From assembly GCA_948567375.1 (NCBI GenBank), contig OX419758.1, positions 2,237,001-2,301,000 on the forward strand: 64,000 nucleotides of DNA. Direction: 5' to 3'. Source of the stretch: Lunularia cruciata. Lineage: Eukaryota > Streptophyta > Marchantiopsida > Lunulariales > Lunulariaceae. This document shows, piece by piece, positions 1-64,000 of this stretch (its first letter is position 1; every line of letters begins with the position of its first letter). A program made the position numbers and the translations under genes. The notes beneath the pieces are model-generated. The model saw nothing but the letters and a program-made list of their open reading frames with translations, did no database searches and was not told the DNA's origin.

Positions 1-71
1 TGTATCTTGTTCTGTTAACTGATGTACTGATTAAAGAGCCATGATACTCCCTCAAGGAGTTTATACTATCC

Positions 72-428
72 ATGCTACTATCACGGTTTACCCTGAATTT
101 GTGGGGAGCAGTTCAACACCAAAACGTTCACTTTGCAAAAACACAACCTGAGCAATGCACGTGCTGTCTTTCATGCGGCATGCACACACCTGAAGTGATC
201 GTGTCCATCCACAGTCCAAAGAAACCCAGTAATGCACAGCGGTGGAGTACAGTGGCCAGAAGATTGGATCTGCCGCATCTTAAGCCATATGCAAATTACG
301 AGAGCTGGGGTGGAGACGGTTTGACAAGAACAACCTTTAACCTAAATGGAGATCGACTGCACCAAGGGTTCAAACTTTTGGGGGAGGCACTTAAACCGGA
401 GCGAGTGTTTTATTCTTCTTTCGCATAA
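72..428 (+). CDS. Unrecognised open reading frame at the left edge
   Basis: A 118-codon ATG-initiated frame with no stop until TAA at 426-428. I do not recognise the protein. It is moderately Cys/His-containing near residues 29-41 (CTCC, CGMH) and polar afterwards, with no membrane segment or repeat visible. It could be a terminal exon of a gene extending left of the window, or chance; the surrounding DNA shows no promoter or splice pattern that decides this. Kept because it is long for this stop-rich region. Confidence 0.2.
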   Translation: MLLSRFTLNLWGAVQHQNVHFAKTQPEQCTCCLSCGMHTPEVIVSIHSPKKPSNAQRWSTVARRLDLPHLKPYANYESWGGDGLTRTTFNLNGDRLHQGFKLLGEALKPERVFYSSFA

Positions 429-1000
429 GAGAGTCTTTAACGCTTTCTAGTTTGATCATTAATTACTTGCATGTCAATTTGCCATCTGTATTTTGAACCC
501 AGTGACATGTGAGATGCCCGGCAGTGCTCCGGATCAAAGAATGAGAATCTACTCTGGTTATGGTATTGAATAATTCATTGACACCTTCTTTGCTGCAAGC
601 TTGCATTTGGCAGAATCATAGCAGTGGGAACTGTATCACATTTTCTTTCTAGCTCCAGTCCAAACACTGTAGAATCAAGTCAACAAAACACGATAAACAT
701 CATGCTGCGACCCTATATTCAATATTTTTCTCCTACACGTTGTCTTTAATTTTGCCTAGCTGCTTACAGTCTCTCAAGCAAGTTCACTACATCAATCATC
801 TTCAGCTCGTATTCTTTGTGTTGAATGCTTGGCCTTGCGTGTTGCTCCCCCCAGTTACGGTTCTTGTTCCATATCTGCGCTAGCGTGTTAAATGAAACTC
901 TTAACTGTTGAGGACCAATTGTAAGTACTGGACTTGACATCAACACTTACCTGACATTCGATACATCAAATAACACGTCAGCCAATGATACACTCATCGT
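429..1000. other. Stretch without a recognised gene
   Basis: A 60-codon minus-strand frame lies at 764-946 (ending in MIDVVNLLERL) but shows no family I can name. Nothing else is supported here; base composition is like the rest of the CpG-containing flank. Confidence 0.4.
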
Positions 1001-2063
1001 GAGAGAAATAATCTGATGTGGTGGCTATCGTTTTTATGTATTGAAGTCACTATGGTTAAAAGGAAGTCTCTGTCCGTATGTCCTCTACCTGCTCACTCAA
1101 GCATCCTATAATTTCAGTCCGTATCAAGTGATCCCACAGGCTTCAGTGAAGTAGAGGGTCTCCTACGCGGGGGACTCTACGTAGATCAAGTCTTTCCGTT
1201 TTGAGATGCCGCGGACCTTGCAGGTGTAGTCGGCACATGGTATCTGTCGCAGGATCCGCGTTTCACACTCCAGTCAGATGACACTCTCTACAATCGGCAC
1301 GTCTTAACTGTATTTAACTCTCTCATTATGATTGAACATCGTCCTCGAGCGGCAATCCCAGAGTTCCATCACTGACCTGCCACACTTGATAACTTCATCC
1401 CGGTATCGATTTGGTGCCATCTTCGGTGACCCGATGTTCAGGAGGACATATAGTCTTTCTTCTCGTGATTGCCTCTAGCCTTGGAATCGGCTTCTGCTGC
1501 ACTTGATTAACGGAGGAGGAAAAATTGACGCCCGATAAGCCAGCTCATCCGCTTTTCCTCCGCAAGCTGAAACTGCGAACCTTTTATTCGTCAAGCAATT
1601 GTATCGCGCGGATTCGGAGATGCTTGCTTTGCTTTTGATTTGATGAACTTTCCCGATTTACGAGTGTATTTGTATCTTAAAAATCCGAAGGGTGAAAACC
1701 AACACGCCACTCACTCTAATGGCCTCTCAACTGCTCAGAACGAATGGTGTACTCATCCTCATTCCCCACTATGCTGCAGGGCTCCACTTCGTTGGAAAAA
1801 GAGAGAAGTGGGACCAGTTCTCTCTTTTTTCCGGTTTCGCTCGGTGGACATTCTCTTTGAGTCACTGCATTCTCCTTGAGGCACCGGAGTGACTGCTGCA
1901 AATCATCATGATACCCCCCGAAGATTTTCGGCTGTAAATCATGATGTCTTTGCATCTTCAGATGAGTGATCACGTGCAGCAAAGAGATATTCGACTGCCA
2001 TTTTAGTCTCCAGACATCATTTAACATTATCATTCTCATCCAAATTACAAAGAAATCTTATAA
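1001..2063 (+). repeat. Tandem repeat unit, copy 1 (~1.06 kb)
   Basis: This unit and the following one align closely over most of their length. Shared landmarks include 'gatgccgcggaccttgcagg' (1204 and 2294), 'cgaaccttttattcgtcaag' (1576 and 2679) and 'cccgatttacgagtgta' (1651 and 2761). Divergence is concentrated around 1260-1500, where copy 1 carries a section that in copy 2 has been replaced. That section (1330-1510) resembles 5680-5830 in the palindrome, so the unit also exists further right. No coding potential is convincing. It may be a non-autonomous mobile element or a fragment of duplicated receptor-cluster DNA. Confidence 0.8.
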
Positions 2064-2088
2064 TCTATATCTGTAATCTATAATAATT

Positions 2089-3155
2089 GAGAGAAACAAT
2101 CTGATGTGGTGGCCATCGTTTTTATGTATTGAAGTCAGTATGGTAAAAAGGAAGTCTCTGTCCGTATGTCCTCTATCTGCTCACTCAAGCTTCCTATAAT
2201 TTCAATCCGTATCAACTGACCTCCCGGGCTTCTGTGAAGTAAAGAGTCTCCTACGCGTGGCACTCTATGTAGATCAAGTCTTTCAGTGTTCAGATGCCGC
2301 GGACCTTGCAGGTGTAGTCGGCACATGGTATCTCTCGCCCCATTTTCGGAAAGCCAAAGCAGTATCCTTCGGGCCGTGCGAAAGGCCGGAGGCCAGCAAT
2401 GGCTTGACGATTTCCGCGCGCGGGATAGAGTAATTGGTACCTCGTCAGGCTCATAATCTGAATTCAAGTCTGTTTGACATAGAAATTAATAATCATACAG
2501 ACTTCATGCATCATTTGAACCATTCATAATCCGTTTTCCCTGAACCGTAAGACCAACCCCAGACATAACCCACTATGCTTGTTTCGCTACTTTGGTTCCC
2601 ACATGGTAGAGACACAGAGGAATAAAAATTGATGCCCGTACGCCAACTCATCCGCTTGTCCCCCGCAAGCCGAAACTGCGAACCTTTTATTCGTCAAGCA
2701 ATTGTATCGTGCGGATTCGGAGATACTTGCTTGCTTTTGATTTGGCTTTTGATGCACTTTCCCGATTTACGAGTGTACTTGTATCTTAAAAACCCGAAGG
2801 GTGTAAGACCAACACGCCTTACGGCCTCTCGACTCTTCAGAACGAATGGTATACTCATCCTCATTTCCCACTATGCTGCAGGGTTCCATTTCGTTGAGAA
2901 ACGAGAGAAGTGGAACCAGTTCTCTCTTTATTCCGGTATCGCTTGGTGGACTGCATTCTCCTTGAGGCACTGAAATGATTGTTGTAAATATCGTGTTATC
3001 ACCCGAAGGTTTTCGGCTATAAATTATCATATCTTCGTATATTCAGATGATCACGTGATCACGTGCAGCAAAGAAATATTTGACTGCCAGTTTAGTCTCC
3101 AGATATCTCCTTTTAACTTCATCATTCTCATTCAAATCACAAAAGAATCTTATAG
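2089..3155 (+). repeat. Tandem repeat unit, copy 2 (~1.07 kb)
   Basis: Second head-to-tail copy of the unit at 1001-2063. The junction (2064-2088) is about 25 bases of A/T-rich DNA. Copy 2 has its own middle section (2330-2580). More diverged copies lie at 6225-6730 and 6800-7015, and an inverted one at about 4985-5650. Confidence 0.8.
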
Positions 3156-3596
3156 TTTTGTGGGACACCATATGATTATCTGGCAGTTTCACCTGGGGGA
3201 AAGGAGATCCAGCGGCCAGATCCGGATGTAGACGGAGACTGACAACCCTAGGGGATTGAACTGATCTGGATCTGATTACAGTTTCCTTCTGAAGATTGTG
3301 CAGAGGATGTGGTTCTGATCAATTGTAAGGCACAAGCTTGACCTTTCAAGGAGGCCTCGACGGTTAATAGTAAACATGGATCCTGGGTAGGCAACTTTTC
3401 CGTCCCGTCGGGATCTACGTTCATACTTTGTCAACGTGTCAACTTTCATACTTTCCAGCATCCTGCCTAGCTCCCGTACAAAGGTTCTAAACGCTTGCAA
3501 TTCCTAAGGTCATGGAAGACTTGTTCTTCTCCTCAGTTTCTTCTCCATGGCCGTCTCCTGAACCATTCACTCTTTCCAACCCCGCTGTTAAGGTAA
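3156..3596. other. Stretch without a recognised gene
   Basis: No credible exon seen. Minus-strand frame 3276-3500 (74 codons) is basic and matches nothing I know. It sits downstream of the receptor pseudogene on that strand, so it could be decayed receptor 3' sequence. Confidence 0.3.
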
Positions 3597-3950
3597 TTAC
3601 AGGTGAGCTCCTGCTCCTCCATAAATTTCACGCAATAGACCAACCCAAGCGGGGGCCTCTACAGTTCTATTCTCATCGTCAGAAGATTGTATGAATTGAA
3701 TTTCTCCTTCGTCTATGTTAATCCCCTCCACTCCAACACCGTAATCGTTCAGAAGCTTCATTAGTAGACAGTTCTGAACAGGAGTAGCAAGGGCATTGAA
3801 CTTCTCGTGGTTGAGTTCATCGTCAGAAAATAAAAGCAGACGAGAGTTCGGCATAACATCCTTTTTCCACCGACTTTCATTGTCCCTCCTCGATTTCTTG
3901 AATCCTAAATAAAGAGTCCAGTTAAAGCATTGCCATGCAAAACGGCGCAC
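3597..3950 (-). pseudogene. Unassigned fragment, possibly 3' part of the broken receptor
   Basis: A 117-codon minus-strand frame lying 3' of the NB-ARC remnant on the same strand. It is acidic and polar (…DYGVGVEGINIDEGEIQF…), with no LRR spacing visible. Part of it (3684-3745) recurs at 11411-11470 and again inverted at 11478-11511, so this sequence has been copied elsewhere in the window. Position suggests the C-terminal part of the receptor; sequence alone does not prove it. Confidence 0.3.
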
Positions 3951-4261
3951 CTACTCCAATCGCCCAAGTCATTCCTTCTTCGTGGGAAAACGTGAACTCT
4001 ATATGATCCTCAAACATGCAGTCTCTGGTTCGAATCAAATGTTTGACACAAATCATTGAAACCAAGCTTGATTGCATCAGGCCTTAGATACTCCTTGTCT
4101 TAGCATAGATCCCCAGGAACTGAACTAGTACTTGTAAAGTTGGATATCTCACTGTCAAGGCTACTCTGGTGCATGGAGAAGTCCTCTTCCTTTGAATCTC
4201 TCCCGTTCCGCTGTGCTTCGTCTGTATCGTTATGTATCCAATTGGGGACCGTCAATTTCTC

Positions 4262-4774
4262 CTCTCAATAAACTGGAAACATTTTGGGCATTGTTTCAGC
4301 TTCGATCAAAGTAAGGAGTTCCGCCTTCACTGTAATGGAGAAGTCCTCTTTCTCACATAAGTCTCCATTTCCATTTAAGGATTGTGTCTCCTCCAATCTG
4401 CGTAGAGCATCTGTTTAGCTTGAAACCTCCTTCTCGCTGCGATAGGTTCGAATCACCTCGAGTGCAAGAGGTAGCCCATCGCACCTCTCCACTATTTGTT
4501 CTGCGAAATCCTTGGGAACAGCTGCGAGTCCTCTATTTACCATGTGACTTTTGAAAAGATCTTGTGAACTTGTGATAGAAAAGGAACTTCGTGAATGATA
4601 GCTCCTTTCAGTACTCTGTAATGACTGTACCCATATAAGGATCGCCTTTACTCGGAGTTTTACTACATCTTGATTCTTCATGATGGGAAGCCTGACCATG
4701 GTGTCGCATGTGAAGGTGTGACACGCATATGTAGAAAGTAAAGCGAAGGAAGATAAGGCGGCGACCAAGTCCAA
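4262..4774 (-). pseudogene. NB-ARC domain remnant (C-terminal half) of an NLR immune receptor
   Basis: NB-ARC is the nucleotide-binding switch of plant intracellular immune receptors. The minus-strand translation contains SQDLFKSHMVN followed by FAEQIVERCDGLPLALEVI, the RNBS-D/GLPLA region at the NB/ARC1 junction. After an in-frame stop near 4415 the same frame continues with TDALRRLEETQSLNGNGD and KAELLTLIEAETMPKMF, matching the ARC2 part where family members have 'W..AL..L' and 'eK.MF'. The P-loop and kinase-2 motifs that should lie upstream are missing; that place is taken by the palindrome at 4985-6400. With the hydrolase at 7306-8134 on the same strand this looks like a hydrolase-NB-ARC receptor. 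Stops and the lost P-loop make it non-functional. Confidence 0.75.
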
Positions 4775-4805
4775 GCAAGAAGTTCTTCAGGTGTGATACC
4801 TTTCC
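4681..4805 (-). repeat. Outer inverted flank, left copy (receptor-derived)
   Basis: About 120 bases that recur in inverted orientation at 7036-7152, for example 'gaacttcttgct(t)g(g)acttgg' and 'ctttctacat.tgcgtg.cac'. It encodes the beginning of the NB-ARC fragment reading frame on the minus strand. The pair encloses the long palindrome and shows that the inverted duplication once included receptor coding DNA. Confidence 0.8.
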
Positions 4806-4984
4806 TTTAATGCTTATCTTTTGGCGTGCGTGGACTGTGGTTACTGCCGTCCAATGTTTACAACAAGAGACTTTTGCACGAGTTGACGTGTCAATAACAG
4901 ATACTAGCTATTTGGCTTTGTCTAAGTTACACTGGACACAAAATGCTGTTGATCCGGGACGTAAGCGCTTGATTGATGCTCCTG

Positions 4985-6400
4985 GCACGTTGCATTAAAG
5001 ATAAAACAAAAGTAAGTTTCTCCAAAAGGGTAGAACACAAATGCTTGAAGAATACGAGGTTTGCAGTTCTGGTTTCTGGAGAACAAGCGGATGAATTGGC
5101 ATCTAGAGCTTTAGTTTTTACTCCTGTATGTCTCTCTATCATGTGGGGACATAAATAATGAAGCAAGTCTGATAGGGTTATGTTCCTAATTGATTTCTCT
5201 ATTCGGGGAAAGTGGATTGTGAATGCTTCCGGTCTAGGAGGTCTGTATGATTACAAATCTCGAAGTCAAAAAGACTTGATATAGTATGAAAGTTTGCAGT
5301 CATTATTATTCAATAAGGGAGAACCATTGAGTAAAGGATTTAAACAAAGTAGACTTGGATAGAATTTACAAAACTATTCGGCTTCAATAATATTTTGTCA
5401 CGCATGTGGGGATGGAAACATTCTTACCTTTGGGTACGACCGAAGAATGACCCAAAACGACCTAGCAATTCCGTAGTCAAAAGCTTCGTCCTTGAGTTTA
5501 TGAGTTAAGGTCATTAATGAAGTGCAACTAAAACAGGTTCGAAGGCTATAGATAATTACCAGTAGATGAAAATATGTCGTGGCAAATGGGTCATCATGGC
5601 ACGAGATCTCGGTACTGTACTGGGAATGAAGATATCAAGTACTATGGGACAACGTTATACTATATCTAATTCTCTTGTTTGAATTGAACATTGTCTTGCA
5701 ACACTTGATATTTTCATCCCCGGTACCGGATTTGGTACTTTCCTTACCCCATTCCCCTGGGATATATCGTTTCTTTTTTTTCCCTTGTGATTGCCTTCAG
5801 TTTTTTAAATTGCTGCAGTTCATTAATGACCTTAACTCATTAATTCAAGGAAGAGCTCTTTGACTACAGAATAGCTAGATTGTTTCGGGTCGTTTGTTGA
5901 TAGTAGCGGCTGGGATGAATGTTTTCCTTCCCACATGTGTGACAAAATATAATTGATGACGAATAGTTTCTGCAAATTTTGTTCAAATTCTTTATTCATT
6001 ACTTCTCACTTACTAAATAATAATGACGCAACCTTTGATAATGTATCAAGTCTCTTTAATAATACAGACCTCCTAGACTGGAATCATTCACAATCCAATT
6101 TCGCTAAATTTGATACTATATCAAGCCTCTTTGACTAAAATCTTTTAATAATGCAGACCTCCTAGACAGGAATAATTCACAATCCAATTCCCTGAACCGG
6201 GATATCAACTAAGAACATAATCGTCTCAGACTTGCTTCATTATTTATGTCTCCACATGATAGAGACATAGAGGAGCAAAAACTAAAACTCTAAATGCTAA
6301 CTCATCCGCTTGCCTATCAGAAACCACAACTACAAACCTTATATTCTTCAAGCGATTGTGTTCTACTGTGTTGGAAGTACTTGCTTTTGACTTGTCTTCG
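4985..6400. repeat. Long imperfect palindrome (~1.4 kb)
   Basis: The two halves are reverse complements along most of their length around a centre near 5671. Pairs checked by eye: 5031-5040 with 6356-6365 (tagaacacaa), 5511-5520 with 5820-5829 (tcattaatga), 5631-5640 with 5703-5712 (gatatcaagt, one mismatch). The unpaired centre is only some 30-60 bases. The arms belong to the repeat family of 1001-3155. A transcript through it would fold into a long hairpin. No gene is carried. Confidence 0.85.
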
Positions 6401-7035
6401 GTACTCTCTCCCAAATCACACTTGTACCTGTATCATACAAATGTAAAGAAACTGAGACCAACTTATGGTCTTTCCTGCGGGAGTAATGCTAAACTCGTGC
6501 CCATTCTCCGCTGTATTGCAGTTAGACTCCATTGTGCTCCGTATTTCACACCTCTTTTTATCCGGTATCTCTTGGCGCATTGCATTCTTTTCGAAGCACT
6601 GAAATGACTGCAATAAATCAACATGGTACTACCCAAAGATTTTAGGATCTTCAAAGAAATGGTCACATCCACAAAAGGATAATTGTGGCCAGTTTAGTCA
6701 CCCATCTCCTTTCAACAATACCTACAATAAGACTTCATTTTCAGCAATACCTGCAAGGGGACTTCATCTCCCTGCAGTGGGACTTCATTCCACTCAATAT
6801 TTCCCACTATTCTCTTTGATCCGGAATCTTTTGGCACATTGCATTCTCTGTAAGGCATTAAAATTACTACAGTAAATCACCATGATACCACCCGAAGGTT
6901 CTGGGCATCTTTAGATGAATGTTCATGTCTGTGATAAGGATAATTGATGGTCAGTTTAGTCACACATCTCTTTTCAGCAATACCATTTTCCAGATGACAA
7001 AGAAATGTTATGGTTATGAAAGCCTATATATTAAA
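6401..7035 (+). repeat. Diverged repeat-unit copies beside the palindrome
   Basis: 6401-6730 continues the unit of 1001-2063 (landmark 'cacttgtacctgtatc' after a cccaaatca/cccgattta site). 6800-7015 is a further partial copy ('tgataccacccgaagg', compare 1908-1924 and 2997-3008). Within 6720-6800 the phrase 'gggacttcatt' recurs at short intervals. No coding sequence is supported. Confidence 0.6.
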
Positions 7036-7152
7036 GCCAAGGTATCACACTTCAAGAACTTCTTGCTTCGACTTGGCTGCCGCCTTCTGTTCCTCGGCTT
7101 TGCTTTCTACATTTGCGTGCCACATACGACACAATGGCCAGGCTTCCCATCC
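7036..7152 (+). repeat. Outer inverted flank, right copy (receptor-derived)
   Basis: Inverted partner of 4681-4805 (see that entry). About 640 bases of extra repeat DNA (6401-7035) separate it from the right arm of the palindrome, whereas on the left the gap is only about 180 bases. Confidence 0.8.
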
Positions 7153-7305
7153 TGAATACTCATATACCTACCAGATCCGGAGCAAATATAAATGACAGGG
7201 TTTGTTCTCGTTGTTAGTCCACAGGTATAGACAGGTGTAGTAACAAAAAGTGTGTCGAAATCTTTACGAGGTCCAATCAATTATACACGAAAACCAGATT
7301 TGAAG

Positions 7306-8134
7306 TCACGAGTCAATCACGACAAAAGGTCGTGATTGACAGTACTTCTTCTCACATACTGCCAGTGACTGGAAGATCCTTACCAAGTTGGTTTTCTGGG
7401 ACAGACGACGCGCGTACGTCCTGCATTTTGAGTACAGTTCATGAGTTTCCGCTTTTTGTAGGCAAAGAAAATCCTGATTCAACCTTGCCATCTCCTAGCC
7501 CAGCACTTTCATTAGCTTAAGCCCCAAATACTGAGTGCTTTCGTCACTATTTCCTGCCAATTTTTCTATCGCCCTAGACCTACCATGCGGTGTTGCATAC
7601 AAGAAAACACTGCTCAAGTTGTCCAGGAATTTGTACAGTTTGACCTTCTTCTCTATAGAATTCTCTATCGACTCTATCTTATCCACAGCCAGAACAAAAT
7701 GCTCGATCAATATTCCGCCGAGGTCGTGTCGAAGCAGAAAATGGGGATACTTTCCTGACCAGACGGACTTGGTCATCCAGAATGAGAGCTTGGATAAAAT
7801 TCTCCGTCAGAAGATAGTCGTCGGCCTCTTCTTTTCTTATGTTTCAGGAATTTCCAGGCTGCCATTGTACGACATGGCTAGCACACGAATTTTGCATAAA
7901 TGCTGCTTTCGCGCCTCTGGGCTTGATCTTGTTTAAAAGCTCTGGAGGCAAAGTTACAGGCCAGCATTCCTCACCGTTTTCCGTTTTCCATGTTCTCCAA
8001 AAGGCATATCCCTTGTCATCCTTGTCGAGGAACAATCCATGGAAAAGTACAAGAACCGCGTCGGGGTTCTCCTCTAGTAGAAGTTCATACACTAAAGTGT
8101 GCAACCTCTGCAAGGACAGATTCTGAGACGTCAA
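7306..8134 (-). pseudogene. SERAC1-like alpha/beta-hydrolase domain, N-terminal part of the broken receptor
   Basis: Minus-strand pieces read in order as an alpha/beta-hydrolase of the SERAC1/DUF676 type. Strand beta-3 with the oxyanion turn is VLVLFHGL, then WRTWKTENGEECWPVTLPP (family 'tW...g..WP...LP'), then after a stop and a frame change KYPHFLLRHDLGGILIEHF at the nucleophile elbow, then FLYATPHGRS (family 'f.gTPH.GS') and LGLKLMKVLG / ARLNQDFLCL. The elbow reads HDLGG where active relatives have HSxGG, so the serine nucleophile is gone. Hydrolase then NB-ARC in this order on one strand is the architecture of bryophyte HNL receptors. The frame breaks near 7840 and 7750, plus a stop at 7492, make it a pseudogene. 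Confidence 0.75.
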
Positions 8135-8397
8135 TAAGACGAAATACTCAGGATTACCTGCGAAATAAACGAGTCCATGCTTTCACGAGCTCTGACATCA
8201 ACAAAGTGAAATTGTTCTCCATTACAGCATTCTTGAACCTAAGCAAACGGGTAAAATCATAGTGGACTGAGGGTTAATACATTATATAATCTTCAGAACA
8301 TGGTGAACTCAAATTCCTCCGTGACAGTGTGGATGGTTAGGGTAACAGCTTCCACACTGTGGTCGAATGGTCAATATTTTGCCATTACTCTTTGTCA

Positions 8398-8468
8398 GCC
8401 GGGACAGCTCAATGGGGAGAGCGGCAGACTGAAGATCAAAAGCCAGGTGCTCGAACCACTCCGCAAGC
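8398..8468 (+). pseudogene. tRNA-Phe-like pseudogene (GAA anticodon)
   Basis: The 71-base stretch follows the tRNA-Phe pattern: D-arm 'cagctcaatggggagagc', anticodon region 'cagactgaagatc' with GAA at 8431-8433, and a T-arm 'ggtgctcgaacc'. The anticodon stem cannot close properly (cagac against gatca), the T-stem is weak and the acceptor ends pair poorly. It is therefore a degenerate tRNA or tRNA-derived head, not a working gene. Its partner in the duplicated segment is at 14576-14661. Confidence 0.6.
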
Positions 8469-9471
8469 CTCGAAGAGGGAGGAGCTTTACAAGATTGGAG
8501 ATTAAACACATGTACATAAATCTCTCAATTATAAACGTAAATACAAAGTCAGGAAATATACACTTTTTGTATTTTTGAAACCACTGATTCACTCTAAACC
8601 AGCGAGTAGGTTACTTTTAGTTGGTATATAGATTTTGTCGACTTGCATTTTGAGAAACTGTAGCAGTTATAGGGGAACATTCTTTTTCACCTTCCATATA
8701 TCTTATTCTGTTATTAAGGAACCCCATTTTGTAATTCACACTATTTTTAAATTAGATGTGAAATTAAATCAATATGAGAAATAAAAGTACAATGCATTTT
8801 CAAGTGTCATGGTAGAACAGAACGGATTAACTTTGTGATCATGAGAGGTCTACTCAATGAGAACATGGTCTACTTTCTCTTCATATAAGTTCCCGTACAC
8901 TAATCACGAAGAACAAATTTTCAAATGAAGCATTCAGTACATGTCTTCTTCAACTTGGTAAGTCTAGTTTCTGATCAGAAGATCTATATGTAAAAATCAT
9001 CCCCACGAACCAATTATCAACACAGTACTCGGTACATGTCTTCCTCAAGTTGGTACATCTATGTACTTACTCTAGCATCAGTGAGTGATCCAAGGGGAGA
9101 GTACCCAAGACGATAAGAAGTAAAAAGCCGGAGTAAAAGTAATTCTTTAATTAACAAAAGTTCCAAAAAAGAAGAAGAGCTCAACGTATATGACTCAAAC
9201 TTTGTCTTCATCTCATCAGTTCTACAAATTTTTTGCTTCATTGTTAATTTCATTGACAGTTTCACTAACCCGATTTAATTTGACGGATTAGTATGTATAT
9301 CACGTCATGTGGCATCATTGCCTAAACAATATGTACGCTCTCAGCAATGATTCAATGTTTACGCGAGTTCCTAATGCACTCGACGTAAACACCAATAATA
9401 AAGAGCATGAAAAGTAGAGAACAGAAATCTTAGGCTAAACTTTAACTTCACAATGCTCCATCTCTCTGGAT

Positions 9472-9515
9472 ATGGAGGAAGGAGAATTTCCTCCTGACAT
9501 CGTTCAACCTGTCAG
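9472..9515 (+). other. Possible small first exon conserved between the two segment copies
   Basis: ATG followed by 13 further codons (MEEGEFPPDIVQPV) then a consensus-like donor gtaagt at 9515. The copy at 15591 keeps most codons and a gtaag donor but has GTG in place of ATG. Conservation through the duplication and the donor make an exon possible, but no following exon was identified. Confidence 0.2.
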
Positions 9516-10034
9516 TAAGTTTTAGGTTTCATATCCTTCTCGATAATCCTAATGTGGGAAAAACTATGTATAGCGCGAATTTTCAGAGAAGTAAATGAAT
9601 ATGTAAGTATTTAATTCCAGGTTCAATTTGGTCGTTTAATTCATTCCCGATTACATTGCATACTTTTGGATCTGGATGCTCCAATTCGTTGCATTTACAT
9701 CAACAACATCCTTGATTACAAGCATAATCTTTATTTGGCCGAAATATACAGCTCTCCACCAAAAAGGTTTCCAACCATTTTAACTTGCTAGGATCGGATT
9801 CCCACCAAAGTCCCCATAACAGTGGCAAAGCATGGAAGACTTAATACGTACACTTGGTCTAAAACTCCTGGCAATGGACGTCTAAACACATGTCGCATGA
9901 AAGACGGCGGCCGTTAGATTGAAGATGCCCACATTGGCTGCTTCAGAGTCATGCAGATGTCTGTAGCTAGAGTCTCACACTTCTTCTTGAGAGGTTCCCG
10001 CCTGACGGGGCCCCGTCAGTTCCAAGAGATATCC

Positions 10035-10089
10035 AAGCTGCACATTGAAGTTATCGGCATCTGATGCCGATAACTTCAATGTGCAGCTT
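10035..10089. repeat. Perfect palindrome with 27-base arms and 1-base centre
   Basis: Left arm 10035-10061, centre T at 10062, right arm 10063-10089; the arms are exact reverse complements. In the other segment copy only a sequence like the right arm exists (16031-16052, 'gatgccgataccttcaat'). The left arm was therefore newly made in copy 1, or lost in copy 2. Confidence 0.95.
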
Positions 10090-10500
10090 TGCGCGCTGCC
10101 GTCAAGAATGCGTGGATGTGTACTGCGCCTCAAGTTTCAGGAACGAGGAGATATTTCGTAGTGATATAAGTTCGTATCACCGAGTGGTACCAACGGAATG
10201 TAATAGCCCGAGGAGCTATGTATAGCATGCAGTGACTCAAGTTCATTTGATTCAGTACGAGGAAATTCTATGATCTCAACATGACAACCGGGCTTGAAAC
10301 ATACTGTATCTTAAGGATGAAACTAACACTGATGTGGAAAAAGTACTTGCGGGATACGCCAGCAATATTCTGATCTCTTCTTGAATTTCAAACTTTTCTC
10401 ACAAGCGTGATCACGAATTACAATAGTACCTGCAGCACGTTGAACTTGGAGAACAGAAAATCGATAATGCTAAATTCCGCGGTGTTTATCAGATATAGAG

Positions 10501-10591
10501 AATAAGGGCGACCGCGTAGAAAACACGAAGGATGGGAGGACCCCATCAAGCCCAATAAAGCTAAAACCCAATAAAGTCGATCTGAGAAATC
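10501..10591 (-). mobile_element. Short retroposon insertion, 91 bp, 12-bp target duplication
   Basis: Flanked by perfect direct repeats 'tcagatatagag' (10489-10500 and 10592-10603). The corresponding site in the other segment copy (about 16462-16473, 'ggatatagag') is empty. On the minus strand the insert ends with 'ttttctacgcggtcgcc', the shared end of the family also found at 13998, 14907, 58403 and 62718. Confidence 0.8.
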
Positions 10592-11436
10592 TCAGATATA
10601 GAGGCGAACTTCAGTAGTTGCCTTTGGATGCATTTTCTCAAACTGTACTGTACATTTTGATTGGAATATGAGTAACATATGCACGGTGGAGAGTCACGGA
10701 GATGAAGAAGTAACGCTCAAGAACGGATTTCGAGGGGAGTCTGACGCGTAAGCGTTGTCTGAGTTGATTTTGAAGACGGGAGAAGTCCAGCTAGACACTT
10801 GTGGAGATTCACGTGTCAGAACTGAAGATTGCTTTCACTCAGGAATGGGTCCCAAGAACCTGCATGCAAGTGTTTATAGTTTTGCTGCACGACTGTCTCC
10901 AGAAGCGGATCGTCGAAGAACACCTTGTCTTATGGCCCCTCAGCCGTCGATGAACCGTAGATGAGACGGTTAACGGTTTCCCACCGTCAGATTTCAAAGC
11001 AGAGCCGGCGGGGTAGAGTTGGTCGGTATCAGAGTCTAAAAAACCAGTCAAGATTTCAGAAGGTTACGTTTCCCTGTACTACGTCCTGTAATCAGCTCGG
11101 GCCCTACTGTACTGAATTCTACAGCCATGTCCTGTCTTTCAATCGGGGTTCTGCTCCTGGAGTTGTTAAGAACAAGTTTGTTGGGCTCCAAACAGTCACC
11201 TCTACCATTCCAAAACCTATTTCTTGTAGGTGCTGCGCAGCTGCCGCTGGCGCATTTAGATCTCTCAGACTCTTTTGAAGGCTACGTTCTTAACGTGTTC
11301 ACTAATTCACATACGAGCGTCTAGTACATGTGCACTTATAGCACTTCGAGTTTGTGATTTTGGTGCGTTCCGCGTCTCTGTCGTCATCCTGTTTCTAAGT
11401 ATACAACGACAGAAGATTGTACCAATTGAGTTTCTC

Positions 11437-11511
11437 CTTCGTGTATATAGATCCCCTCCACTCCAATACCGAATTGCTATTGGAGTGGAGGGGATCGATA
11501 TACACGATGAA
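11437..11511. repeat. Inverted repeat with ~32-base arms
   Basis: Left arm 11437-11468 and right arm 11478-11511 around a 9-base loop; the core 'cccctccactccaata' is perfectly matched, with one substitution and a small gap further out. The left arm resembles 3696-3745 in the receptor-region fragment. The segment duplication ends at 11411, so this sequence joins there. Confidence 0.85.
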
Positions 11512-12692
11512 GTACACTCTGTGACTAGGTTTTGCCGTCTGTATAGAATGTCTTGATTTGTTGAAAGATTTCACCCTACTAGCTTCCAATCATATAACGA
11601 TTTAGCAGAGTATTCGATATACACCAGAGAGCAAAGGCTTATTCCGGAACAGCTTGAAGTAAATGAGCTGGAAAAACGTCACCGTGCATGAAATTACGAA
11701 GAGAACTTAACAGAAGACTTAGAGACTTGGTAGGACAGATGAAGCCCGGCTGCATGATGGGGTACAAATTGATAACAAGACTATTTGTTCCATCCACAAA
11801 CTGTGAAGAATTAGAATGGTTTTTGCCATGAGCTGTACATCGCCCGTTACTGGTTAACCAAGTGAGGAAAACACCACTGAAGTTCGGGTAAAGGGCAGAA
11901 AAGTCGGGTGAAGGGTTGGAAGTAGGATGGCTACTTACATTTCAGCACAAAAGATACCACAGAAAGATGCTCCAGAGGTGAGGTATGGCAATACATGACC
12001 TTGACAGTCGAATTACTTCGAGTTAGTCGAAGGACGGCAGATGCCTGAATCAGGCACCAGTGGTGGGGTTACAGACTTGCGAATCAAATCATAATCGTGT
12101 AACTAAGCTGCCTGGTGCAATGCATTCTTTGACGGATGGATATGACGACTTCCGTTTGATGGTGCTCCAGAACGAGGCTTCCTCCCGGTAGAAGACCCGC
12201 TACGTTGAGTTTCTTCAGCAAAATATTTCTGTTTGGAGGACATTTTGTCAGAATTACTGAGTTTGCTTGCCGCATTCAAGGGAGAGAATTTGCAGCATTT
12301 TCTGGAGGAAAAGCTTCCTAATTCAATACCACAATTGTTCTCGAAAAAAAAATCCGGCAATTATTTCAATTATTTCATGTTCTTGCAGTTGAAATTGAGG
12401 TGAAACAATCGATGAAGATGGGCTACAAGCGCGTTAGTATCCGAGACTCGATTTGGAGTTTCTACTCAACTCAGAGTAGTCTCTGTCTTTTCTGGAGATA
12501 TTTGTAACTGCAATTCGTGTCCTTCCGCATCTACTCTTAGCAGGTTGAACATCTTTGGTTTATTTGATTGACCATCTTTGGTACGGATGAGGTCTTGTAC
12601 TTCGACTACGAATTCACACTTTGTACCTCAAAAGCATTAGCAAAGGAGCAGAAAATCAAGTAATGTCAAACATCCTGATTCTTTAAGTGCAG
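11512..12692. other. Stretch without a recognised gene upstream of the dioxygenase remnant
   Basis: Short frames only. 12360-12692 should hold upstream exons of the dioxygenase-like gene if they survive; I could not identify them. The last bases (12682-12692, 'tttaagtgcag') form a good splice acceptor for the exon at 12693. Confidence 0.4.
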
Positions 12693-13506
12693 GGAAGAGA
12701 TATGGCGAGCAATGCTTGTGCTTTCGTTCATAAGCCACGCATATATATGGAGTGATGCAGCCCATCCTCCTCCCTCCAAACTACCGAGCAATTCTCAAAA
12801 CCCTGGAGTGAACATGCCAGAAGCTTGGACATGCCCGCCTGTTCTGGTGTACGCAACTTACAATCTCCTAAACTGGAGACGGATCGACCAGAGCAAACCT
12901 GTTGAGCTGGAAAACATAGTTTGCCTTCATAATTTCTATGGCGGTGTTGACGAAGAGTGATTCCGTTTGGTTCACATTGAGGTGAAGCCCCGGCGGTTGA
13001 TGGGATACTAGCAATCGCTTAGGCCCAGCTACTAGTATCCAAAAATTTAACTTCAGATGCCTGTAGCATACCTAAATTGTAAAATTGAAATCTAAATCTG
13101 ATATCCTCACTTTTTAGTGTTATTAGCTAATTTTGATATTGGTGTGATTTTCAATTGGTGTGATTGAGGACTTATTCTTCTGGACCACCTCCCTATTCAG
13201 GTAAAAGGGTGTCTGGAAATCATGACTTCTACCTTGAAACGGATGCAGCAAACTCTCAGTAGGATGGGTAAGAATTGCGATCCGTACATATACCACCACA
13301 GAGTCCGAGCGTTCATGTCTGGACGGAGAGATAATCCTGCTCTACCACATGGGATGCTGTATGAAGTGGTAGATATCGAGATGAAGCCCATGCGCAGTCC
13401 TCGATTATTCCGTGCTTTGATGCTGCATTGGGCATCATCCACAAAGATGGATGGCTCTCCTATTCCTCTTCCTACTATTTCTCCTACTCCTTCGAAAACC
13501 CGAATT
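12693..13506 (+). pseudogene. Indoleamine 2,3-dioxygenase-like pseudogene
   Basis: IDO is a heme enzyme that opens the indole ring of tryptophan to N-formylkynurenine. First exon (from 12693, after a 'tgcag' acceptor): EEIWRAMLVLSFISHAYIW, PPVLVYATYNLLNWRRID and ENIVCLHNFYGGVDEE, then TGA where the family has Trp (DE-W-F), then FRLVHIEV and a possible donor at 12982. Second exon (from 13201, after 'ttcag'): LKRMQQTLSRMGKNCDPYIY, HRVRAFMSGRRDNPALPHGM. After a +1 shift near 13380: HAQSSIIPCFDAALGII. These match the order and spacing of fungal and animal IDO. The C-terminal part with the proximal heme histidine and the GTGG loop is not found. One nonsense codon, one frameshift and the missing 3' end make it dead. 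It sits between the two copies of the segmental duplication. Confidence 0.8.
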
Positions 13507-13997
13507 AGTGGTCAACTTACATTACATTCCTCGGACATCTGCCGACATCGTTCTTCGATGAAATGGGTCAAATTCGCCGGCTCCGAAAGATCGAATTCGA
13601 CAATGCTCTATCTCATCCACCGCTTTCGCCCGGGGCTTCGGCACACAACGAATTCATCCGATCGATTTACTCCCTCGAAATTGCTGTTAGTTCCAAACCG
13701 ACTAACAAACGTTGGGATGGTTCCAACTCCATCGCGAGCGAAACATGATCACTGGAAAGAAATGAAACGAGTTCGCTGAAGCATCTCGGTTTATTGCCTT
13801 GCCCTCCATCCTTTAGACACGCGTCATAAGACAGTCTGCGAAATACTCAGGAATACTTGCAAGATAAACGAGTCCATGCTTCCACGAGCTCGGATATCAA
13901 CAAAGTGAAACTGTTCTCCATTACATCATTCTTGAACCTAAGCAAACGGGTAAAATCATATTGGAATGAGGGTTAGTACATTATATAATCCTAAGAA

Positions 13998-14469
13998 GTA
14001 AAAGAGCGACCTCGTAGAAAACACGAAGGATGGGAAGACCCCATCAAGATCAAGCTGTAAAAGGTGGGGACAAAATTGGGAAGATGGGAAGGCCCCATCA
14101 AGACCAAGCCCGTACAAAGGTGGGACAAAACAAGGAAAATGGGACTAAGTCCTAATAGAGTTCGATATGAAAAATCTACTATCTATAAATAACTAAATAG
14201 GGACTACACGCGAACTTTACTCTATATCACTTAAGATATCCTAGCTGTATAAAAAACGAGACGAAATAGAAAACTTAATTAAGTCTCGGTTAAAAAATCT
14301 ACCTTAACGCACCTAATATATCCGAGATATATAAATTATACGAACTATAAATAATTAAAACATCCCAAGAAATATCACCTCATGTGATTGTTCTACGAAG
14401 GATTGCACTAATCACTGCCTTTTGTAGAGCAGTGGACACGCTGTCTGAGAAGTTTAGTTGGTTATCTCA
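13998..14469 (-). mobile_element. Longest copy of the short retroposon family (472 bp)
   Basis: Flanked by 'aatcctaagaa' (13987-13997) and 'aatcctcagaa' (14470-14480), 10 of 11 matching. In copy 1 of the segment, sequence runs directly from 'aatcttcagaa' (8288-8298) into the downstream homology, so that site is empty. On the minus strand it ends 'ttttctacgaggtcgctctttt'. The body holds an internal near-repeat ('gatgggaagaccccatcaag' at 14029 and a variant at 14085) and an A/T-rich part (14190-14360). A similar body occurs at 63575-63945. Confidence 0.75.
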
Positions 14470-14575
14470 AATCCTCAGAAACTGATTAACTCAAATCCTT
14501 CTGTGATAGTACAGTAGTCAGGATAATTAGTTCCACAAACGTGTCGCGGGTCACAATACCCCGTAGCCTTTGCCA

Positions 14576-14661
14576 GCTAGGACAGCTCAACTGGGAGAGC
14601 CTCAGACTGAAGATTTTGATCTTCAGTCTGAGGCTCTGGTGTTCGAACCACTCCACAAGGC
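14576..14661 (+). pseudogene. tRNA-Phe-like pseudogene with an inverted expansion in the anticodon arm
   Basis: Starts 'gctaggacagctcaactggg' (A-box like) and ends with 'tggtgttcgaacca' (B-box like) as in tRNA-Phe. In the middle 14597-14614 and 14619-14636 are perfect 18-base inverted repeats around TTTG, so the sequence 'cagactgaagat' containing GAA appears once on each strand. This lengthens the tRNA by about 15 bases and would replace the anticodon arm by an 18-bp hairpin. Copy 1 (8398) lacks the expansion. Confidence 0.65.
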
Positions 14662-14906
14662 TCAAGGAGGTAGGACCGTTTCACGATTGGAGATTAAATA
14701 TTTATGCACATATTTCTCTATTATAAATGCGAATGAAAATGTCAAAATATACATATTAGTTGTACCTTTTAAATCATGACTCATACTTTTACCCGGCGAG
14801 TAAGTTTAATTCTAGCGGTTATATAGATTTTGTCGACTTGCGTTTTGACAAGTTATAACAGTTATATAAGAAGGTTCTCTTTCACCTTTAATCTTTAATG
14901 TATCTT

Positions 14907-14943
14907 TCCCATCCTTCGTTTTTTCTACGCTGTCTCTTTTTCG
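14907..14943 (+). mobile_element. Short retroposon insertion, 37 bp
   Basis: Flanked by 'tttaatgtatctt' (14894-14906) and 'tttaatgtgtctt' (14944-14956), 12 of 13 matching. Copy 1 of the segment (about 8696-8708) has a single 'atatatctta' there. The insert runs from 'tcccatccttcg' to 'tctacgctgtctctttttcg', the shared family end on the plus strand. Confidence 0.75.
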
Positions 14944-17451
14944 TTTAATGTGTCTTATTATATTGATAAGGAACCCTATTGTTTTAGTTCACACTATAAG
15001 ATTTTCAATTCAAATTATAAATTAAACCAGTATTTGAAATAAAATTTATTCATGTTAAATGTCATGATAGTAATCTGAATGGGTTAACTTTGTGATCATG
15101 AAGGTCTACTGAATCACGACATAGTTTAGTTTCTGATATAAGATCCATACGTAAGAGTCAACCCCACGAACCCATTCTTAAAATAATACTCAATATATGT
15201 CTTCTTCAAGTTGGTGCATCTAGGTCCTTTCTCTAGCTTTAGTGAGTGATACTGGTTTACTTACCAAGGGCAGAGGTACCAAGACGACAAGAAGTAATAA
15301 GCCAAAATGAAATAAAATAAAATAATCAAAAAAAAGAAAGAAAGAAACACATATCACCCAAACTTTCTCTTCGTCTTACTGGTTTGACAAGTGTTTTGTT
15401 TCATTGTCAATTTTATGGACTGTTTCACTGACTCGATTTAGTTTCCAAAATTAGTTTGGAAATCACGTCATGTGGCATGATTGATGAAAGGATTTGCTCC
15501 TTAGGAACACGACCTAAACACCAACAATAATAATTCAAAATAGAGAACACAATAATATTGAGCTAAACATTAACTTCACCTCTCCGGATGTGGAGGAAGG
15601 AGAATTTACTCCTGATAACGTTCAACCTGCCAGTAAGGTCTATGTTTCATATCCTTCTCAATACTCCTCATGTGGGAAAAAATACGTATAACGCGAAATT
15701 TTCATAAAGTTAAATGACTATATAAGTCTTATATTCATGGCATCTATCATATATATTCTTCTTATATAAGTTCATGTCCTAGTGGTATTCATGTGAGTCA
15801 ATTAATTCTTCCTCATTGCATTGCATTCTTTTGGATCTGGGTGCCGTCGTACATAGCCTAACTATCCTGACATCTACATTAACCACATCCCTAATCCTTC
15901 CATGAAAGATTGCGGCCGTTAGATTGAAGCGTCGATAGTAATTGCTTCAGAGTCATGCGGATGTCCGTAGCTAGAGTCTCACACTACTTCTCGAGAGGTT
16001 CCCGCCTGACGATGCCATGTCAGTTCCAGAGAGGCATGAGATGCCGATACCTTCAATATGCTCCTTTGCGCGCTGCCTTCAAGAAAGTGTGGATCTGTGC
16101 GCCTCAAGTTTCAGAAACATATTTCGTTGTGATATAAGTTCGTATCACCGAGTGGCACCAAAGGAATGTACTAACACGAGGGATTATATATAGCATGCAG
16201 TAGCTCGAGTTCATTTGGTTTGATACAAGGAAATTCTATAATCTCAACGTGCACAACCGGGGGCTTGAAACGCACTATCTCTTAAGCATGAAACTAAAAC
16301 GGATTTGAAAAAAATACTGAGGGGAATTCACCAATCTGCTGATCTCTTCTTGAATTTGAAAGTTTGCTCACGAGCCAGATCATGAATTACGATTGTACCT
16401 GGAGCACGTTGAACTTGGATAAAATCAAATCGATATTGCTAATTTTCCCCTGTGTTTACTGGATATAGAGGCGGACTTTCCATCTGAAATTAACTTTAAC
16501 CCTAATTTCTCAAACTTTATTGTACAAGAAGTTTAATTGCATTATGCGTAACATATCCATGGTGGAGAGTCACGGGGAGGAAGTAACGCTCAAGAACGGA
16601 TTCGAGGAGAGTCTGACGCGAGGCGTTGTCTCAGGTTATTTTGAGAGAGGGCAGAAATCCAGCTAGACAATTGTGGAGATCAGATGTCAGAACTGAAGAT
16701 TGCTTCCCACCTCAGGAATGGGTCCCAAGAACCGTCCATAAAAACACTTGCACGCCTGCATGCAAGTGTTTAGAGTTGTACCGCGAACTCGTCTCCAGAA
16801 GCGGATCGTCTAATGAAGATGAACACCCCACCCTATGGCCTCTCGTCCGTCGATGATCAGTAGTTTAGGCCTCGCTATCAACGGTTTTCGGCCGACTACG
16901 ACGTCGGGTTTCAAAACAGAGACGCGCGGGGTAGGAGCGGTCGGTATCAGAGTCTTAAGGGTTAATACCTCTACTGTTAAGATTTCAAAAGTTTACCGTT
17001 CCCTGTACTACGTACTGTAATCGACTCGGCCCCTGTTGTACTGAATTCTAAAGGACTACCTTCTTTGAATCGGGTTTTGCTCCTGGAGTTATTAAGAACA
17101 CGTTCCTTGGGCCCCAAACGCCGCCTCTACGAAAACCTATTTTCATTCAGGAAGCGTGACCAGAATGAATTGAAATGAGGCGTCGTTTACTTGGAGAGGT
17201 CATTTAATCCAGATCAGTGTTTCTTGTAGGTGATGCGCATGCTGCAGCTGCCGCTGGAGGATTTAGAGCTCTCAGACCCTCTTGAAGGCTACGTACTTAA
17301 CGTGTTCTTTAAGTGATATACGAACGTCTAGTAAATGCTCACTTACAGCACTTTGAGTTTGTGATTTTGGGTTCTTTCAGCGTCTCTGTTCTCATCCTGT
17401 TGCTAAGTATACAACGATAGAGCTTGAGTAGACTCATTATTCTGTGTCGAA

Positions 17452-18462
17452 ATGGGCGTTAAGCCGCCAACTTCTGGTGGTGCATTAAGCACAATGGCAG
17501 AAAGTAGGGGGTATCTCTCTCTCGGTTGCGCAAGAACGAAGACACATGCACGTGGTGATTTTATTATGTTGATGATAGCGTTGGTGCTGACATTAGCGCA
17601 AATACCTCGTACTGATGCACAATTGTTGCCGCCGGCCCCAGCTCCTGGGGTAGTAGCACCTGTTCGGGCACCGGCTCCTGGACCGATACCTGCAGTTTCT
17701 CCTGGGGTAGTTGCACCAGCCCCTCTTCCTCCGCAGACTCCATTGCAGCAATCGCAGCATGTCGTTCAGGCGTTGCGCGGCAACAACTTCACAGCTGTAG
17801 CGCAACTCATACAAACATACTTGCCGGTTTTGCGCCTCAACACGACGCTGTTTGTTCCCACGAATGCAGCATTGGCCGCAGTCCCTGCAGGCACACCCCT
17901 ACTGCCTATCATTTTATACCATGCAGCCGCGCCACAGTACACCTATTCGCAACTTCTGGCTCTTCCGGTAGGGGCTCGTCTGCCGACTAGCCTGGGAAAT
18001 AACTCCATTCTTGTGACGAACAATGCACCAGATAACTTTCAGGTTGACAATGTGCGCATTGTGGTAGCCGATGCGTGTTCATCGACTGTGTATAACTTGC
18101 AGGTCTCCTGTCATGGTGTGGAGAGAGTGCTGAATGCGAGTTTGTATGGAAATTCAACAGCAACAACAAACGCTCCTGCACCAGCGCCACTTGGTGTGCC
18201 GTCGCCGGTTGCTGGCCCTGTACCAACACTAGCTCCCTTCTTACCGCCAATTCCTTTCGTTGCACCGGTACCAAGCCCACCAGCTCCAGGTCCAGATGGA
18301 AGCGTAGTAGGTGAAACTCCACCTGCAGAAAGCCCCACTGACACTGATTCCAGTGCTTCCGGAGCAGCATCAATTCGTGAACTGATCAGTTACCCTACAT
18401 GTCGGCATCTGATATTTGTAGTTTATCTTGGAGTCGTGAGTGTTGGTTTAAGCATTTTCTGA
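17452..18462 (+). CDS. Fasciclin-like arabinogalactan protein
   Basis: Predicted cell-surface glycoprotein of the FLA family, acting in wall-matrix adhesion. Order of parts: signal peptide ending near TDAQ (residues 39-57), a Pro/Ala-rich AG-glycan region (58-97; PAPAPG, APAPGP, with GVVAP repeated), one FAS1 domain (about 103-233) with the H1 motif TTLFVPTNAAL, the conserved YH at 156-157 and an H2-like region VDNVRIVVADACSSTVYNLQ, a second Pro-rich region (about 240-305) and a hydrophobic tail (HLIFVVYLGVVSVGLSIF) preceded by small residues SASGAAS, the pattern for a GPI anchor. Several NxS/T sites are present. The first ATG gives 336 residues with 38 non-hydrophobic residues before the signal sequence; Met39 at 17566 gives a normal N-terminal signal peptide and is the more likely start. 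Single uninterrupted exon. Confidence 0.9.
   Translation: MGVKPPTSGGALSTMAESRGYLSLGCARTKTHARGDFIMLMIALVLTLAQIPRTDAQLLPPAPAPGVVAPVRAPAPGPIPAVSPGVVAPAPLPPQTPLQQSQHVVQALRGNNFTAVAQLIQTYLPVLRLNTTLFVPTNAALAAVPAGTPLLPIILYHAAAPQYTYSQLLALPVGARLPTSLGNNSILVTNNAPDNFQVDNVRIVVADACSSTVYNLQVSCHGVERVLNASLYGNSTATTNAPAPAPLGVPSPVAGPVPTLAPFLPPIPFVAPVPSPPAPGPDGSVVGETPPAESPTDTDSSASGAASIRELISYPTCRHLIFVVYLGVVSVGLSIF
17566..17568 (+). other. Preferred start codon of the fasciclin-like gene
   Basis: From this ATG the protein begins MLMIALVLTLAQIPRTDAQ, a compact signal peptide with a plausible cleavage after Ala-56 or Gln-57 (numbering from 17452). The upstream in-frame ATGs (17452, 17494) add a basic, polar leader that would bury the signal sequence. 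Confidence 0.6.
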
Positions 18463-19408
18463 GCCCTTTGGTCTCAGTGATTTTGATCCAGCTATCATAG
18501 TACGTACCATGGACAATTCCGTGTGAACATTCATTCATGCGATTGAAATTCTTGTCCAAACGCTTAATTCGTATGCATGTGGGCATGCACGTTTACAGTT
18601 GCATGCATATGATTTTCTTCGAATTCTATGATGCAGCGTCACGATTCTACGCATCTGTTCTATGTGCAGAATGTGCGTGACTTGCTCATGCATACAACCA
18701 ATCCAAATGTAAGAACATTGAGATGTAATCTTGGCGTTGAGCACTCAGACTTGGAACTCTTGTCTGCTTAGGGTTCTCAATTGACTCCAGGAACTTCCAA
18801 TGACTTGGCATCTCCTATGTTCAATTCTATCCATCATACCCATTCAAGAAATTGATGATGATTAAATCTAGTATGAGGCATGCGCTGATCTATCATGTAT
18901 ATTTTTTTATGGTTTCCATGCTTTGAATCTAGGTCTATGCATATGCCAACCGATATCGTTCGAATGTAAAATGACCTATTTCGCTGGAGATGTGAATGCT
19001 AGCTATCTAGATACAGTGAGTTGCCGGATTCTGTATCACATCAGTAGCTCGATTGGAAGTGACTACCGAAGGGAGAAACATTTGATTTGATTGGACCGAT
19101 CAGATACTTGTCAATTCAATCCATTACGCAGAAAATAGATAATGTTTAACATCATCATTAAATCCTACGTAATATGGATCAGATTGTGCATCTACTTATG
19201 GTTACGCGATATATATGCGCTATATCGAGATGATTTCAGTTTCGAAGTTACTGTTGAAGAGCTTGCAACATCCATGAACACGATACTGTGTAACTTTTTA
19301 GGTATTCCTCTGTCTCAACTGCACTAGTAGTGAATTATTTTACGTCTATTCGGCTCGTTGAGATATCGATTATCGGATGTTAATTAAGGTACTAGTAATA
19401 TTTGGAGT
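18463..19408. other. 3' flank of the fasciclin-like gene, no further gene seen
   Basis: Contains repeated 'gcatgc' and 'tgcatg' words around 18574-18610, which may be 3' UTR elements. No open frame is convincing and no consensus poly(A) signal close to the stop is clear. Confidence 0.4.
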
Positions 19409-19418
19409 ATATATACTC

Positions 19419-19568
19419 GGGTCTTTGATATATATACACCGGGTCCAAATGAACGATCGCGCCCGGCAGCTAATCCAAATCGGCCCCTGGGGGGTGTGTT
19501 GGTACGAGTGATCCCCCCTCAGGATCAAAGACCCGATACAAAGTCCTAGTGTATATATATCAAAGCCC
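19419..19568. repeat. Hairpin-forming inverted-repeat element (~150 bp)
   Basis: Ends: 'gggtctttgatatatatacac' region (19419-19439) pairs with 19549-19568. A second match of the same left end lies at 19522-19537 ('aggatcaaagacccga'). Inside, 'cctggggggt' (about 19487) pairs with 'atcccccctcagg' (about 19511). This nested arrangement resembles a small inverted-repeat transposon (MITE) but no target duplication was established. Confidence 0.6.
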
Positions 19569-19897
19569 TTAATTTGCTCGAGATATTAAGCGATTACAGA
19601 GTCACGGTGCCGTGGGTATTAATTGCCAATGGGGGAAAACTGGCGATGCGAATTATCGACTCATTTAGAAACTTCCACTACATATGGATCACACTGTTAA
19701 AACACTGCCTTTTCTTTCCGGTTTCCTATCTACATCTTCGTAAAGTTAACATAGATTCATAGACGTGAACAGTACTGTTTAGTATAGGAATGGAATGAAA
19801 GAATGATTGAAAGGACGACAAGATCTATGAACGAATCCTGGACCACTGATTTTTTTTCTACCTATTGAAGAACAGGTTACAGAAAACAGGTTCTTGA

Positions 19898-19917
19898 GTT
19901 CCCTAGGCCTAGGGAAC
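19898..19917. repeat. Perfect 20-bp palindrome
   Basis: Self-complementary 'gttccctaggcctagggaac'. Weak further pairing outside it ('acaggtt' with 'gcctgt'). Confidence 0.9.
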
Positions 19918-20626
19918 TTTCAGCCTGTTCTTATAACTGTCATAGACATGTACCATTGTCGTTGCTGGCAATTTCAATGAATTGTCAGCTATTCCTCAGA
20001 ACTGCAAGGATAATATATGTCAGCAGGTTTATAAACAAGTATCTGTCTAATCATATCTATCAAGAAAGTTATTACAGAAAGTACAAATCAAGTCAAATAC
20101 GCTAACTAAAGCGATGGGCACGTTTATGCACAGGAAAGAATATAAAATAACGGATGGAACTAGAGGCATGCTCATGGCCGTGGTCATGAACTCGTTCATT
20201 TCTGAGTGTGACAGGGTTTCGACCTCTTAAGTAACTCAAACTCCATGAGTATGCACACTTGTGAAAATAGCTCCTGGAGCCACAGCAAGTGAAGCTTGCT
20301 TCTTCAGCAAAATAAATTGCATCTCAGTAGATTAAGACGAATGTTTGAGCTGGCCTCTCTGGGATTGTATCCCTTCATTTGCATCTCTCCAACCTTTATA
20401 TGGCGGTGAATTTATAGCCCCGGTGGGTTCCCCTAACCAGGCCACTGCATACTAAAGGGAACCCACGTATTCCATGGTTACCAAGTATGCTCATGCTACA
20501 TACAGACACGAGATGTTGATTAGTTTTCGGAAAGATCAGCATACACCTGAACCAACTGCAGTACAAGTAGTTTTCTACGCAAAGAAGTGACAACAAAGTT
20601 ACACATTCAAATAACTATAGCCGGTT

Positions 20627-20842
20627 TTAAAGTATTATAGCTGTAGCGCTAGGTGGACAAACTTTATGATTCTGATCAAGCTCCTTACATCTACCAACTT
20701 CCTCATTAAGAAGTCCATGGGATGGGTATATGCTGCTGACATGAACGAACTTGTGAACTTTAACCAGCTCACGAATTAGAAACACAAGGAGAAATCTAGA
20801 GAACAGACCTATAGCTATACTACTACTAGCAGCGAGTTCCAT
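20627..20842 (-). CDS. Possible small secreted or membrane peptide
   Basis: 71 codons from the ATG at 20842-20840. The N-terminus MELAASSSIAIGLFSRFLLVF has a hydrophobic stretch suited to a signal peptide or anchor. The rest is short with two cysteines (…GRCKELDQNHKVCPPSAT…). A TATA-like 'tatataag' lies about 40 bases upstream on the minus strand (20881-20888). I recognise no family. The short leader leaves little room for a 5' UTR, so this is a tentative gene. Confidence 0.3.
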   Translation of the reverse strand: MELAASSSIAIGLFSRFLLVFLIRELVKVHKFVHVSSIYPSHGLLNEEVGRCKELDQNHKVCPPSATAIIL

Positions 20843-20880
20843 CACTGTTTAGCTTACGTTTTGTGCTTAGGCTGGCGCTC

Positions 20881-20888
20881 TTATATAC
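20881..20888 (-). promoter_or_regulatory. TATA-like box upstream of the small ORF
   Basis: Plus strand 'cttatata' reads TATATAAG on the minus strand, about 40 bases before the ATG at 20842. Spacing is tight but possible for a plant TATA promoter. Confidence 0.3.
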
Positions 20889-21236
20889 TCCATACACGTT
20901 GATAGCAAACGGGTTCACGATATACTTAGCGAAAGAAGAAAGCAAAGCGTCTAACCTTTTTGGAGAAAAGGATGAGCTCTCCCATGCCTTTGAGCCTGTG
21001 ATGTATTCCAGCATACAAGCGGTGAGAGAAACCGACTCCACAAAAGGTCAGGTCAGAAATGCATTGTGAGTTTCAACCGATGAAGGTGGATCAATCTTAT
21101 GATTCTTTGAAATCGGATTTTCACAAGAGTCTAGGGACAACCCACAGAAACTGCGATTTCCTAGAAATCTTTTTGGTCCATGGTTTTGAAATGCGTGTTC
21201 GGGGAAATCCGTCCGGTGAGATTGTTGTTGCTGACA

Positions 21237-22408
21237 TCAAGAAAACATCGAAGGGGCTAAAGTTACAAGTTCCATGGGTATCCGGCCTGAGAGCTGATTG
21301 CCTGAGAGATCCAAGGATTCCAGGTCACGAAGCTCAGCAAACTGGCTTGGTATAGGACCTTGAAAGTTGTTATTGGATAGTCGCAAGCAGGGAACTTCTT
21401 GTAGATTTGCGAGCTCTAGGCATGGTCCGTGTGAAACGATTATCCGATATATCCAGAGAGTTTCTGGATAACATTTCCAGTTCAGCACCATGTATCAATA
21501 TTTGAAATACACTGCTGGCAAATCTGCAGTTGCAGGCCGTCTAATTATAAAATATTCTGGCAGAAAAATTTCTAGTCCTAGATCTACTGAGTAAATTTAG
21601 ATGCTACGTGATGTGTTTTGTCTATACATATCCGTGTAGTTTCTGAACACTGAATCGACTGTTGGGAATTGACAGAATGTGAAATTCATACAGACTTCCG
21701 TTTAACACTTCGCCAGGACTTATCGAAAGCGAACTGCTGCATCCAAGTTGAGAAGGCAGAGAGCTGCTGAATTGTTGTTCGCCAAATCTAACAACTCGAG
21801 TTGATCCCCTTGTGTAAGATTGGCGCTGAATGCTGGGAGTGAACCACCAAATTTGTTGTTTGCCACAGACAGTTGATATGTCGTATTGAGGTTCGTAAGA
21901 AATGAGGAACAGACGGGACCTTCGATATAAATAAAGCTGAGTTCCTAAAGGTACAGAGATGCTAAACATTCCCCATTTTGTTGGTATATGTGCCACCTGA
22001 AAATTTGGTACGAGATAGGTCAAACCTACCTAACTGCCTAGCATTGGCCGTAGACCATGAAGAAAGTCGTCCGGAAAGATCATTTCTTGAGAAATCTACA
22101 GCAAACAATGAGCTGTTTGAGAAGGACTCGGGTCGGGACTTGGCAGCAAATATGATGCTCGCAAATACAGTAGAGTATCCATTTGACAAAGAAAATCTGG
22201 AATCCGACCTATGACTCTGTTTGGTGGATGAACAGTTCTTCCATAGTAGCCACCTCGCGCAGAGAATTTGGAATGTGTCGGAAGAGACTGTTATGATCGA
22301 GGTACAATCTAAGCCTCTCCAACTTATGTTCGACGGAAATCTGGTGAAGGTGTTGTATGACACGTCAAATCTCAACGAAATCAGGAAAGATGCTGCAGGA
22401 TACCTCAT
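21237..22408 (-). pseudogene. LRR receptor-like protein pseudogene
   Basis: Leucine-rich-repeat segments are visible in several minus-strand frames. From upstream to downstream: LRFDVSYNTFTRFPSNIS, then LFAVDFSRNDLSGRLSSW, LGRFDLSRTKFSGG, then (other frame) YQLSVANNKFGGSLPAF and LELLDLANNN, and finally LRLSNNNFQGPIPSQFAEL plus LESLDLSGNQLSGRIPMEL. The 24-residue spacing and xxGxIP ending are those of extracellular LRR receptors (RLP/RLK). Frame changes and stops separate the repeats, so it is dead. No transmembrane or kinase part is found; the 3' end would fall near 21230. Confidence 0.75.
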
Positions 22409-23059
22409 TCGATGACAGATTCAAGCTGCTCAGTATCGGCATATTTGTCAACGTCGAATAAAGATAACCAATGAGCTTCTCCCCGTCCAAAAGCAGATTC
22501 AATAGATGGGTTCAATGAACCCAAGTATGCAGGAATGCTACCTCAAATATAAAGGACAAAAAAGTGCATAGATTAGTCGACAAGATTAAACCTCCATAAC
22601 ATGGATCAATTCAAATCAGCGGCAAACAAGGGGAATTGGAAACGGACTAATTTTCACACACCACTTTTATAAAAGCCATTCAAAAGCCACATCCTGAGTT
22701 AAATTGAAACTTACACGTAATATTACATCTATGATAATATGAACTATTGTTCATCCGGATTCAATAAGAAATGTTACCACGCAGATAGTTCCACTCAAGT
22801 CAATTGGTAACAAATCCAATGGTGACACGATATCGTAATACATCATACCTGCATGTGCCCCAATTGATAGTAAACGTAGTTCTGTCCTTGTCTTTTTCTC
22901 AAATGGAAACTTGATTGTACATTTGATAGTTGCTTCCACAAGGGATTTGACACTACAATCATGTGAAGTACTACAGACTTTTACAATGGAAGAGGTTGGG
23001 TTGTGGTGATCAGGATAATCAAATTGTAGACTACTCATTGAAACATAGGGCATGAAAGT
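22409..23059. other. Transition into the CpG-poor block
   Basis: CpG becomes rare from about 22.9 kb. Minus-strand frame 22751-23053 (100 codons) is open but unrecognised; it may be the first retroelement remnant. Confidence 0.3.
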
Positions 23060-24504
23060 GGAGAGAGTGGATTCAAGACTAGGGAATTGAGATAAAAAGT
23101 TTTGGGGTTCAAGTTTTTTGATTGTGTTGAATTGATTGAGAGATCAAGATTTCAAGCTTTAAAGAAGTAGAGGAACACATTTGTCATTTCATGATAACTA
23201 GGAAGGGGACTTAAGATCATTGAGATATGTGGAAGTCCATAGTAGCTTTCATATAGTTGTGAAGTGCACAATACTTTATAAATTCTTGGAGTATATCTCA
23301 AGTAAAATAAATTAGTAAACTATAGAAATCCTAGTGTGTTTTGAACAATTTTTTGGAATAAAGAATATTTGGAAGTAATCTGACCAAATTAGTGATTATA
23401 TCCAAATATACCCGAGTCTATTCAGCAAGGATACCCGTCTTATGGTAGTTCAAAACTAAACTCCACAACAATGTTAAACCTCAAGTGATGAGAAGAGTTG
23501 ACCTTGTGTTTGCATGGACGCTCACATTTGAGGGGGGAAGTATGTAGTGCACACATTTCCACAAAAGGTTTTTTATTATTATTTTTAGCTTTATTTGAGA
23601 GGAAAGTCTAGCTGGTTTCTCAATTTTGATAGGAATCTTGGTAATATGCCAATTTTCTTGGTTGTGTCTACCAAGCCAGCAACCAGAGCCTGAATAAGGG
23701 GAAAATCTGAAGTGCATGCTCCCAAAGCCAGGTTTGTTGGGAAGAGTGAAGGTTTGCATGTGTGAGTGGCATTTAGCATTGAATAAGTGACAAGGAAGAA
23801 GGATGATCCAACCACTTTTTGACCAAAACTGATTGAGGAATTTGCCTATAATTCAAAGTGGAGAATGGCAAATCCCACATTTTGCAATTACAAGTGATTG
23901 CGTTAAGAGTGTAGAACTATCTGGACCTTCCTTTGGTTGCAGATTTTTCCTTTCAAGTGTAGAATTATTTGAAGCCAACAAACCATTGCCCCAATTCTTT
24001 AGCACTTCTTGCAAGAAAGTTTTTTCACAAAAACCTTGAGGAAGGCATTTAAAGCACCACATTGAATGCTTGTGCAATGTTTGTAGAAGAGAGATAATCC
24101 AGAGCAAGCAGATGGGTTTCTTGCTATGCAATTGGGACATGATCTACTTTGAGATCATTCACAAAAAAATGATCCAAAGAGAAACAAATAGTGGGAACAT
24201 GAGAGGGACTCCATGAGCTGGACTCAGGAACATTAGAAGAATGTCCTTGGCCTGGATGCTGGTCAATGACCGTAACACCAAGTTCTATAATTGTGAATTG
24301 ACCCAAGAGATCAAAAATACCATTGGGGAGCCTTACAACCAAAACATTGGTTATTGCATCTTCAAATATATGGACCTTGCTAAGCAAGCAATTGTAGAAG
24401 CAATTATGAAGTTGTTCCATCACAAATAGACAATTTACCTCATGAGTACCCATGTTTTCTTCTTTCATCAAATGTATGAAGCTTAAGCTATAAATTGGGC
24501 ACAT

Positions 24505-26930
24505 ATGTTCTACTTAGAGGCCCCAACCCTTCACAAGGACTTCTTGGGAGAAGGCAATGCTACTTACCTTGTCCCATTTGCATTTCAGTTCTACATGGGG
24601 TTGATTTTTCTGAATACAAAGGAATGTAGGAGGTTCTCAAGCCACTACCCTTTGGAGAAGTACTTCTCTTCCCAAACCAAAGGGAAGTCAATGATCAAGA
24701 AGTACCAAGAGGCTGATGCTAAGTTTAAGAGAAAATGGGAATTTTTGCATGTGGAGGAGGAGGTGGTCGAGCCCAAAATGAAGAAGAAACAAGGAATCCT
24801 ACCCAGCAAAGTCACCACTTTGATGAAGAAGCAGTCAGAGAGGAGCTCTCCAGTAGTTGAGGTTGTGCCCAAATCAGAAGATGAAGAAGAAGTCAGTTTG
24901 GAGGAAGGGAGTGAGGAAGAGCAAGAAGATTCCTTCACTGTACAATCTGAAGAGGAAGGAGAAGAAGATGAGCAATTCAAGGATGAACAATTTCCCCCTA
25001 AGCCACCAATTATAGAGGAAGCAACCAAAGATAAAGAATAAGGCAAGGAAGGATAGGAATGCCAGGAGGAGAACCCAAGAGAAGAACCTGAACTCCTCAG
25101 TTCCACTCCTTAATCCCCTACTTCACCAACACAAAGTTGTCACTTGAGCAAAGGATAGGAGCTTCAGCCTGAAGTTCAAGAAGAAATTGGCCAACTGACC
25201 AACAAGGAGCTGAAGTAGAAGAAAAGATCAATATTGAAGCAGAGGGAACCCAAATGCAAAATGTGCAAGAAGTCAAAGTCCTTACCTCAAAAAAGAAAGG
25301 AGAAAGACCGAGGCAAACCACCACCAGTTCAGTATCAAAGAGGGCCCACTTTGTGATTCATTTGGTGGGGGTGCTTTTGCAATTGATGGAGCTTCTGCAA
25401 CCTCAGTACTAGCAAGAATGTCCAGATATAATTGATTACACAACCTTGGTGCGGAGGATGCATATGAGTTTTATAAAAAGAAGTCCCAAGAAGGAAAACT
25501 CCAAGAAGAAGTCACCCAAACTCAAGATCATTATAAGGAGGAGGCAAAGACGATGAATGCTTTGGTGCAAGAAGTGTTTGAGGAGAAGAAGAAGAATGCC
25601 TCCCTTGCTTCTGCCCAGCAAAGTCAAGTGAAGAAGTTGGGTTGAATCCAATTGGAGCTGGGCCAATTGAGGATGGAGAAGAAGGAGAGGAAGCTGAACT
25701 ATGAAGACCAGCTTCGAGTTCAAGATGAAGAAGTTCAGAGTCTATGCCTGGAATTGAAAAATACCAAGATAAGGAATGTGACCTTGGACTTGCAGATGTT
25801 GGAGTACATGAAAGAGGTGGCCTTGCAGCTTGAAGCCCAAGAAAAAGAGTTGGCTTTGGCCCGGGAGAAAGCGACCCAACTTGAGTGAATGCATAAGAAG
25901 GTTGAGGATAACTTTCAGGTGAAGTGCCTGCAAGTTGAAGAGAAGAAGAATTGCAACAAGTGGAAGGAGTTTGGGACCAGTTTGTGGAGTTGCTCCAAGA
26001 AGAAGCTAAAGGGAGAGCCACCAAAAGAAATATACATAAACTCAAGCTCCAAGTCGAGAAGCTTGAAGGAAAGACTGACGAGGAAGAGAAGATGGACCAA
26101 CTTGCAATTTGGCTTTGGAGCCATACTGGTAGGAAGTTCAACAAAGTCCACAATTAATTGTTGAAGATCACGTATTACCAAGAGTGTACAAAGGAGGTTC
26201 TTTGGCAACTTAAGGGAGAATGAAGTTCCTTGCAACAGCAAGAGGAAGTACTTCCACAAGCACAACAAGAAGCGGAGCAAAAGACAGTGGATGAAGTACC
26301 AAAGATCATTGAAGTACCAAAGAATGTCATCATGTCAGATTAGCTTGCATTCTTTTACTTCTTCTAGCAATTGTACATAACATCTTTTAGTTAGTTGCCA
26401 AAACTCTCAACCCATTTTCTTGGAAGTGGGAGTTCTTTGTAAATTTTTAAGTTGTAATCTAGAAACAAAACCAAAGGCTTCGGCCTAGTACAATTTTAAG
26501 AGCAAATGTCATTTGGCCAAGTGCCATCTTCTTGGCCAAAGAGAAGGTAGATGTTAAATTCTTGCAGCACGTGCATGACCCTAGAAGGACTGCCACCCTT
26601 CTCCCACAATTGCTAGAAGCTTAATTCAGTAGTTAGTTTAGGATAAGGTAGGAATTACTACCATAATGGATGGCAACGGTGTAGTTAGGCTTGGTGAGGG
26701 ACATGCCTGGCCATCTGAAATACTTAGGGGAGAAGTGGTGTAGCAATAGGAATCTGTACGTAACGCTTTGGCCCAATAATACACATGTCTACTTTTTCCA
26801 ATAGAACTTTGTATCAAGTCTAAATCCAGTCTGATCAATTTGTATTCACCTAGTGTTTGGTATCAAGTGTTCTTGCAATGTAGAGGTGTAAATCTTGCTG
26901 AAGAATTACAGTTGTTGAAACACAAAAATC
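24505..26930 (+). repeat. Duplicated retroelement segment, copy A: acidic/coiled-coil frames
   Basis: Contains a frame at 24505-25041 (178 codons) that begins with a folded-looking part (ATYLVPFAFQFYMGL…HYPLEKYF) and becomes strongly acidic and Lys-rich (EEEVSLEEGSEEEQED), then a second part 25430-26330 that is heptad-like coiled coil (LQLEAQEKELALAREKATQLE and similar) broken by stops. Function unknown; extra coiled-coil frames of this kind occur in some plant retroelements. The non-coding tail 26340-26930 is shared with copy B. Confidence 0.6.
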
Positions 26931-27430
26931 TCAAATTGAGGTCATGTCCTGCTCGTTAAAATTATGACAACAGTACCAACTAAAGGTCCCCAGTCTTTCC
27001 CAAGATAGTAACTAGCAGGCTTGCATCCTCCTTTGTGTGGTATGATCTAATTTAGTAGACTTTCTACCGCAACTATCTTCATGAGTTGTTTCTAAAATGC
27101 TTTGGTCATAATCTTTACCATCTTCAGTCTCACCTTTCTTGAAGAACTTAGAATGTACATGCAGGACAAGTCTTCATATGAAATTCTATTCCTGAGCTGT
27201 CAAACTCAACCTGCAGCAAGTTACAATAACTATAGACTAACAGGTGTAATTTTGATGTTCATCTTCACCTTAGCTATGACATCTCTCTCTGTTATGCTTT
27301 TCCATTGTGTGTGTCGCCCTTGAATTAGCTAGCAAACAAAACAAGCAGCCTTCAGAATCTGCAATTCTGGGAAGAATAACTGCTGATCTCTAGATCAATT
27401 GGAGGGACATTTGTTCAGTCCACTCCTAGT

Positions 27431-27628
27431 CAATAAATGAACATAAATGGACAACTTACTTGACAAACACCAAGGCAATCTTCTTCCAATGAATGTATGA
27501 GGATGAACTTGTGAGCAATTGTGGAAATGGTTATGAATTTGTTGAATAGATGGACATAAATGGACATCTTACTTGACAAACACCAAGGCAACCTTCTTCC
27601 AATGAAAATATGATGTTGAACTTGTGAA
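27431..27628 (+). repeat. Direct repeat of ~80 bases, two copies
   Basis: 27431-27512 and 27549-27628 share 'cttacttgacaaacaccaag' and 'cttcttccaatgaa' in order. It lies directly before copy B of the duplicated segment. Confidence 0.8.
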
Positions 27629-27635
27629 CTGAAGA

Positions 27636-30057
27636 TGTTCTATTTACAAGCCCAAACATTTCATGAGGACTCTTGGGAAGAAGGTGGTGCTACTTACCTT
27701 GCCTCTTTTGCAATTCACTTCTACATGGGATTGAATTTGCTGAATGTAAAGGAATGAATGAGGTTCTCCAACCACTACCCTTTGGAGGAGTAATTTGCTT
27801 CCCAACCTAAAGGGGAGGTAATGCTCAAGAAGTATAAGGAGGATGATGCTAAATTTGAGAGGACAACAAAACTTATGCCTATGAAGGAGGAGGTGGCTGG
27901 ACCAAAGACCAAGAAGAAATGAGTGCCACCACCAAGGAAGGTTGCGACTCCAACAAAGAAGTGGTCAAAGAGGAACCCTCAAGTAGTCAAGGTTGCCTCC
28001 AAATCTGAGGATGAGGAAGAAGCTGGTTAGGAAGAGATGGAGGAAAAACAAGAAGATTCCTTCACCTTGCACTCTAAAGAAGAAGGAGAAGACAAGGAGC
28101 AATTTGGGAATGTTGAATCTGCTCCTCAACCACCAGTGGCCAAGGAGGCAACCAAAGAGGAAGAAGGCAAGGAAGAAGAAAAAGACCATGAGTGAACTTC
28201 CAAAGAAGAACCTAAACTCCTTGCTTCACTCCTTGATCCCTAACTTCACTAAAGAGTTGTCACACAAAGGAAGGACAAGCACTTCTGCCCAAATTTGAAG
28301 GAGACATTTGGCCTATAGAAGGAGAAGGAAGCAAAGTAGAAGAAGAGGTTGATGTGGATGCAGATGGGACTCCAATGCAAATTAAAGAAGAATTCGAAGT
28401 CCCTACCTCCACCAAGAAGGAAGAAGGACCAATCCAAACCACCACTAGTTGAGTATAAAGGGGAGCTCACTCTATGATCCATTTGGTGGGAGTAGTTCTA
28501 CAATTCCTTGAACTCCTAATGCCACAATACCAAAATTAGTGTCTAGAGATTGTTGATTCCCAAGCTTGGTGTGGAGAATGCACAAGGAGATCTACACAAA
28601 TAAGGGGCCCAAGAAGGTAAGCTCCACAAGGAAGTTGCCCAAACTCAAGATTGTTACAAGGAGGAAGCAAAGAAGGTAAACTCCTTGGTACAAGAAGTGT
28701 TTGAGGAGAAGAAGAAGAATGCCTTCCTTGCTTCTGCCCAACAAGGTCAAGAGAAGGAGTTTGGCCAAATGAAATTGGAGTTGGGCCAACTGATAATGGA
28801 GAAGGAGAGGAGGTTGAACTACAAGGACCAGCTCCGAGCTTGAGATGAAGAAGTTCATAGTCTATGCCAAGAATTGAATGATACCAAATTAAGGATGTCA
28901 CTTTGGACTTGCAGATGTTGGAGTACCAAAAGGAAGTGGCCTTGTAGCTCAAAGCTCAAGCAGAAAATTGGCTTTGGCCTTGGATAAAGGGGCCAAACTC
29001 AGCAAGTGGATAAAAAGGCCAAGGTCAACTTTGAAGCAAAGTGCTTGCAAGTTGAAGAGAAGAAGAGAAAACTCTAGCAAGTAGAAGGGGTCCGGAGCTA
29101 GTTGTGGAAATGCTCCAAGAGGAAGCCAAAGGGAGAGTCACCAAAAAAAGGATCCACAAACTCAAGTTGAAAATCCAAAAGCTTGAAGGGAAGACATACA
29201 AGGAGGAGAGGATGGACCCAATTGCACTTTGGCTTTGAAGCCACAATGGTCAAAGTTCCTATCTGCTAAGGTTTGCGTATTACCAAGAGCATATAGAGGA
29301 AGTTCTTTGGCAACTTAGGGGAGGAGGAAGTTCATTGCAACAACAAGAGGAAGTCCTTCAACAACTACAAGGAGGAAGTCTAACCCAGGAAGAGGAGGTA
29401 GTTCCACAAGCACAACCAAAAGTGGAACTAAAGGCAATGGAGAAAGTACCAAAGACCACCAAAGTATTGGAGGAGGTCATCATGTTAGATAAGCTTACAT
29501 TCTTTTACTTTTTCTAGCAATTGTTGCCTAATCTCTCAACCCATCTTCTTGGAAGTGGGAATTCTTTGTAAATTTGTAAGTGAGGAACCAAACCAAAGGC
29601 TTTGGACTAATACATTTTTTAAGTGAATGTCATTCAGCCAACTACCACCTTCTTGGACTAAGGTCCCTTTGGTGTATTAGAGAAGGTAGATGTTAAATTC
29701 CTGTAGTGCATGTCCTAAGGAAGGATTTTCACCTTCCACTACATTTGTGAGAAGTTGAATTATTCAATTAGATTAGTATAAGAAAGGAATCAACATCGTA
29801 ATTGATGGTACTGAAGTAAGTAGGTTTAGCAAGGAACTTGCTTGGCCATCAAAGACACTTTCTTAGAGAAGTAGTTTAGCAATAGAAAACCTATACATAA
29901 GGGTTTGGCCTGATAATACACTTGTCCACTTTGGCCAATACAACTTGATATCAAGTAGAAGTCTAGTCTGATCAATCTATATTCACCTAGTATCCAACTT
30001 TAAGTGTTGTTGCAATGTAGAGGTGTAAATCTTGATAAAAGAGTGCAGTTGTTGAAT
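27636..30057 (+). repeat. Duplicated retroelement segment, copy B
   Basis: Same order as copy A (24505-26930) with moderate divergence: 'atgttcta(c/t)tta', 'aaccactaccctttggag', 'gttgaagagaagaaga', and the tail 'gaagtgggaattctttgtaa' through 'tgcaatgtagaggtgtaaat'. The first frame is more broken than in A (stops at 27750 and 27790). Confidence 0.8.
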
Positions 30058-30681
30058 CCAGGAGGAAGGATTAGCAATTAGAGTCTAAATGTAGGGAGTG
30101 GTCTAATGATGGATTTGATTAGTCTTAAGTGCCATTAGTAACACAAAATTGAGACTCAAGGATATTTGCTTACTTGGCAAGCCCCTTTGGTGGCATGCCT
30201 TTGGGGAAGGGTAGACATGCTATCAATGTTGGTGACTTTGGGGCAAACTGCACTATCATCTTTAGGGTAACTTTGGTTACAAATAGTTTTGAGAGTGATT
30301 TAGTAGATTTTCAAGTTCTATAGAGTGGCAAAATGGGTACCTCTACCCTCATACTAGGATTGTTTTCTATCCAAGAGGTTAAACAACAAAAAATAAACAA
30401 ACTACAACTTTTGATTCATTCCTTTCACTTTTAGTCAAATTTTTTACCCATGTTCTGGTGGGATTAATTTGTTCTTAATGTTCTACTACTAGTACATCTA
30501 CATTGGGTTGTAACATGTACTTTCTGGTGCTATTGTTAGGGATAGAATCCTTGGAGTGGCTAAAGATAAAGTTTGACAAAGAAATGAATGGTATTAGGGA
30601 AATTAGTACCAAGTGATACTTGGACACCTTGAGATCATTGAGCTTATTGAAGAAATTAAAGTTGTTCAGTGAGCCGACCTA

Positions 30682-31355
30682 TGTCTCACTAAAGATGAAC
30701 CTCTAATGGCTATTAAAGTAGCATACCATGGATGAAGAAGGCAAGGAAACTCAACTCCATCATACTCCTCCAAGGCTAACACTTTAAGACAAACCATTAC
30801 TCACTAGACAACTCAATAAGAAAGAGATAGTTGCAAATAAAAAGATGTTGAGTACCTTCTCACCCCTAGTTAGTATACTTGTGAAATAGTTATGCACCAA
30901 AGTAACTAATTACTGGAGTAACTCAAGTCACTACACTAAAAGTCAAATAAAGTCAAAAAGTCTTAAATAATATCCACACATGGGAATATTCCCCTAAGCA
31001 TGTAGTCTTATCTTGACCAAACCACTAAGTCAAGGATTCCTTCATATGGGCTATCCTTGGACTATAGGAAAATCCAAATCAAGAAGGCTTGTGGGTCCAA
31101 GAGCTCTCAATTTTTTTCTCAAAGCCAAAAAACTAGGAATAATATCAAGTCACTATACTAGAATCCAAAATAGTGGTGCTCATCTTTTCCACTTCCTCTA
31201 AAATAAAATCATCTCTATCTTAGCAATGATTAACTTTAGCTAATCATGACTTATGTAGAACTATCTTTTATCTCTATATAAATAATATCTCTCAAGTACT
31301 TACAATACTAATCTAAATATCACAATAGCACAAAGATGCACAAATGTGTGTTAGA
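30682..31355 (-). repeat. LTR copy (i), minus orientation
   Basis: About 674 bases matching the LTR at 38029-38723 in reverse. The LTR runs TGTAACACCC … TATATAAACTAG … GAGACA; here the start is mutated (tctaacacac, at 31355) and the end is 'agtgagaca'. No 5-base target duplication is obvious. It lies before the plus-strand gag remnant but points away from it, so it is not that element's own 5' LTR. Confidence 0.75.
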
Positions 31356-31700
31356 GTTCAGACAAAGGAAGAAAAGCTCAAGAATGTTATCATAATCTTG
31401 AGAAAAAAACTATAGAAGATACAACCTTGACCCACCAACCCCTACACTTTCAAGAGGGCAAAGGTGGTATCCAACCCTTGTCTCAACCATCACCAGAAAT
31501 AGCAGTTTCCTTTGGTTGTGTTACAAAACTCAAATGCCCCACAAGGAGCTCTTTTTTGGCCAAAGAAGAGAAGGAACTCCAATGAAGAAGATGAGAGGTT
31601 TCAAACCACCCATCAAATGACATTTTATTGGGAGTGTGCACCCCAAGAACCATCATGGTGGAGGCCATGACAACTTTTCACTATAGAACTAGAGCATGGC

Positions 31701-32500
31701 ATGCTACTAGAAGTACAACTCACACTGAGTACTTTGGACAAAGGAGAAGGACTCCCTAGTCTGATTCTGGATTTAGACTTGTTTTTCTATTTGCCCAAAG
31801 AAACCAATACCCATTCAGATCTGGCATTTTGCTCTACCCAAATGGTGAGTCATGTCTTCTTCACCCAACAAAGCTACCAAAAGTTCAAGAGGAGGGATGA
31901 AAATAAAGACTTGGATGTTTTTATCAAAGAGTTTGAGACCATCATAGTAGCAAACAAGGAAGATGTAGATGAGGATAGACTATGGATTTCTTTAAGCTTG
32001 TTAAGAAAGAGAGATCTAAACTAGTACACTCATATTAGCCACAATCCTACCAACATGGAGAATTGGTCCGTACTAAAGCGCCAATTCTAGGAATGGTTCA
32101 TGGAACTAGGCTATGAGGTGAATATCTTTGCCACCCTCAATAGTCTAGAGAGAAAGAAGAACAAGAAGTCAAGGGATTACACCAAAAGGTTATGGAGCCT
32201 CCTTAGTAGAGTACTGACTTGAGGGAATGCCTTGGGGTACTCAGATGCCCAAGCAATGGCCTGGTTCTTGGGTGCACTTCTCACCAAGCATTAAGTCTTT
32301 GCAAAGGAACAAGATCATGAGAAACTGGGTCAAGTACTTAGGTTGGCGTCAATGTATGAATTTGCTCAGATCAATCACTTGAGGAAAAGCTTCCAAGCCA
32401 AACCACAAAGAAAAACAGAAAAAAAACTAGAAGGTTCCTCAATGACCACTTCTTGCTCCTAAGATACAACTAATACAACATCTTCCTCTAACACCTCATC
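31701..32500 (+). pseudogene. Ty3/gypsy Gag remnant (plus-strand element)
   Basis: Retroelement capsid-type sequence: …KDLDVFIKEFETIIVANKED, then in the same direction ELGYEVNIFATLNSLERK and RDYTKRLWSLLSRVLT, then AMAWFLGALLTKH. Stops interrupt it at 32024 and several later positions. It is followed by two zinc-knuckle remnants. Confidence 0.65.
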
Positions 32501-32696
32501 CTTAAAAGATGAGAAGGCCTGCCAAAAGGACAAGAAGAGTGTTCAAAGGACCGAAGCTGAAGTCCCTCACGGAAGATCCATGCAGCTAGGAATGAAATTG
32601 GAAGGACTCATCAAAGACTTTGCTGATTTCAAGGTCCAAAGGGTTGGAGCAAGAGAGAGACGGAAATATCCATAGTTCATTTGTCTGAACATTTGG

Positions 32697-33000
32697 TGCA
32701 CTACTTGTGGAAAGCTAGGACATGCCAACACGTAATGTTACTCTAACTTGCCTCTTCCTTGGTACATCAGGTAGAGTGAGCACCCAAATGGGAGAAGCAA
32801 GGATATTATGTAGAGGAAGAGGACAAAGAGGTCTTTGTGGTAGAAGAAGTACCCGCTAAATCAAGTCCACACCCTTCATTCACTATTCTTCAAAATGTGC
32901 CACCCGATTATGACCCTTTGGAGCAGTAGAAGAGAACACTACCACAACCTAATATTGGGACATGTTATAATTATGGAGAAATTGGGCATTTAGTTTAGGG
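32697..33000 (+). pseudogene. Zinc-knuckle remnants of Gag
   Basis: First knuckle CTTCGKLGHANT-stop-C (about 32698-32736) keeps the C-C-H-C spacing. A second, CYNYGEIGHLV (32961-32993), has lost one Cys. Protease, RT and RNase H, which should follow, are missing; integrase begins within about 100 bases, so the middle of the element was deleted. Confidence 0.65.
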
Positions 33001-33059
33001 TCAAGATCTAGACATTACATAATGGTGTAAGGCTTCTTTTTCACCAAAGAGAAGATGGT

Positions 33060-33860
33060 CTACTTTGAAGAACAATGGTGTAAGGAGGAGTATGTCCTAG
33101 TCATGAAGGAGTTTCATGAAGGTTAAGTTTGTATGGGATAGTTTGCAGGAAAGGTGACTGCTTTCAAGACTCTAAATACAACTTACTATTGGAGGGCAAT
33201 TTTTAAGGATTGTTTTGATTATTGCAAAACTTGTAATGTTTGTCAAGCTTTTACTAGAAAGTCTACTTAAACTCTATCTCTTGGATCAATTACATTGCTA
33301 AGACCTTTTGAGAAGTGGAGAATTGACTTTGTAGATCCTCTCAATAGAACTCCAAGGAACAATAGATACGTTGTGGTAGTTATTGATTACCTTACCAAAT
33401 GGGTTAAGGCTAGACCATTGAGGAACAAGAATGAAAATAAAGTTGGTAGATTTCCTTATGAATGCATCATCACTAGGTTTGGGTGTACTTTGTGGTTAGT
33501 TTTTGATAAAGGAGATTTTACAAGAAGCATCACTACAACCATGCTATGATATTTCTCCATCACACATAGAGTAAATCCAATGGCTTGGCAGAGAGAACCA
33601 ATCAGACCTTGTGCATGATGTTGGCCAAAGATGTAGAAATGGAAGGGGCTAAATAACATTGGGACAAGAGGATTCATGCAATTTTGTGAGAGTATAGGAC
33701 AACCATGAAGAATTCCACTAGATATTCTCTATTTCATGGTATTGAGTCTCCGTTACCTATTTAATTTGATCTTCCTACCTTCTAAACCATGCATAGGAGA
33801 TTGAAGAAATCACAAGATGGGTATTTCTCCACTAAAACATAGGAAGATCCCGTAGGCACT
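33060..33860 (+). pseudogene. Ty3/gypsy integrase remnant (plus-strand element)
   Basis: Integrase inserts element DNA into the genome. Zinc-binding part: MKEFHEG … VTAFKTLNTTYYW … CKTCNVCQAFTRKS (HHCC type). Core: FEKWRIDFVDPLNRTPRNN, VVVVIDYLTKWVKARPL, ECIITRFG, with the later part in other frames (MKNSTRYSLFHGIESPLP). First and second Asp regions are visible; several stops and frameshifts inactivate it. Confidence 0.8.
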
Positions 33861-36800
33861 TACCCATGGAGATAGTTCAAGGGTCTACCACCTCCAAGAA
33901 CCCTTTGGCCACCATGGTATGTGACTGAGTCCCAAAATAACATGTTTGGTAGGATAACAAACTCATTCCGCACCTAAAGTGTCAATCAATGCATGAGGAA
34001 CAAGGAGCATTGGTTTACAAAAATATAGAGATAAACTCACATATCCAATCATGTTACCCATTCATTCACCAATTCCATAGAATTTGGGTAGAATCTTTTT
34101 TGGTTTTATAAAAGACTTTGCCTTCTTAACTTTCAAGCATATGAATAAATTACAATCCAACTTAGGGAAGGAAGAATTGATTCTAGGAATCTCACTCCAC
34201 CTTCCTTCCCACAGGTAGGGTGATCAGAACTCCTAAGTCACTACTCTTTGAGAATCTTCCTCTATCTTGTCATTCCAACTAGAAGATTACCTTCATAGAG
34301 AGTACATTCCACCTTTAGTACCTAAGCTAACCCTAAAAATAATTTTGATCCGGCCTTAATCACTATGCTATAATTCATGGCTGCCGCCTCATCTACTACT
34401 CATATCATAATACTAAAGGACTCTCCTCCCTTAGATGCTTCTTCCTAGATAATCTTAATCTACACTATCAATGCGCCATTGAAATCTTAATTACAATTGT
34501 AATTGCTTTGCTTCCCATAGATGAGTTCTTATTCCAATGTACATCCTTTCACTCTACATGTACTTGGCCTGCATGTAATCATTATATAGAAGCTTTATTC
34601 CCACATGGTCCATTCTTGCATGTAATTAGCCCATAGAATTTGCCTTGTAGTTGGCATTCTGACACAATACCTTGTGTCTTGCACCTTGGCAACATCCAAT
34701 GTGTCACTCCATACTTTTGATTGTGGTCTCATGGTCTTGACACTCCCTGTTAGCATGGTCTTGGAACCGTCATCATTATCATAGTCTTGGGACCATCACC
34801 ATTATCATGGTCTCATGACTATTAGAGGAGGTAGATTCTACTCTGATGGTGTGATGAACTCAAGCATCCATTTTTGTCCATATTGAGTAACTATTTCTAA
34901 TCTTTTCATGGAAATTGTTGTATAAGCCAAATTTCCTATCCATTAATACTATTCCAATCAATATGTTGTAATAATTAACTGCATAAAAGAAATCAAGTGA
35001 GCTACTACACTAGGTAGCTTTGTAAAAATAGAAAGAATCTAAGCCCAATGTGGGTATTTAAGGTGATAACCCAACCATTACAAATTTTTGGTAGGTATGC
35101 AATTGCATCTTTACATATGTGAGTGGTTGATACAATTGAATTGAATTGTTGTTCTTGATATGTTTGTAGCACATTTAAGTCCTATGGGATCTCTTGAATT
35201 GTCTTACTTTCAAGCTGAATGTTTTTCCCCAAAGGTCTCCCTCTCCAAAGATCTCATTTCAGGACAAAGGTTTCACAAGGCAAAGGGTTTTTCTCACCAG
35301 AGTTTTCCTTTTGATTTTAGAGCTAGGTCTCATGCCCCTCATCAAATTCCATTGCTGTTGGTAGTCCCATGGCCATTCCTTCCACATCCTCTTTTCCTTG
35401 AACTGTGCAGCTCTCTTGGGATGGAAGAAAAATGTGCACAAGCCTTCCTTCTTCCTTTCTTTTTAGCTATTTCCTATTGAGTAGACTAAGAAATTTGAAA
35501 GAAAAACATATATTTTGGAAAGAGTTGAGGCATCACAAAGAAACAATTGCCTACTTGAGTGAGAAAATTCTATGCATCACCAACTACCAAGAAATATGAG
35601 GAACTTGCAATATAGATTAAAGGCAATGCACCAAGAACACATCACCACTACAATTTTCTTGAACAAGGAGAAGCAAGAGAAGGCCCAACTCTTGGCGGTA
35701 GCTTCTACACCAACCAAGGTTCTTCAAGATGGTGAAGTAACAATGCAATTGTTGATGAAGGGGTTGAGAGCATCAACACCATAATGTGGTGAAGCAGATG
35801 TGCTACATCATGGAGGAGATGATGATAGATGTGACAACCTAGTGTTGACGTACTAATAGTATAAATGGTAAGAACAAGTTGTTCACATAAAGTTATCATT
35901 TTAAAATGGCTAGAATTGAAGGGAAAATGTCACATTGTCACTATTTGTCTATTGTTATATCTTTATCCTCTTGGGCAAGAACTATTTCCAAAATAGGGTA
36001 TTGTATCTCATAACGGCACACTACAATAAAAATAAAACAATCAAATTACTTTCACAAAATCCTATATAGTCTGACTACTACATAGGCCTCTAAAGGTGAT
36101 AGTTCATTTATTTTGATGATCATTAGCTCCAAAGATCTTCCCCTCATAGTTATCTATATCATGCATACCATAGTGCAAATGTGTGGGTTCCACCCTCCCA
36201 AGAAAGCATTCCTCACTACTACATTGTAGGTTTGTGACATTGGGTCTTTTGTTACACATGGTACTTTATAATGCATCACCCTAAGCCTTTAGAACTCCCA
36301 TGGATCCAACACCCTAGTCAAGCCTAAATGCATTTTTGCACTTCAACACTTGTGTTCTTACTTCAAGTTCCTCACCACTACTCAACCCAACAATCACAAA
36401 TATGCATAATATTGACATTGATGCAATTAGGATCTTGGAGGTCCCCATGCATCTTCATCACAATAGAATCTAATCTGTAAACACATAGACAAGTAAACTA
36501 AGCATACAAAAATTGGACAGAATAGGTGTAAGTTGGAATTCTGAAATTGAACTGAACTCATATTAAGTAAGAGTGACTTCCCCTATACCTTCTACTACAA
36601 AAGGATGGGGTGCATCTATAGCTTTGCAATGCCAGAATCCCATGTTTAACTCTAATTAAGACTAACCTTAACATACCTACCTTGTCATTCAAATTAAATG
36701 TTGTGACACTATGACCTACAAGGACAGTTTACTTTACCAATCATATGACTTCAGCTAGGCATCAAGAGAATGGTCTTGATGACATGGCACTACAGAAATT

Positions 36801-37315
36801 GTCCTATTATACATGATGACTATTGCACACAAGATCTATACATGTGTCTTGACTTGAGAGGGGTACCATTTCAATGGTCCAACTCCCCATGACCACCAAT
36901 CATGGTGATGCTTGACGTCTATGGTCTCCCACCATGATGATGTTTGATCACAATGATCTTTCACCATGATGACTCATGACTCTAATGATATGACAACTCT
37001 GATGGTTGTGTCTCTCTATAAATATGTACATATTTACATTAGATACAGTGGACTTTATTTCCTTGATCTGCCCTCTACTTTACACTGTTAAATCAGCTTG
37101 TCAACACCCTCATTATATTCTTCAAGTTTGGTGTGAATTATTGGTCAAGACACTCCAAACTTGGCATTGGTATGCTTCCATAGTCTATCATCCAGCTTGG
37201 TCATTTGCTTGTTGGAATACACCTTTGCCTTCAAAGCATGTACCTCTGACTTTAGCTCCCTAAGCTTGGTGTGATGAGCTTGAGTCATAGTCGATGTATC
37301 TACTTGATCTTTCAA
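33861..37315. other. Retroelement-derived DNA without identifiable domains
   Basis: Frames at 35160-35480 and 35572-35784 (the latter coiled-coil-like, LNKEKQEKAQLLAVA) are probably remnants of the same class as 24.5-30 kb. 34740-34840 and 36850-36980 hold degenerate short repeats of 'catggtct' and 'catgatgatg'. A TATA-like 'ctataaatat' is at 37016. No intact gene. Confidence 0.4.
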
Positions 37316-37786
37316 TCACTTTGTAGCATCCTCCATGATTCTAAGAATCCGCATCCGCTCCTTGTTGATGGTGTCTTGAATTGATTGCAATTCCATATCC
37401 ATTTCTTGCCTAACTTGCATACAAAGGACTTTTTCCTTTTCTTCATGGCCATTACTGATTGTGGACAACTCCTTGATGTGCATTTGAGCCCTCTTAATGT
37501 CAGTGTTGTAGGTTTGCTTATCCTTGGCACCTTGGAGTTGGAGAACCTTCAACCCTTGTTTAAGTAATGATATCTCCTCATCCGAAGAACTCATTTGCTC
37601 TTTGAGCTTCTTCTTTGACTCTCCTATTAGGCGGTTAGACCTCTCTCTAAGGTTTATCAAATTTGAATCTAGTTGGGAGATATGCTTTTGTGACCGTGCC
37701 ATCTTGGTCTTCATGAAGGCAATATTTTCTTCTTTCTTGACCACTTTTCTTGGGTTGTCTTGTAATCCATGAATGCCTTCTCCCAC
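37316..37786 (-). pseudogene. Coiled-coil frame of a retroelement
   Basis: 156 open codons, rich in Lys, Glu and Gln with heptad periodicity (SSDEEISLLKQGLKVLQLQG, QSIQDTINKERMRILRIMED). It resembles the coiled-coil frames of 25.4-26.3 kb in character. Function unknown; probably an accessory retroelement protein fragment. Confidence 0.4.
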
Positions 37787-38028
37787 TGGATTTCTCCTAC
37801 CTTTAGTACCATGACCTCAGCCTTGGCATTGCATAATCTTCCTTGTATCTCCTCAGTAAGGTATCATTGTCCTTCTACTAGACTTTATAGTTGTCTATAA
37901 AAGCAGCATGCTCTCCCTTCTTGGTCCTTAGCTCCACATCTTCGTTGCAAGTGCTACCTTCAACTTGTGACTCATGGTCTCACAAAACTCATGACTCCTC
38001 TTCTCACTAGTCTCTCCTTGTTTTGACT

Positions 38029-38723
38029 TGTAACACCCATTTGTGCATGTTTGCGCTATTGTGATATTTAGTTTGGCATTACAAGTACTCAAGAGATGTT
38101 ATTTATATAGATTTAAAGGAAGGTTCTATATTAGTCATCATTAACTAAATTTAGTCATAGCCAAGATAAAGATTACCCTACTTTAGAGGAAGTGGAAAAG
38201 ATAAGTATTACTACTTTGGATTCTAATGTATTGACTTTACATTATTCTTAGATGTTTGGTTTTGAGGAAAGAATTGAGAATTTTTGGACCCATAAGCCTT
38301 TTTGGTTTTGATTCTTCTATGGTCCAAGGATAGTCTATGTGAAGGAATCCTTGATTTAGTGGTTGGGTCAAGATAAGACCACATGCTTAAAGGATTATTC
38401 TCATGTGTATGAATATTCCTTTTAGACTTTAGACTTTCTTTGAATTTTAGCCTATTAACTTGATTTATTATGGTTATTATGGTTATTAATAAATTTGATG
38501 TCTAATTATTTCACAAGTATATAAACTAGTGGTGAGGAGATACTCATCATCTTTTCATTTACAATTATCTCTCTCGCTCTCTCATTAAGTTCTTTAATAA
38601 ACAATGGTTTGAGTTTTGGAATGTTAGCCTTGGAGGAGTATAATGAAGTTGGGGTTCCTTGCCATCCAAGTCCATGGTGTGCTACCTTTATAACCATTAG
38701 AGGTTCATCTTGGGTGAAAGACA
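38029..38723 (+). repeat. LTR copy (ii), complete, plus orientation
   Basis: Starts TGTAACACCC (38029), carries a TATA box 'tatataaa' at about 38519 and 'aataaac' at about 38597, and ends 'gaaagaca' (38723). Orientation was set by the TATA box and by the element at 39.1-46.9 kb, where it agrees with the coding direction. The bases just before it are pyrimidine-rich rather than a polypurine tract, so it may be a solo LTR. Confidence 0.85.
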
Positions 38724-38766
38724 AGCCCACTCACATATTCCCATGGGTATGATCTATGAGTTGGTA

Positions 38767-39113
38767 TGTCTTTCACTTAAGATGAACCTCTTATAGCTAT
38801 TATGGTAGCACACCATGGACTAAGAAGGTAATGAACTCCAGCTCCATCATACTTCTCCAAGACTAAAACTCCAAGGCTCAAGAAATTACTCATTAAAAAC
38901 TCAATAAGAGAGAGATAGTTGCAAATGAAAAGATAATGAGTACTTTCTCACCACTAGTTTATATACTTGTGAAATAATTATACACTAAAATTATTAATAA
39001 CTATAATAACTCAAGTCACTAGACTAAAAGTCAAATCAAGTCAAAGGTCTAAAGGAATATCCATACACTTGGGAATAATCTCCTCAACATGTAGTTTTAC
39101 CTCGACATGTGAA
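38767..39113 (-). repeat. LTR copy (iii), 3' half, minus orientation
   Basis: About 350 bases of the LTR 3' part, facing copy (ii) tail to tail across 43 bases. It is cut at 39113 and followed at once by copy (iv). Confidence 0.8.
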
Positions 39114-39119
39114 GTGGCT

Positions 39120-39690
39120 TGTATCTCACTCAAGTTGAACCTTTGATGGCTATTATAATAACGCACTATGGACTACAAAAGTAAGGAACCTCAACTCCAT
39201 CACACTCTTCTAAGGCAACTCCAAGATTCAAGACATTACTCACTAGAGAATTCAACGAGAGAAGGATAATTGTAAATGAAAGGATGAGGAGTACCTCTTC
39301 ACCCCTAATTATCTACTTGTGAAATAATTATGCACCCAAGTTATTAATTATTGGAGTAACTCAAGTTATTAGGCTAAAAGTCAAATAAAGTAAAAAAATC
39401 TAAATAAATATCCATACACATGGCTTTATTCATATAAGCATGTGGTTTTATCTTGTGGTTTTATCAAATCATTAAGTCAAGGAGTTCTTCACATAGACTA
39501 TCCTTGGATTATAAGCAAAAAGAATTCAAAGCAAAAAGGTTTATGGATCCAAGAATTCTCAACTTTTTCCTCTAAGCTAAACATCTAAAAATAATATCAA
39601 GTTAATACATTAGAATCCAAAATAGTGGTCCTCATCTTCTCCACTTCCTCTAAAGTAAGGTACTCTTTATCTCAACTATGAGTAGTTCTT
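39120..39690 (-). repeat. LTR copy (iv), truncated; likely 3' LTR of the minus-strand element
   Basis: About 570 bases of LTR lacking its first ~120 bases. Same orientation as the LTR at 45896 and lying after the integrase remnant, so it fits as the 3' LTR of the minus-strand gypsy element. Confidence 0.7.
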
Positions 39691-39769
39691 GGAGAATGAA
39701 GGCCTCTTTACTTTCTATGATACAACTTCAACTTATCATGGTTAATCCTATCAAATTTTCTTCTTCCTA

Positions 39770-40740
39770 ACTCCTTGAGATCATAAGTTTAATTTCTCTA
39801 CACTTTTTCCACTATGAAGGTCCAAAATACATAGGCAAAACTTATTTTGTTCTCTCTTGAATTGAATGGAATTAAACAACATTACCCAATCAATTTCTTT
39901 GAAGAGCTCCACCTTCTTCTTGCCTTTCCTCTTGTCAGAACTTTCCTTTTTTTTCCTTTGGACTTGCTCCACTCAAATCATAGCAACTACTCTTGCCTCT
40001 TCTAATTCTATGAGTTGATCATCCTTGTCTTCTTTGCATCACCTCCTTGTATTTTTTTCAATTTCTTATGAATATTTTGGAAGGAAGGAAGATCAAAGTG
40101 AATAGATAAGGTAGACTCAGTATCATATACCAAATAAAATGGAGAATATCTAATGGAGTTTTCATGCTTATATTATATTCTCACAAAACCACATGAATCC
40201 TCTTGTCCTAATGATATTTAGCTCTCTCTATTTTTGCATCTTTGGCCAATATCATGCACAAGTTTTGATTGGTTTTCTTTGCTAAGCCATTGAAGTTTGG
40301 CTTATGGGATGTATTTATTCTATGTGTGGAAGAGAAATGTCTTAGCATGGCTATAATGATGCTTCCTATAAAATCTCTTCCTCTATAAGAAACCAACTCC
40401 AAAGGGTAACAAAACCCAATCATGATACATTCATAAAGAAATCTATGAATTTCATTTTCATTCTTGTCTGTTAATGGTCTGGCCTCAACCCATTTGGTAA
40501 GGTAATTAGTAACTACCATAATGCAATGATTGTTTCGTGGTGTTCTATTGAGAGGACCTACAAAGATAATTCTCCACTTCTCAAAAGCTATTAACAATGG
40601 GATTAATCTTAGAGGTGAAGTGGAGATAGACTTTATAGCAAAGGCTTGAAAAACATTTCAAGTTTTGTAATAATCAAGACAATCCTTGAAAATCCTTCTC
40701 CAATAGTACCATGCATCTAAAATCTTAAAAGTAGTCACTT
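39770..40740 (-). pseudogene. Ty3/gypsy integrase remnant (minus-strand element)
   Basis: Zinc-binding part near 40740-40620 (TTFKILDAWYYWRRIFKDC), then the core FEKWRIIFVGPLNRTPRNN, VTNYLTKWVEARPL, SYRGRDFIGS, and a C-terminal part DWVMLFNSIQFKREQNKFC near 39850. The Asp of 'DYLTKW' is Asn here. Stops between pieces. Closely related to the plus-strand integrase at 33.1-33.9 kb. Confidence 0.8.
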
Positions 40741-40743
40741 TTC

Positions 40744-41415
40744 TTACATAGTGTCTCCCACACACTTAACCTTCATGAGTAGGTTAGACTTGTTATTACC
40801 CACTACACTTTGAAGTAGACCATTTGCTCCTTGGTGAAAAAGAATATCCTCCACCATTTTGTAAGGTCTAGATCTTTCTACAAGGGCCTTCCTCTCCCTA
40901 GCATGTATCCTTTCCATATAATTACCTCTTCTAATAATATCCAAAATTTCCTTGTACTCCACTAGAAATTGTTGAGTGATTGAGATGATCATGAGCTCCT
41001 CATCCAAGAAGGAATCATCCATTGGGTCAACTCCATCATGATCATAAATCCTAGATAAAAAATCAACATTTGTATGTTTCTCCTCTAGTTTATCCTCAAT
41101 GGTGTACTCATACTCAAGCAAGAGTATCATCTACCTTGCTAGCCTCCTTTCTACATTAGTCATATTTGAAGATTTACTTCAAAACCTTCTGATATGTGAT
41201 AATAATGGTTTTCCTTCCAACCAAGTAGTGTCTAAACTTCTTGAGAGTAAAATCATTGTCAACCCTTCTCTCTATTTGACTAAGTAGTTCTTTTTTGTTG
41301 AGACCATTTGTCTATTAGCATAAGTTATTGAATGATTCTGTCCATCTTGGTCTAATTGACTAAGAGTGCATCCTATAGCTACATTGGAAGCATCAATGTA
41401 GAGGATGAAAGGTTT
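40744..41415 (-). pseudogene. RNase H end and RT-integrase linker remnant
   Basis: Contains LLEYEYTIEDKLEEKHTNVD followed by FLSRI, the conserved C-terminal RNase H sequence of Ty3/gypsy Pol ('H.nvD.LSR'). The part nearer to RT is frameshifted. Confidence 0.7.
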
Positions 41416-42199
41416 CTACCTATCAAGTTTAGCAAGAATTTGAGCAATAACAAAGGATTGCTTGAGCTCCTCAAAAGTTTTGAGAGTCTCCTTGTCCTCC
41501 CAAATCACCATGTACTCTAAGCCCTTCTTTAGGTAGATGGTCAATGCATAAGCCTTGTTGGAAAATGAGAAGATGAACCCCCTATAGAATGCAACCAACC
41601 CCAAGAATTGATGTAACTTTGTGAAGCTTGAAGAGAATGGAAGATCTAAAATTTTCCTTACCTTCTCAAGATTAACTACTATTTCATCTTGAGAAATAAT
41701 GTGCCCCAAAAATAGAACTTTTTCACAACCAAAAATGCACTTCTCTAGGTTGAGTGATGCATTTGATTCATCTAATAGTTGCAAGACCTTGATGAGGTAC
41801 TCAAAATGCTTTTCTTTGCTCCTATAGATACAAAAGTTACCAACAAAATCTCTCATAATTTTCCAATGGAAGGTTCAAATACCTAGTTCATGAATCATTG
41901 GAATGTGATTGGAATATGCAAAGCCCAAAGAACATAACCTTGAAAATATAAGTTCCCCAAGGTGTGGTGAATATGGTGAGTTATTGATGCTTTGGTGTAA
42001 TCTTGATTTAGTTATACCCATTATAACCATCTCAAAATTTGTACCTCTCATGACCTACAACCTCCTTCAAGATCTCATCAATGAATGGCAAAGGGTAATA
42101 ACCCTTCTTAGTAACAAAGTTGAACTTTTTGTAATCCATATATACCTAAAGCTTGCCATTATTTTTCTTCATAATCACAATTGGAGACACCTATTTTGA
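41416..42199 (-). pseudogene. Ty3/gypsy reverse transcriptase remnant
   Basis: Order on the minus strand: SPIVIMKKNNGKL, MDYKKFNFVTKKGYYPLPFI, DEILKEVVGHERYKF, FTTPWGTYIFKVMFFGL, (catalytic YxDD region mutated) then NLEKCIFGCEKVLFLGHIIS, FTKLHQFLGLVAFYRGFI and KTFEELKQSF. These are the successive RT blocks and thumb/tether of gypsy Pol. Numerous stops. Confidence 0.85.
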
Positions 42200-42962
42200 T
42201 TTCTCTACCTCAAAGATAAATCCAAATTCTAAGATAAATCTTGCTTATCAATCTCCTCCTTCAAAACAATCCATCTTCAAAGATAAATTTGGCTTATCAA
42301 TCTCCTCCTTCACAACCAAAGTTGTTGGTGTGCTAATGCAATGTTACTTTTGGTGGACTGGTCTTGCATGTGACTCCATGTCTATCTTGTCCTCTTCCAA
42401 GATTACTTCCTTTAGATCCTTGTAACCAAAAGTAAATATATGGATGAATCTATGAAAATCTCCTCAAATCTCACATTCTCTTCCTTGGTAACATTTACAC
42501 CATACTTGAGAATAGATAATCTTCTCTCTATCTCATCATATGTCAATACTAATTTGTCAATGTTGATTTCAAAACCTTTAGCTTAGGTGTAAAATCCAGA
42601 ACATACAAGGAATACATATCTGAATCAAATTCAAACTCAGATTCATCCTCCTCTGAGAAAGTCTTTTCTTCCATGCTTGTGTCCACACCCAAAGCTCCTT
42701 CTTTTGAATCTTATTCCCAATAATTAGAAGATTGTGTATCTAAATATCAAGTGTTGGTGATATTAGTCACAAGAATTTTAACTTGATGGTTTGATGGCAT
42801 AACCCTCAAGTACCATTTGTGTCATTGATCAGTTGTGCATGCTACTCTCAACCATGGCCTCCCAAGTAACAAATTATAGCTTGAATCCTTCCAGACTTAG
42901 AAAGTCATAAGATTTTGAACTCCCATAACTAAAATTATGACCTTATCCATGACCCCAATAGG

Positions 42963-43328
42963 TCAAATTTGTTGTTTGTTTTCCATACTCACCATAAATG
43001 TTAAAATTCTAGAGTGTATCATGCCCAAGTTTTTCATCAACCTCTTTAACATATAATTAATTGTATATCTTTCATCAACAAGTGCATCTTTAATTTTATG
43101 ACCATTCCCTTTTACATCAATCTTGGAGGCATATTCACAAGCTTCCCATGGTATTGATTTAGCATCCACCACCTCCATTGATATTAGAACTTTCTCTTTT
43201 GCTTTCTTCTTCTTCTTTCTCCTTGTAGAACTCAAATCACCTCTAAGCTCCTTTCTCAAGGTAAGATTCAAAGTAATCAGTTGGCCCATAGCTGTGTTAG
43301 TCTTATGACTACCAATGTTCTTCAACAC
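42963..43328 (-). pseudogene. Retropepsin-like protease remnant
   Basis: IKDALVDERYTINYMLKRLM then LGMIHSRILTFMVSMEN. Family members have 'ALVDxGAsxN'; here the catalytic triad D-x-G is D-E-R, so it is inactive. Upstream is a basic stretch (RRKKKKKAKEK). Confidence 0.65.
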
Positions 43329-43679
43329 ATTATAGTTCTATTGTTGCTTTGCGATCAAGAAGTCATTCATCTCAAACTTCTTCCTTGGAGTCTTTGTTGT
43401 TGAAAGTGTTGAATTGCTAGTGGGAGTGATCTTAGTGGGCACAGAGTATCCTTGCTAAGAGCTATTCCTTGAGAAGAGTGTACATCCTTTGAAAAATAAG
43501 CACTCTTCTTCTCTTGTGCCAAAAATGTCCAGTTAAGACCTTTAGAGTTTGAGCACTACTCCTTCTCATACTTGTTCTCAACCACATCTATTGATATTAT
43601 CCCATTACTTTTATTTGAGTTAGGAGCTACTTGGTTTTTGCTACCTCTCTCTTTCTTTGTATTTGCACTCTCATAACTC

Positions 43680-44900
43680 CTTCTTCCATGGTACATGAAA
43701 TTTGGGCAATTCCTTTGGATGTGACCTCTACCTCCAAAACCAAAATAATTTTTGTGATTGAATTGGTTGGTTGGTTGGTCTCCTCTATATAGCTTGTTTC
43801 CATTATATATAAGCCCTCTCCTTATATTTTGATAAACTTCTTTCTTCTCCCATAATTACATTACATAAATCTTGAGATTTGCAAGTTGTTTTGTGATGGT
43901 TTGAAATGTATCTTTTGGTGGAGGTGCAAGAACCAAAGCACCTACTACTTGTGGTGCAACCCTTTCCACCAAGGTATTATAATTTTCACTATACTTGTAG
44001 TTTTGAGGAGGATGCACAGCCTTTTTCATCACCAAATCATTATCATCTCCTTCCAAACTCTCCTCTATATGTATTGCAATCTTGATAGTTTCAACCTTGG
44101 AAGAAGGTTTCTCATATATCACCTTGCTTCTAATCTATGGTCTTAATACTCCTATAGGATTCTTGGTAAGCATGGCTTCTATGCCAATCATAGTAGTCTC
44201 CAAATCATCCCTCCTTTTCCTTAACATTATATGAAACTTGGAGTCTTCTCCACTCTTTTTGCATAAACTTTCACTTTCTATCCATCTCCTTGCTTAAGAA
44301 AGGCAACCTCATTCATCAATCTCTCATAAATTTCATTTGGAAGAAAGTTCTCAATGAATGTTTTAGTCAAACTCTCCCAAGTCTCTTCTTGCCTATCTTT
44401 CCTCTCTCTCTTTTTATATTTTGACTCAAATCATATAAGAGTTACATCCTCAAGAGAATCTTGTAATAATGAGATACACTCATTTTACCTCTTCTCATTT
44501 TTTCTTATGCAAGCTCTTCTATGGATAGTTTATCCATAAGTTGAAAGATTATTTCCATCATTAATCTTGAAAACTAGTTGATGAAGATGGTAGTTTCTCC
44601 ATAGTGGTACTAAGGTTCTCCCCAAGGTCTTTCACCAAAGTCTCAAAAAGTGTTGTTACTCCACTATACTCATGTTGTTCTGGAAATTCTTTTACTCAAA
44701 AAACCTCACACAACTCCTTGATCTTAGATCTCTTCTCTCTTAATCATGGTAAAGAAGGTCCAACATGCAATCCCAAGTCAAATATGCCTCTCTTTTCCCT
44801 CAATCTTTTGTTCTCAAAAATTAATGTATATGAACTTTCCTTATGTCACTTCTCTCTACATAAAAAAACATTTAGAATCACTCTTTCTTCCAAGTAGTGT
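43680..44900 (-). pseudogene. Ty3/gypsy Gag remnant with zinc knuckle (minus-strand element)
   Basis: Gag capsid sequence ETWESLTKTFIENFLPNEI and LMNEVAFLKQGDG (44.38-44.25 kb) has the typical 'W..L...F...flP … LkQG' pattern. A degenerate knuckle YFGFGGRGHIQRNCPNF lies at 43.74-43.69 kb (two Cys lost). Order Gag, protease, RT, RNase H, integrase is the Ty3/gypsy order. Confidence 0.75.
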
Positions 44901-45849
44901 ATGTTTTTGGATCATCTTAATACTCTCTTCCAATTCTATTCTAAATTTTCTTTTCTTCAAATCAACCCTTACAATTGCCTCAAACCCTTGGGAAACCTTT
45001 GCATAGCCTCAACTTCCACTATTGATGGCACTTTATGCTCCCAAGATGAGTCTAAACACTCAAACATGCTTTTGGTTGTTCTCACATTCCTCATGTATGA
45101 GATCTCAACTCTTCGAGAATGACCCTTTCTCACAACTCAATTCTCTCAACTAGTATATCATAGTCTTTTAAACTTTTTCACACTTGATCAACACTTTAGT
45201 GCATCTTCTCCTACAAAATTTTAGATCTTTTCATCAAGCAATTTGGCCTAGGCATCTTTCTTTTCAACACACATCTTCAAGATTTGGTTTGAAAACCACC
45301 CTTCTCATTTCAAAACTTTCTAACTCTCTCTACATGAACAATCTCTCTTTGAGTTTTGAGCCAAAAGGTAGCACATCTATCACTTAATTTTCTTCAAAAG
45401 TTCCAAAGAAATCCAATTCAAGATTTAGAAATGGCAAAATCTATAAAAAAAATTCCAAAGAGCATATAATTTTGAGAGCAATTTACCCTATCAACTTCCA
45501 AAATTCTAGCTTAGTGCATGTAGCTCTCACAACAATTTCAAGTGTGCTAAAGATAACCTAAAATATAATCTGTTAAAATTCCAATTCTAGATTATAAACT
45601 TGAAATTTCATCCAAATCAACCATAATCTCCAAAATTTATAATCCACTTCACACAATCTCTCCAAATACTCTCATGTATACAAGATGTACAATATCACCT
45701 CAAAGACATAATAATGAACTATATGGTACAAAAATAAGTCTTGATTCTTTTATATAATATCAACCTTCTCCTCCCCTATTTTTCTCTCCAAGTGAGCTCT
45801 CATAATATCCTTTTGCCTAATGTAGAATTGTATGTGGAATATTACCTTG

Positions 45850-45895
45850 TATTCTAGGAAGATCTCGATAATAGAACCAAAAATGTGAGCCATTT
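45850..45895 (-). other. Possible primer-binding region next to the LTR
   Basis: On the minus strand, about 13 bases after the LTR end, 'tttttggttctattatcgag' contains the TGG expected at a tRNA primer site. The tRNA is not identified and the distance is longer than usual. Confidence 0.25.
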
Positions 45896-46556
45896 TGTCT
45901 CTCACTTAGGATGAACCTCCAATGATTATTATGGTAATGCACCATGGACTAAGAAGGCAAGAAACCTCAACTCCCTCACACTCCTCCAAGGCACCTCCAA
46001 GACTCAAGATATTGCTTATTAGAGAACTCAATGAGAGAAATATAGTTGCAATTAAAAAGATGATAGATAACTCATCATCCAATGTTTATAGAATTTTAAA
46101 ATAATTATACACCAAAGTTAATAATGACTGGAGTAACTCAGGTTGCTAGGCTAAAAGTGAAAAGTCTAAAAAAATCTATATATAGGAATATTCCCTTAAA
46201 CATGTGATCTTATCTCGACCCAACCACTAAGTCAAGAATTTATTCACATGGACTATCCTTGGATTCTAAAAAATCTAAATCAAAAAGGTTTTTGAGTCCA
46301 TGAGTTCTCAACTCTTTCTTCAAAGCTTAACACTTAAGAATAATATCAAATCAATATATTAAAATCCAAAATAATGATATTCATCTTTTCTACTTTCTCT
46401 AAAGTAAAATCTTTTTTATCTTAACTATGATTAATTTTAGCTAATCATGATTAATATAAAATTATATTTCATCTATATGTAAATAATATCTCTCAAGTAT
46501 TTGTAATATCAAACTAAATATCACAACAATACATCTATACACAAATGGGTATTATA
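45896..46556 (-). repeat. LTR copy (v), likely 5' LTR of the minus-strand element
   Basis: About 660 bases, ends 'agtgagagaca' at 45896. Its start is degraded ('tataataccc' near 46556). Concordant with the minus-strand gag-pol that follows. Confidence 0.8.
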
Positions 46557-46897
46557 GACCCAATCACTAAGTCAAGGATTCTTTCACATGGACTATCTTT
46601 GTACTATAGAAAAATCCAAACCAAAAAAACTTGTGGATCCAGGAGTTCCAAACTTTTTTCTCAAAGCTAAACATCTAGAAATAATATAAAGTCAATACAC
46701 TAGAATCCAAAATAGTGGTGCTTATCTTTTCTGCTTTCTTTAAAGCAAGGTCACCTCTATCTTGGCTATGACTAACTTTAGCTAATCATGATTAATGTTG
46801 AACCTTCCTTTAACTCTATATAAATAATATCTCTCAAGTACTTGCAATGCCAAACTAAACATCACAATAGCACATACATGCATTCATGGGTGTTACA
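46557..46897 (-). repeat. LTR copy (vi), 5' half, same orientation
   Basis: The first ~340 bases of the LTR starting TGTAACACCC at 46897, joined directly to copy (v). This half-plus-whole tandem suggests unequal recombination or a nested insertion. Confidence 0.8.
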
Positions 46898-49540
46898 AGT
46901 TGTATGGACTACCTCTCCCCTCAATTATTGCAAGCCATCCCTAGTTGTGCAAGCTCTTAAGCTTCTCCATAATTCATATGTTGCTCTTGATATTGGCAAT
47001 GTCCTTGAACCAAACAAGTTGGGTTTTCAGCCCTGTGATACTACCACTTAATTTTTCTAAATCCATCTCCACTCCTTGCTTTTCCCATACATTGGTCTGG
47101 ATATGATAGAGTAAGAACTCTATTAGCTTCTTGTATCCCTCATCATAGGGTCTATCTCTTATTAAGTAGGAATTAATTCCTCCATTTCCTCCAATATGTG
47201 AATGATCTAGGAAAAAATGGTGGATAATTTATCAAGTACATTATCTCAGATTTTGCATAGGTGTGCAAAGTTTGTCCTGATTGTGCCTCTTCATGTTATG
47301 GAGTCAAGCCTGCTTCCCTTCCTTGAGGGTGGTCACAAGTAGGTACTAAGACTACTAGGGTACTTTATGCTCCTATCACGCCTCAAGAACTTGATGCTAC
47401 CTCATTGCACTCCTTTGGTTGTTTGACATCACTAATTTGGTAGCCACATGGTTTTGGTAATAGCAATTGATTTCAAAGTCAAGTTGTCTAAGCCCAAGGA
47501 CAATCTCTTCCTTGGACTCCTACTATTTTTCACACTTGAGTGTCTCCTACTACTTGACTATGATGGTGTGCGATTATTTTCTTGGGCATTGGTTCTTGGG
47601 GTGGAGTTACCGCCCATTGTACCTTAATTAGCATGAAAACTAAAACTTGTAATATCCCCACTTCCAATGCTGGTGTCAAAGGAGGGGTCTTCTTTAAGTA
47701 AGATATTAGGACTCCTCATCCAACAAGGTTCTCCCTTCTTTTGGAGCAAGCTGATTTGGCAATTCCAGCTCTATTGCTACCATGGGGGTGGATTGCATCT
47801 CCATGCCTAGCTTTGCTTCTCTTCCCTCCCTATTGGAAGATACTTCTATCTTGGAGCAGGAGGTCCCTGGCTCATGGGATGCTAGTTCTGCAGTTGGTGA
47901 TGATTCTCTCTCTACAAGTATTGTTGTTGCATTGGGAGTGCCTTGTGAGTTTTGATCACCTCCCACTTCATGTCCCAATTCTGATTTGTCATCAATCTTG
48001 GAATTCTCTTCATTTGAAGAGTCCATGACCTAGGGATAAGGTTTTTGTCTCTTTCTGGTCTGTGTGGTTGTTGTTTGCATTGTGGTTGCCTTTCTCTTCC
48101 TGGTGCACACTCCTAGAGCCTTGTCAAGCTTCACTTATTTCTCAATCTTTTGATGCTTGAGAAATGTATCCTTGTGCTTCTTGATTTCCCCGTGTACTTG
48201 GGTTGAGCTTGTTGATGCCCCAACAGATAATACTGTGCAGGGAAGAGCTTCTTCCTTCCTTCTATAATAGTTGCATCCTAATGTAAAAATGCAACAAAAA
48301 TAAAGAGAGGAAAAAGTGTCTCCTCCAACCATCTGCAGGTGTTCTGTCAGTTTGTTGGGTTCAATGGTAGAATATCTTTGCACAATTTGGGGTTCTCTTC
48401 ATGTAACAGTTGGAAGAATGTGGCCTGCTCATTTTTGACATAAGTAGTTCTCATTGATTTGAACGGCTTCATGAGAAAGATCACCATGGTGCATAAGGTA
48501 GGATCATTGTATCCATTTGCCTTTCAACCATTCCCTATTTTCTTAGACTTGAACAAGGTGTTGAATTACCTTATCATCTCCTCTGTTACTTGGGGCTACT
48601 CTTGGTCTAGATATAATGCTCTAGGCATCAAGTCAAGCCCAAAAACCTTCTTTTAGTGCTCTTTGGTCTAGGCAAACACATTAGCCTGCAATTTAGTGAA
48701 GTTGGGGTTACTCTTCTCTTTAATCTCCAAAATCATTGGTAGATGAGTAAAATTCCAAATCCATAGCAAAAATTGCAAATGCTTTGAGTTGAGGTACTCA
48801 GCATAATGGTAGTGTATCCATTCCTCCACTCTTAGAGAATGCAAGAAAATTTTGGATGTCATCTTCTTCTTTGTTGGAGACATCATGCTGCCTACTACTC
48901 CAATTTGAGAGCCTATTTCCACCAATTCACTTTTTCACCCTTGATCCTGATCACCCTCTCACCTCTCACCGTGTCTCTTGTGCTAACTTACAAATTCTAC
49001 TTCACCACTATATGAGCTTGTCTAAATGTGCATTCAAAATTCCAACTTGACTGAATTATGGTGGTGGCACAAGCCTATTTGACTGATACTCATTCCTTCT
49101 CAAAGGGGTGCATTCCTACCGGGTAACAATTTGGTTCTGAATTTTGGTAGTCATTAGTGGTGAAACTTTGTTGTTCCCACATGTCCACAACATCATGAGA
49201 AGTTGACAGTTAGAAAAATTGGTTCTTTTCCTTACATGGCAGTGGTTTGATTCTGTGAAGGTAAATTGTTGATGACTGATTGTTGATGTTAACTTGTGCT
49301 CAAGATTGTGCTTGTCTTTGGCATTGTGGTTGTGATCATTATCATGGTTGTGATCATGATTGTGACCAAAGTTCCACTCTGATGGTGTCTGGGTAGTCTT
49401 GTGCACTTCTCTTGGTATTGAATGCAATTTTTTCCTAGTAGCTGCGATACAAGCCATAATTCCCATCTACTAGCACTGTTCTAGTTTGCATACTTAACAA
49501 AATGTGAAAGGAAAAGAAAATTAAAACCTGCATAAGGAGA
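46898..49540 (-). pseudogene. Broken minus-strand frames of an unassigned retroelement
   Basis: Minus-strand frames at 49116-49466, 48668-48925, 48135-48383 and 47706-48026 follow one another and may be one decayed protein. They hold a His/Asn/Asp-rich run (HNHDHNHDNDHNHN, near 49.35 kb), a middle part (LEFYS.TND, FLHSLRVEEWIHYHYAEYL) and a Ser/Glu-rich end. No domain I can name; placement and CpG depletion suggest a retroelement accessory protein. Confidence 0.35.
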
Positions 49541-49559
49541 TGCAAGGTGGGGTACCACA

Positions 49560-49781
49560 TTGGAGTTTGTGGAGATCTTTGCCACCATAAATGAGGAACA
49601 TGAGTCTAGGGTAGCATGTCAAAAACTCATGGAGCCGCTTGTAGACCAAACATTGGAGCAGATCACCTTAGGACTTAGGACTAGAATAGAGAGGAAGTTT
49701 AGAGAGTTGAGAGAGAGTTTGAGGATGACTTTGCTATCTATTAGAGCTCAATTTGACCAGGTAGTGGAAACTCTAGAGTAA
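49560..49781 (+). pseudogene. Short coiled-coil frame
   Basis: 73 open codons (LEQITLGLRTRIERKFRELR, ESLRMTLLSIRAQFDQVVET), helical with heptads, ending at TAA. Probably another retroelement coiled-coil remnant. Confidence 0.3.
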
Positions 49782-50269
49782 GAAGGAAAGCTAGAGGAGG
49801 CACCAAGGGCCTTTGTACCAATTGAGGAGGTAGTGTGGCAGCACAATGTCTTGGCCGTACCATCTCTCCACCCTCCTAGAGTTGCACTCCAGAAGTGGCT
49901 ATTATTGATCATTAGGTGTTTCTAGCAGTGGTTGTTTGGTAGTTTTGTAGTTCTTAGTTCTGAATCTCTAAACCTATTTAAGTGCATCATTTAAAGTGCT
50001 GTGTTATTTAGAACATGATTGGTGGATAAAGTGAAGATCCTCACTGCTCTTTGTAGCTTTGCTCAAACTCTCTCATGGAATTTTGTGATTTGTGTTTGTA
50101 TTTTGGTGGAGATCAATGAACATTGCAGGTTTTTTGGTGTGTGTGGTCACCAGATTTGGTGTGATTGCTTGATATAATGACTCAATGGACTTTGGATTGT
50201 AGTGTTGTAAGTAACCAAAGTGTGAAGACCATATGGATGGATTACCAAAAAAATCTTGTGGTATCTTGA

Positions 50270-50670
50270 AGATCATGCCTTCTGAAGGGTAGAACACCTT
50301 GTTTTGGCATGTGCCTTCTAAAGGGTAGGACATTGTTTTAGGAAGATAGACCCTTTGAAGGGTAGTACATTGGGTTTCAGGCATAGGCATTGTTTTGTAG
50401 AAGGGTGGAACACTGGTCTTGGGAGAAGATGGTGCCCTTTAGAGGGTAGAACATTGTATTTGGTTGAAGATAGTGCCTTTGAGTGTATAACATTACCTTC
50501 AAGGAAGATGGTGCCTTCAAAAGGGACAAACAATATCTTCAAAGACTATAGATCCAGATCTTTGAGAGGAGTGAGTAATTTTGGGAAGGTAAGTGCCTTC
50601 TTAAGAAGACACTTTCTTTGGAAGACCACACTCCTTGTCTTTGGGAGGTAGGACACTTATCTTTACAAAA
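50270..50670. repeat. Degenerate minisatellite, unit ~37-48 bp
   Basis: The pattern 'gtgccttctaaagggtagga' + 'cattgttttaggaagat' recurs about seven times with variable length: 'gccttctgaagggtagaaca' (50277), 'gccttctaaagggtaggaca' (50311), 'ccctttgaagggtagtacat' (50350), 'gtagaagggtggaacact' (50396), 'ccctttagagggtagaacat' (50434), and weaker copies to 50670. On the minus strand it codes a repeated 'NVLPFKGSIFL'-like peptide with few stops. Confidence 0.7.
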
Positions 50671-53060
50671 TCTTTAGGAGACCTTTGGAGAAGAGTAGAA
50701 ATCTCTCATACTAAGCCATCACTTTTCAAAATTCATTGGAATTATAAACCTTAGTATTGGTGCTTATTTTCTTTGTTATCTCCACAATGTGCCTCCTCGG
50801 TGGCATGTCCCCTTTTGGGAGTGTTTTTGTGCCCAAGAGGTTATATATAAACATTAAAGGACTCAAAGGCTATTATGGTAACACACCACTTTAGTATTCA
50901 ACCATTTCTAACCCGTATCTTGGTGCAAATGATTTCCTACTTACCATAATGCTCCAGCTCAGTTCTTATTGGGTTGTTACGGTCTCTCTTGAATGTGAAC
51001 CAGTCTGCACTGGAAGTTCTTAAACTAGTGGTGGAAAATTAAAAAATTGTGTATGTTCTTTGGCTTATTGATGTCTGGGGCCAAAGTTCTTATGGCACAG
51101 TAATCTTTGGGCTGAAGGTACTTAAACTTGAGTTCTTTACCCCGACCAAGCTTTGGTGTCATTCCTAATTTTGCATGCTTTCTTCAAAGTGCATTTGGCT
51201 CTGGACTTCTTCCAATATGTAATTTTACATAAATATACATAACTTCAAAGGGTATTCCAACTAGTGAACTTTTCCTTCCTAAACATTGAAGCAGGCTGCC
51301 CTATCTGTACAAACAAGAGTGAATTTAATAAAAAAGAGTAAAATTTCTGTACCATAGTTCCACATAGAGTAATTGCTGATTTTTTTTGGTGCCATAGCTC
51401 TTAACTTTACATTTATCTCATATTGAAGGAATCTTAATGTTGCTATAATATCTTGGAGTATGCGTTTAGGGTTGACCTATTTACCATCAGCAAGCTCTAC
51501 CCAAGATGGTATTTGCTCTATTTATCTTAGTTGATATAAAAAATTATCTCTAATAATTTGATGTTGATGCTTGATCCTGCATATGTAGGTAAGAAGTTGA
51601 TTGATGAGTTTATAACCACATAGTTATACATAGATTATCATATCCAAGTTTACAATAGGGCTACTTACACTCCTAAGGTTTTCTTCCTGCCCAGTCCCTA
51701 ATGATAGGTGTTTTATTATGAATGGTTGACATTAAGTGTCTGGTTTCATCATTTGAGCCAAATTTAAGTAAACAGATTGTTCCATATTTGTAATTTGTAA
51801 TTTGTAATTATTGCTTCTACTTGATGAGTGTGTGTAGATTCCTATACAAATTGCTATAAGATGGATTCCGGTTCCATCAATTGAACTATAAGGACACAAC
51901 ACAGACTTTTCCCACTTATAATTTGCAATTATTGCTTCTAGTGGATGATGAGTTGTAGATTCGTAGGCAAATTGCTCTAGGATGGTTTCACTTCTTGGAT
52001 GATATTATTTAACCTGGTCGGGAACTCAAATCCATTCCTTCATTGTCCTTGAATCTATATGTTCAAGTTAATGAATGATCCATCATCATTTTTGGTCAAA
52101 TGTATCCTTTATGAATTCAAGTGAGCTGCTTCGAGGAAAAGAAGATTTGTTTTCCAATTTTCCCTCCTAACTTCTCCATGGTCACCTTGATCATTGTCGT
52201 TAGGACTGGAAGAGTCACATCTTCTTGGTCAATCTAAGTTATTCTCCCGTTCATCTTTGATTATCTGACTCCTCGATGGGTGATGGCAATACCTCTTCTG
52301 CATGGATTCTTTTGTGCCCTCTCAGCCTTTGTAAGGCAGCCCTCATGGAACAACTGTTCCCATCTTTTTCATTTCCAGCACCTCTTCTTCTTTGATGGTT
52401 AACTAAAGGTATTTTCTTCATGACTGCACTCCTTGTTGTATGTTTTATTGTCTGAGTCAAGGGTAATATATGTATTTGATCTGGTTTCTTTGTCTTGGTT
52501 CAGGCAATAGCATAACATTTATATACTCACAAGTGGAGGTTTTTTTTGTAGTTGTATGTCGTTGTATTTTGGCTCTCAAGCGTTTGTTTGTAACACCATT
52601 TTGGATAGTTATGTTCAAAAGTAACCCCTTGGTGACTGGTCTCTTTTACCTCAATTGCAATTGCAAATATGTTTAGTGTATCTTTTGACTGTCTAATCTT
52701 GTCCCGGTTTCTAACTTGCTTATCCTCTTGAGAGAAAGAATTGCTTCTTCTATCCTTGATACGAGAAAACATTACAGAGATTTAGGGTTTATCTTCATTA
52801 AATTGATTTGCTCTTCAGGTCCTTCAGTTCCAGTTCTTCTTTCGGTGAGCTATCACCTCCTATTCTTCATGCTTGATCCATTGTCCATAAGTTTTAGATG
52901 AATTGGGCTGGCTGTGACTTAGCATGTCTGCTTTTGACTTTTATGCTAGCATCATGCTACTGGAGTTAGTGATTTGCATCGCATATTTTCCTGGTGACCA
53001 ATATTTGTATGCAATACTTTCACTGTATGACAAACTTAAAATCTAAAAGTGCAGCAGCAG
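50671..53060. other. End of the CpG-poor block, no gene identified
   Basis: Nothing with recognisable domains. 'tttataatttgcaattattgcttcta' -like phrases occur twice (51789-51820 and 51918-51940), a diverged ~120-base direct repeat. CpG frequency rises again at about 53.06 kb. Confidence 0.4.
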
Positions 53061-55979
53061 TAGTGCATCGAGGCTATAGGGTAGCATTCGGACAGGATAT
53101 AACTTACTTCCTGCATAATAATCGGAACTGCAGTAAAACAAAATTTCACTCTCAATCAACTGTCCCGGACAGCAACTCTAGATTCGCGCATACCTGCAAG
53201 CAATCCCGATTAAGCTGCCGTGAAGGTCTGTATCGGCATCATCATGGTCGTTAGTGTTATTATCGCCCTACGATTGCGCTAAGCTCCAATCTCGTTAAAA
53301 TCCAGCGCAAACTGTGGAATTAGTTAGAGGATTTCTAAAATAAAAAGTTTCCGACACCTGAATGACCGGAAGAAATTTTGATTCTTTAGCGTTACATGCC
53401 ATAATACGCAACTGTTCCAAAATGGTTAACATCCAAAATACAAGAAAGAGGTTCTCAATTTAAAAGGCAAGGCGAAACCAACCGAACAATGTCCGAAATG
53501 TATACACCTAAATGTGTTTTCTGCGCGGTCGCCTTTGCAAATATCTGGAGTGTCCTAATTTCAAATCAGACTTTTAGGATGTCTCTTGGACACCATGGCG
53601 TGGCCGTGTTCAGATACTAACTTAACCAAACATGGTAAAACTTGTCAAACTTGACCACTCAAACATGTAAGATTAATCAGGTTGAAAGGGATATCGTGAA
53701 GTCAAACAGTAAGTCTGACAATGGGAAATCACTAGGAAGTCGCAAACGCCTCCCGAGCCCCATTTTGGTGTGTGCATGATAGGATGATACGATGTATAGC
53801 ATATACAGACATGGAATGTTCGTCCTAACTTGCTCCAAAGAAGCGTGAGAAGCGCCAAAACGAGTAGACAATTTACCCTTCAGACGAAGACTGATAAAGG
53901 CTTACACGCGTATTTTACTCTCACACGCAGATTTGCTCCTTGAATCCTGCTGCTTTTCCTTTTTGAGAAATAGTAGTTCTAGATACACTAATAGGCAACA
54001 ACGGTACGTGCTAAGTTTTGCCCTGCTTGCAGGAGTACTGTAGTTTGCTGTCGCTGGGTACTTGGTTCAGGCTGTATTTATCATGGTGTATTTTATCGTG
54101 TGTATGTTACCCGTCGGTAACTTTGAGGACGATCCCCTCGTTGTCAACGTGCCTGCATCGCTACAAAGTACTATGATCGTTTCCAATCTCGATGTAAAAT
54201 GGATGAGATGGAATTTTGGAACTCGTTTGCACAGAAAAGCACAGAATCGGGTGTATTTGACACAAGGCTACGTAGAGATCCCTGTTCGCTGAGGAGCTCC
54301 CTTCTCTAAATCCGGTTGCTCAGCACGTGAATTGAGTGGAAAGGATCAAGAACGCGAGTAACGGAGCTGCAGAAACTAAGCTCCACGGCGAACAGGGATT
54401 TGGGAAACTAAGCTTTAGGGTCAAGTGTCATCGCCATCCTCGTTAACGTAAGCACTAGTGCTGATGACTGTATGCAGATGTAGACTGCGCACTTCAGAAG
54501 TCGACTCAATGTCAATGCCAGTTATGTCGCTCCTGAAAGATAATGAATCAAACTTAAATCCGTCTGAATTGACAAATTCCAACTGAGTTAAGGACAACTC
54601 TGAGATTAGATTGGTTAAAAAGTGTCAATGTTTGCTAACACTTCAACCTTCACATATAGCCGCACCACCTGCGACCACAGGATTACCAGAGCTTTTCCCT
54701 ACGGACACTATCCTCTACCGTACATATCATCAGGCAGGGAGCACTTTAGCTGATTATGTTATGATCTGAGTATACCGCCCGGAAGTTTTGACGCGGGAGT
54801 AACCATAGCTTCAGCGATATCAAAACGACGAAACAAATAAAAAACATGTGATATTTTTAGTGAAGTCTTGATTTCCGAAAGGCCAAAACATACTTGAAGA
54901 GAAAGATTTCAGAGACGAAGTTATAGTTAGCTGATTATCATCCACGAGAACAACGGGTGGAAAGGACCAAATGCTTAAGTTTTACTTCACTGCGCCATGT
55001 TTCTCTGACATTAACGTGAGAATGCTGAGGCTCAAATTCAGGTAGACCTTCTGAAAAGTGTTCACAAAGGTCTAGGTGGAAGAATAAACATTTGATGGCG
55101 AGCGTTGGAATGACCACATACTAACAGGTTTTGAGCTTTCAGCAGATAATACATGGTGTTTCTCTGGTGTTATGAAATTTCATTCGAGTCGGATTTTCAT
55201 CGTCATCTCGCTTGTCTGTGCGGTTGACGGAATAGATAACAATAACATAATCACTCAGTGTGCAAAAGTGTTCCTAAGAGTTTGTCATATGCAGATGCCA
55301 AGCCATGATTAAGATCCAACGTGGATTGGATGTTAAAAGAATGTTGATGAGAGTTTATCACACGGCAACTATGTTGTTCAAATGTACTTGGGTTGACAGT
55401 CTTATAGTGTACTACATGTCCACGTAATGTACCCGGAAGTACGCACTACTAAGTACATCAGCACTCGGCGTTTACGTTCAGGATGCTACATGGATGTGTG
55501 TTAAAATATGCACAGAACTGTCGTCTTGAGTGACTCTGTCCAGCATTGGCAGAATATGATTATATGCAGTTCTAAATACTAACGCTTTCCCTCCTGTTTG
55601 TCTCCAGATTTGCTTACATCGTCATGTGTTACAAATGAAGTCTCTAGATACCAGACCCAAGGCATCGTGATCCTGTAGAACTACATTATCCAACTTCTTT
55701 CTCCGCAACCATCACTGAAATCGATGTACAATTCGAGACATTCATGTATCAGACATCATAACAGTTACAATCTGAACGGAGAGTTGCTGGAGGTGAACTC
55801 CACACAGGGAAGATGCGTATATTCACAATCAACTTCAACAAGTTCATAGAAAAGCTTTATTATTAGGTGCAACTTTCGGGCAGTGGAACTCCGATGTCCA
55901 CTGTACGAAGTTTCGGCCTGGATAATAAATAGGTGCCATGAGGACACAATTTCTATCGATTTAAAGATTCCTGATCTAG
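53061..55979. other. Intergenic stretch
   Basis: No supported gene. At 53524-53539 'gcgcggtcgccttt' resembles the end of the short retroposon family, without clear flanking repeats. An inverted pair 'gatccctgttcgc' (54280) / 'gcgaacaggga' (54386) encloses about 95 bases. The plus-strand frame 54062-54292 is open but unrecognised. Confidence 0.4.
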
Positions 55980-56618
55980 CTATTGAGCAAGTAGATCCGG
56001 GGGACAAGAAGTCTCAAAGCACAGAAATATGCATGAGAGTATTCTGCAGGTAGCTGCAATCAATGCCTTTTCCTCGATCGAATTTCCAGTCTCTGCAAGC
56101 AAGGACAAAAGGCTTAGTACTGGTCCTGCCATCGCAACCTGCGACAACACACGCAAAAATGGCAAAACAAAGTATTCTTCAGTTTCAGGACTTGAGAGCC
56201 TTGGCACCGGCTGAAGGAACTTACATAGATGTAGAAGGTAACCCTTGATGACGCCATTAACGGCAACAGCGATGTTGTCTTCCGCAGTTACGTAGATCCT
56301 AACCGTTGCGCTCAACGGGACCTTGATGTCAACGCTGTGGACGACATCTCCGATGATACAGGTGATCTTCCACGTCAATCCTAGAAGTGATCCCACCAGA
56401 CCAGTGATGGTATAGAGAACACTCTTGACGGCATGAGCAGCGACATTGATCACCCCGGCCACATCAAGTTGTATCCCTAAATCAGCCTTCAGCACGATGT
56501 CTACTGGGTAATCAGTATCGTTGGTGCACTGAGACTGGTAAGAGGAAGCGGCAACTAGAGTTGCGGTGGCAAGTATGGCCAAGCAAGAGAAAAAGATAAT
56601 GGTCTTGGTCTTCATCAT
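55980..56618 (-). CDS. Small secreted protein of unknown family (two-exon model)
   Basis: Begins MMKTKTIIFFSCLAILATAT at the ATG of 56618, a clear signal peptide, cut near AASS. The mature part has CTNDTDYPVDIVLKADLGI, then a hydrophobic, Val/Gly/Ile-rich body (GLVGSLLGLTWKI, VNGVIKGYLLHL) with two visible cysteines. The frame stays open to 55980 but probably crosses an intron: a strong donor gtaagt begins at 56224 (after YLLHL), and the broken paralogue at 61.1 kb keeps gtaagt at the same codon and phase. Acceptors at 56139 or 56093 are possible; the first gives about 37 more residues, the second an immediate stop. Function unknown; the extracellular role is inferred from the signal peptide. 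Confidence 0.7.
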   Translation of the reverse strand: MMKTKTIIFFSCLAILATATLVAASSYQSQCTNDTDYPVDIVLKADLGIQLDVAGVINVAAHAVKSVLYTITGLVGSLLGLTWKITCIIGDVVHSVDIKVPLSATVRIYVTAEDNIAVAVNGVIKGYLLHLCKFLQPVPRLSSPETEEYFVLPFLRVLSQVAMAGPVLSLLSLLAETGNSIEEKALIAATCRILSCIFLCFETSCPPDLLAQ

Positions 56619-56748
56619 GTTGGTGGCTGGAAGGAACTGCAATGAGGAAGGCGAGGATCTGAGTGCTGGAACTGCTGAGGAGTGTGATCTAGCTTGCAGA
56701 CCAGATGCTGAAGGAAGAAGGCAGTGTTCACCTTAGGAAACAGGGGGG

Positions 56749-56756
56749 TATTTATA
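56749..56756 (-). promoter_or_regulatory. TATA box of the small secreted protein gene
   Basis: The plus-strand 'tatttata' reads TATAAATA on the minus strand in the context 'agtataaatacccc'. It lies 131 bases before the ATG at 56618, leaving a leader of roughly 100 bases. Confidence 0.6.
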
Positions 56757-57210
56757 CTCTCCGTAGTCGCTCAATTCACTGCACTCGCCTCATATCGTTC
56801 GAGTGTACCTTACCCAGACTTTGTGACTCACAATTTACTGCAGCAACCAAATTTATCAGGAGAACATTCCTAGTGTTAGATGTCGTCACAGCACTTGACA
56901 CGTGCACTGGATGCATGGGCACTAGATCGATCTGTTATTTGACACTGGAAGTATGGGTGTCGTTCATCTCTTGACATATAAACCATTCTCTGAATACCTG
57001 GGGGGAGGGAGAGCGCGAGGAATCAGTTTAGAAACAGTCTGATGTGCTTCAAACCGAAACATATGGAAAATATATGTACGCATGTATTTTCATAATAAAG
57101 GGGTGGACTACGTACGGTAGCCCTGTGCACTTGCTCTAATCTACTGCCCAAGAATGGAATGATGAACCCAGACAATGTAATAGCAATCTACCATTACAGT
57201 AGTCAGAAAA

Positions 57211-57267
57211 GTAAAATACATAAAGGTCAACAACAATACAGTTGATGTTGACCTTTATGTATTTTAC
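57211..57267. repeat. Perfect inverted repeat, 21-base arms
   Basis: 57211-57231 ('gtaaaatacataaaggtcaa' + c) and 57247-57267 are exact reverse complements around a 15-base loop. It may be a small MITE or a hairpin-RNA source; no transcription signal was seen. Confidence 0.9.
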
Positions 57268-57312
57268 GTTTCGTAAGTAGTTGAAGTTTTAGCTGAGTTC
57301 TGTACACCACAG

Positions 57313-57413
57313 GGTGTTCACCGGAGATCTTATTGTGCGCCATTGAACACCTTGTTTCGTTTCGTCTCTGAAGCGACGAAACTCTGATCATCTCCAAGAC
57401 TTAGGTCTTGGAG
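57313..57413. repeat. Three short hairpins in succession
   Basis: 'ggtgttca' (57313) with 'tgaacacc' (57344); 'gtttcgtc' (57359) with 'gacgaaac' (57375); 'ctccaagac' (57392) with 'gtcttggag' (57405). Each is perfect over 8-9 bases within 100 bases. Confidence 0.6.
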
Positions 57414-58402
57414 CTATCAGAAGCACACTTCAAACGCAGCCAAGTAATTTAACCATACAACAGCCTCTACGACTTTACAAAGCAGGAAACCGTCATGTCA
57501 GATTAGTCGATTACCAGATCACCTCCTGTGCATATAACTCTAGAATATCCAAGATACCTTAAGGATGAATGGTAAAGCCAGTTCTAACTTTATTCAAGAG
57601 ACATGTCCTTGCAGAGACTATCTCCACGAAGCCGAGTGCAATGAGCGGGTAGCTGAAAAATTTGATTGAGGACGGGGTGGTTACTATGATAATATATCAG
57701 GCATTAGTCCTGTATATATCCTGCACATGGTTAAATTCCAAAAGGTTGTCTGAGCCCTAATATGAAGTTTAAGAGGTCTAAATAACAGTTGTGTCGTGAG
57801 CCAGTTCTCTCAGCAATTACCATAATTACAGTCTTTCAGCATGTAATAAAAAATTAATCATCGCACGTGTAATAGGGGTGTGACCTTGAGCCCTGCACCT
57901 TTTGACAGTGTTTGACGCTCCTTGTCAACCATGCTTCAGACGACTATAGAACGATACTCTTGCTTTTTGCGAGGAGATTCCCGGAAGTTGTGATTCACAT
58001 CTGACAAATTAAGTTCACATTAAAGGTCATTGAGACAATCGAATTTTCGTTCTGTCAGATGAGAGTTCGTCCTTCCTTTTAACCTTTCGAAAACTAGGTT
58101 GTCGTCAAAAGACTATCCCCTGTCATATAACCTTCTGCCTCCTACTCCGATGACTACCTGAGATGTGTCCCTCCAACGGCCGCAACGAAGAATAAGTGTC
58201 AACAAAATAAAATTTCAGAGAAGTAGTGCTTAAAGAGGTATAAGGTGGACGCAGGTTATTTAAACACCTCGAGCAATTCCGGAGCAGAGTGCTTCGCAAT
58301 TCAAAAGCTGTAAAGCTCGGTTATCGATGGAAACCCATCCTGGTTGCCCATGGAGTTATAACGGAGGACGATTCCACTTTATTCTCATTTCTCATTTGGC
58401 AT
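57414..58402. other. Intergenic stretch
   Basis: No open frame, repeat or signal that I can support. Confidence 0.4.
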
Positions 58403-58460
58403 TTCTCATTCTCATTCTTCCCATCCTTCATTTTTCCTACGCGGTCGCCTTTTTCTTTAT
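58403..58460 (+). mobile_element. Short retroposon insertion, 58 bp
   Basis: Flanked by 'tctcatttggcat' (58390-58402) and 'tttcatttggcat' (58461-58473), 12 of 13 matching. Contains 'cccatccttc' and ends 'cctacgcggtcgccttttt' + ctttat, the shared family end. Confidence 0.75.
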
Positions 58461-58792
58461 TTTCATTTGGCATGTCCAACCAAGTTCCTACGACATGTCC
58501 AACAAATAATCTCGTATTTCGAACATGAGCTCCCTGGATCAACAACGACATCTATATATCGCACCAGAGCATGATGCATCGTATTCGAAAGCCTGTAAGT
58601 TTCAGTTATCAATGAGGAGCCAGTGCGATTCCTTCTTGTTCTATCTTGACATCCAACCAAGTTTCTGCGCAATGTCAAGGAAGGAATCTCGCATATCATC
58701 ATGGCCCCTCCGAATAAAACAGTCATGACCTCTCTCAATAAACAGAGATGGCACATGCATGCCCACGACAATAAACCTGGAACTTTTGGGCT

Positions 58793-58801
58793 CTATAAAT
58801 A
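58793..58801 (+). promoter_or_regulatory. TATA-like sequence without an assigned gene
   Basis: 'ctataaata' in the context 'gggctctataaatacagcag' looks like a plant core promoter. No downstream open frame is convincing. Confidence 0.2.
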
Positions 58802-58865
58802 CAGCAGCTCTATTAAAGACGACATGTGGCTCGTTTTGATTCGGCGGAAGGTTATCTTATCTTAA

Positions 58866-58980
58866 ATTGGATATTAGGTCCATTGTATCTACTTTGTCTC
58901 ACCCATTACGCGTGACGGGGTCTTCCCATCCCTCATGATTTCTACGCGTTTCGCACTTTTTCTGTCGATATTAAAACAAA
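58866..58980 (+). mobile_element. Diverged copy of the short retroposon family
   Basis: 'gtctcacccattacg … ggggtcttcccatccctcat … tttctacgcgtttcgcactttttc' follows the same order as the 472-bp copy read on its minus strand. A 7-base 'gatatta' occurs on both sides (58869 and 58968) but is too short to be sure of a target duplication. Confidence 0.5.
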
Positions 58981-59069
58981 ATGACCCAACAGCCGCCGAA
59001 GATGGGTTCGTTCGCTTTGTTACCCTATTCATCTCAGGCAGTGTGATTGTCGATCAGATTCAATTTTAT

Positions 59070-59185
59070 TTTAAAAATATTTTTGAAATATTAACTATAT
59101 ATTAAAAATAATTGTATCTCATCTAATATAATGTTTTAATTAATTTATTATTTATTATTTAATAACAATAATATATACTTGAATG
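59070..59185. other. A/T-rich tract
   Basis: Almost pure A/T, mainly 'aaaatattt' and 'tttattatttatt' words. Similar in composition to 63640-63930, which follows a copy of the retroposon family. Confidence 0.5.
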
Positions 59186-60055
59186 AACTGGTACCCCAAC
59201 GAAATTTTACCGAAACAACCCTGTCTCCCAGGAAATTTCAAGCGAAGCAACCTGTCACACTCGCAGTTTCTTGCGAAGCAACGCTGTCTCTGACACATCC
59301 TTTTTAAGAATATGTTAAAACTTCCTAATGTGACCGTTGGTTGCAGTTATCCTCCGAGTTCCTTAAGCAACCTTTATCTGCGCCATCCGGTTGAGCTCTT
59401 TAATCATGAGATGCTAGGCGAGCGGAAACACATGTACTGCCTTGCAGTTCGAGACGGGGAATTCACAGGCAGCATGTCCGTATTTAGCTTTCATGTCTTC
59501 GAGGTTGAGTCCGGAACGAGGCAAAAGAGCAGCTTATGAATGTAGCCAATGAATCCTGGACAACCAGAAAGTCAACCAAATTAACATTGCTAAGAATAGT
59601 AACGGGAACTGGTAGCCTAAGTCACCCCACTGCTCGGGCTTTTACGTATGAAGCTTGAGTTCCAAGCTGCAATCGTGCAGGTTGACACCGAAATTGAGTA
59701 CGGTATCACCGGCCTCAAATAGCTCTCTGTGTAAGAAACACGAGACTCAGTGTGAGGTAATTTGGAATCTGCATGACAGGAGTGGTGTGTCGAACATCTA
59801 CTCGACGATGTGCGAAAGACGAGTCTGTAGATACTGGAATAAACATGGATTCGTTCGCAGTTAATCCGAAGCTGGGGAGTCTACACATCGTCTTTTACCT
59901 TGTTTCAAGCTTGAGACCAGCACACAGATAGATTTAAGACTGGTTTTAATTTCCCCCATGGATTAGCATGGCTCTCCTGATGGCAATATTCCAGATCCAA
60001 AAGCATGGAGGAAGCTCACACCTGGTGCTGGTGCAAACACAGTAGTTCCTCACGA
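59186..60055. other. Intergenic stretch
   Basis: Plus-strand frames 59312-59539 and 59655-59864 are open but show no motif or signal that marks them as genes. Confidence 0.3.
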
Positions 60056-60379
60056 TCAGATGGGCTGTGGAGAGAGCTGACAGCTTTGCTTTCTTCTAAA
60101 AAGTTTGACGATCTTCTCCCGTAATTTGTGCTCTGCATGCCATGCCACTTTCTGTCTCAACGATTCATGTCGCTGAGTCAGATTTTCGAAACATCCGTGT
60201 CCACAGACTAAATGAACGAGATCAAAGGACAAACTTAAAATAGCAGAAAATGCTATGAAGAAACACGCGCACCGAGTCTGCTGTTGCAAAGTAAGTCTAT
60301 GATCTTCCGTGAAGAAAGGTAGCACCCCCTGTAAATAATTTCGTACAGATGCTGGGTTGGCGCAATTAACAACGACCAA
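60056..60379 (-). CDS. Unrecognised open frame with one hydrophobic segment
   Basis: 107 open codons. A hydrophobic stretch CACFFIAFSAILSLSFDLV in the middle could be a membrane helix, followed by a basic C-terminus (KLREKIVKLFRRKQS). The first codon is not an ATG, so if real this is an internal or terminal exon. No family recognised. Confidence 0.2.
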   Translation of the reverse strand: MVVVNCANPASVRNYLQGVLPFFTEDHRLTLQQQTRCACFFIAFSAILSLSFDLVHLVCGHGCFENLTQRHESLRQKVAWHAEHKLREKIVKLFRRKQSCQLSPQPI

Positions 60380-61092
60380 AATTAGCTGGAAATGTCAAAG
60401 TTTCGAAGTATGGATACCCCCGTCTTCTTCCGAGGGCTAAGACACATATTTCCATTCAGATAGAGCAGCAGAGTATTACACTTCTGATATCACCACTCCA
60501 AAACTAGCTCCTCGATTACCAAGATGAATGCCAGTACAACCGTAACAGCTACAGCTTACCAGTCTGAGTGCAGCCACGAGGCTGGAGTACCCGGTGGACA
60601 GTTAGGGGGTTAAGGTGTTTCAATTTTAGTGTTTACCAGGAACCAGGCACCAGGCACCGGAAGAATCTGTAAATTTTTGTCTGGGCAAACTATTTTCATG
60701 GAGTCGAGCACCCTTGTTCATTAAACATTAAATATTTATGGGTTATGTTTTCCAAGACCAGTAAATATTTTATGGGGGATGTAGTGTTACCGGATATCCA
60801 CAAAACTTAATTGCATCGGGAACCTGCACACCACCCGCAAAGAGAGAAAAATTTCAAAAACTAAAACATGGTTTTTAGTTTCCGGGCAATGCAGCTCATT
60901 ATGTTAGTTGAAAGTTAATTACACTCTGATATGTAATCTAATTTACACATCCATAAATGATTATTAATAAACGGTCAGACATCAAAATTGAAACCCCATG
61001 TACCTATACACAACCCATACCCAAATTTATAGATACTCATAAAAGTTTCTACGGACCTTGAAGCTCTGCATGTTGAAAAATTCCACATCCTA
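60380..61092. other. Intergenic stretch
   Basis: Contains a short repeat 'accaggcaccaggcaccgg' at about 60643. No gene seen. The start and signal peptide of the following pseudogene are absent here. Confidence 0.4.
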
Positions 61093-61410
61093 AAACTGAA
61101 ATCCCCTATTGTGCTGAAGGCTGATGTTGGAATTAAATTTGATGTGGCCGGAGTGATCAAGGTCGCTGCTCATGACGTTGTGAACATGGCTACGCCGTGA
61201 CTAGTCTGGTTATATCTGTCCTCGGATTGACACCAAAGATTACTTGGATCATTGGAGCTATCGTTCACAGCATTGACCCCAAGTTTGGGGTTGAACTTAG
61301 CGGGAAAGATCTACGCAACTGTCGGAAACGATACCGTTGTTGCTGTTGACGGTGTCATCAAGGCTTACCTTCTGCATCACAGTAAGTTCGTCGATTCAAA
61401 CTGTTGAGGC
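61093..61410 (+). pseudogene. Broken paralogue of the small secreted protein
   Basis: Reads SPIVLKADVGIKFDVAGVIK, VAAHDVVNMA, then after a shift LVISVLGLTPKITWIIGAIV, HSIDPKFGVE, and after another shift KIYATVGNDTVVAVDGVIKA plus YLLHH, aligned residue by residue with the gene at 56618 (…VLKADLGIQLDVAGVINVAA…, …VNGVIKGYLLHL). At least two frameshifts; no signal peptide exon is found upstream. The donor gtaagt at 61382 is kept at the same position. Confidence 0.8.
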
Positions 61411-62717
61411 TGTGGGGAATGTGAAACCACAGCCTCAACTGCAGTTTCATTGGCTTTCTTAAGATTTGATCTCTAATTGCTTGTCAGTACCATGGACATT
61501 TCAGGCAATCGTGGTTGTAGATGTATCTAACTGAAGATGTGGGCTGCTTGTGTTTACCAGAGAAGCGCCACTAGGTACTGCGGAAATAACTGAGGCGATT
61601 CCATATTGTTGTAAATGTTCAGCCGTGTAGAACAATGATTTCTCGGCGTCATGATATATTCACTTGTGCACCCACCGTACATGTATAAGAACCGTAAATC
61701 GTGCACTAGACAGTTGTTTACACTTGGAGAAGCATCTTATGCAATCCGATTAATGTGCATTTAAGTCAATGAAGTCTTCGTATGAGTAGATTTTGAGATC
61801 TCAATTGCTTGCACAAATATGTCGAGTAGACCCTAAGTTATCGGAACCTTGACGGTGACTTATATGACTTGAGAAAATTCTGGGAGGAGGGTGGAAGGGT
61901 TCAAAATGGATTCTATACTTTTACATCGTTTGAGATTGAAAGTAAACATGGTATTCAAAATAGATGCGTAGTAGAATCTTACTTCGAATTGTTCATTCTC
62001 TGGTTCAGTTCTTCTTCACCCCAGCAAGATACGGAATCCAAAGCGTAATATAAATCATGTTTCTCCCAGTTGGAAAGTAATACCACAACGGAGAAAAAAT
62101 TTCAAAAGATTGTCACTGGATTGTTTGGGGAGTCTTAAGTGCATCAAAGATGGGACGAGGTTTAAGTTACCTCACATCCCTAGTGGACCGTCATTGTGAT
62201 TCAGGGCTCACAACACCATCTCGGTGATATCTGAGTGCCTCGTTTATCGCTACAAACAAATTGGTACCTGCAGCTCTTCTTTCAACGTCGACACGCAAAG
62301 GCTATGACCCGGACCGTAGGCTTGGATTTAGCCATTATGTAAAGAAGTTAAAATTTAAGGCAGAGCTACCAAACGACAAAATTTAAGCTCGAACACTATT
62401 CTTGGACAGTAAACGTTGTTGCAAGTTGACATTTAGTTCCGCCATTGATATGATCAAATTGGAGTGACCTACCTAGCAGACTTCATTTATCTCTGACCTG
62501 CAAGTTCCATCTTGAGAAAGTTATCTTCACCAATGCAGTTACCTTCAAGTGTGTGAACGGTTTCTAACTACATCAATAAAACCAAATAAAATTCAGATAC
62601 GAGCATCAGCTGCAGCATCATTTAGAAGAAAAACTATTGCTCTGCTGAATCTAGTCAAATTTGGGACAAATTAATGAAATTTATGATCAATCTTGACAAC
62701 CCACTAAGAAACGTCAA
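61411..62717. other. Intergenic stretch
   Basis: No supported gene or repeat. Confidence 0.4.
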
Positions 62718-62751
62718 ACTTCATTCTTCCTACGCGGTCGCCTTTTTCTAT
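62718..62751 (+). mobile_element. Shortest insertion of the retroposon family, 34 bp
   Basis: Perfect direct repeats 'gaaacgtcaa' at 62708-62717 and 62752-62761 flank an insert that contains 'cctacgcggtcgccttttt' near its end, followed by ctat. Confidence 0.8.
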
Positions 62752-62761
62752 GAAACGTCAA

Positions 62762-63551
62762 TAGGGCTAAATTTTTTGACTTCTACTAATGACGAGACCA
62801 ATTAGAACTGGTAGAATCATGCGTACTGAAGCTCGGAAATTGTTTTGGGATGTAATAGTAATACTAGACTTGGAATGATGAAAGGTAATCCAGTAGAATG
62901 GTGAAATTACGCTGCAAATTGTAATTCCTCATCAGTATATTGAAATTAATGCTGGTCAGTACCAATTATTACAGAGTAAGTATGAAAATGCCCTAAATCC
63001 CTGACATATCCTTAATAAGCTCTTGATTCGTGAACTGCACCGTGATTGTACCATACGTCAACTTCTTATTCGGGCTATTTATTGCTATCCCGAGACTCCT
63101 GTCGCAAATCAGCATCCGGACAGGAGTCACAGTCAGTACGTTACATGTCAATAAAATAATGGACAAATGATCACGGTCAATTCGTTCGTCAACGAAAACG
63201 ATAAGATCGCGCGTCAATTCCTAAACTAGAGAGGAGAAAAACTTATTGCGAAGTTGAGTTTGTCGAAATTCTTCTGAGATTCGCTAATCTGGACGGAGAG
63301 TCGACTGTTATACAGCTTGTGTTTATAGCACTGATGGGTGACGTAGAAAGCGCGGCTTAGTGTGTAAAAGTGACATCGAAATTATATCGCGATATTAGTG
63401 TCCACGATCTTTCCCGGTAACATGCTAAATCAAGATCTGGAATGAACTCACATAGACTTCTCTCTGCTGTGGTTCCGTAGCGTTCTGTTCACTAGTTTCT
63501 CTCCATGCTCTTCGAAATCACTGCAGCGATCGTAATTTGCTAGTGCTTTTC
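62762..63551. other. Intergenic stretch
   Basis: Minus-strand frame 62993-63217 is open but unrecognised. Nothing else supported. Confidence 0.35.
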
Positions 63552-63945
63552 ACGCGGTCGCCAGTGAGAACCATTAGGGAGGGGGAAGACCCCCTTAAGC
63601 CCTTCAAGGGTGAGACAAAATAAGGAACTAAAGTCCAAGTAAAGTTTATATTAGAAATATATTTTATTATATTTAAAATTATAGATATGATATATATAAA
63701 TATAATATTTTTATATTTTTTATAAATTTATTATTATTATTATAAATTTTATTTCTTTTTTTAATAATATTTTACAAATAATAGAAAATAAAATACATAT
63801 TTTATATTTCATTATTAATTAATATATTACATTCATATAAATTATAATTATATTTAATAAAAAAAATTATAATATTCTATTTTAATTATTATAATAACTA
63901 TTTTTTACTTTTTATTTATTGTATTATATTAAAACACCCCTCGTT
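63552..63945 (-). mobile_element. Second long copy of the short retroposon family
   Basis: 'gggagggggaagaccccctt', 'gggtgagacaaaataaggaa', a long A/T-rich part (63640-63930) and 'attaaaacacccc' (63929) parallel 14030-14370 of the 472-bp copy. At its left a 'cacgcggtcgcc' motif is present but in the opposite orientation to the family end, so the border is uncertain. Confidence 0.55.
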
Positions 63946-64000
63946 GAGCATCGGACCAACTTGCGCCATTCCCTGTGAGTTTGGGATGCAAACGAGGTTT

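Follow-up and report, generated by a model that had tools for sequence, protein, structure and literature searches.

What kind of element leaves insertions of a few dozen base pairs that share only one end? The question is raised by a 64,000-nucleotide stretch of the Lunularia cruciata genome, here called the window, in which an initial annotation had noticed five very short inserts with a common end and had attributed them to target-primed reverse transcription of a small RNA.

The window's short inserts and their common 3′ end

All five inserts, which we interpret below as 5′-truncated copies, proved real, and each has flanking direct repeats of 11–14 bp. On the minus strand, a 91-bp insert at 10501..10591 has its 3′ end at 10501, where the common 19-mer end occurs as a near variant with 3 mismatches (10501–10519), and it is bordered on both sides by TCAGATATAGAG (10489–10500 and 10592–10603, 12/12 identical). 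The 472-bp insert at 13998..14469, also on the minus strand, comprises the 3′ UTR and the 3′ end of the ORF region of the element described below and lies between AATCCTAAGAA at 13987 and AATCCTCAGAA at 14470 (10/11 identical); it aligns in several pieces to parts of element positions 3470–3733 of 3735, and the tandem array at 14018–14144 inside its 3′ UTR is an internal duplication with units of ~54 bp. The other three are on the plus strand: a 37-bp insert with a decayed 3′ end at 14907..14943, between TTTAATGTATCTT at 14894 and TTTAATGTGTCTT at 14944 (12/13 identical); an insert of ~57 bp at 58403..58459 with the exact 19-mer end and 100% identity over 40 bp to the 3′ end of that element, between TTCTCATTTGGCAT at 58389 and TTTTCATTTGGCAT at 58460 (13/14 identical); and one at 62718..62751, again with the exact 19-mer end, between CTAAGAAACGTCAA at 62704 and CTATGAAACGTCAA at 62748 (13/14 identical). 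The length of the last is 30–34 bp according to where the repeat is cut, since the duplication may include its final 4 bases. The lengths first reported for the inserts at 10501, 13998 and 14907 therefore stand, while the 58 bp given for 58403 becomes ~57 bp and the 34 bp given for 62718 becomes a range.

The exact 19-mer is found in the window at 58437–58455 and 62730–62748, and none of 100 shuffled sequences contained a match. The ends of the 13998 and 14907 inserts are more divergent and were seen as matches of 28–47 bp to other inserts. An unoccupied site in a paralogous copy had been noted for three inserts and is indeed present, at 16274–16672 for 10501, 8140–8506 for 13998 and 8567–8843 for 14907; no insert-free paralogue of 58403 or 62718 was found within the window. 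Two degraded extra relatives, ~97 bp at 58866..58962 (plus strand, 76% over 100 bp, E = 3.5e-11) and ~91 bp at 63568..63658 (minus strand, 73% over 98 bp, E = 2.5e-10), showed no convincing target duplication when one was sought.

Copies of the 3′ end across the genome

The exact 19-mer had 568 matches in the 565.8-Mb genome, and its backwards control had none. We sampled the first 85 of these 568 places, a choice by exact 3′ 19-mer that misses copies with a different 3′ end. Aligned length was at most 130 bp in 64 of the 85 sampled copies (median 96), with variable 5′ ends falling at many positions, from ~19 to 130 bp and beyond. A target duplication was detected in 47 of the 85, and 38 had none at the score and placement used; a duplication score of at least 8 was reached at 41 of 65 sites, compared with 1.5% of 1300 mismatched control pairings. 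Duplications had a median length of 12 bp (range 9 to 21 bp), with a preference for C 3–4 bases upstream, and the insertions are dispersed, with copies on at least 8 large contigs. The "T-run" initially described at the end exists as a terminal CTTTTTC and is neither a poly(T) nor a poly(A) tail; of 42 well-defined copies, 33 have 1–10 further bases between it and the duplication. Taken together, the common 3′ end, the variable 5′ ends, the duplications and the strong 5′ truncation bear out a family made by target-primed reverse transcription, and the 85 places examined for this purpose behaved for the most part as such a family should.

A LINE with an R2-like protein carries the same 3′ end

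A search for a LINE sharing this 3′ end found one of 3.7 kb with an RVT_1 domain. The full element measures ~3.7 kb and has a single ORF of ~1100 codons and a 3′ UTR of ~86 nt ending in CTACGCGGTCGCCTTTTTC. The long copies L048, L049 and L050 have ~3.7 kb in common at 93–95%; an 11-bp duplication is present at both ends of one of the three longest copies, and none was found for the other two. An open frame of 1100 amino acids without a stop in the matched part was seen in 24 of 78 scored copies, from 13,832 candidates. Shuffled sequences fold just as well as the final 100 nt of L048 (z = −0.47), so we claim no 3′ UTR fold beyond a local hairpin.

The ORF matches RVT_1 (Pfam, E = 6.4e-10), and the nearest solved relatives of the reverse transcriptase (RT) are R2 proteins (E = 2.3e-5). 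At the C-terminus, a weak match to an R2 protein (residues 943–1034, endonuclease region, E = 0.52) ranks first among 8 listed PDB matches and comes, in order, after the RT alignment with that protein; no Pfam endonuclease family matched in this region. The N-terminus matched zf-C2H2_4 at E = 0.082, below the family cut-off, and C-x2-C and H residues are visible in the translation. No AP-like (exo_endo_phos) domain appeared at E up to 1 in three pieces spanning the L049 ORF. By eye, the C-terminal motif expected of LINEs with a restriction-like endonuclease (R2/R4/NeSL/HERO/CRE group), a zinc knuckle and PD-(D/E)xK endonuclease, may be read beside the weak PDB match.

Because the same 3′ end sits on a 3.7-kb LINE that encodes its own RT, the inserts are best read as truncated copies of this LINE that are extremely short, and the small-RNA template proposed at first has to be given up. 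We consider it highly probable that the window inserts are extremely 5′-truncated copies of a non-LTR retrotransposon (LINE) with an R2-like protein. For how the cDNA stops we propose the following. The LINE protein would nick the target, prime on the 3′ end of the RNA and make cDNA, whose synthesis would mostly halt within ~130 nt. A frequent halt point would be the 5′ base of a GGGGC-TTA-GCCCC hairpin, where, once both arms have been copied, the 3′ end of the cDNA could fold back and quit its template. If extended on itself, the cDNA would gain a palindromic end, TAACAT, and pairing of this end with the target may then give the 5′ junction.

5′ ends at the stop-codon hairpin

The hairpin overlaps the LINE stop codon. 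The 5′ end lies at the hairpin in 14 of 47 duplication-bearing copies, and 14 of the 64 copies of at most 130 bp form a cluster of 5′ ends at 95–102 bp. A self-complementary ACAT stands beside the hairpin in 120 of 619 genome-wide hairpin copies without the LINE-like TATT, and genome-wide counts at the hairpin were 82 for TAACAT and 0 for CAAT, the one permuted control. ACAT is not a variant of the LINE, since none of the 26 other hairpin-bearing sampled copies has it and only 2 places genome-wide have AGACT within 6 bases upstream. The excess of ACAT over the permuted control, a matter of sequence counts with 3 of the 120 places read individually (L007, L020 and L072), points to cDNA snap-back as the source of the palindromic ends at the hairpin. 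ACAT is missing from 9 of the 14 hairpin-start copies. Six sampled copies have aligned lengths of 79–88 bp, on the 3′ side of the hairpin, where an RNA hairpin blocking the enzyme would also place ends. Both observations count against snap-back. Our fuller reading, offered tentatively and with slightly less than even confidence, is that an abundant R2-like LINE with a restriction-like endonuclease (RLE) inhabits this plant-lineage genome, that its hairpin acts as a chain terminator via cDNA snap-back, and that the many 3′-UTR-only stubs, part of them with palindromic 5′ ends, may be a natural record of R2-type snap-back.

Truncation might instead be set on the RNA, if decay fragments of the LINE mRNA that start at the stop-codon hairpin were reverse transcribed. 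The position of the cluster, at the stop codon and the hairpin's 5′ base, is one where decay intermediates might pile up, but decay does not predict the 82 palindromic TAACAT ends, and the other 5′ ends are scattered along the 3′ UTR, making this explanation unlikely. We give the same low standing to the idea that ACAT is target sequence only, picked by microhomology without any self-copying of the cDNA. ACAT lies partly or wholly inside the duplication in 4 of 5 sampled ACAT copies (L007, L020, L033 and L058), as that idea would have it; however, in the LINE it is ATT rather than CAT that precedes GGGG, and an un-extended cDNA should thus be unable to pair with a target ACAT, and the TAACAT of L072 sits outside its duplication.

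A shade less probable again is a SINE-like family, in which ~96-bp 3′-UTR-only copies would go back to a founder that was short, transcribed and began with the hairpin, and would be mobilised by the LINE. Such a founder could account for the 95–102 bp cluster, and the recurring ACAT/TAACAT could be its 5′ end, whereas the remaining copies end at many positions, from ~19 to 130 bp and beyond, and the bases before GGGG vary among the 14 hairpin-start copies (ATT, CAT, CTT, TCT, TTT, GTT, AAAT), several of which have these bases in common with the target duplication. Copy L009 has ATTTT beyond the hairpin and AAAAT upstream, as self-copying predicts; it is a single case, and ATTTT is found in further copies as well. 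A common 5′ end of the SINE type was not seen among the sampled copies, whose 5′ ends are variable. As to a pol III-type head (tRNA, 5S, 7SL), Rfam gave no match of any kind in the window, and a scan of 20 sampled loci found a single tRNA, at L009:3084–3156, which precedes the copy by ~270 bp.

A DNA transposon, MITE or solo-LTR family would explain a common terminal sequence with target duplications, but it is refuted, with practically no probability left to it, by a terminus common at just one end, by duplications varying from 9 to 21 bp and by the LINE-type RT encoded in the long copies. A ribosome footprint would put ends 16–17 nt before the stop codon; the cluster lies ~7 nt before it, and aligned lengths of 103–109 do not occur among the sampled copies, so this origin of the cluster is rejected.

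Comparison with known LINEs

The likeness to R2 lies in the R2 protein being both the nearest solved RT relative and the top C-terminal match, in the single ORF and in the frequent 5′ truncation. Insertion into 28S rDNA, a trait of the R2 clade, was not found here: when 20 of the 85 sampled loci were scanned, no rRNA match reached the gathering score. Insertion outside rDNA has a precedent in families described as R2NS (R2NS-1_SMed, R2NS-1_CSi; PMC5035012; PMC7650587). In contrast to R2 and R2NS, whose hosts are animals, the host here is of the plant lineage, and our element combines dispersed insertion and ~12 bp duplications with a ~86 nt 3′ UTR and a stop-codon hairpin with palindromic 5′ ends. 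The genome has a match to the LEAFY SAM domain (E = 1.9e-35), which was seen in none of 14 control genomes and is not known outside plants and their algal relatives, and it contains a eukaryotic 18S gene. The HERO clade is described as RLE LINEs with many non-specific families (PMC4640811), a description that our element may share. Similarly, Utopia is presented as a group of RLE LINEs that target U2 snRNA genes, its reptile families making 20-bp duplications (PMC4640811), and resembles our element in its 5′-truncated copies and, putatively, in being of the RLE type. Searches of the window and of 20 of the 85 sampled loci gave no U2 match that reached the gathering score.

Plant L1 and RTE LINEs have an AP-like endonuclease and usually a poly(A) or short-repeat end, whereas the protein of our element resembles R2, shows no AP-like domain in the search described above, and comes from a sequence that terminates in CTTTTTC. 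It is to these L1 and RTE clades that plant LINEs are assigned in a published account, and they share with our element 5′ truncation and target duplications, for example in Celine (PMC11288735). R2 proteins acting in human cells are reported to give snap-back 5′ junctions (PRINT, PMC11371274); as that work describes it, the 3′ end of the cDNA appears to prime further synthesis on the cDNA itself, ahead of 5′ junction formation. In our case snap-back is inferred from natural insertions and is concentrated at one hairpin.

We found no earlier report of R2-like LINEs in land plants in open-access literature listings, and an R2-like LINE group with a restriction-like endonuclease seems to be undescribed from them. 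Should our reading hold, the hosts of R2-like LINEs would include the plant lineage, with consequences for how their age and their spread, whether by vertical loss or horizontal transfer, are understood. How LINE cDNA ends and how the 5′ junction forms is a long-open question, and, if the reading holds, roughly a hundred palindromic ends gathered at a single hairpin would allow snap-back to be tested in nature. For R2 proteins, which are under development as tools for inserting genes, truncation and snap-back are undesirable side products. Stubs of less than 130 bp, in such numbers, could easily be overlooked by repeat annotation.

Truncated LINE copies in the window

The five inserts of the window, at 10501 (91 bp), 13998 (472 bp), 14907 (37 bp), 58403 (about 57 bp) and 62718 (30-34 bp), are truncated copies of an R2-like LINE, so the small-RNA template proposed in the initial annotation was not right. 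Direct repeats border all five inserts, as the same annotation had stated; we measured them at 11-14 bp, with one mismatch in four of them. The 19-base end CTACGCGGTCGCCTTTTTC is exact at 58437 and 62730 and has three mismatches at 10501, and 100 shuffles gave no match. Unoccupied sites had been claimed for three inserts, and we found insert-free paralogous stretches within the window for those at 10501, 13998 and 14907. Such sites are available because of old segmental duplications (69-91% identity) that pair 8140-8843 with 13839-15100 and 10303-10800 with 16274-16672. More decayed relatives of the element lie at 58866-58962 and 63568-63658.

Tandem duplication of the LINE 3′ UTR was observed at 14018-14144, inside the 472-bp copy, in units of about 54 bp, and at another sampled locus (L035) in units of about 101 bp, suggesting repeated template use or slippage.

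The parent element and its protein

Three sampled loci, L048, L049 and L050, have about 3.7 kb in common at 93-95% identity, and an 11-bp duplication at both ends of L049 sets the element at about 3.73 kb; duplications sought at the ends of L048 and L050 were not found. L049 holds a single reading frame interrupted by two stops, and its pieces were searched separately against Pfam-type profiles and solved structures. The first piece matched RVT_1 (E 6.4e-10), with R2 retrotransposon proteins as the top solved structures (E 2.3e-5), and no AP-like endonuclease was found in the L049 pieces. The top match of the C-terminal piece of L048 was an R2 protein, weak by itself (E 0.52) but to the R2 protein already matched by the reverse transcriptase and in the order expected; it spans a Cys-His-Cys knuckle and RADLYLVRDDQVIVVDVVV, which to our eye appears to carry a PD-(D/E)xK-like pattern. 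The matches listed for the C-terminal piece of L049 were glutaminases alone, the best at 0.063.

Among 78 scored copies (13,832 candidates), 24 were stop-free over the 557 matched residues, with an open frame given as 1100 aa, a length that is uncertain as the same figure is given for copies with internal stops. Those 24 copies are 94-96% identical to L049. The family appears rather young, and it may be active even now.

Genome-wide copies and target duplications

The 19-mer has 568 exact matches in the 74 contigs (565.8 Mb) of the genome, and its backwards control has none. Our sample is the first 85 of these places by contig order (76 on contig C1, 9 on contig C2), and is thus non-random, with the common 3′ end given by selection. 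Alignments to the element, which run to 1200 bp at most, had a median of 96 bp (64 copies of up to 130 bp, 16 of 131-999 bp and 5 of at least 1000 bp). A direct repeat score of at least 8 was reached at the flank/insert junctions of 41 of the first 65 sites, versus 1.5% of 1300 mismatched flank pairs. Once a placement rule was also applied, duplications were accepted at 47 of the 85 sites and not at the other 38. Together with the variable 5′ end and common 3′ end, the 47 sites bear out, in kind, the target-primed reverse transcription proposed in the initial annotation. Where the score was 9 or more (42 sites), the duplication has a median length of 12 bp (range 9-21) and starts 0-10 bases past the 19-mer, which supports the common 3′ end. 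At the third base before the duplication, C is over-represented (24/42, background 0.205, P 2e-7, in a post hoc motif test).

A hairpin at the 5′ ends

What sets this family beyond the ordinary is its probable host lineage, along with a hairpin with palindromic ends. A LEAFY SAM domain, an 18S gene and the fasciclin-domain protein of the window suggest that the host is a land plant or a near relative among the algae. The hairpin GGGGC-TTA-GCCCC and the stop codon TAG overlap, leaving about 86 nt 3′ of the stop. Of the 47 duplication-bearing copies, 14 have LINE sequence that starts at the hairpin's 5′ base, with aligned lengths of 95-102. A uniform spread of ends over the 64 copies of up to 130 bp would give fewer (P 1.4e-4, the cluster being a post hoc choice). 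If the cDNA folded after both arms were copied, ends would fall at the 5′ base; a hairpin blocking the enzyme on the RNA would instead be expected to leave them at the 3′ base, near which 6 of the 85 copies end (79-88 bp). The contrast of 14 versus 6 is no more than suggestive of cDNA folding. A second, looser length group was also seen at 110-119 bp (11 of 85, with none at 103-109 bp), which places these ends some 15-23 nt 5′ of the hairpin, and judging by the duplication some of these copies really start elsewhere.

In 5 of the 14 hairpin-start copies GGGG is preceded by ACAT, the complement of the ATGT that follows GCCCC, and in one more of the 14 (L009) AAAAT stands upstream versus its own ATTTT downstream; ACAT occurs in none of the remaining 26 hairpin-bearing sampled copies (Fisher P 0.003). 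The hairpin word GGGGCTTAGCCCCATGTTA occurs 2373 times genome-wide, preceded by the LINE-like TATT at 1754 places, by TAACAT at 82 and by ACAT at 120, 3 of which were read and the remainder counted. Chance would give 619/64, about 10, for ACAT, assuming that T always precedes GGGG, and the permuted CAAT, a small control of a single permutation, gave 0. The ACAT places are spread over six or more contigs, with at least eight for the TAACAT subset, and some of them may not be independent insertions. An ACAT-bearing LINE subfamily was ruled out, since AGACT lies within 6 bases upstream at merely two places genome-wide. Occurrences of the hairpin word outnumber those of the 3′ 19-mer by four to one, for which we suspect CpG decay in the 19-mer and the tandem 3′ UTR units of some copies.

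Snap-back, where the 3′ end of the cDNA serves as primer for further synthesis with the cDNA itself as template, is a known 5′-junction class of R2 proteins in human cells (PMC11371274). Annealing is another described route to LINE 5′ junctions, with microhomology or added bases (PMC4245944). The Utopia paper records its own RLE group from Amoebozoa, SAR and Opisthokonta (PMC4640811). Among the open-access papers listed by our searches, none described from a land plant any LINE of the RLE or R2-like kind, and we make no claim of a first report.

Other features of the window and genome

The exact 18S pattern occurs at only two places in the genome, in the regions of C8:50576524 (L069) and C2:36886880 (L068), with a score of 1531 bits for one of them and 335 bits for the other; the assembly may therefore have collapsed the rDNA array or lack it. 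In the window, 42 bases at 14596-14637 are 90% identical to their own reverse complement. The sequence that holds them resembles a tRNA on visual inspection; a scan of the window with ARAGORN gave no tRNA. Open pieces on the reverse strand at 40208-40657 and 41416-41874 resemble Ty3-type pol by eye, with no Pfam match at 0.001. The forward strand at 17428-18462 encodes a protein that is rich in proline and contains a fasciclin domain (E 1.9e-6), and a LEAFY SAM domain match was found in the genome (E 1.9e-35).
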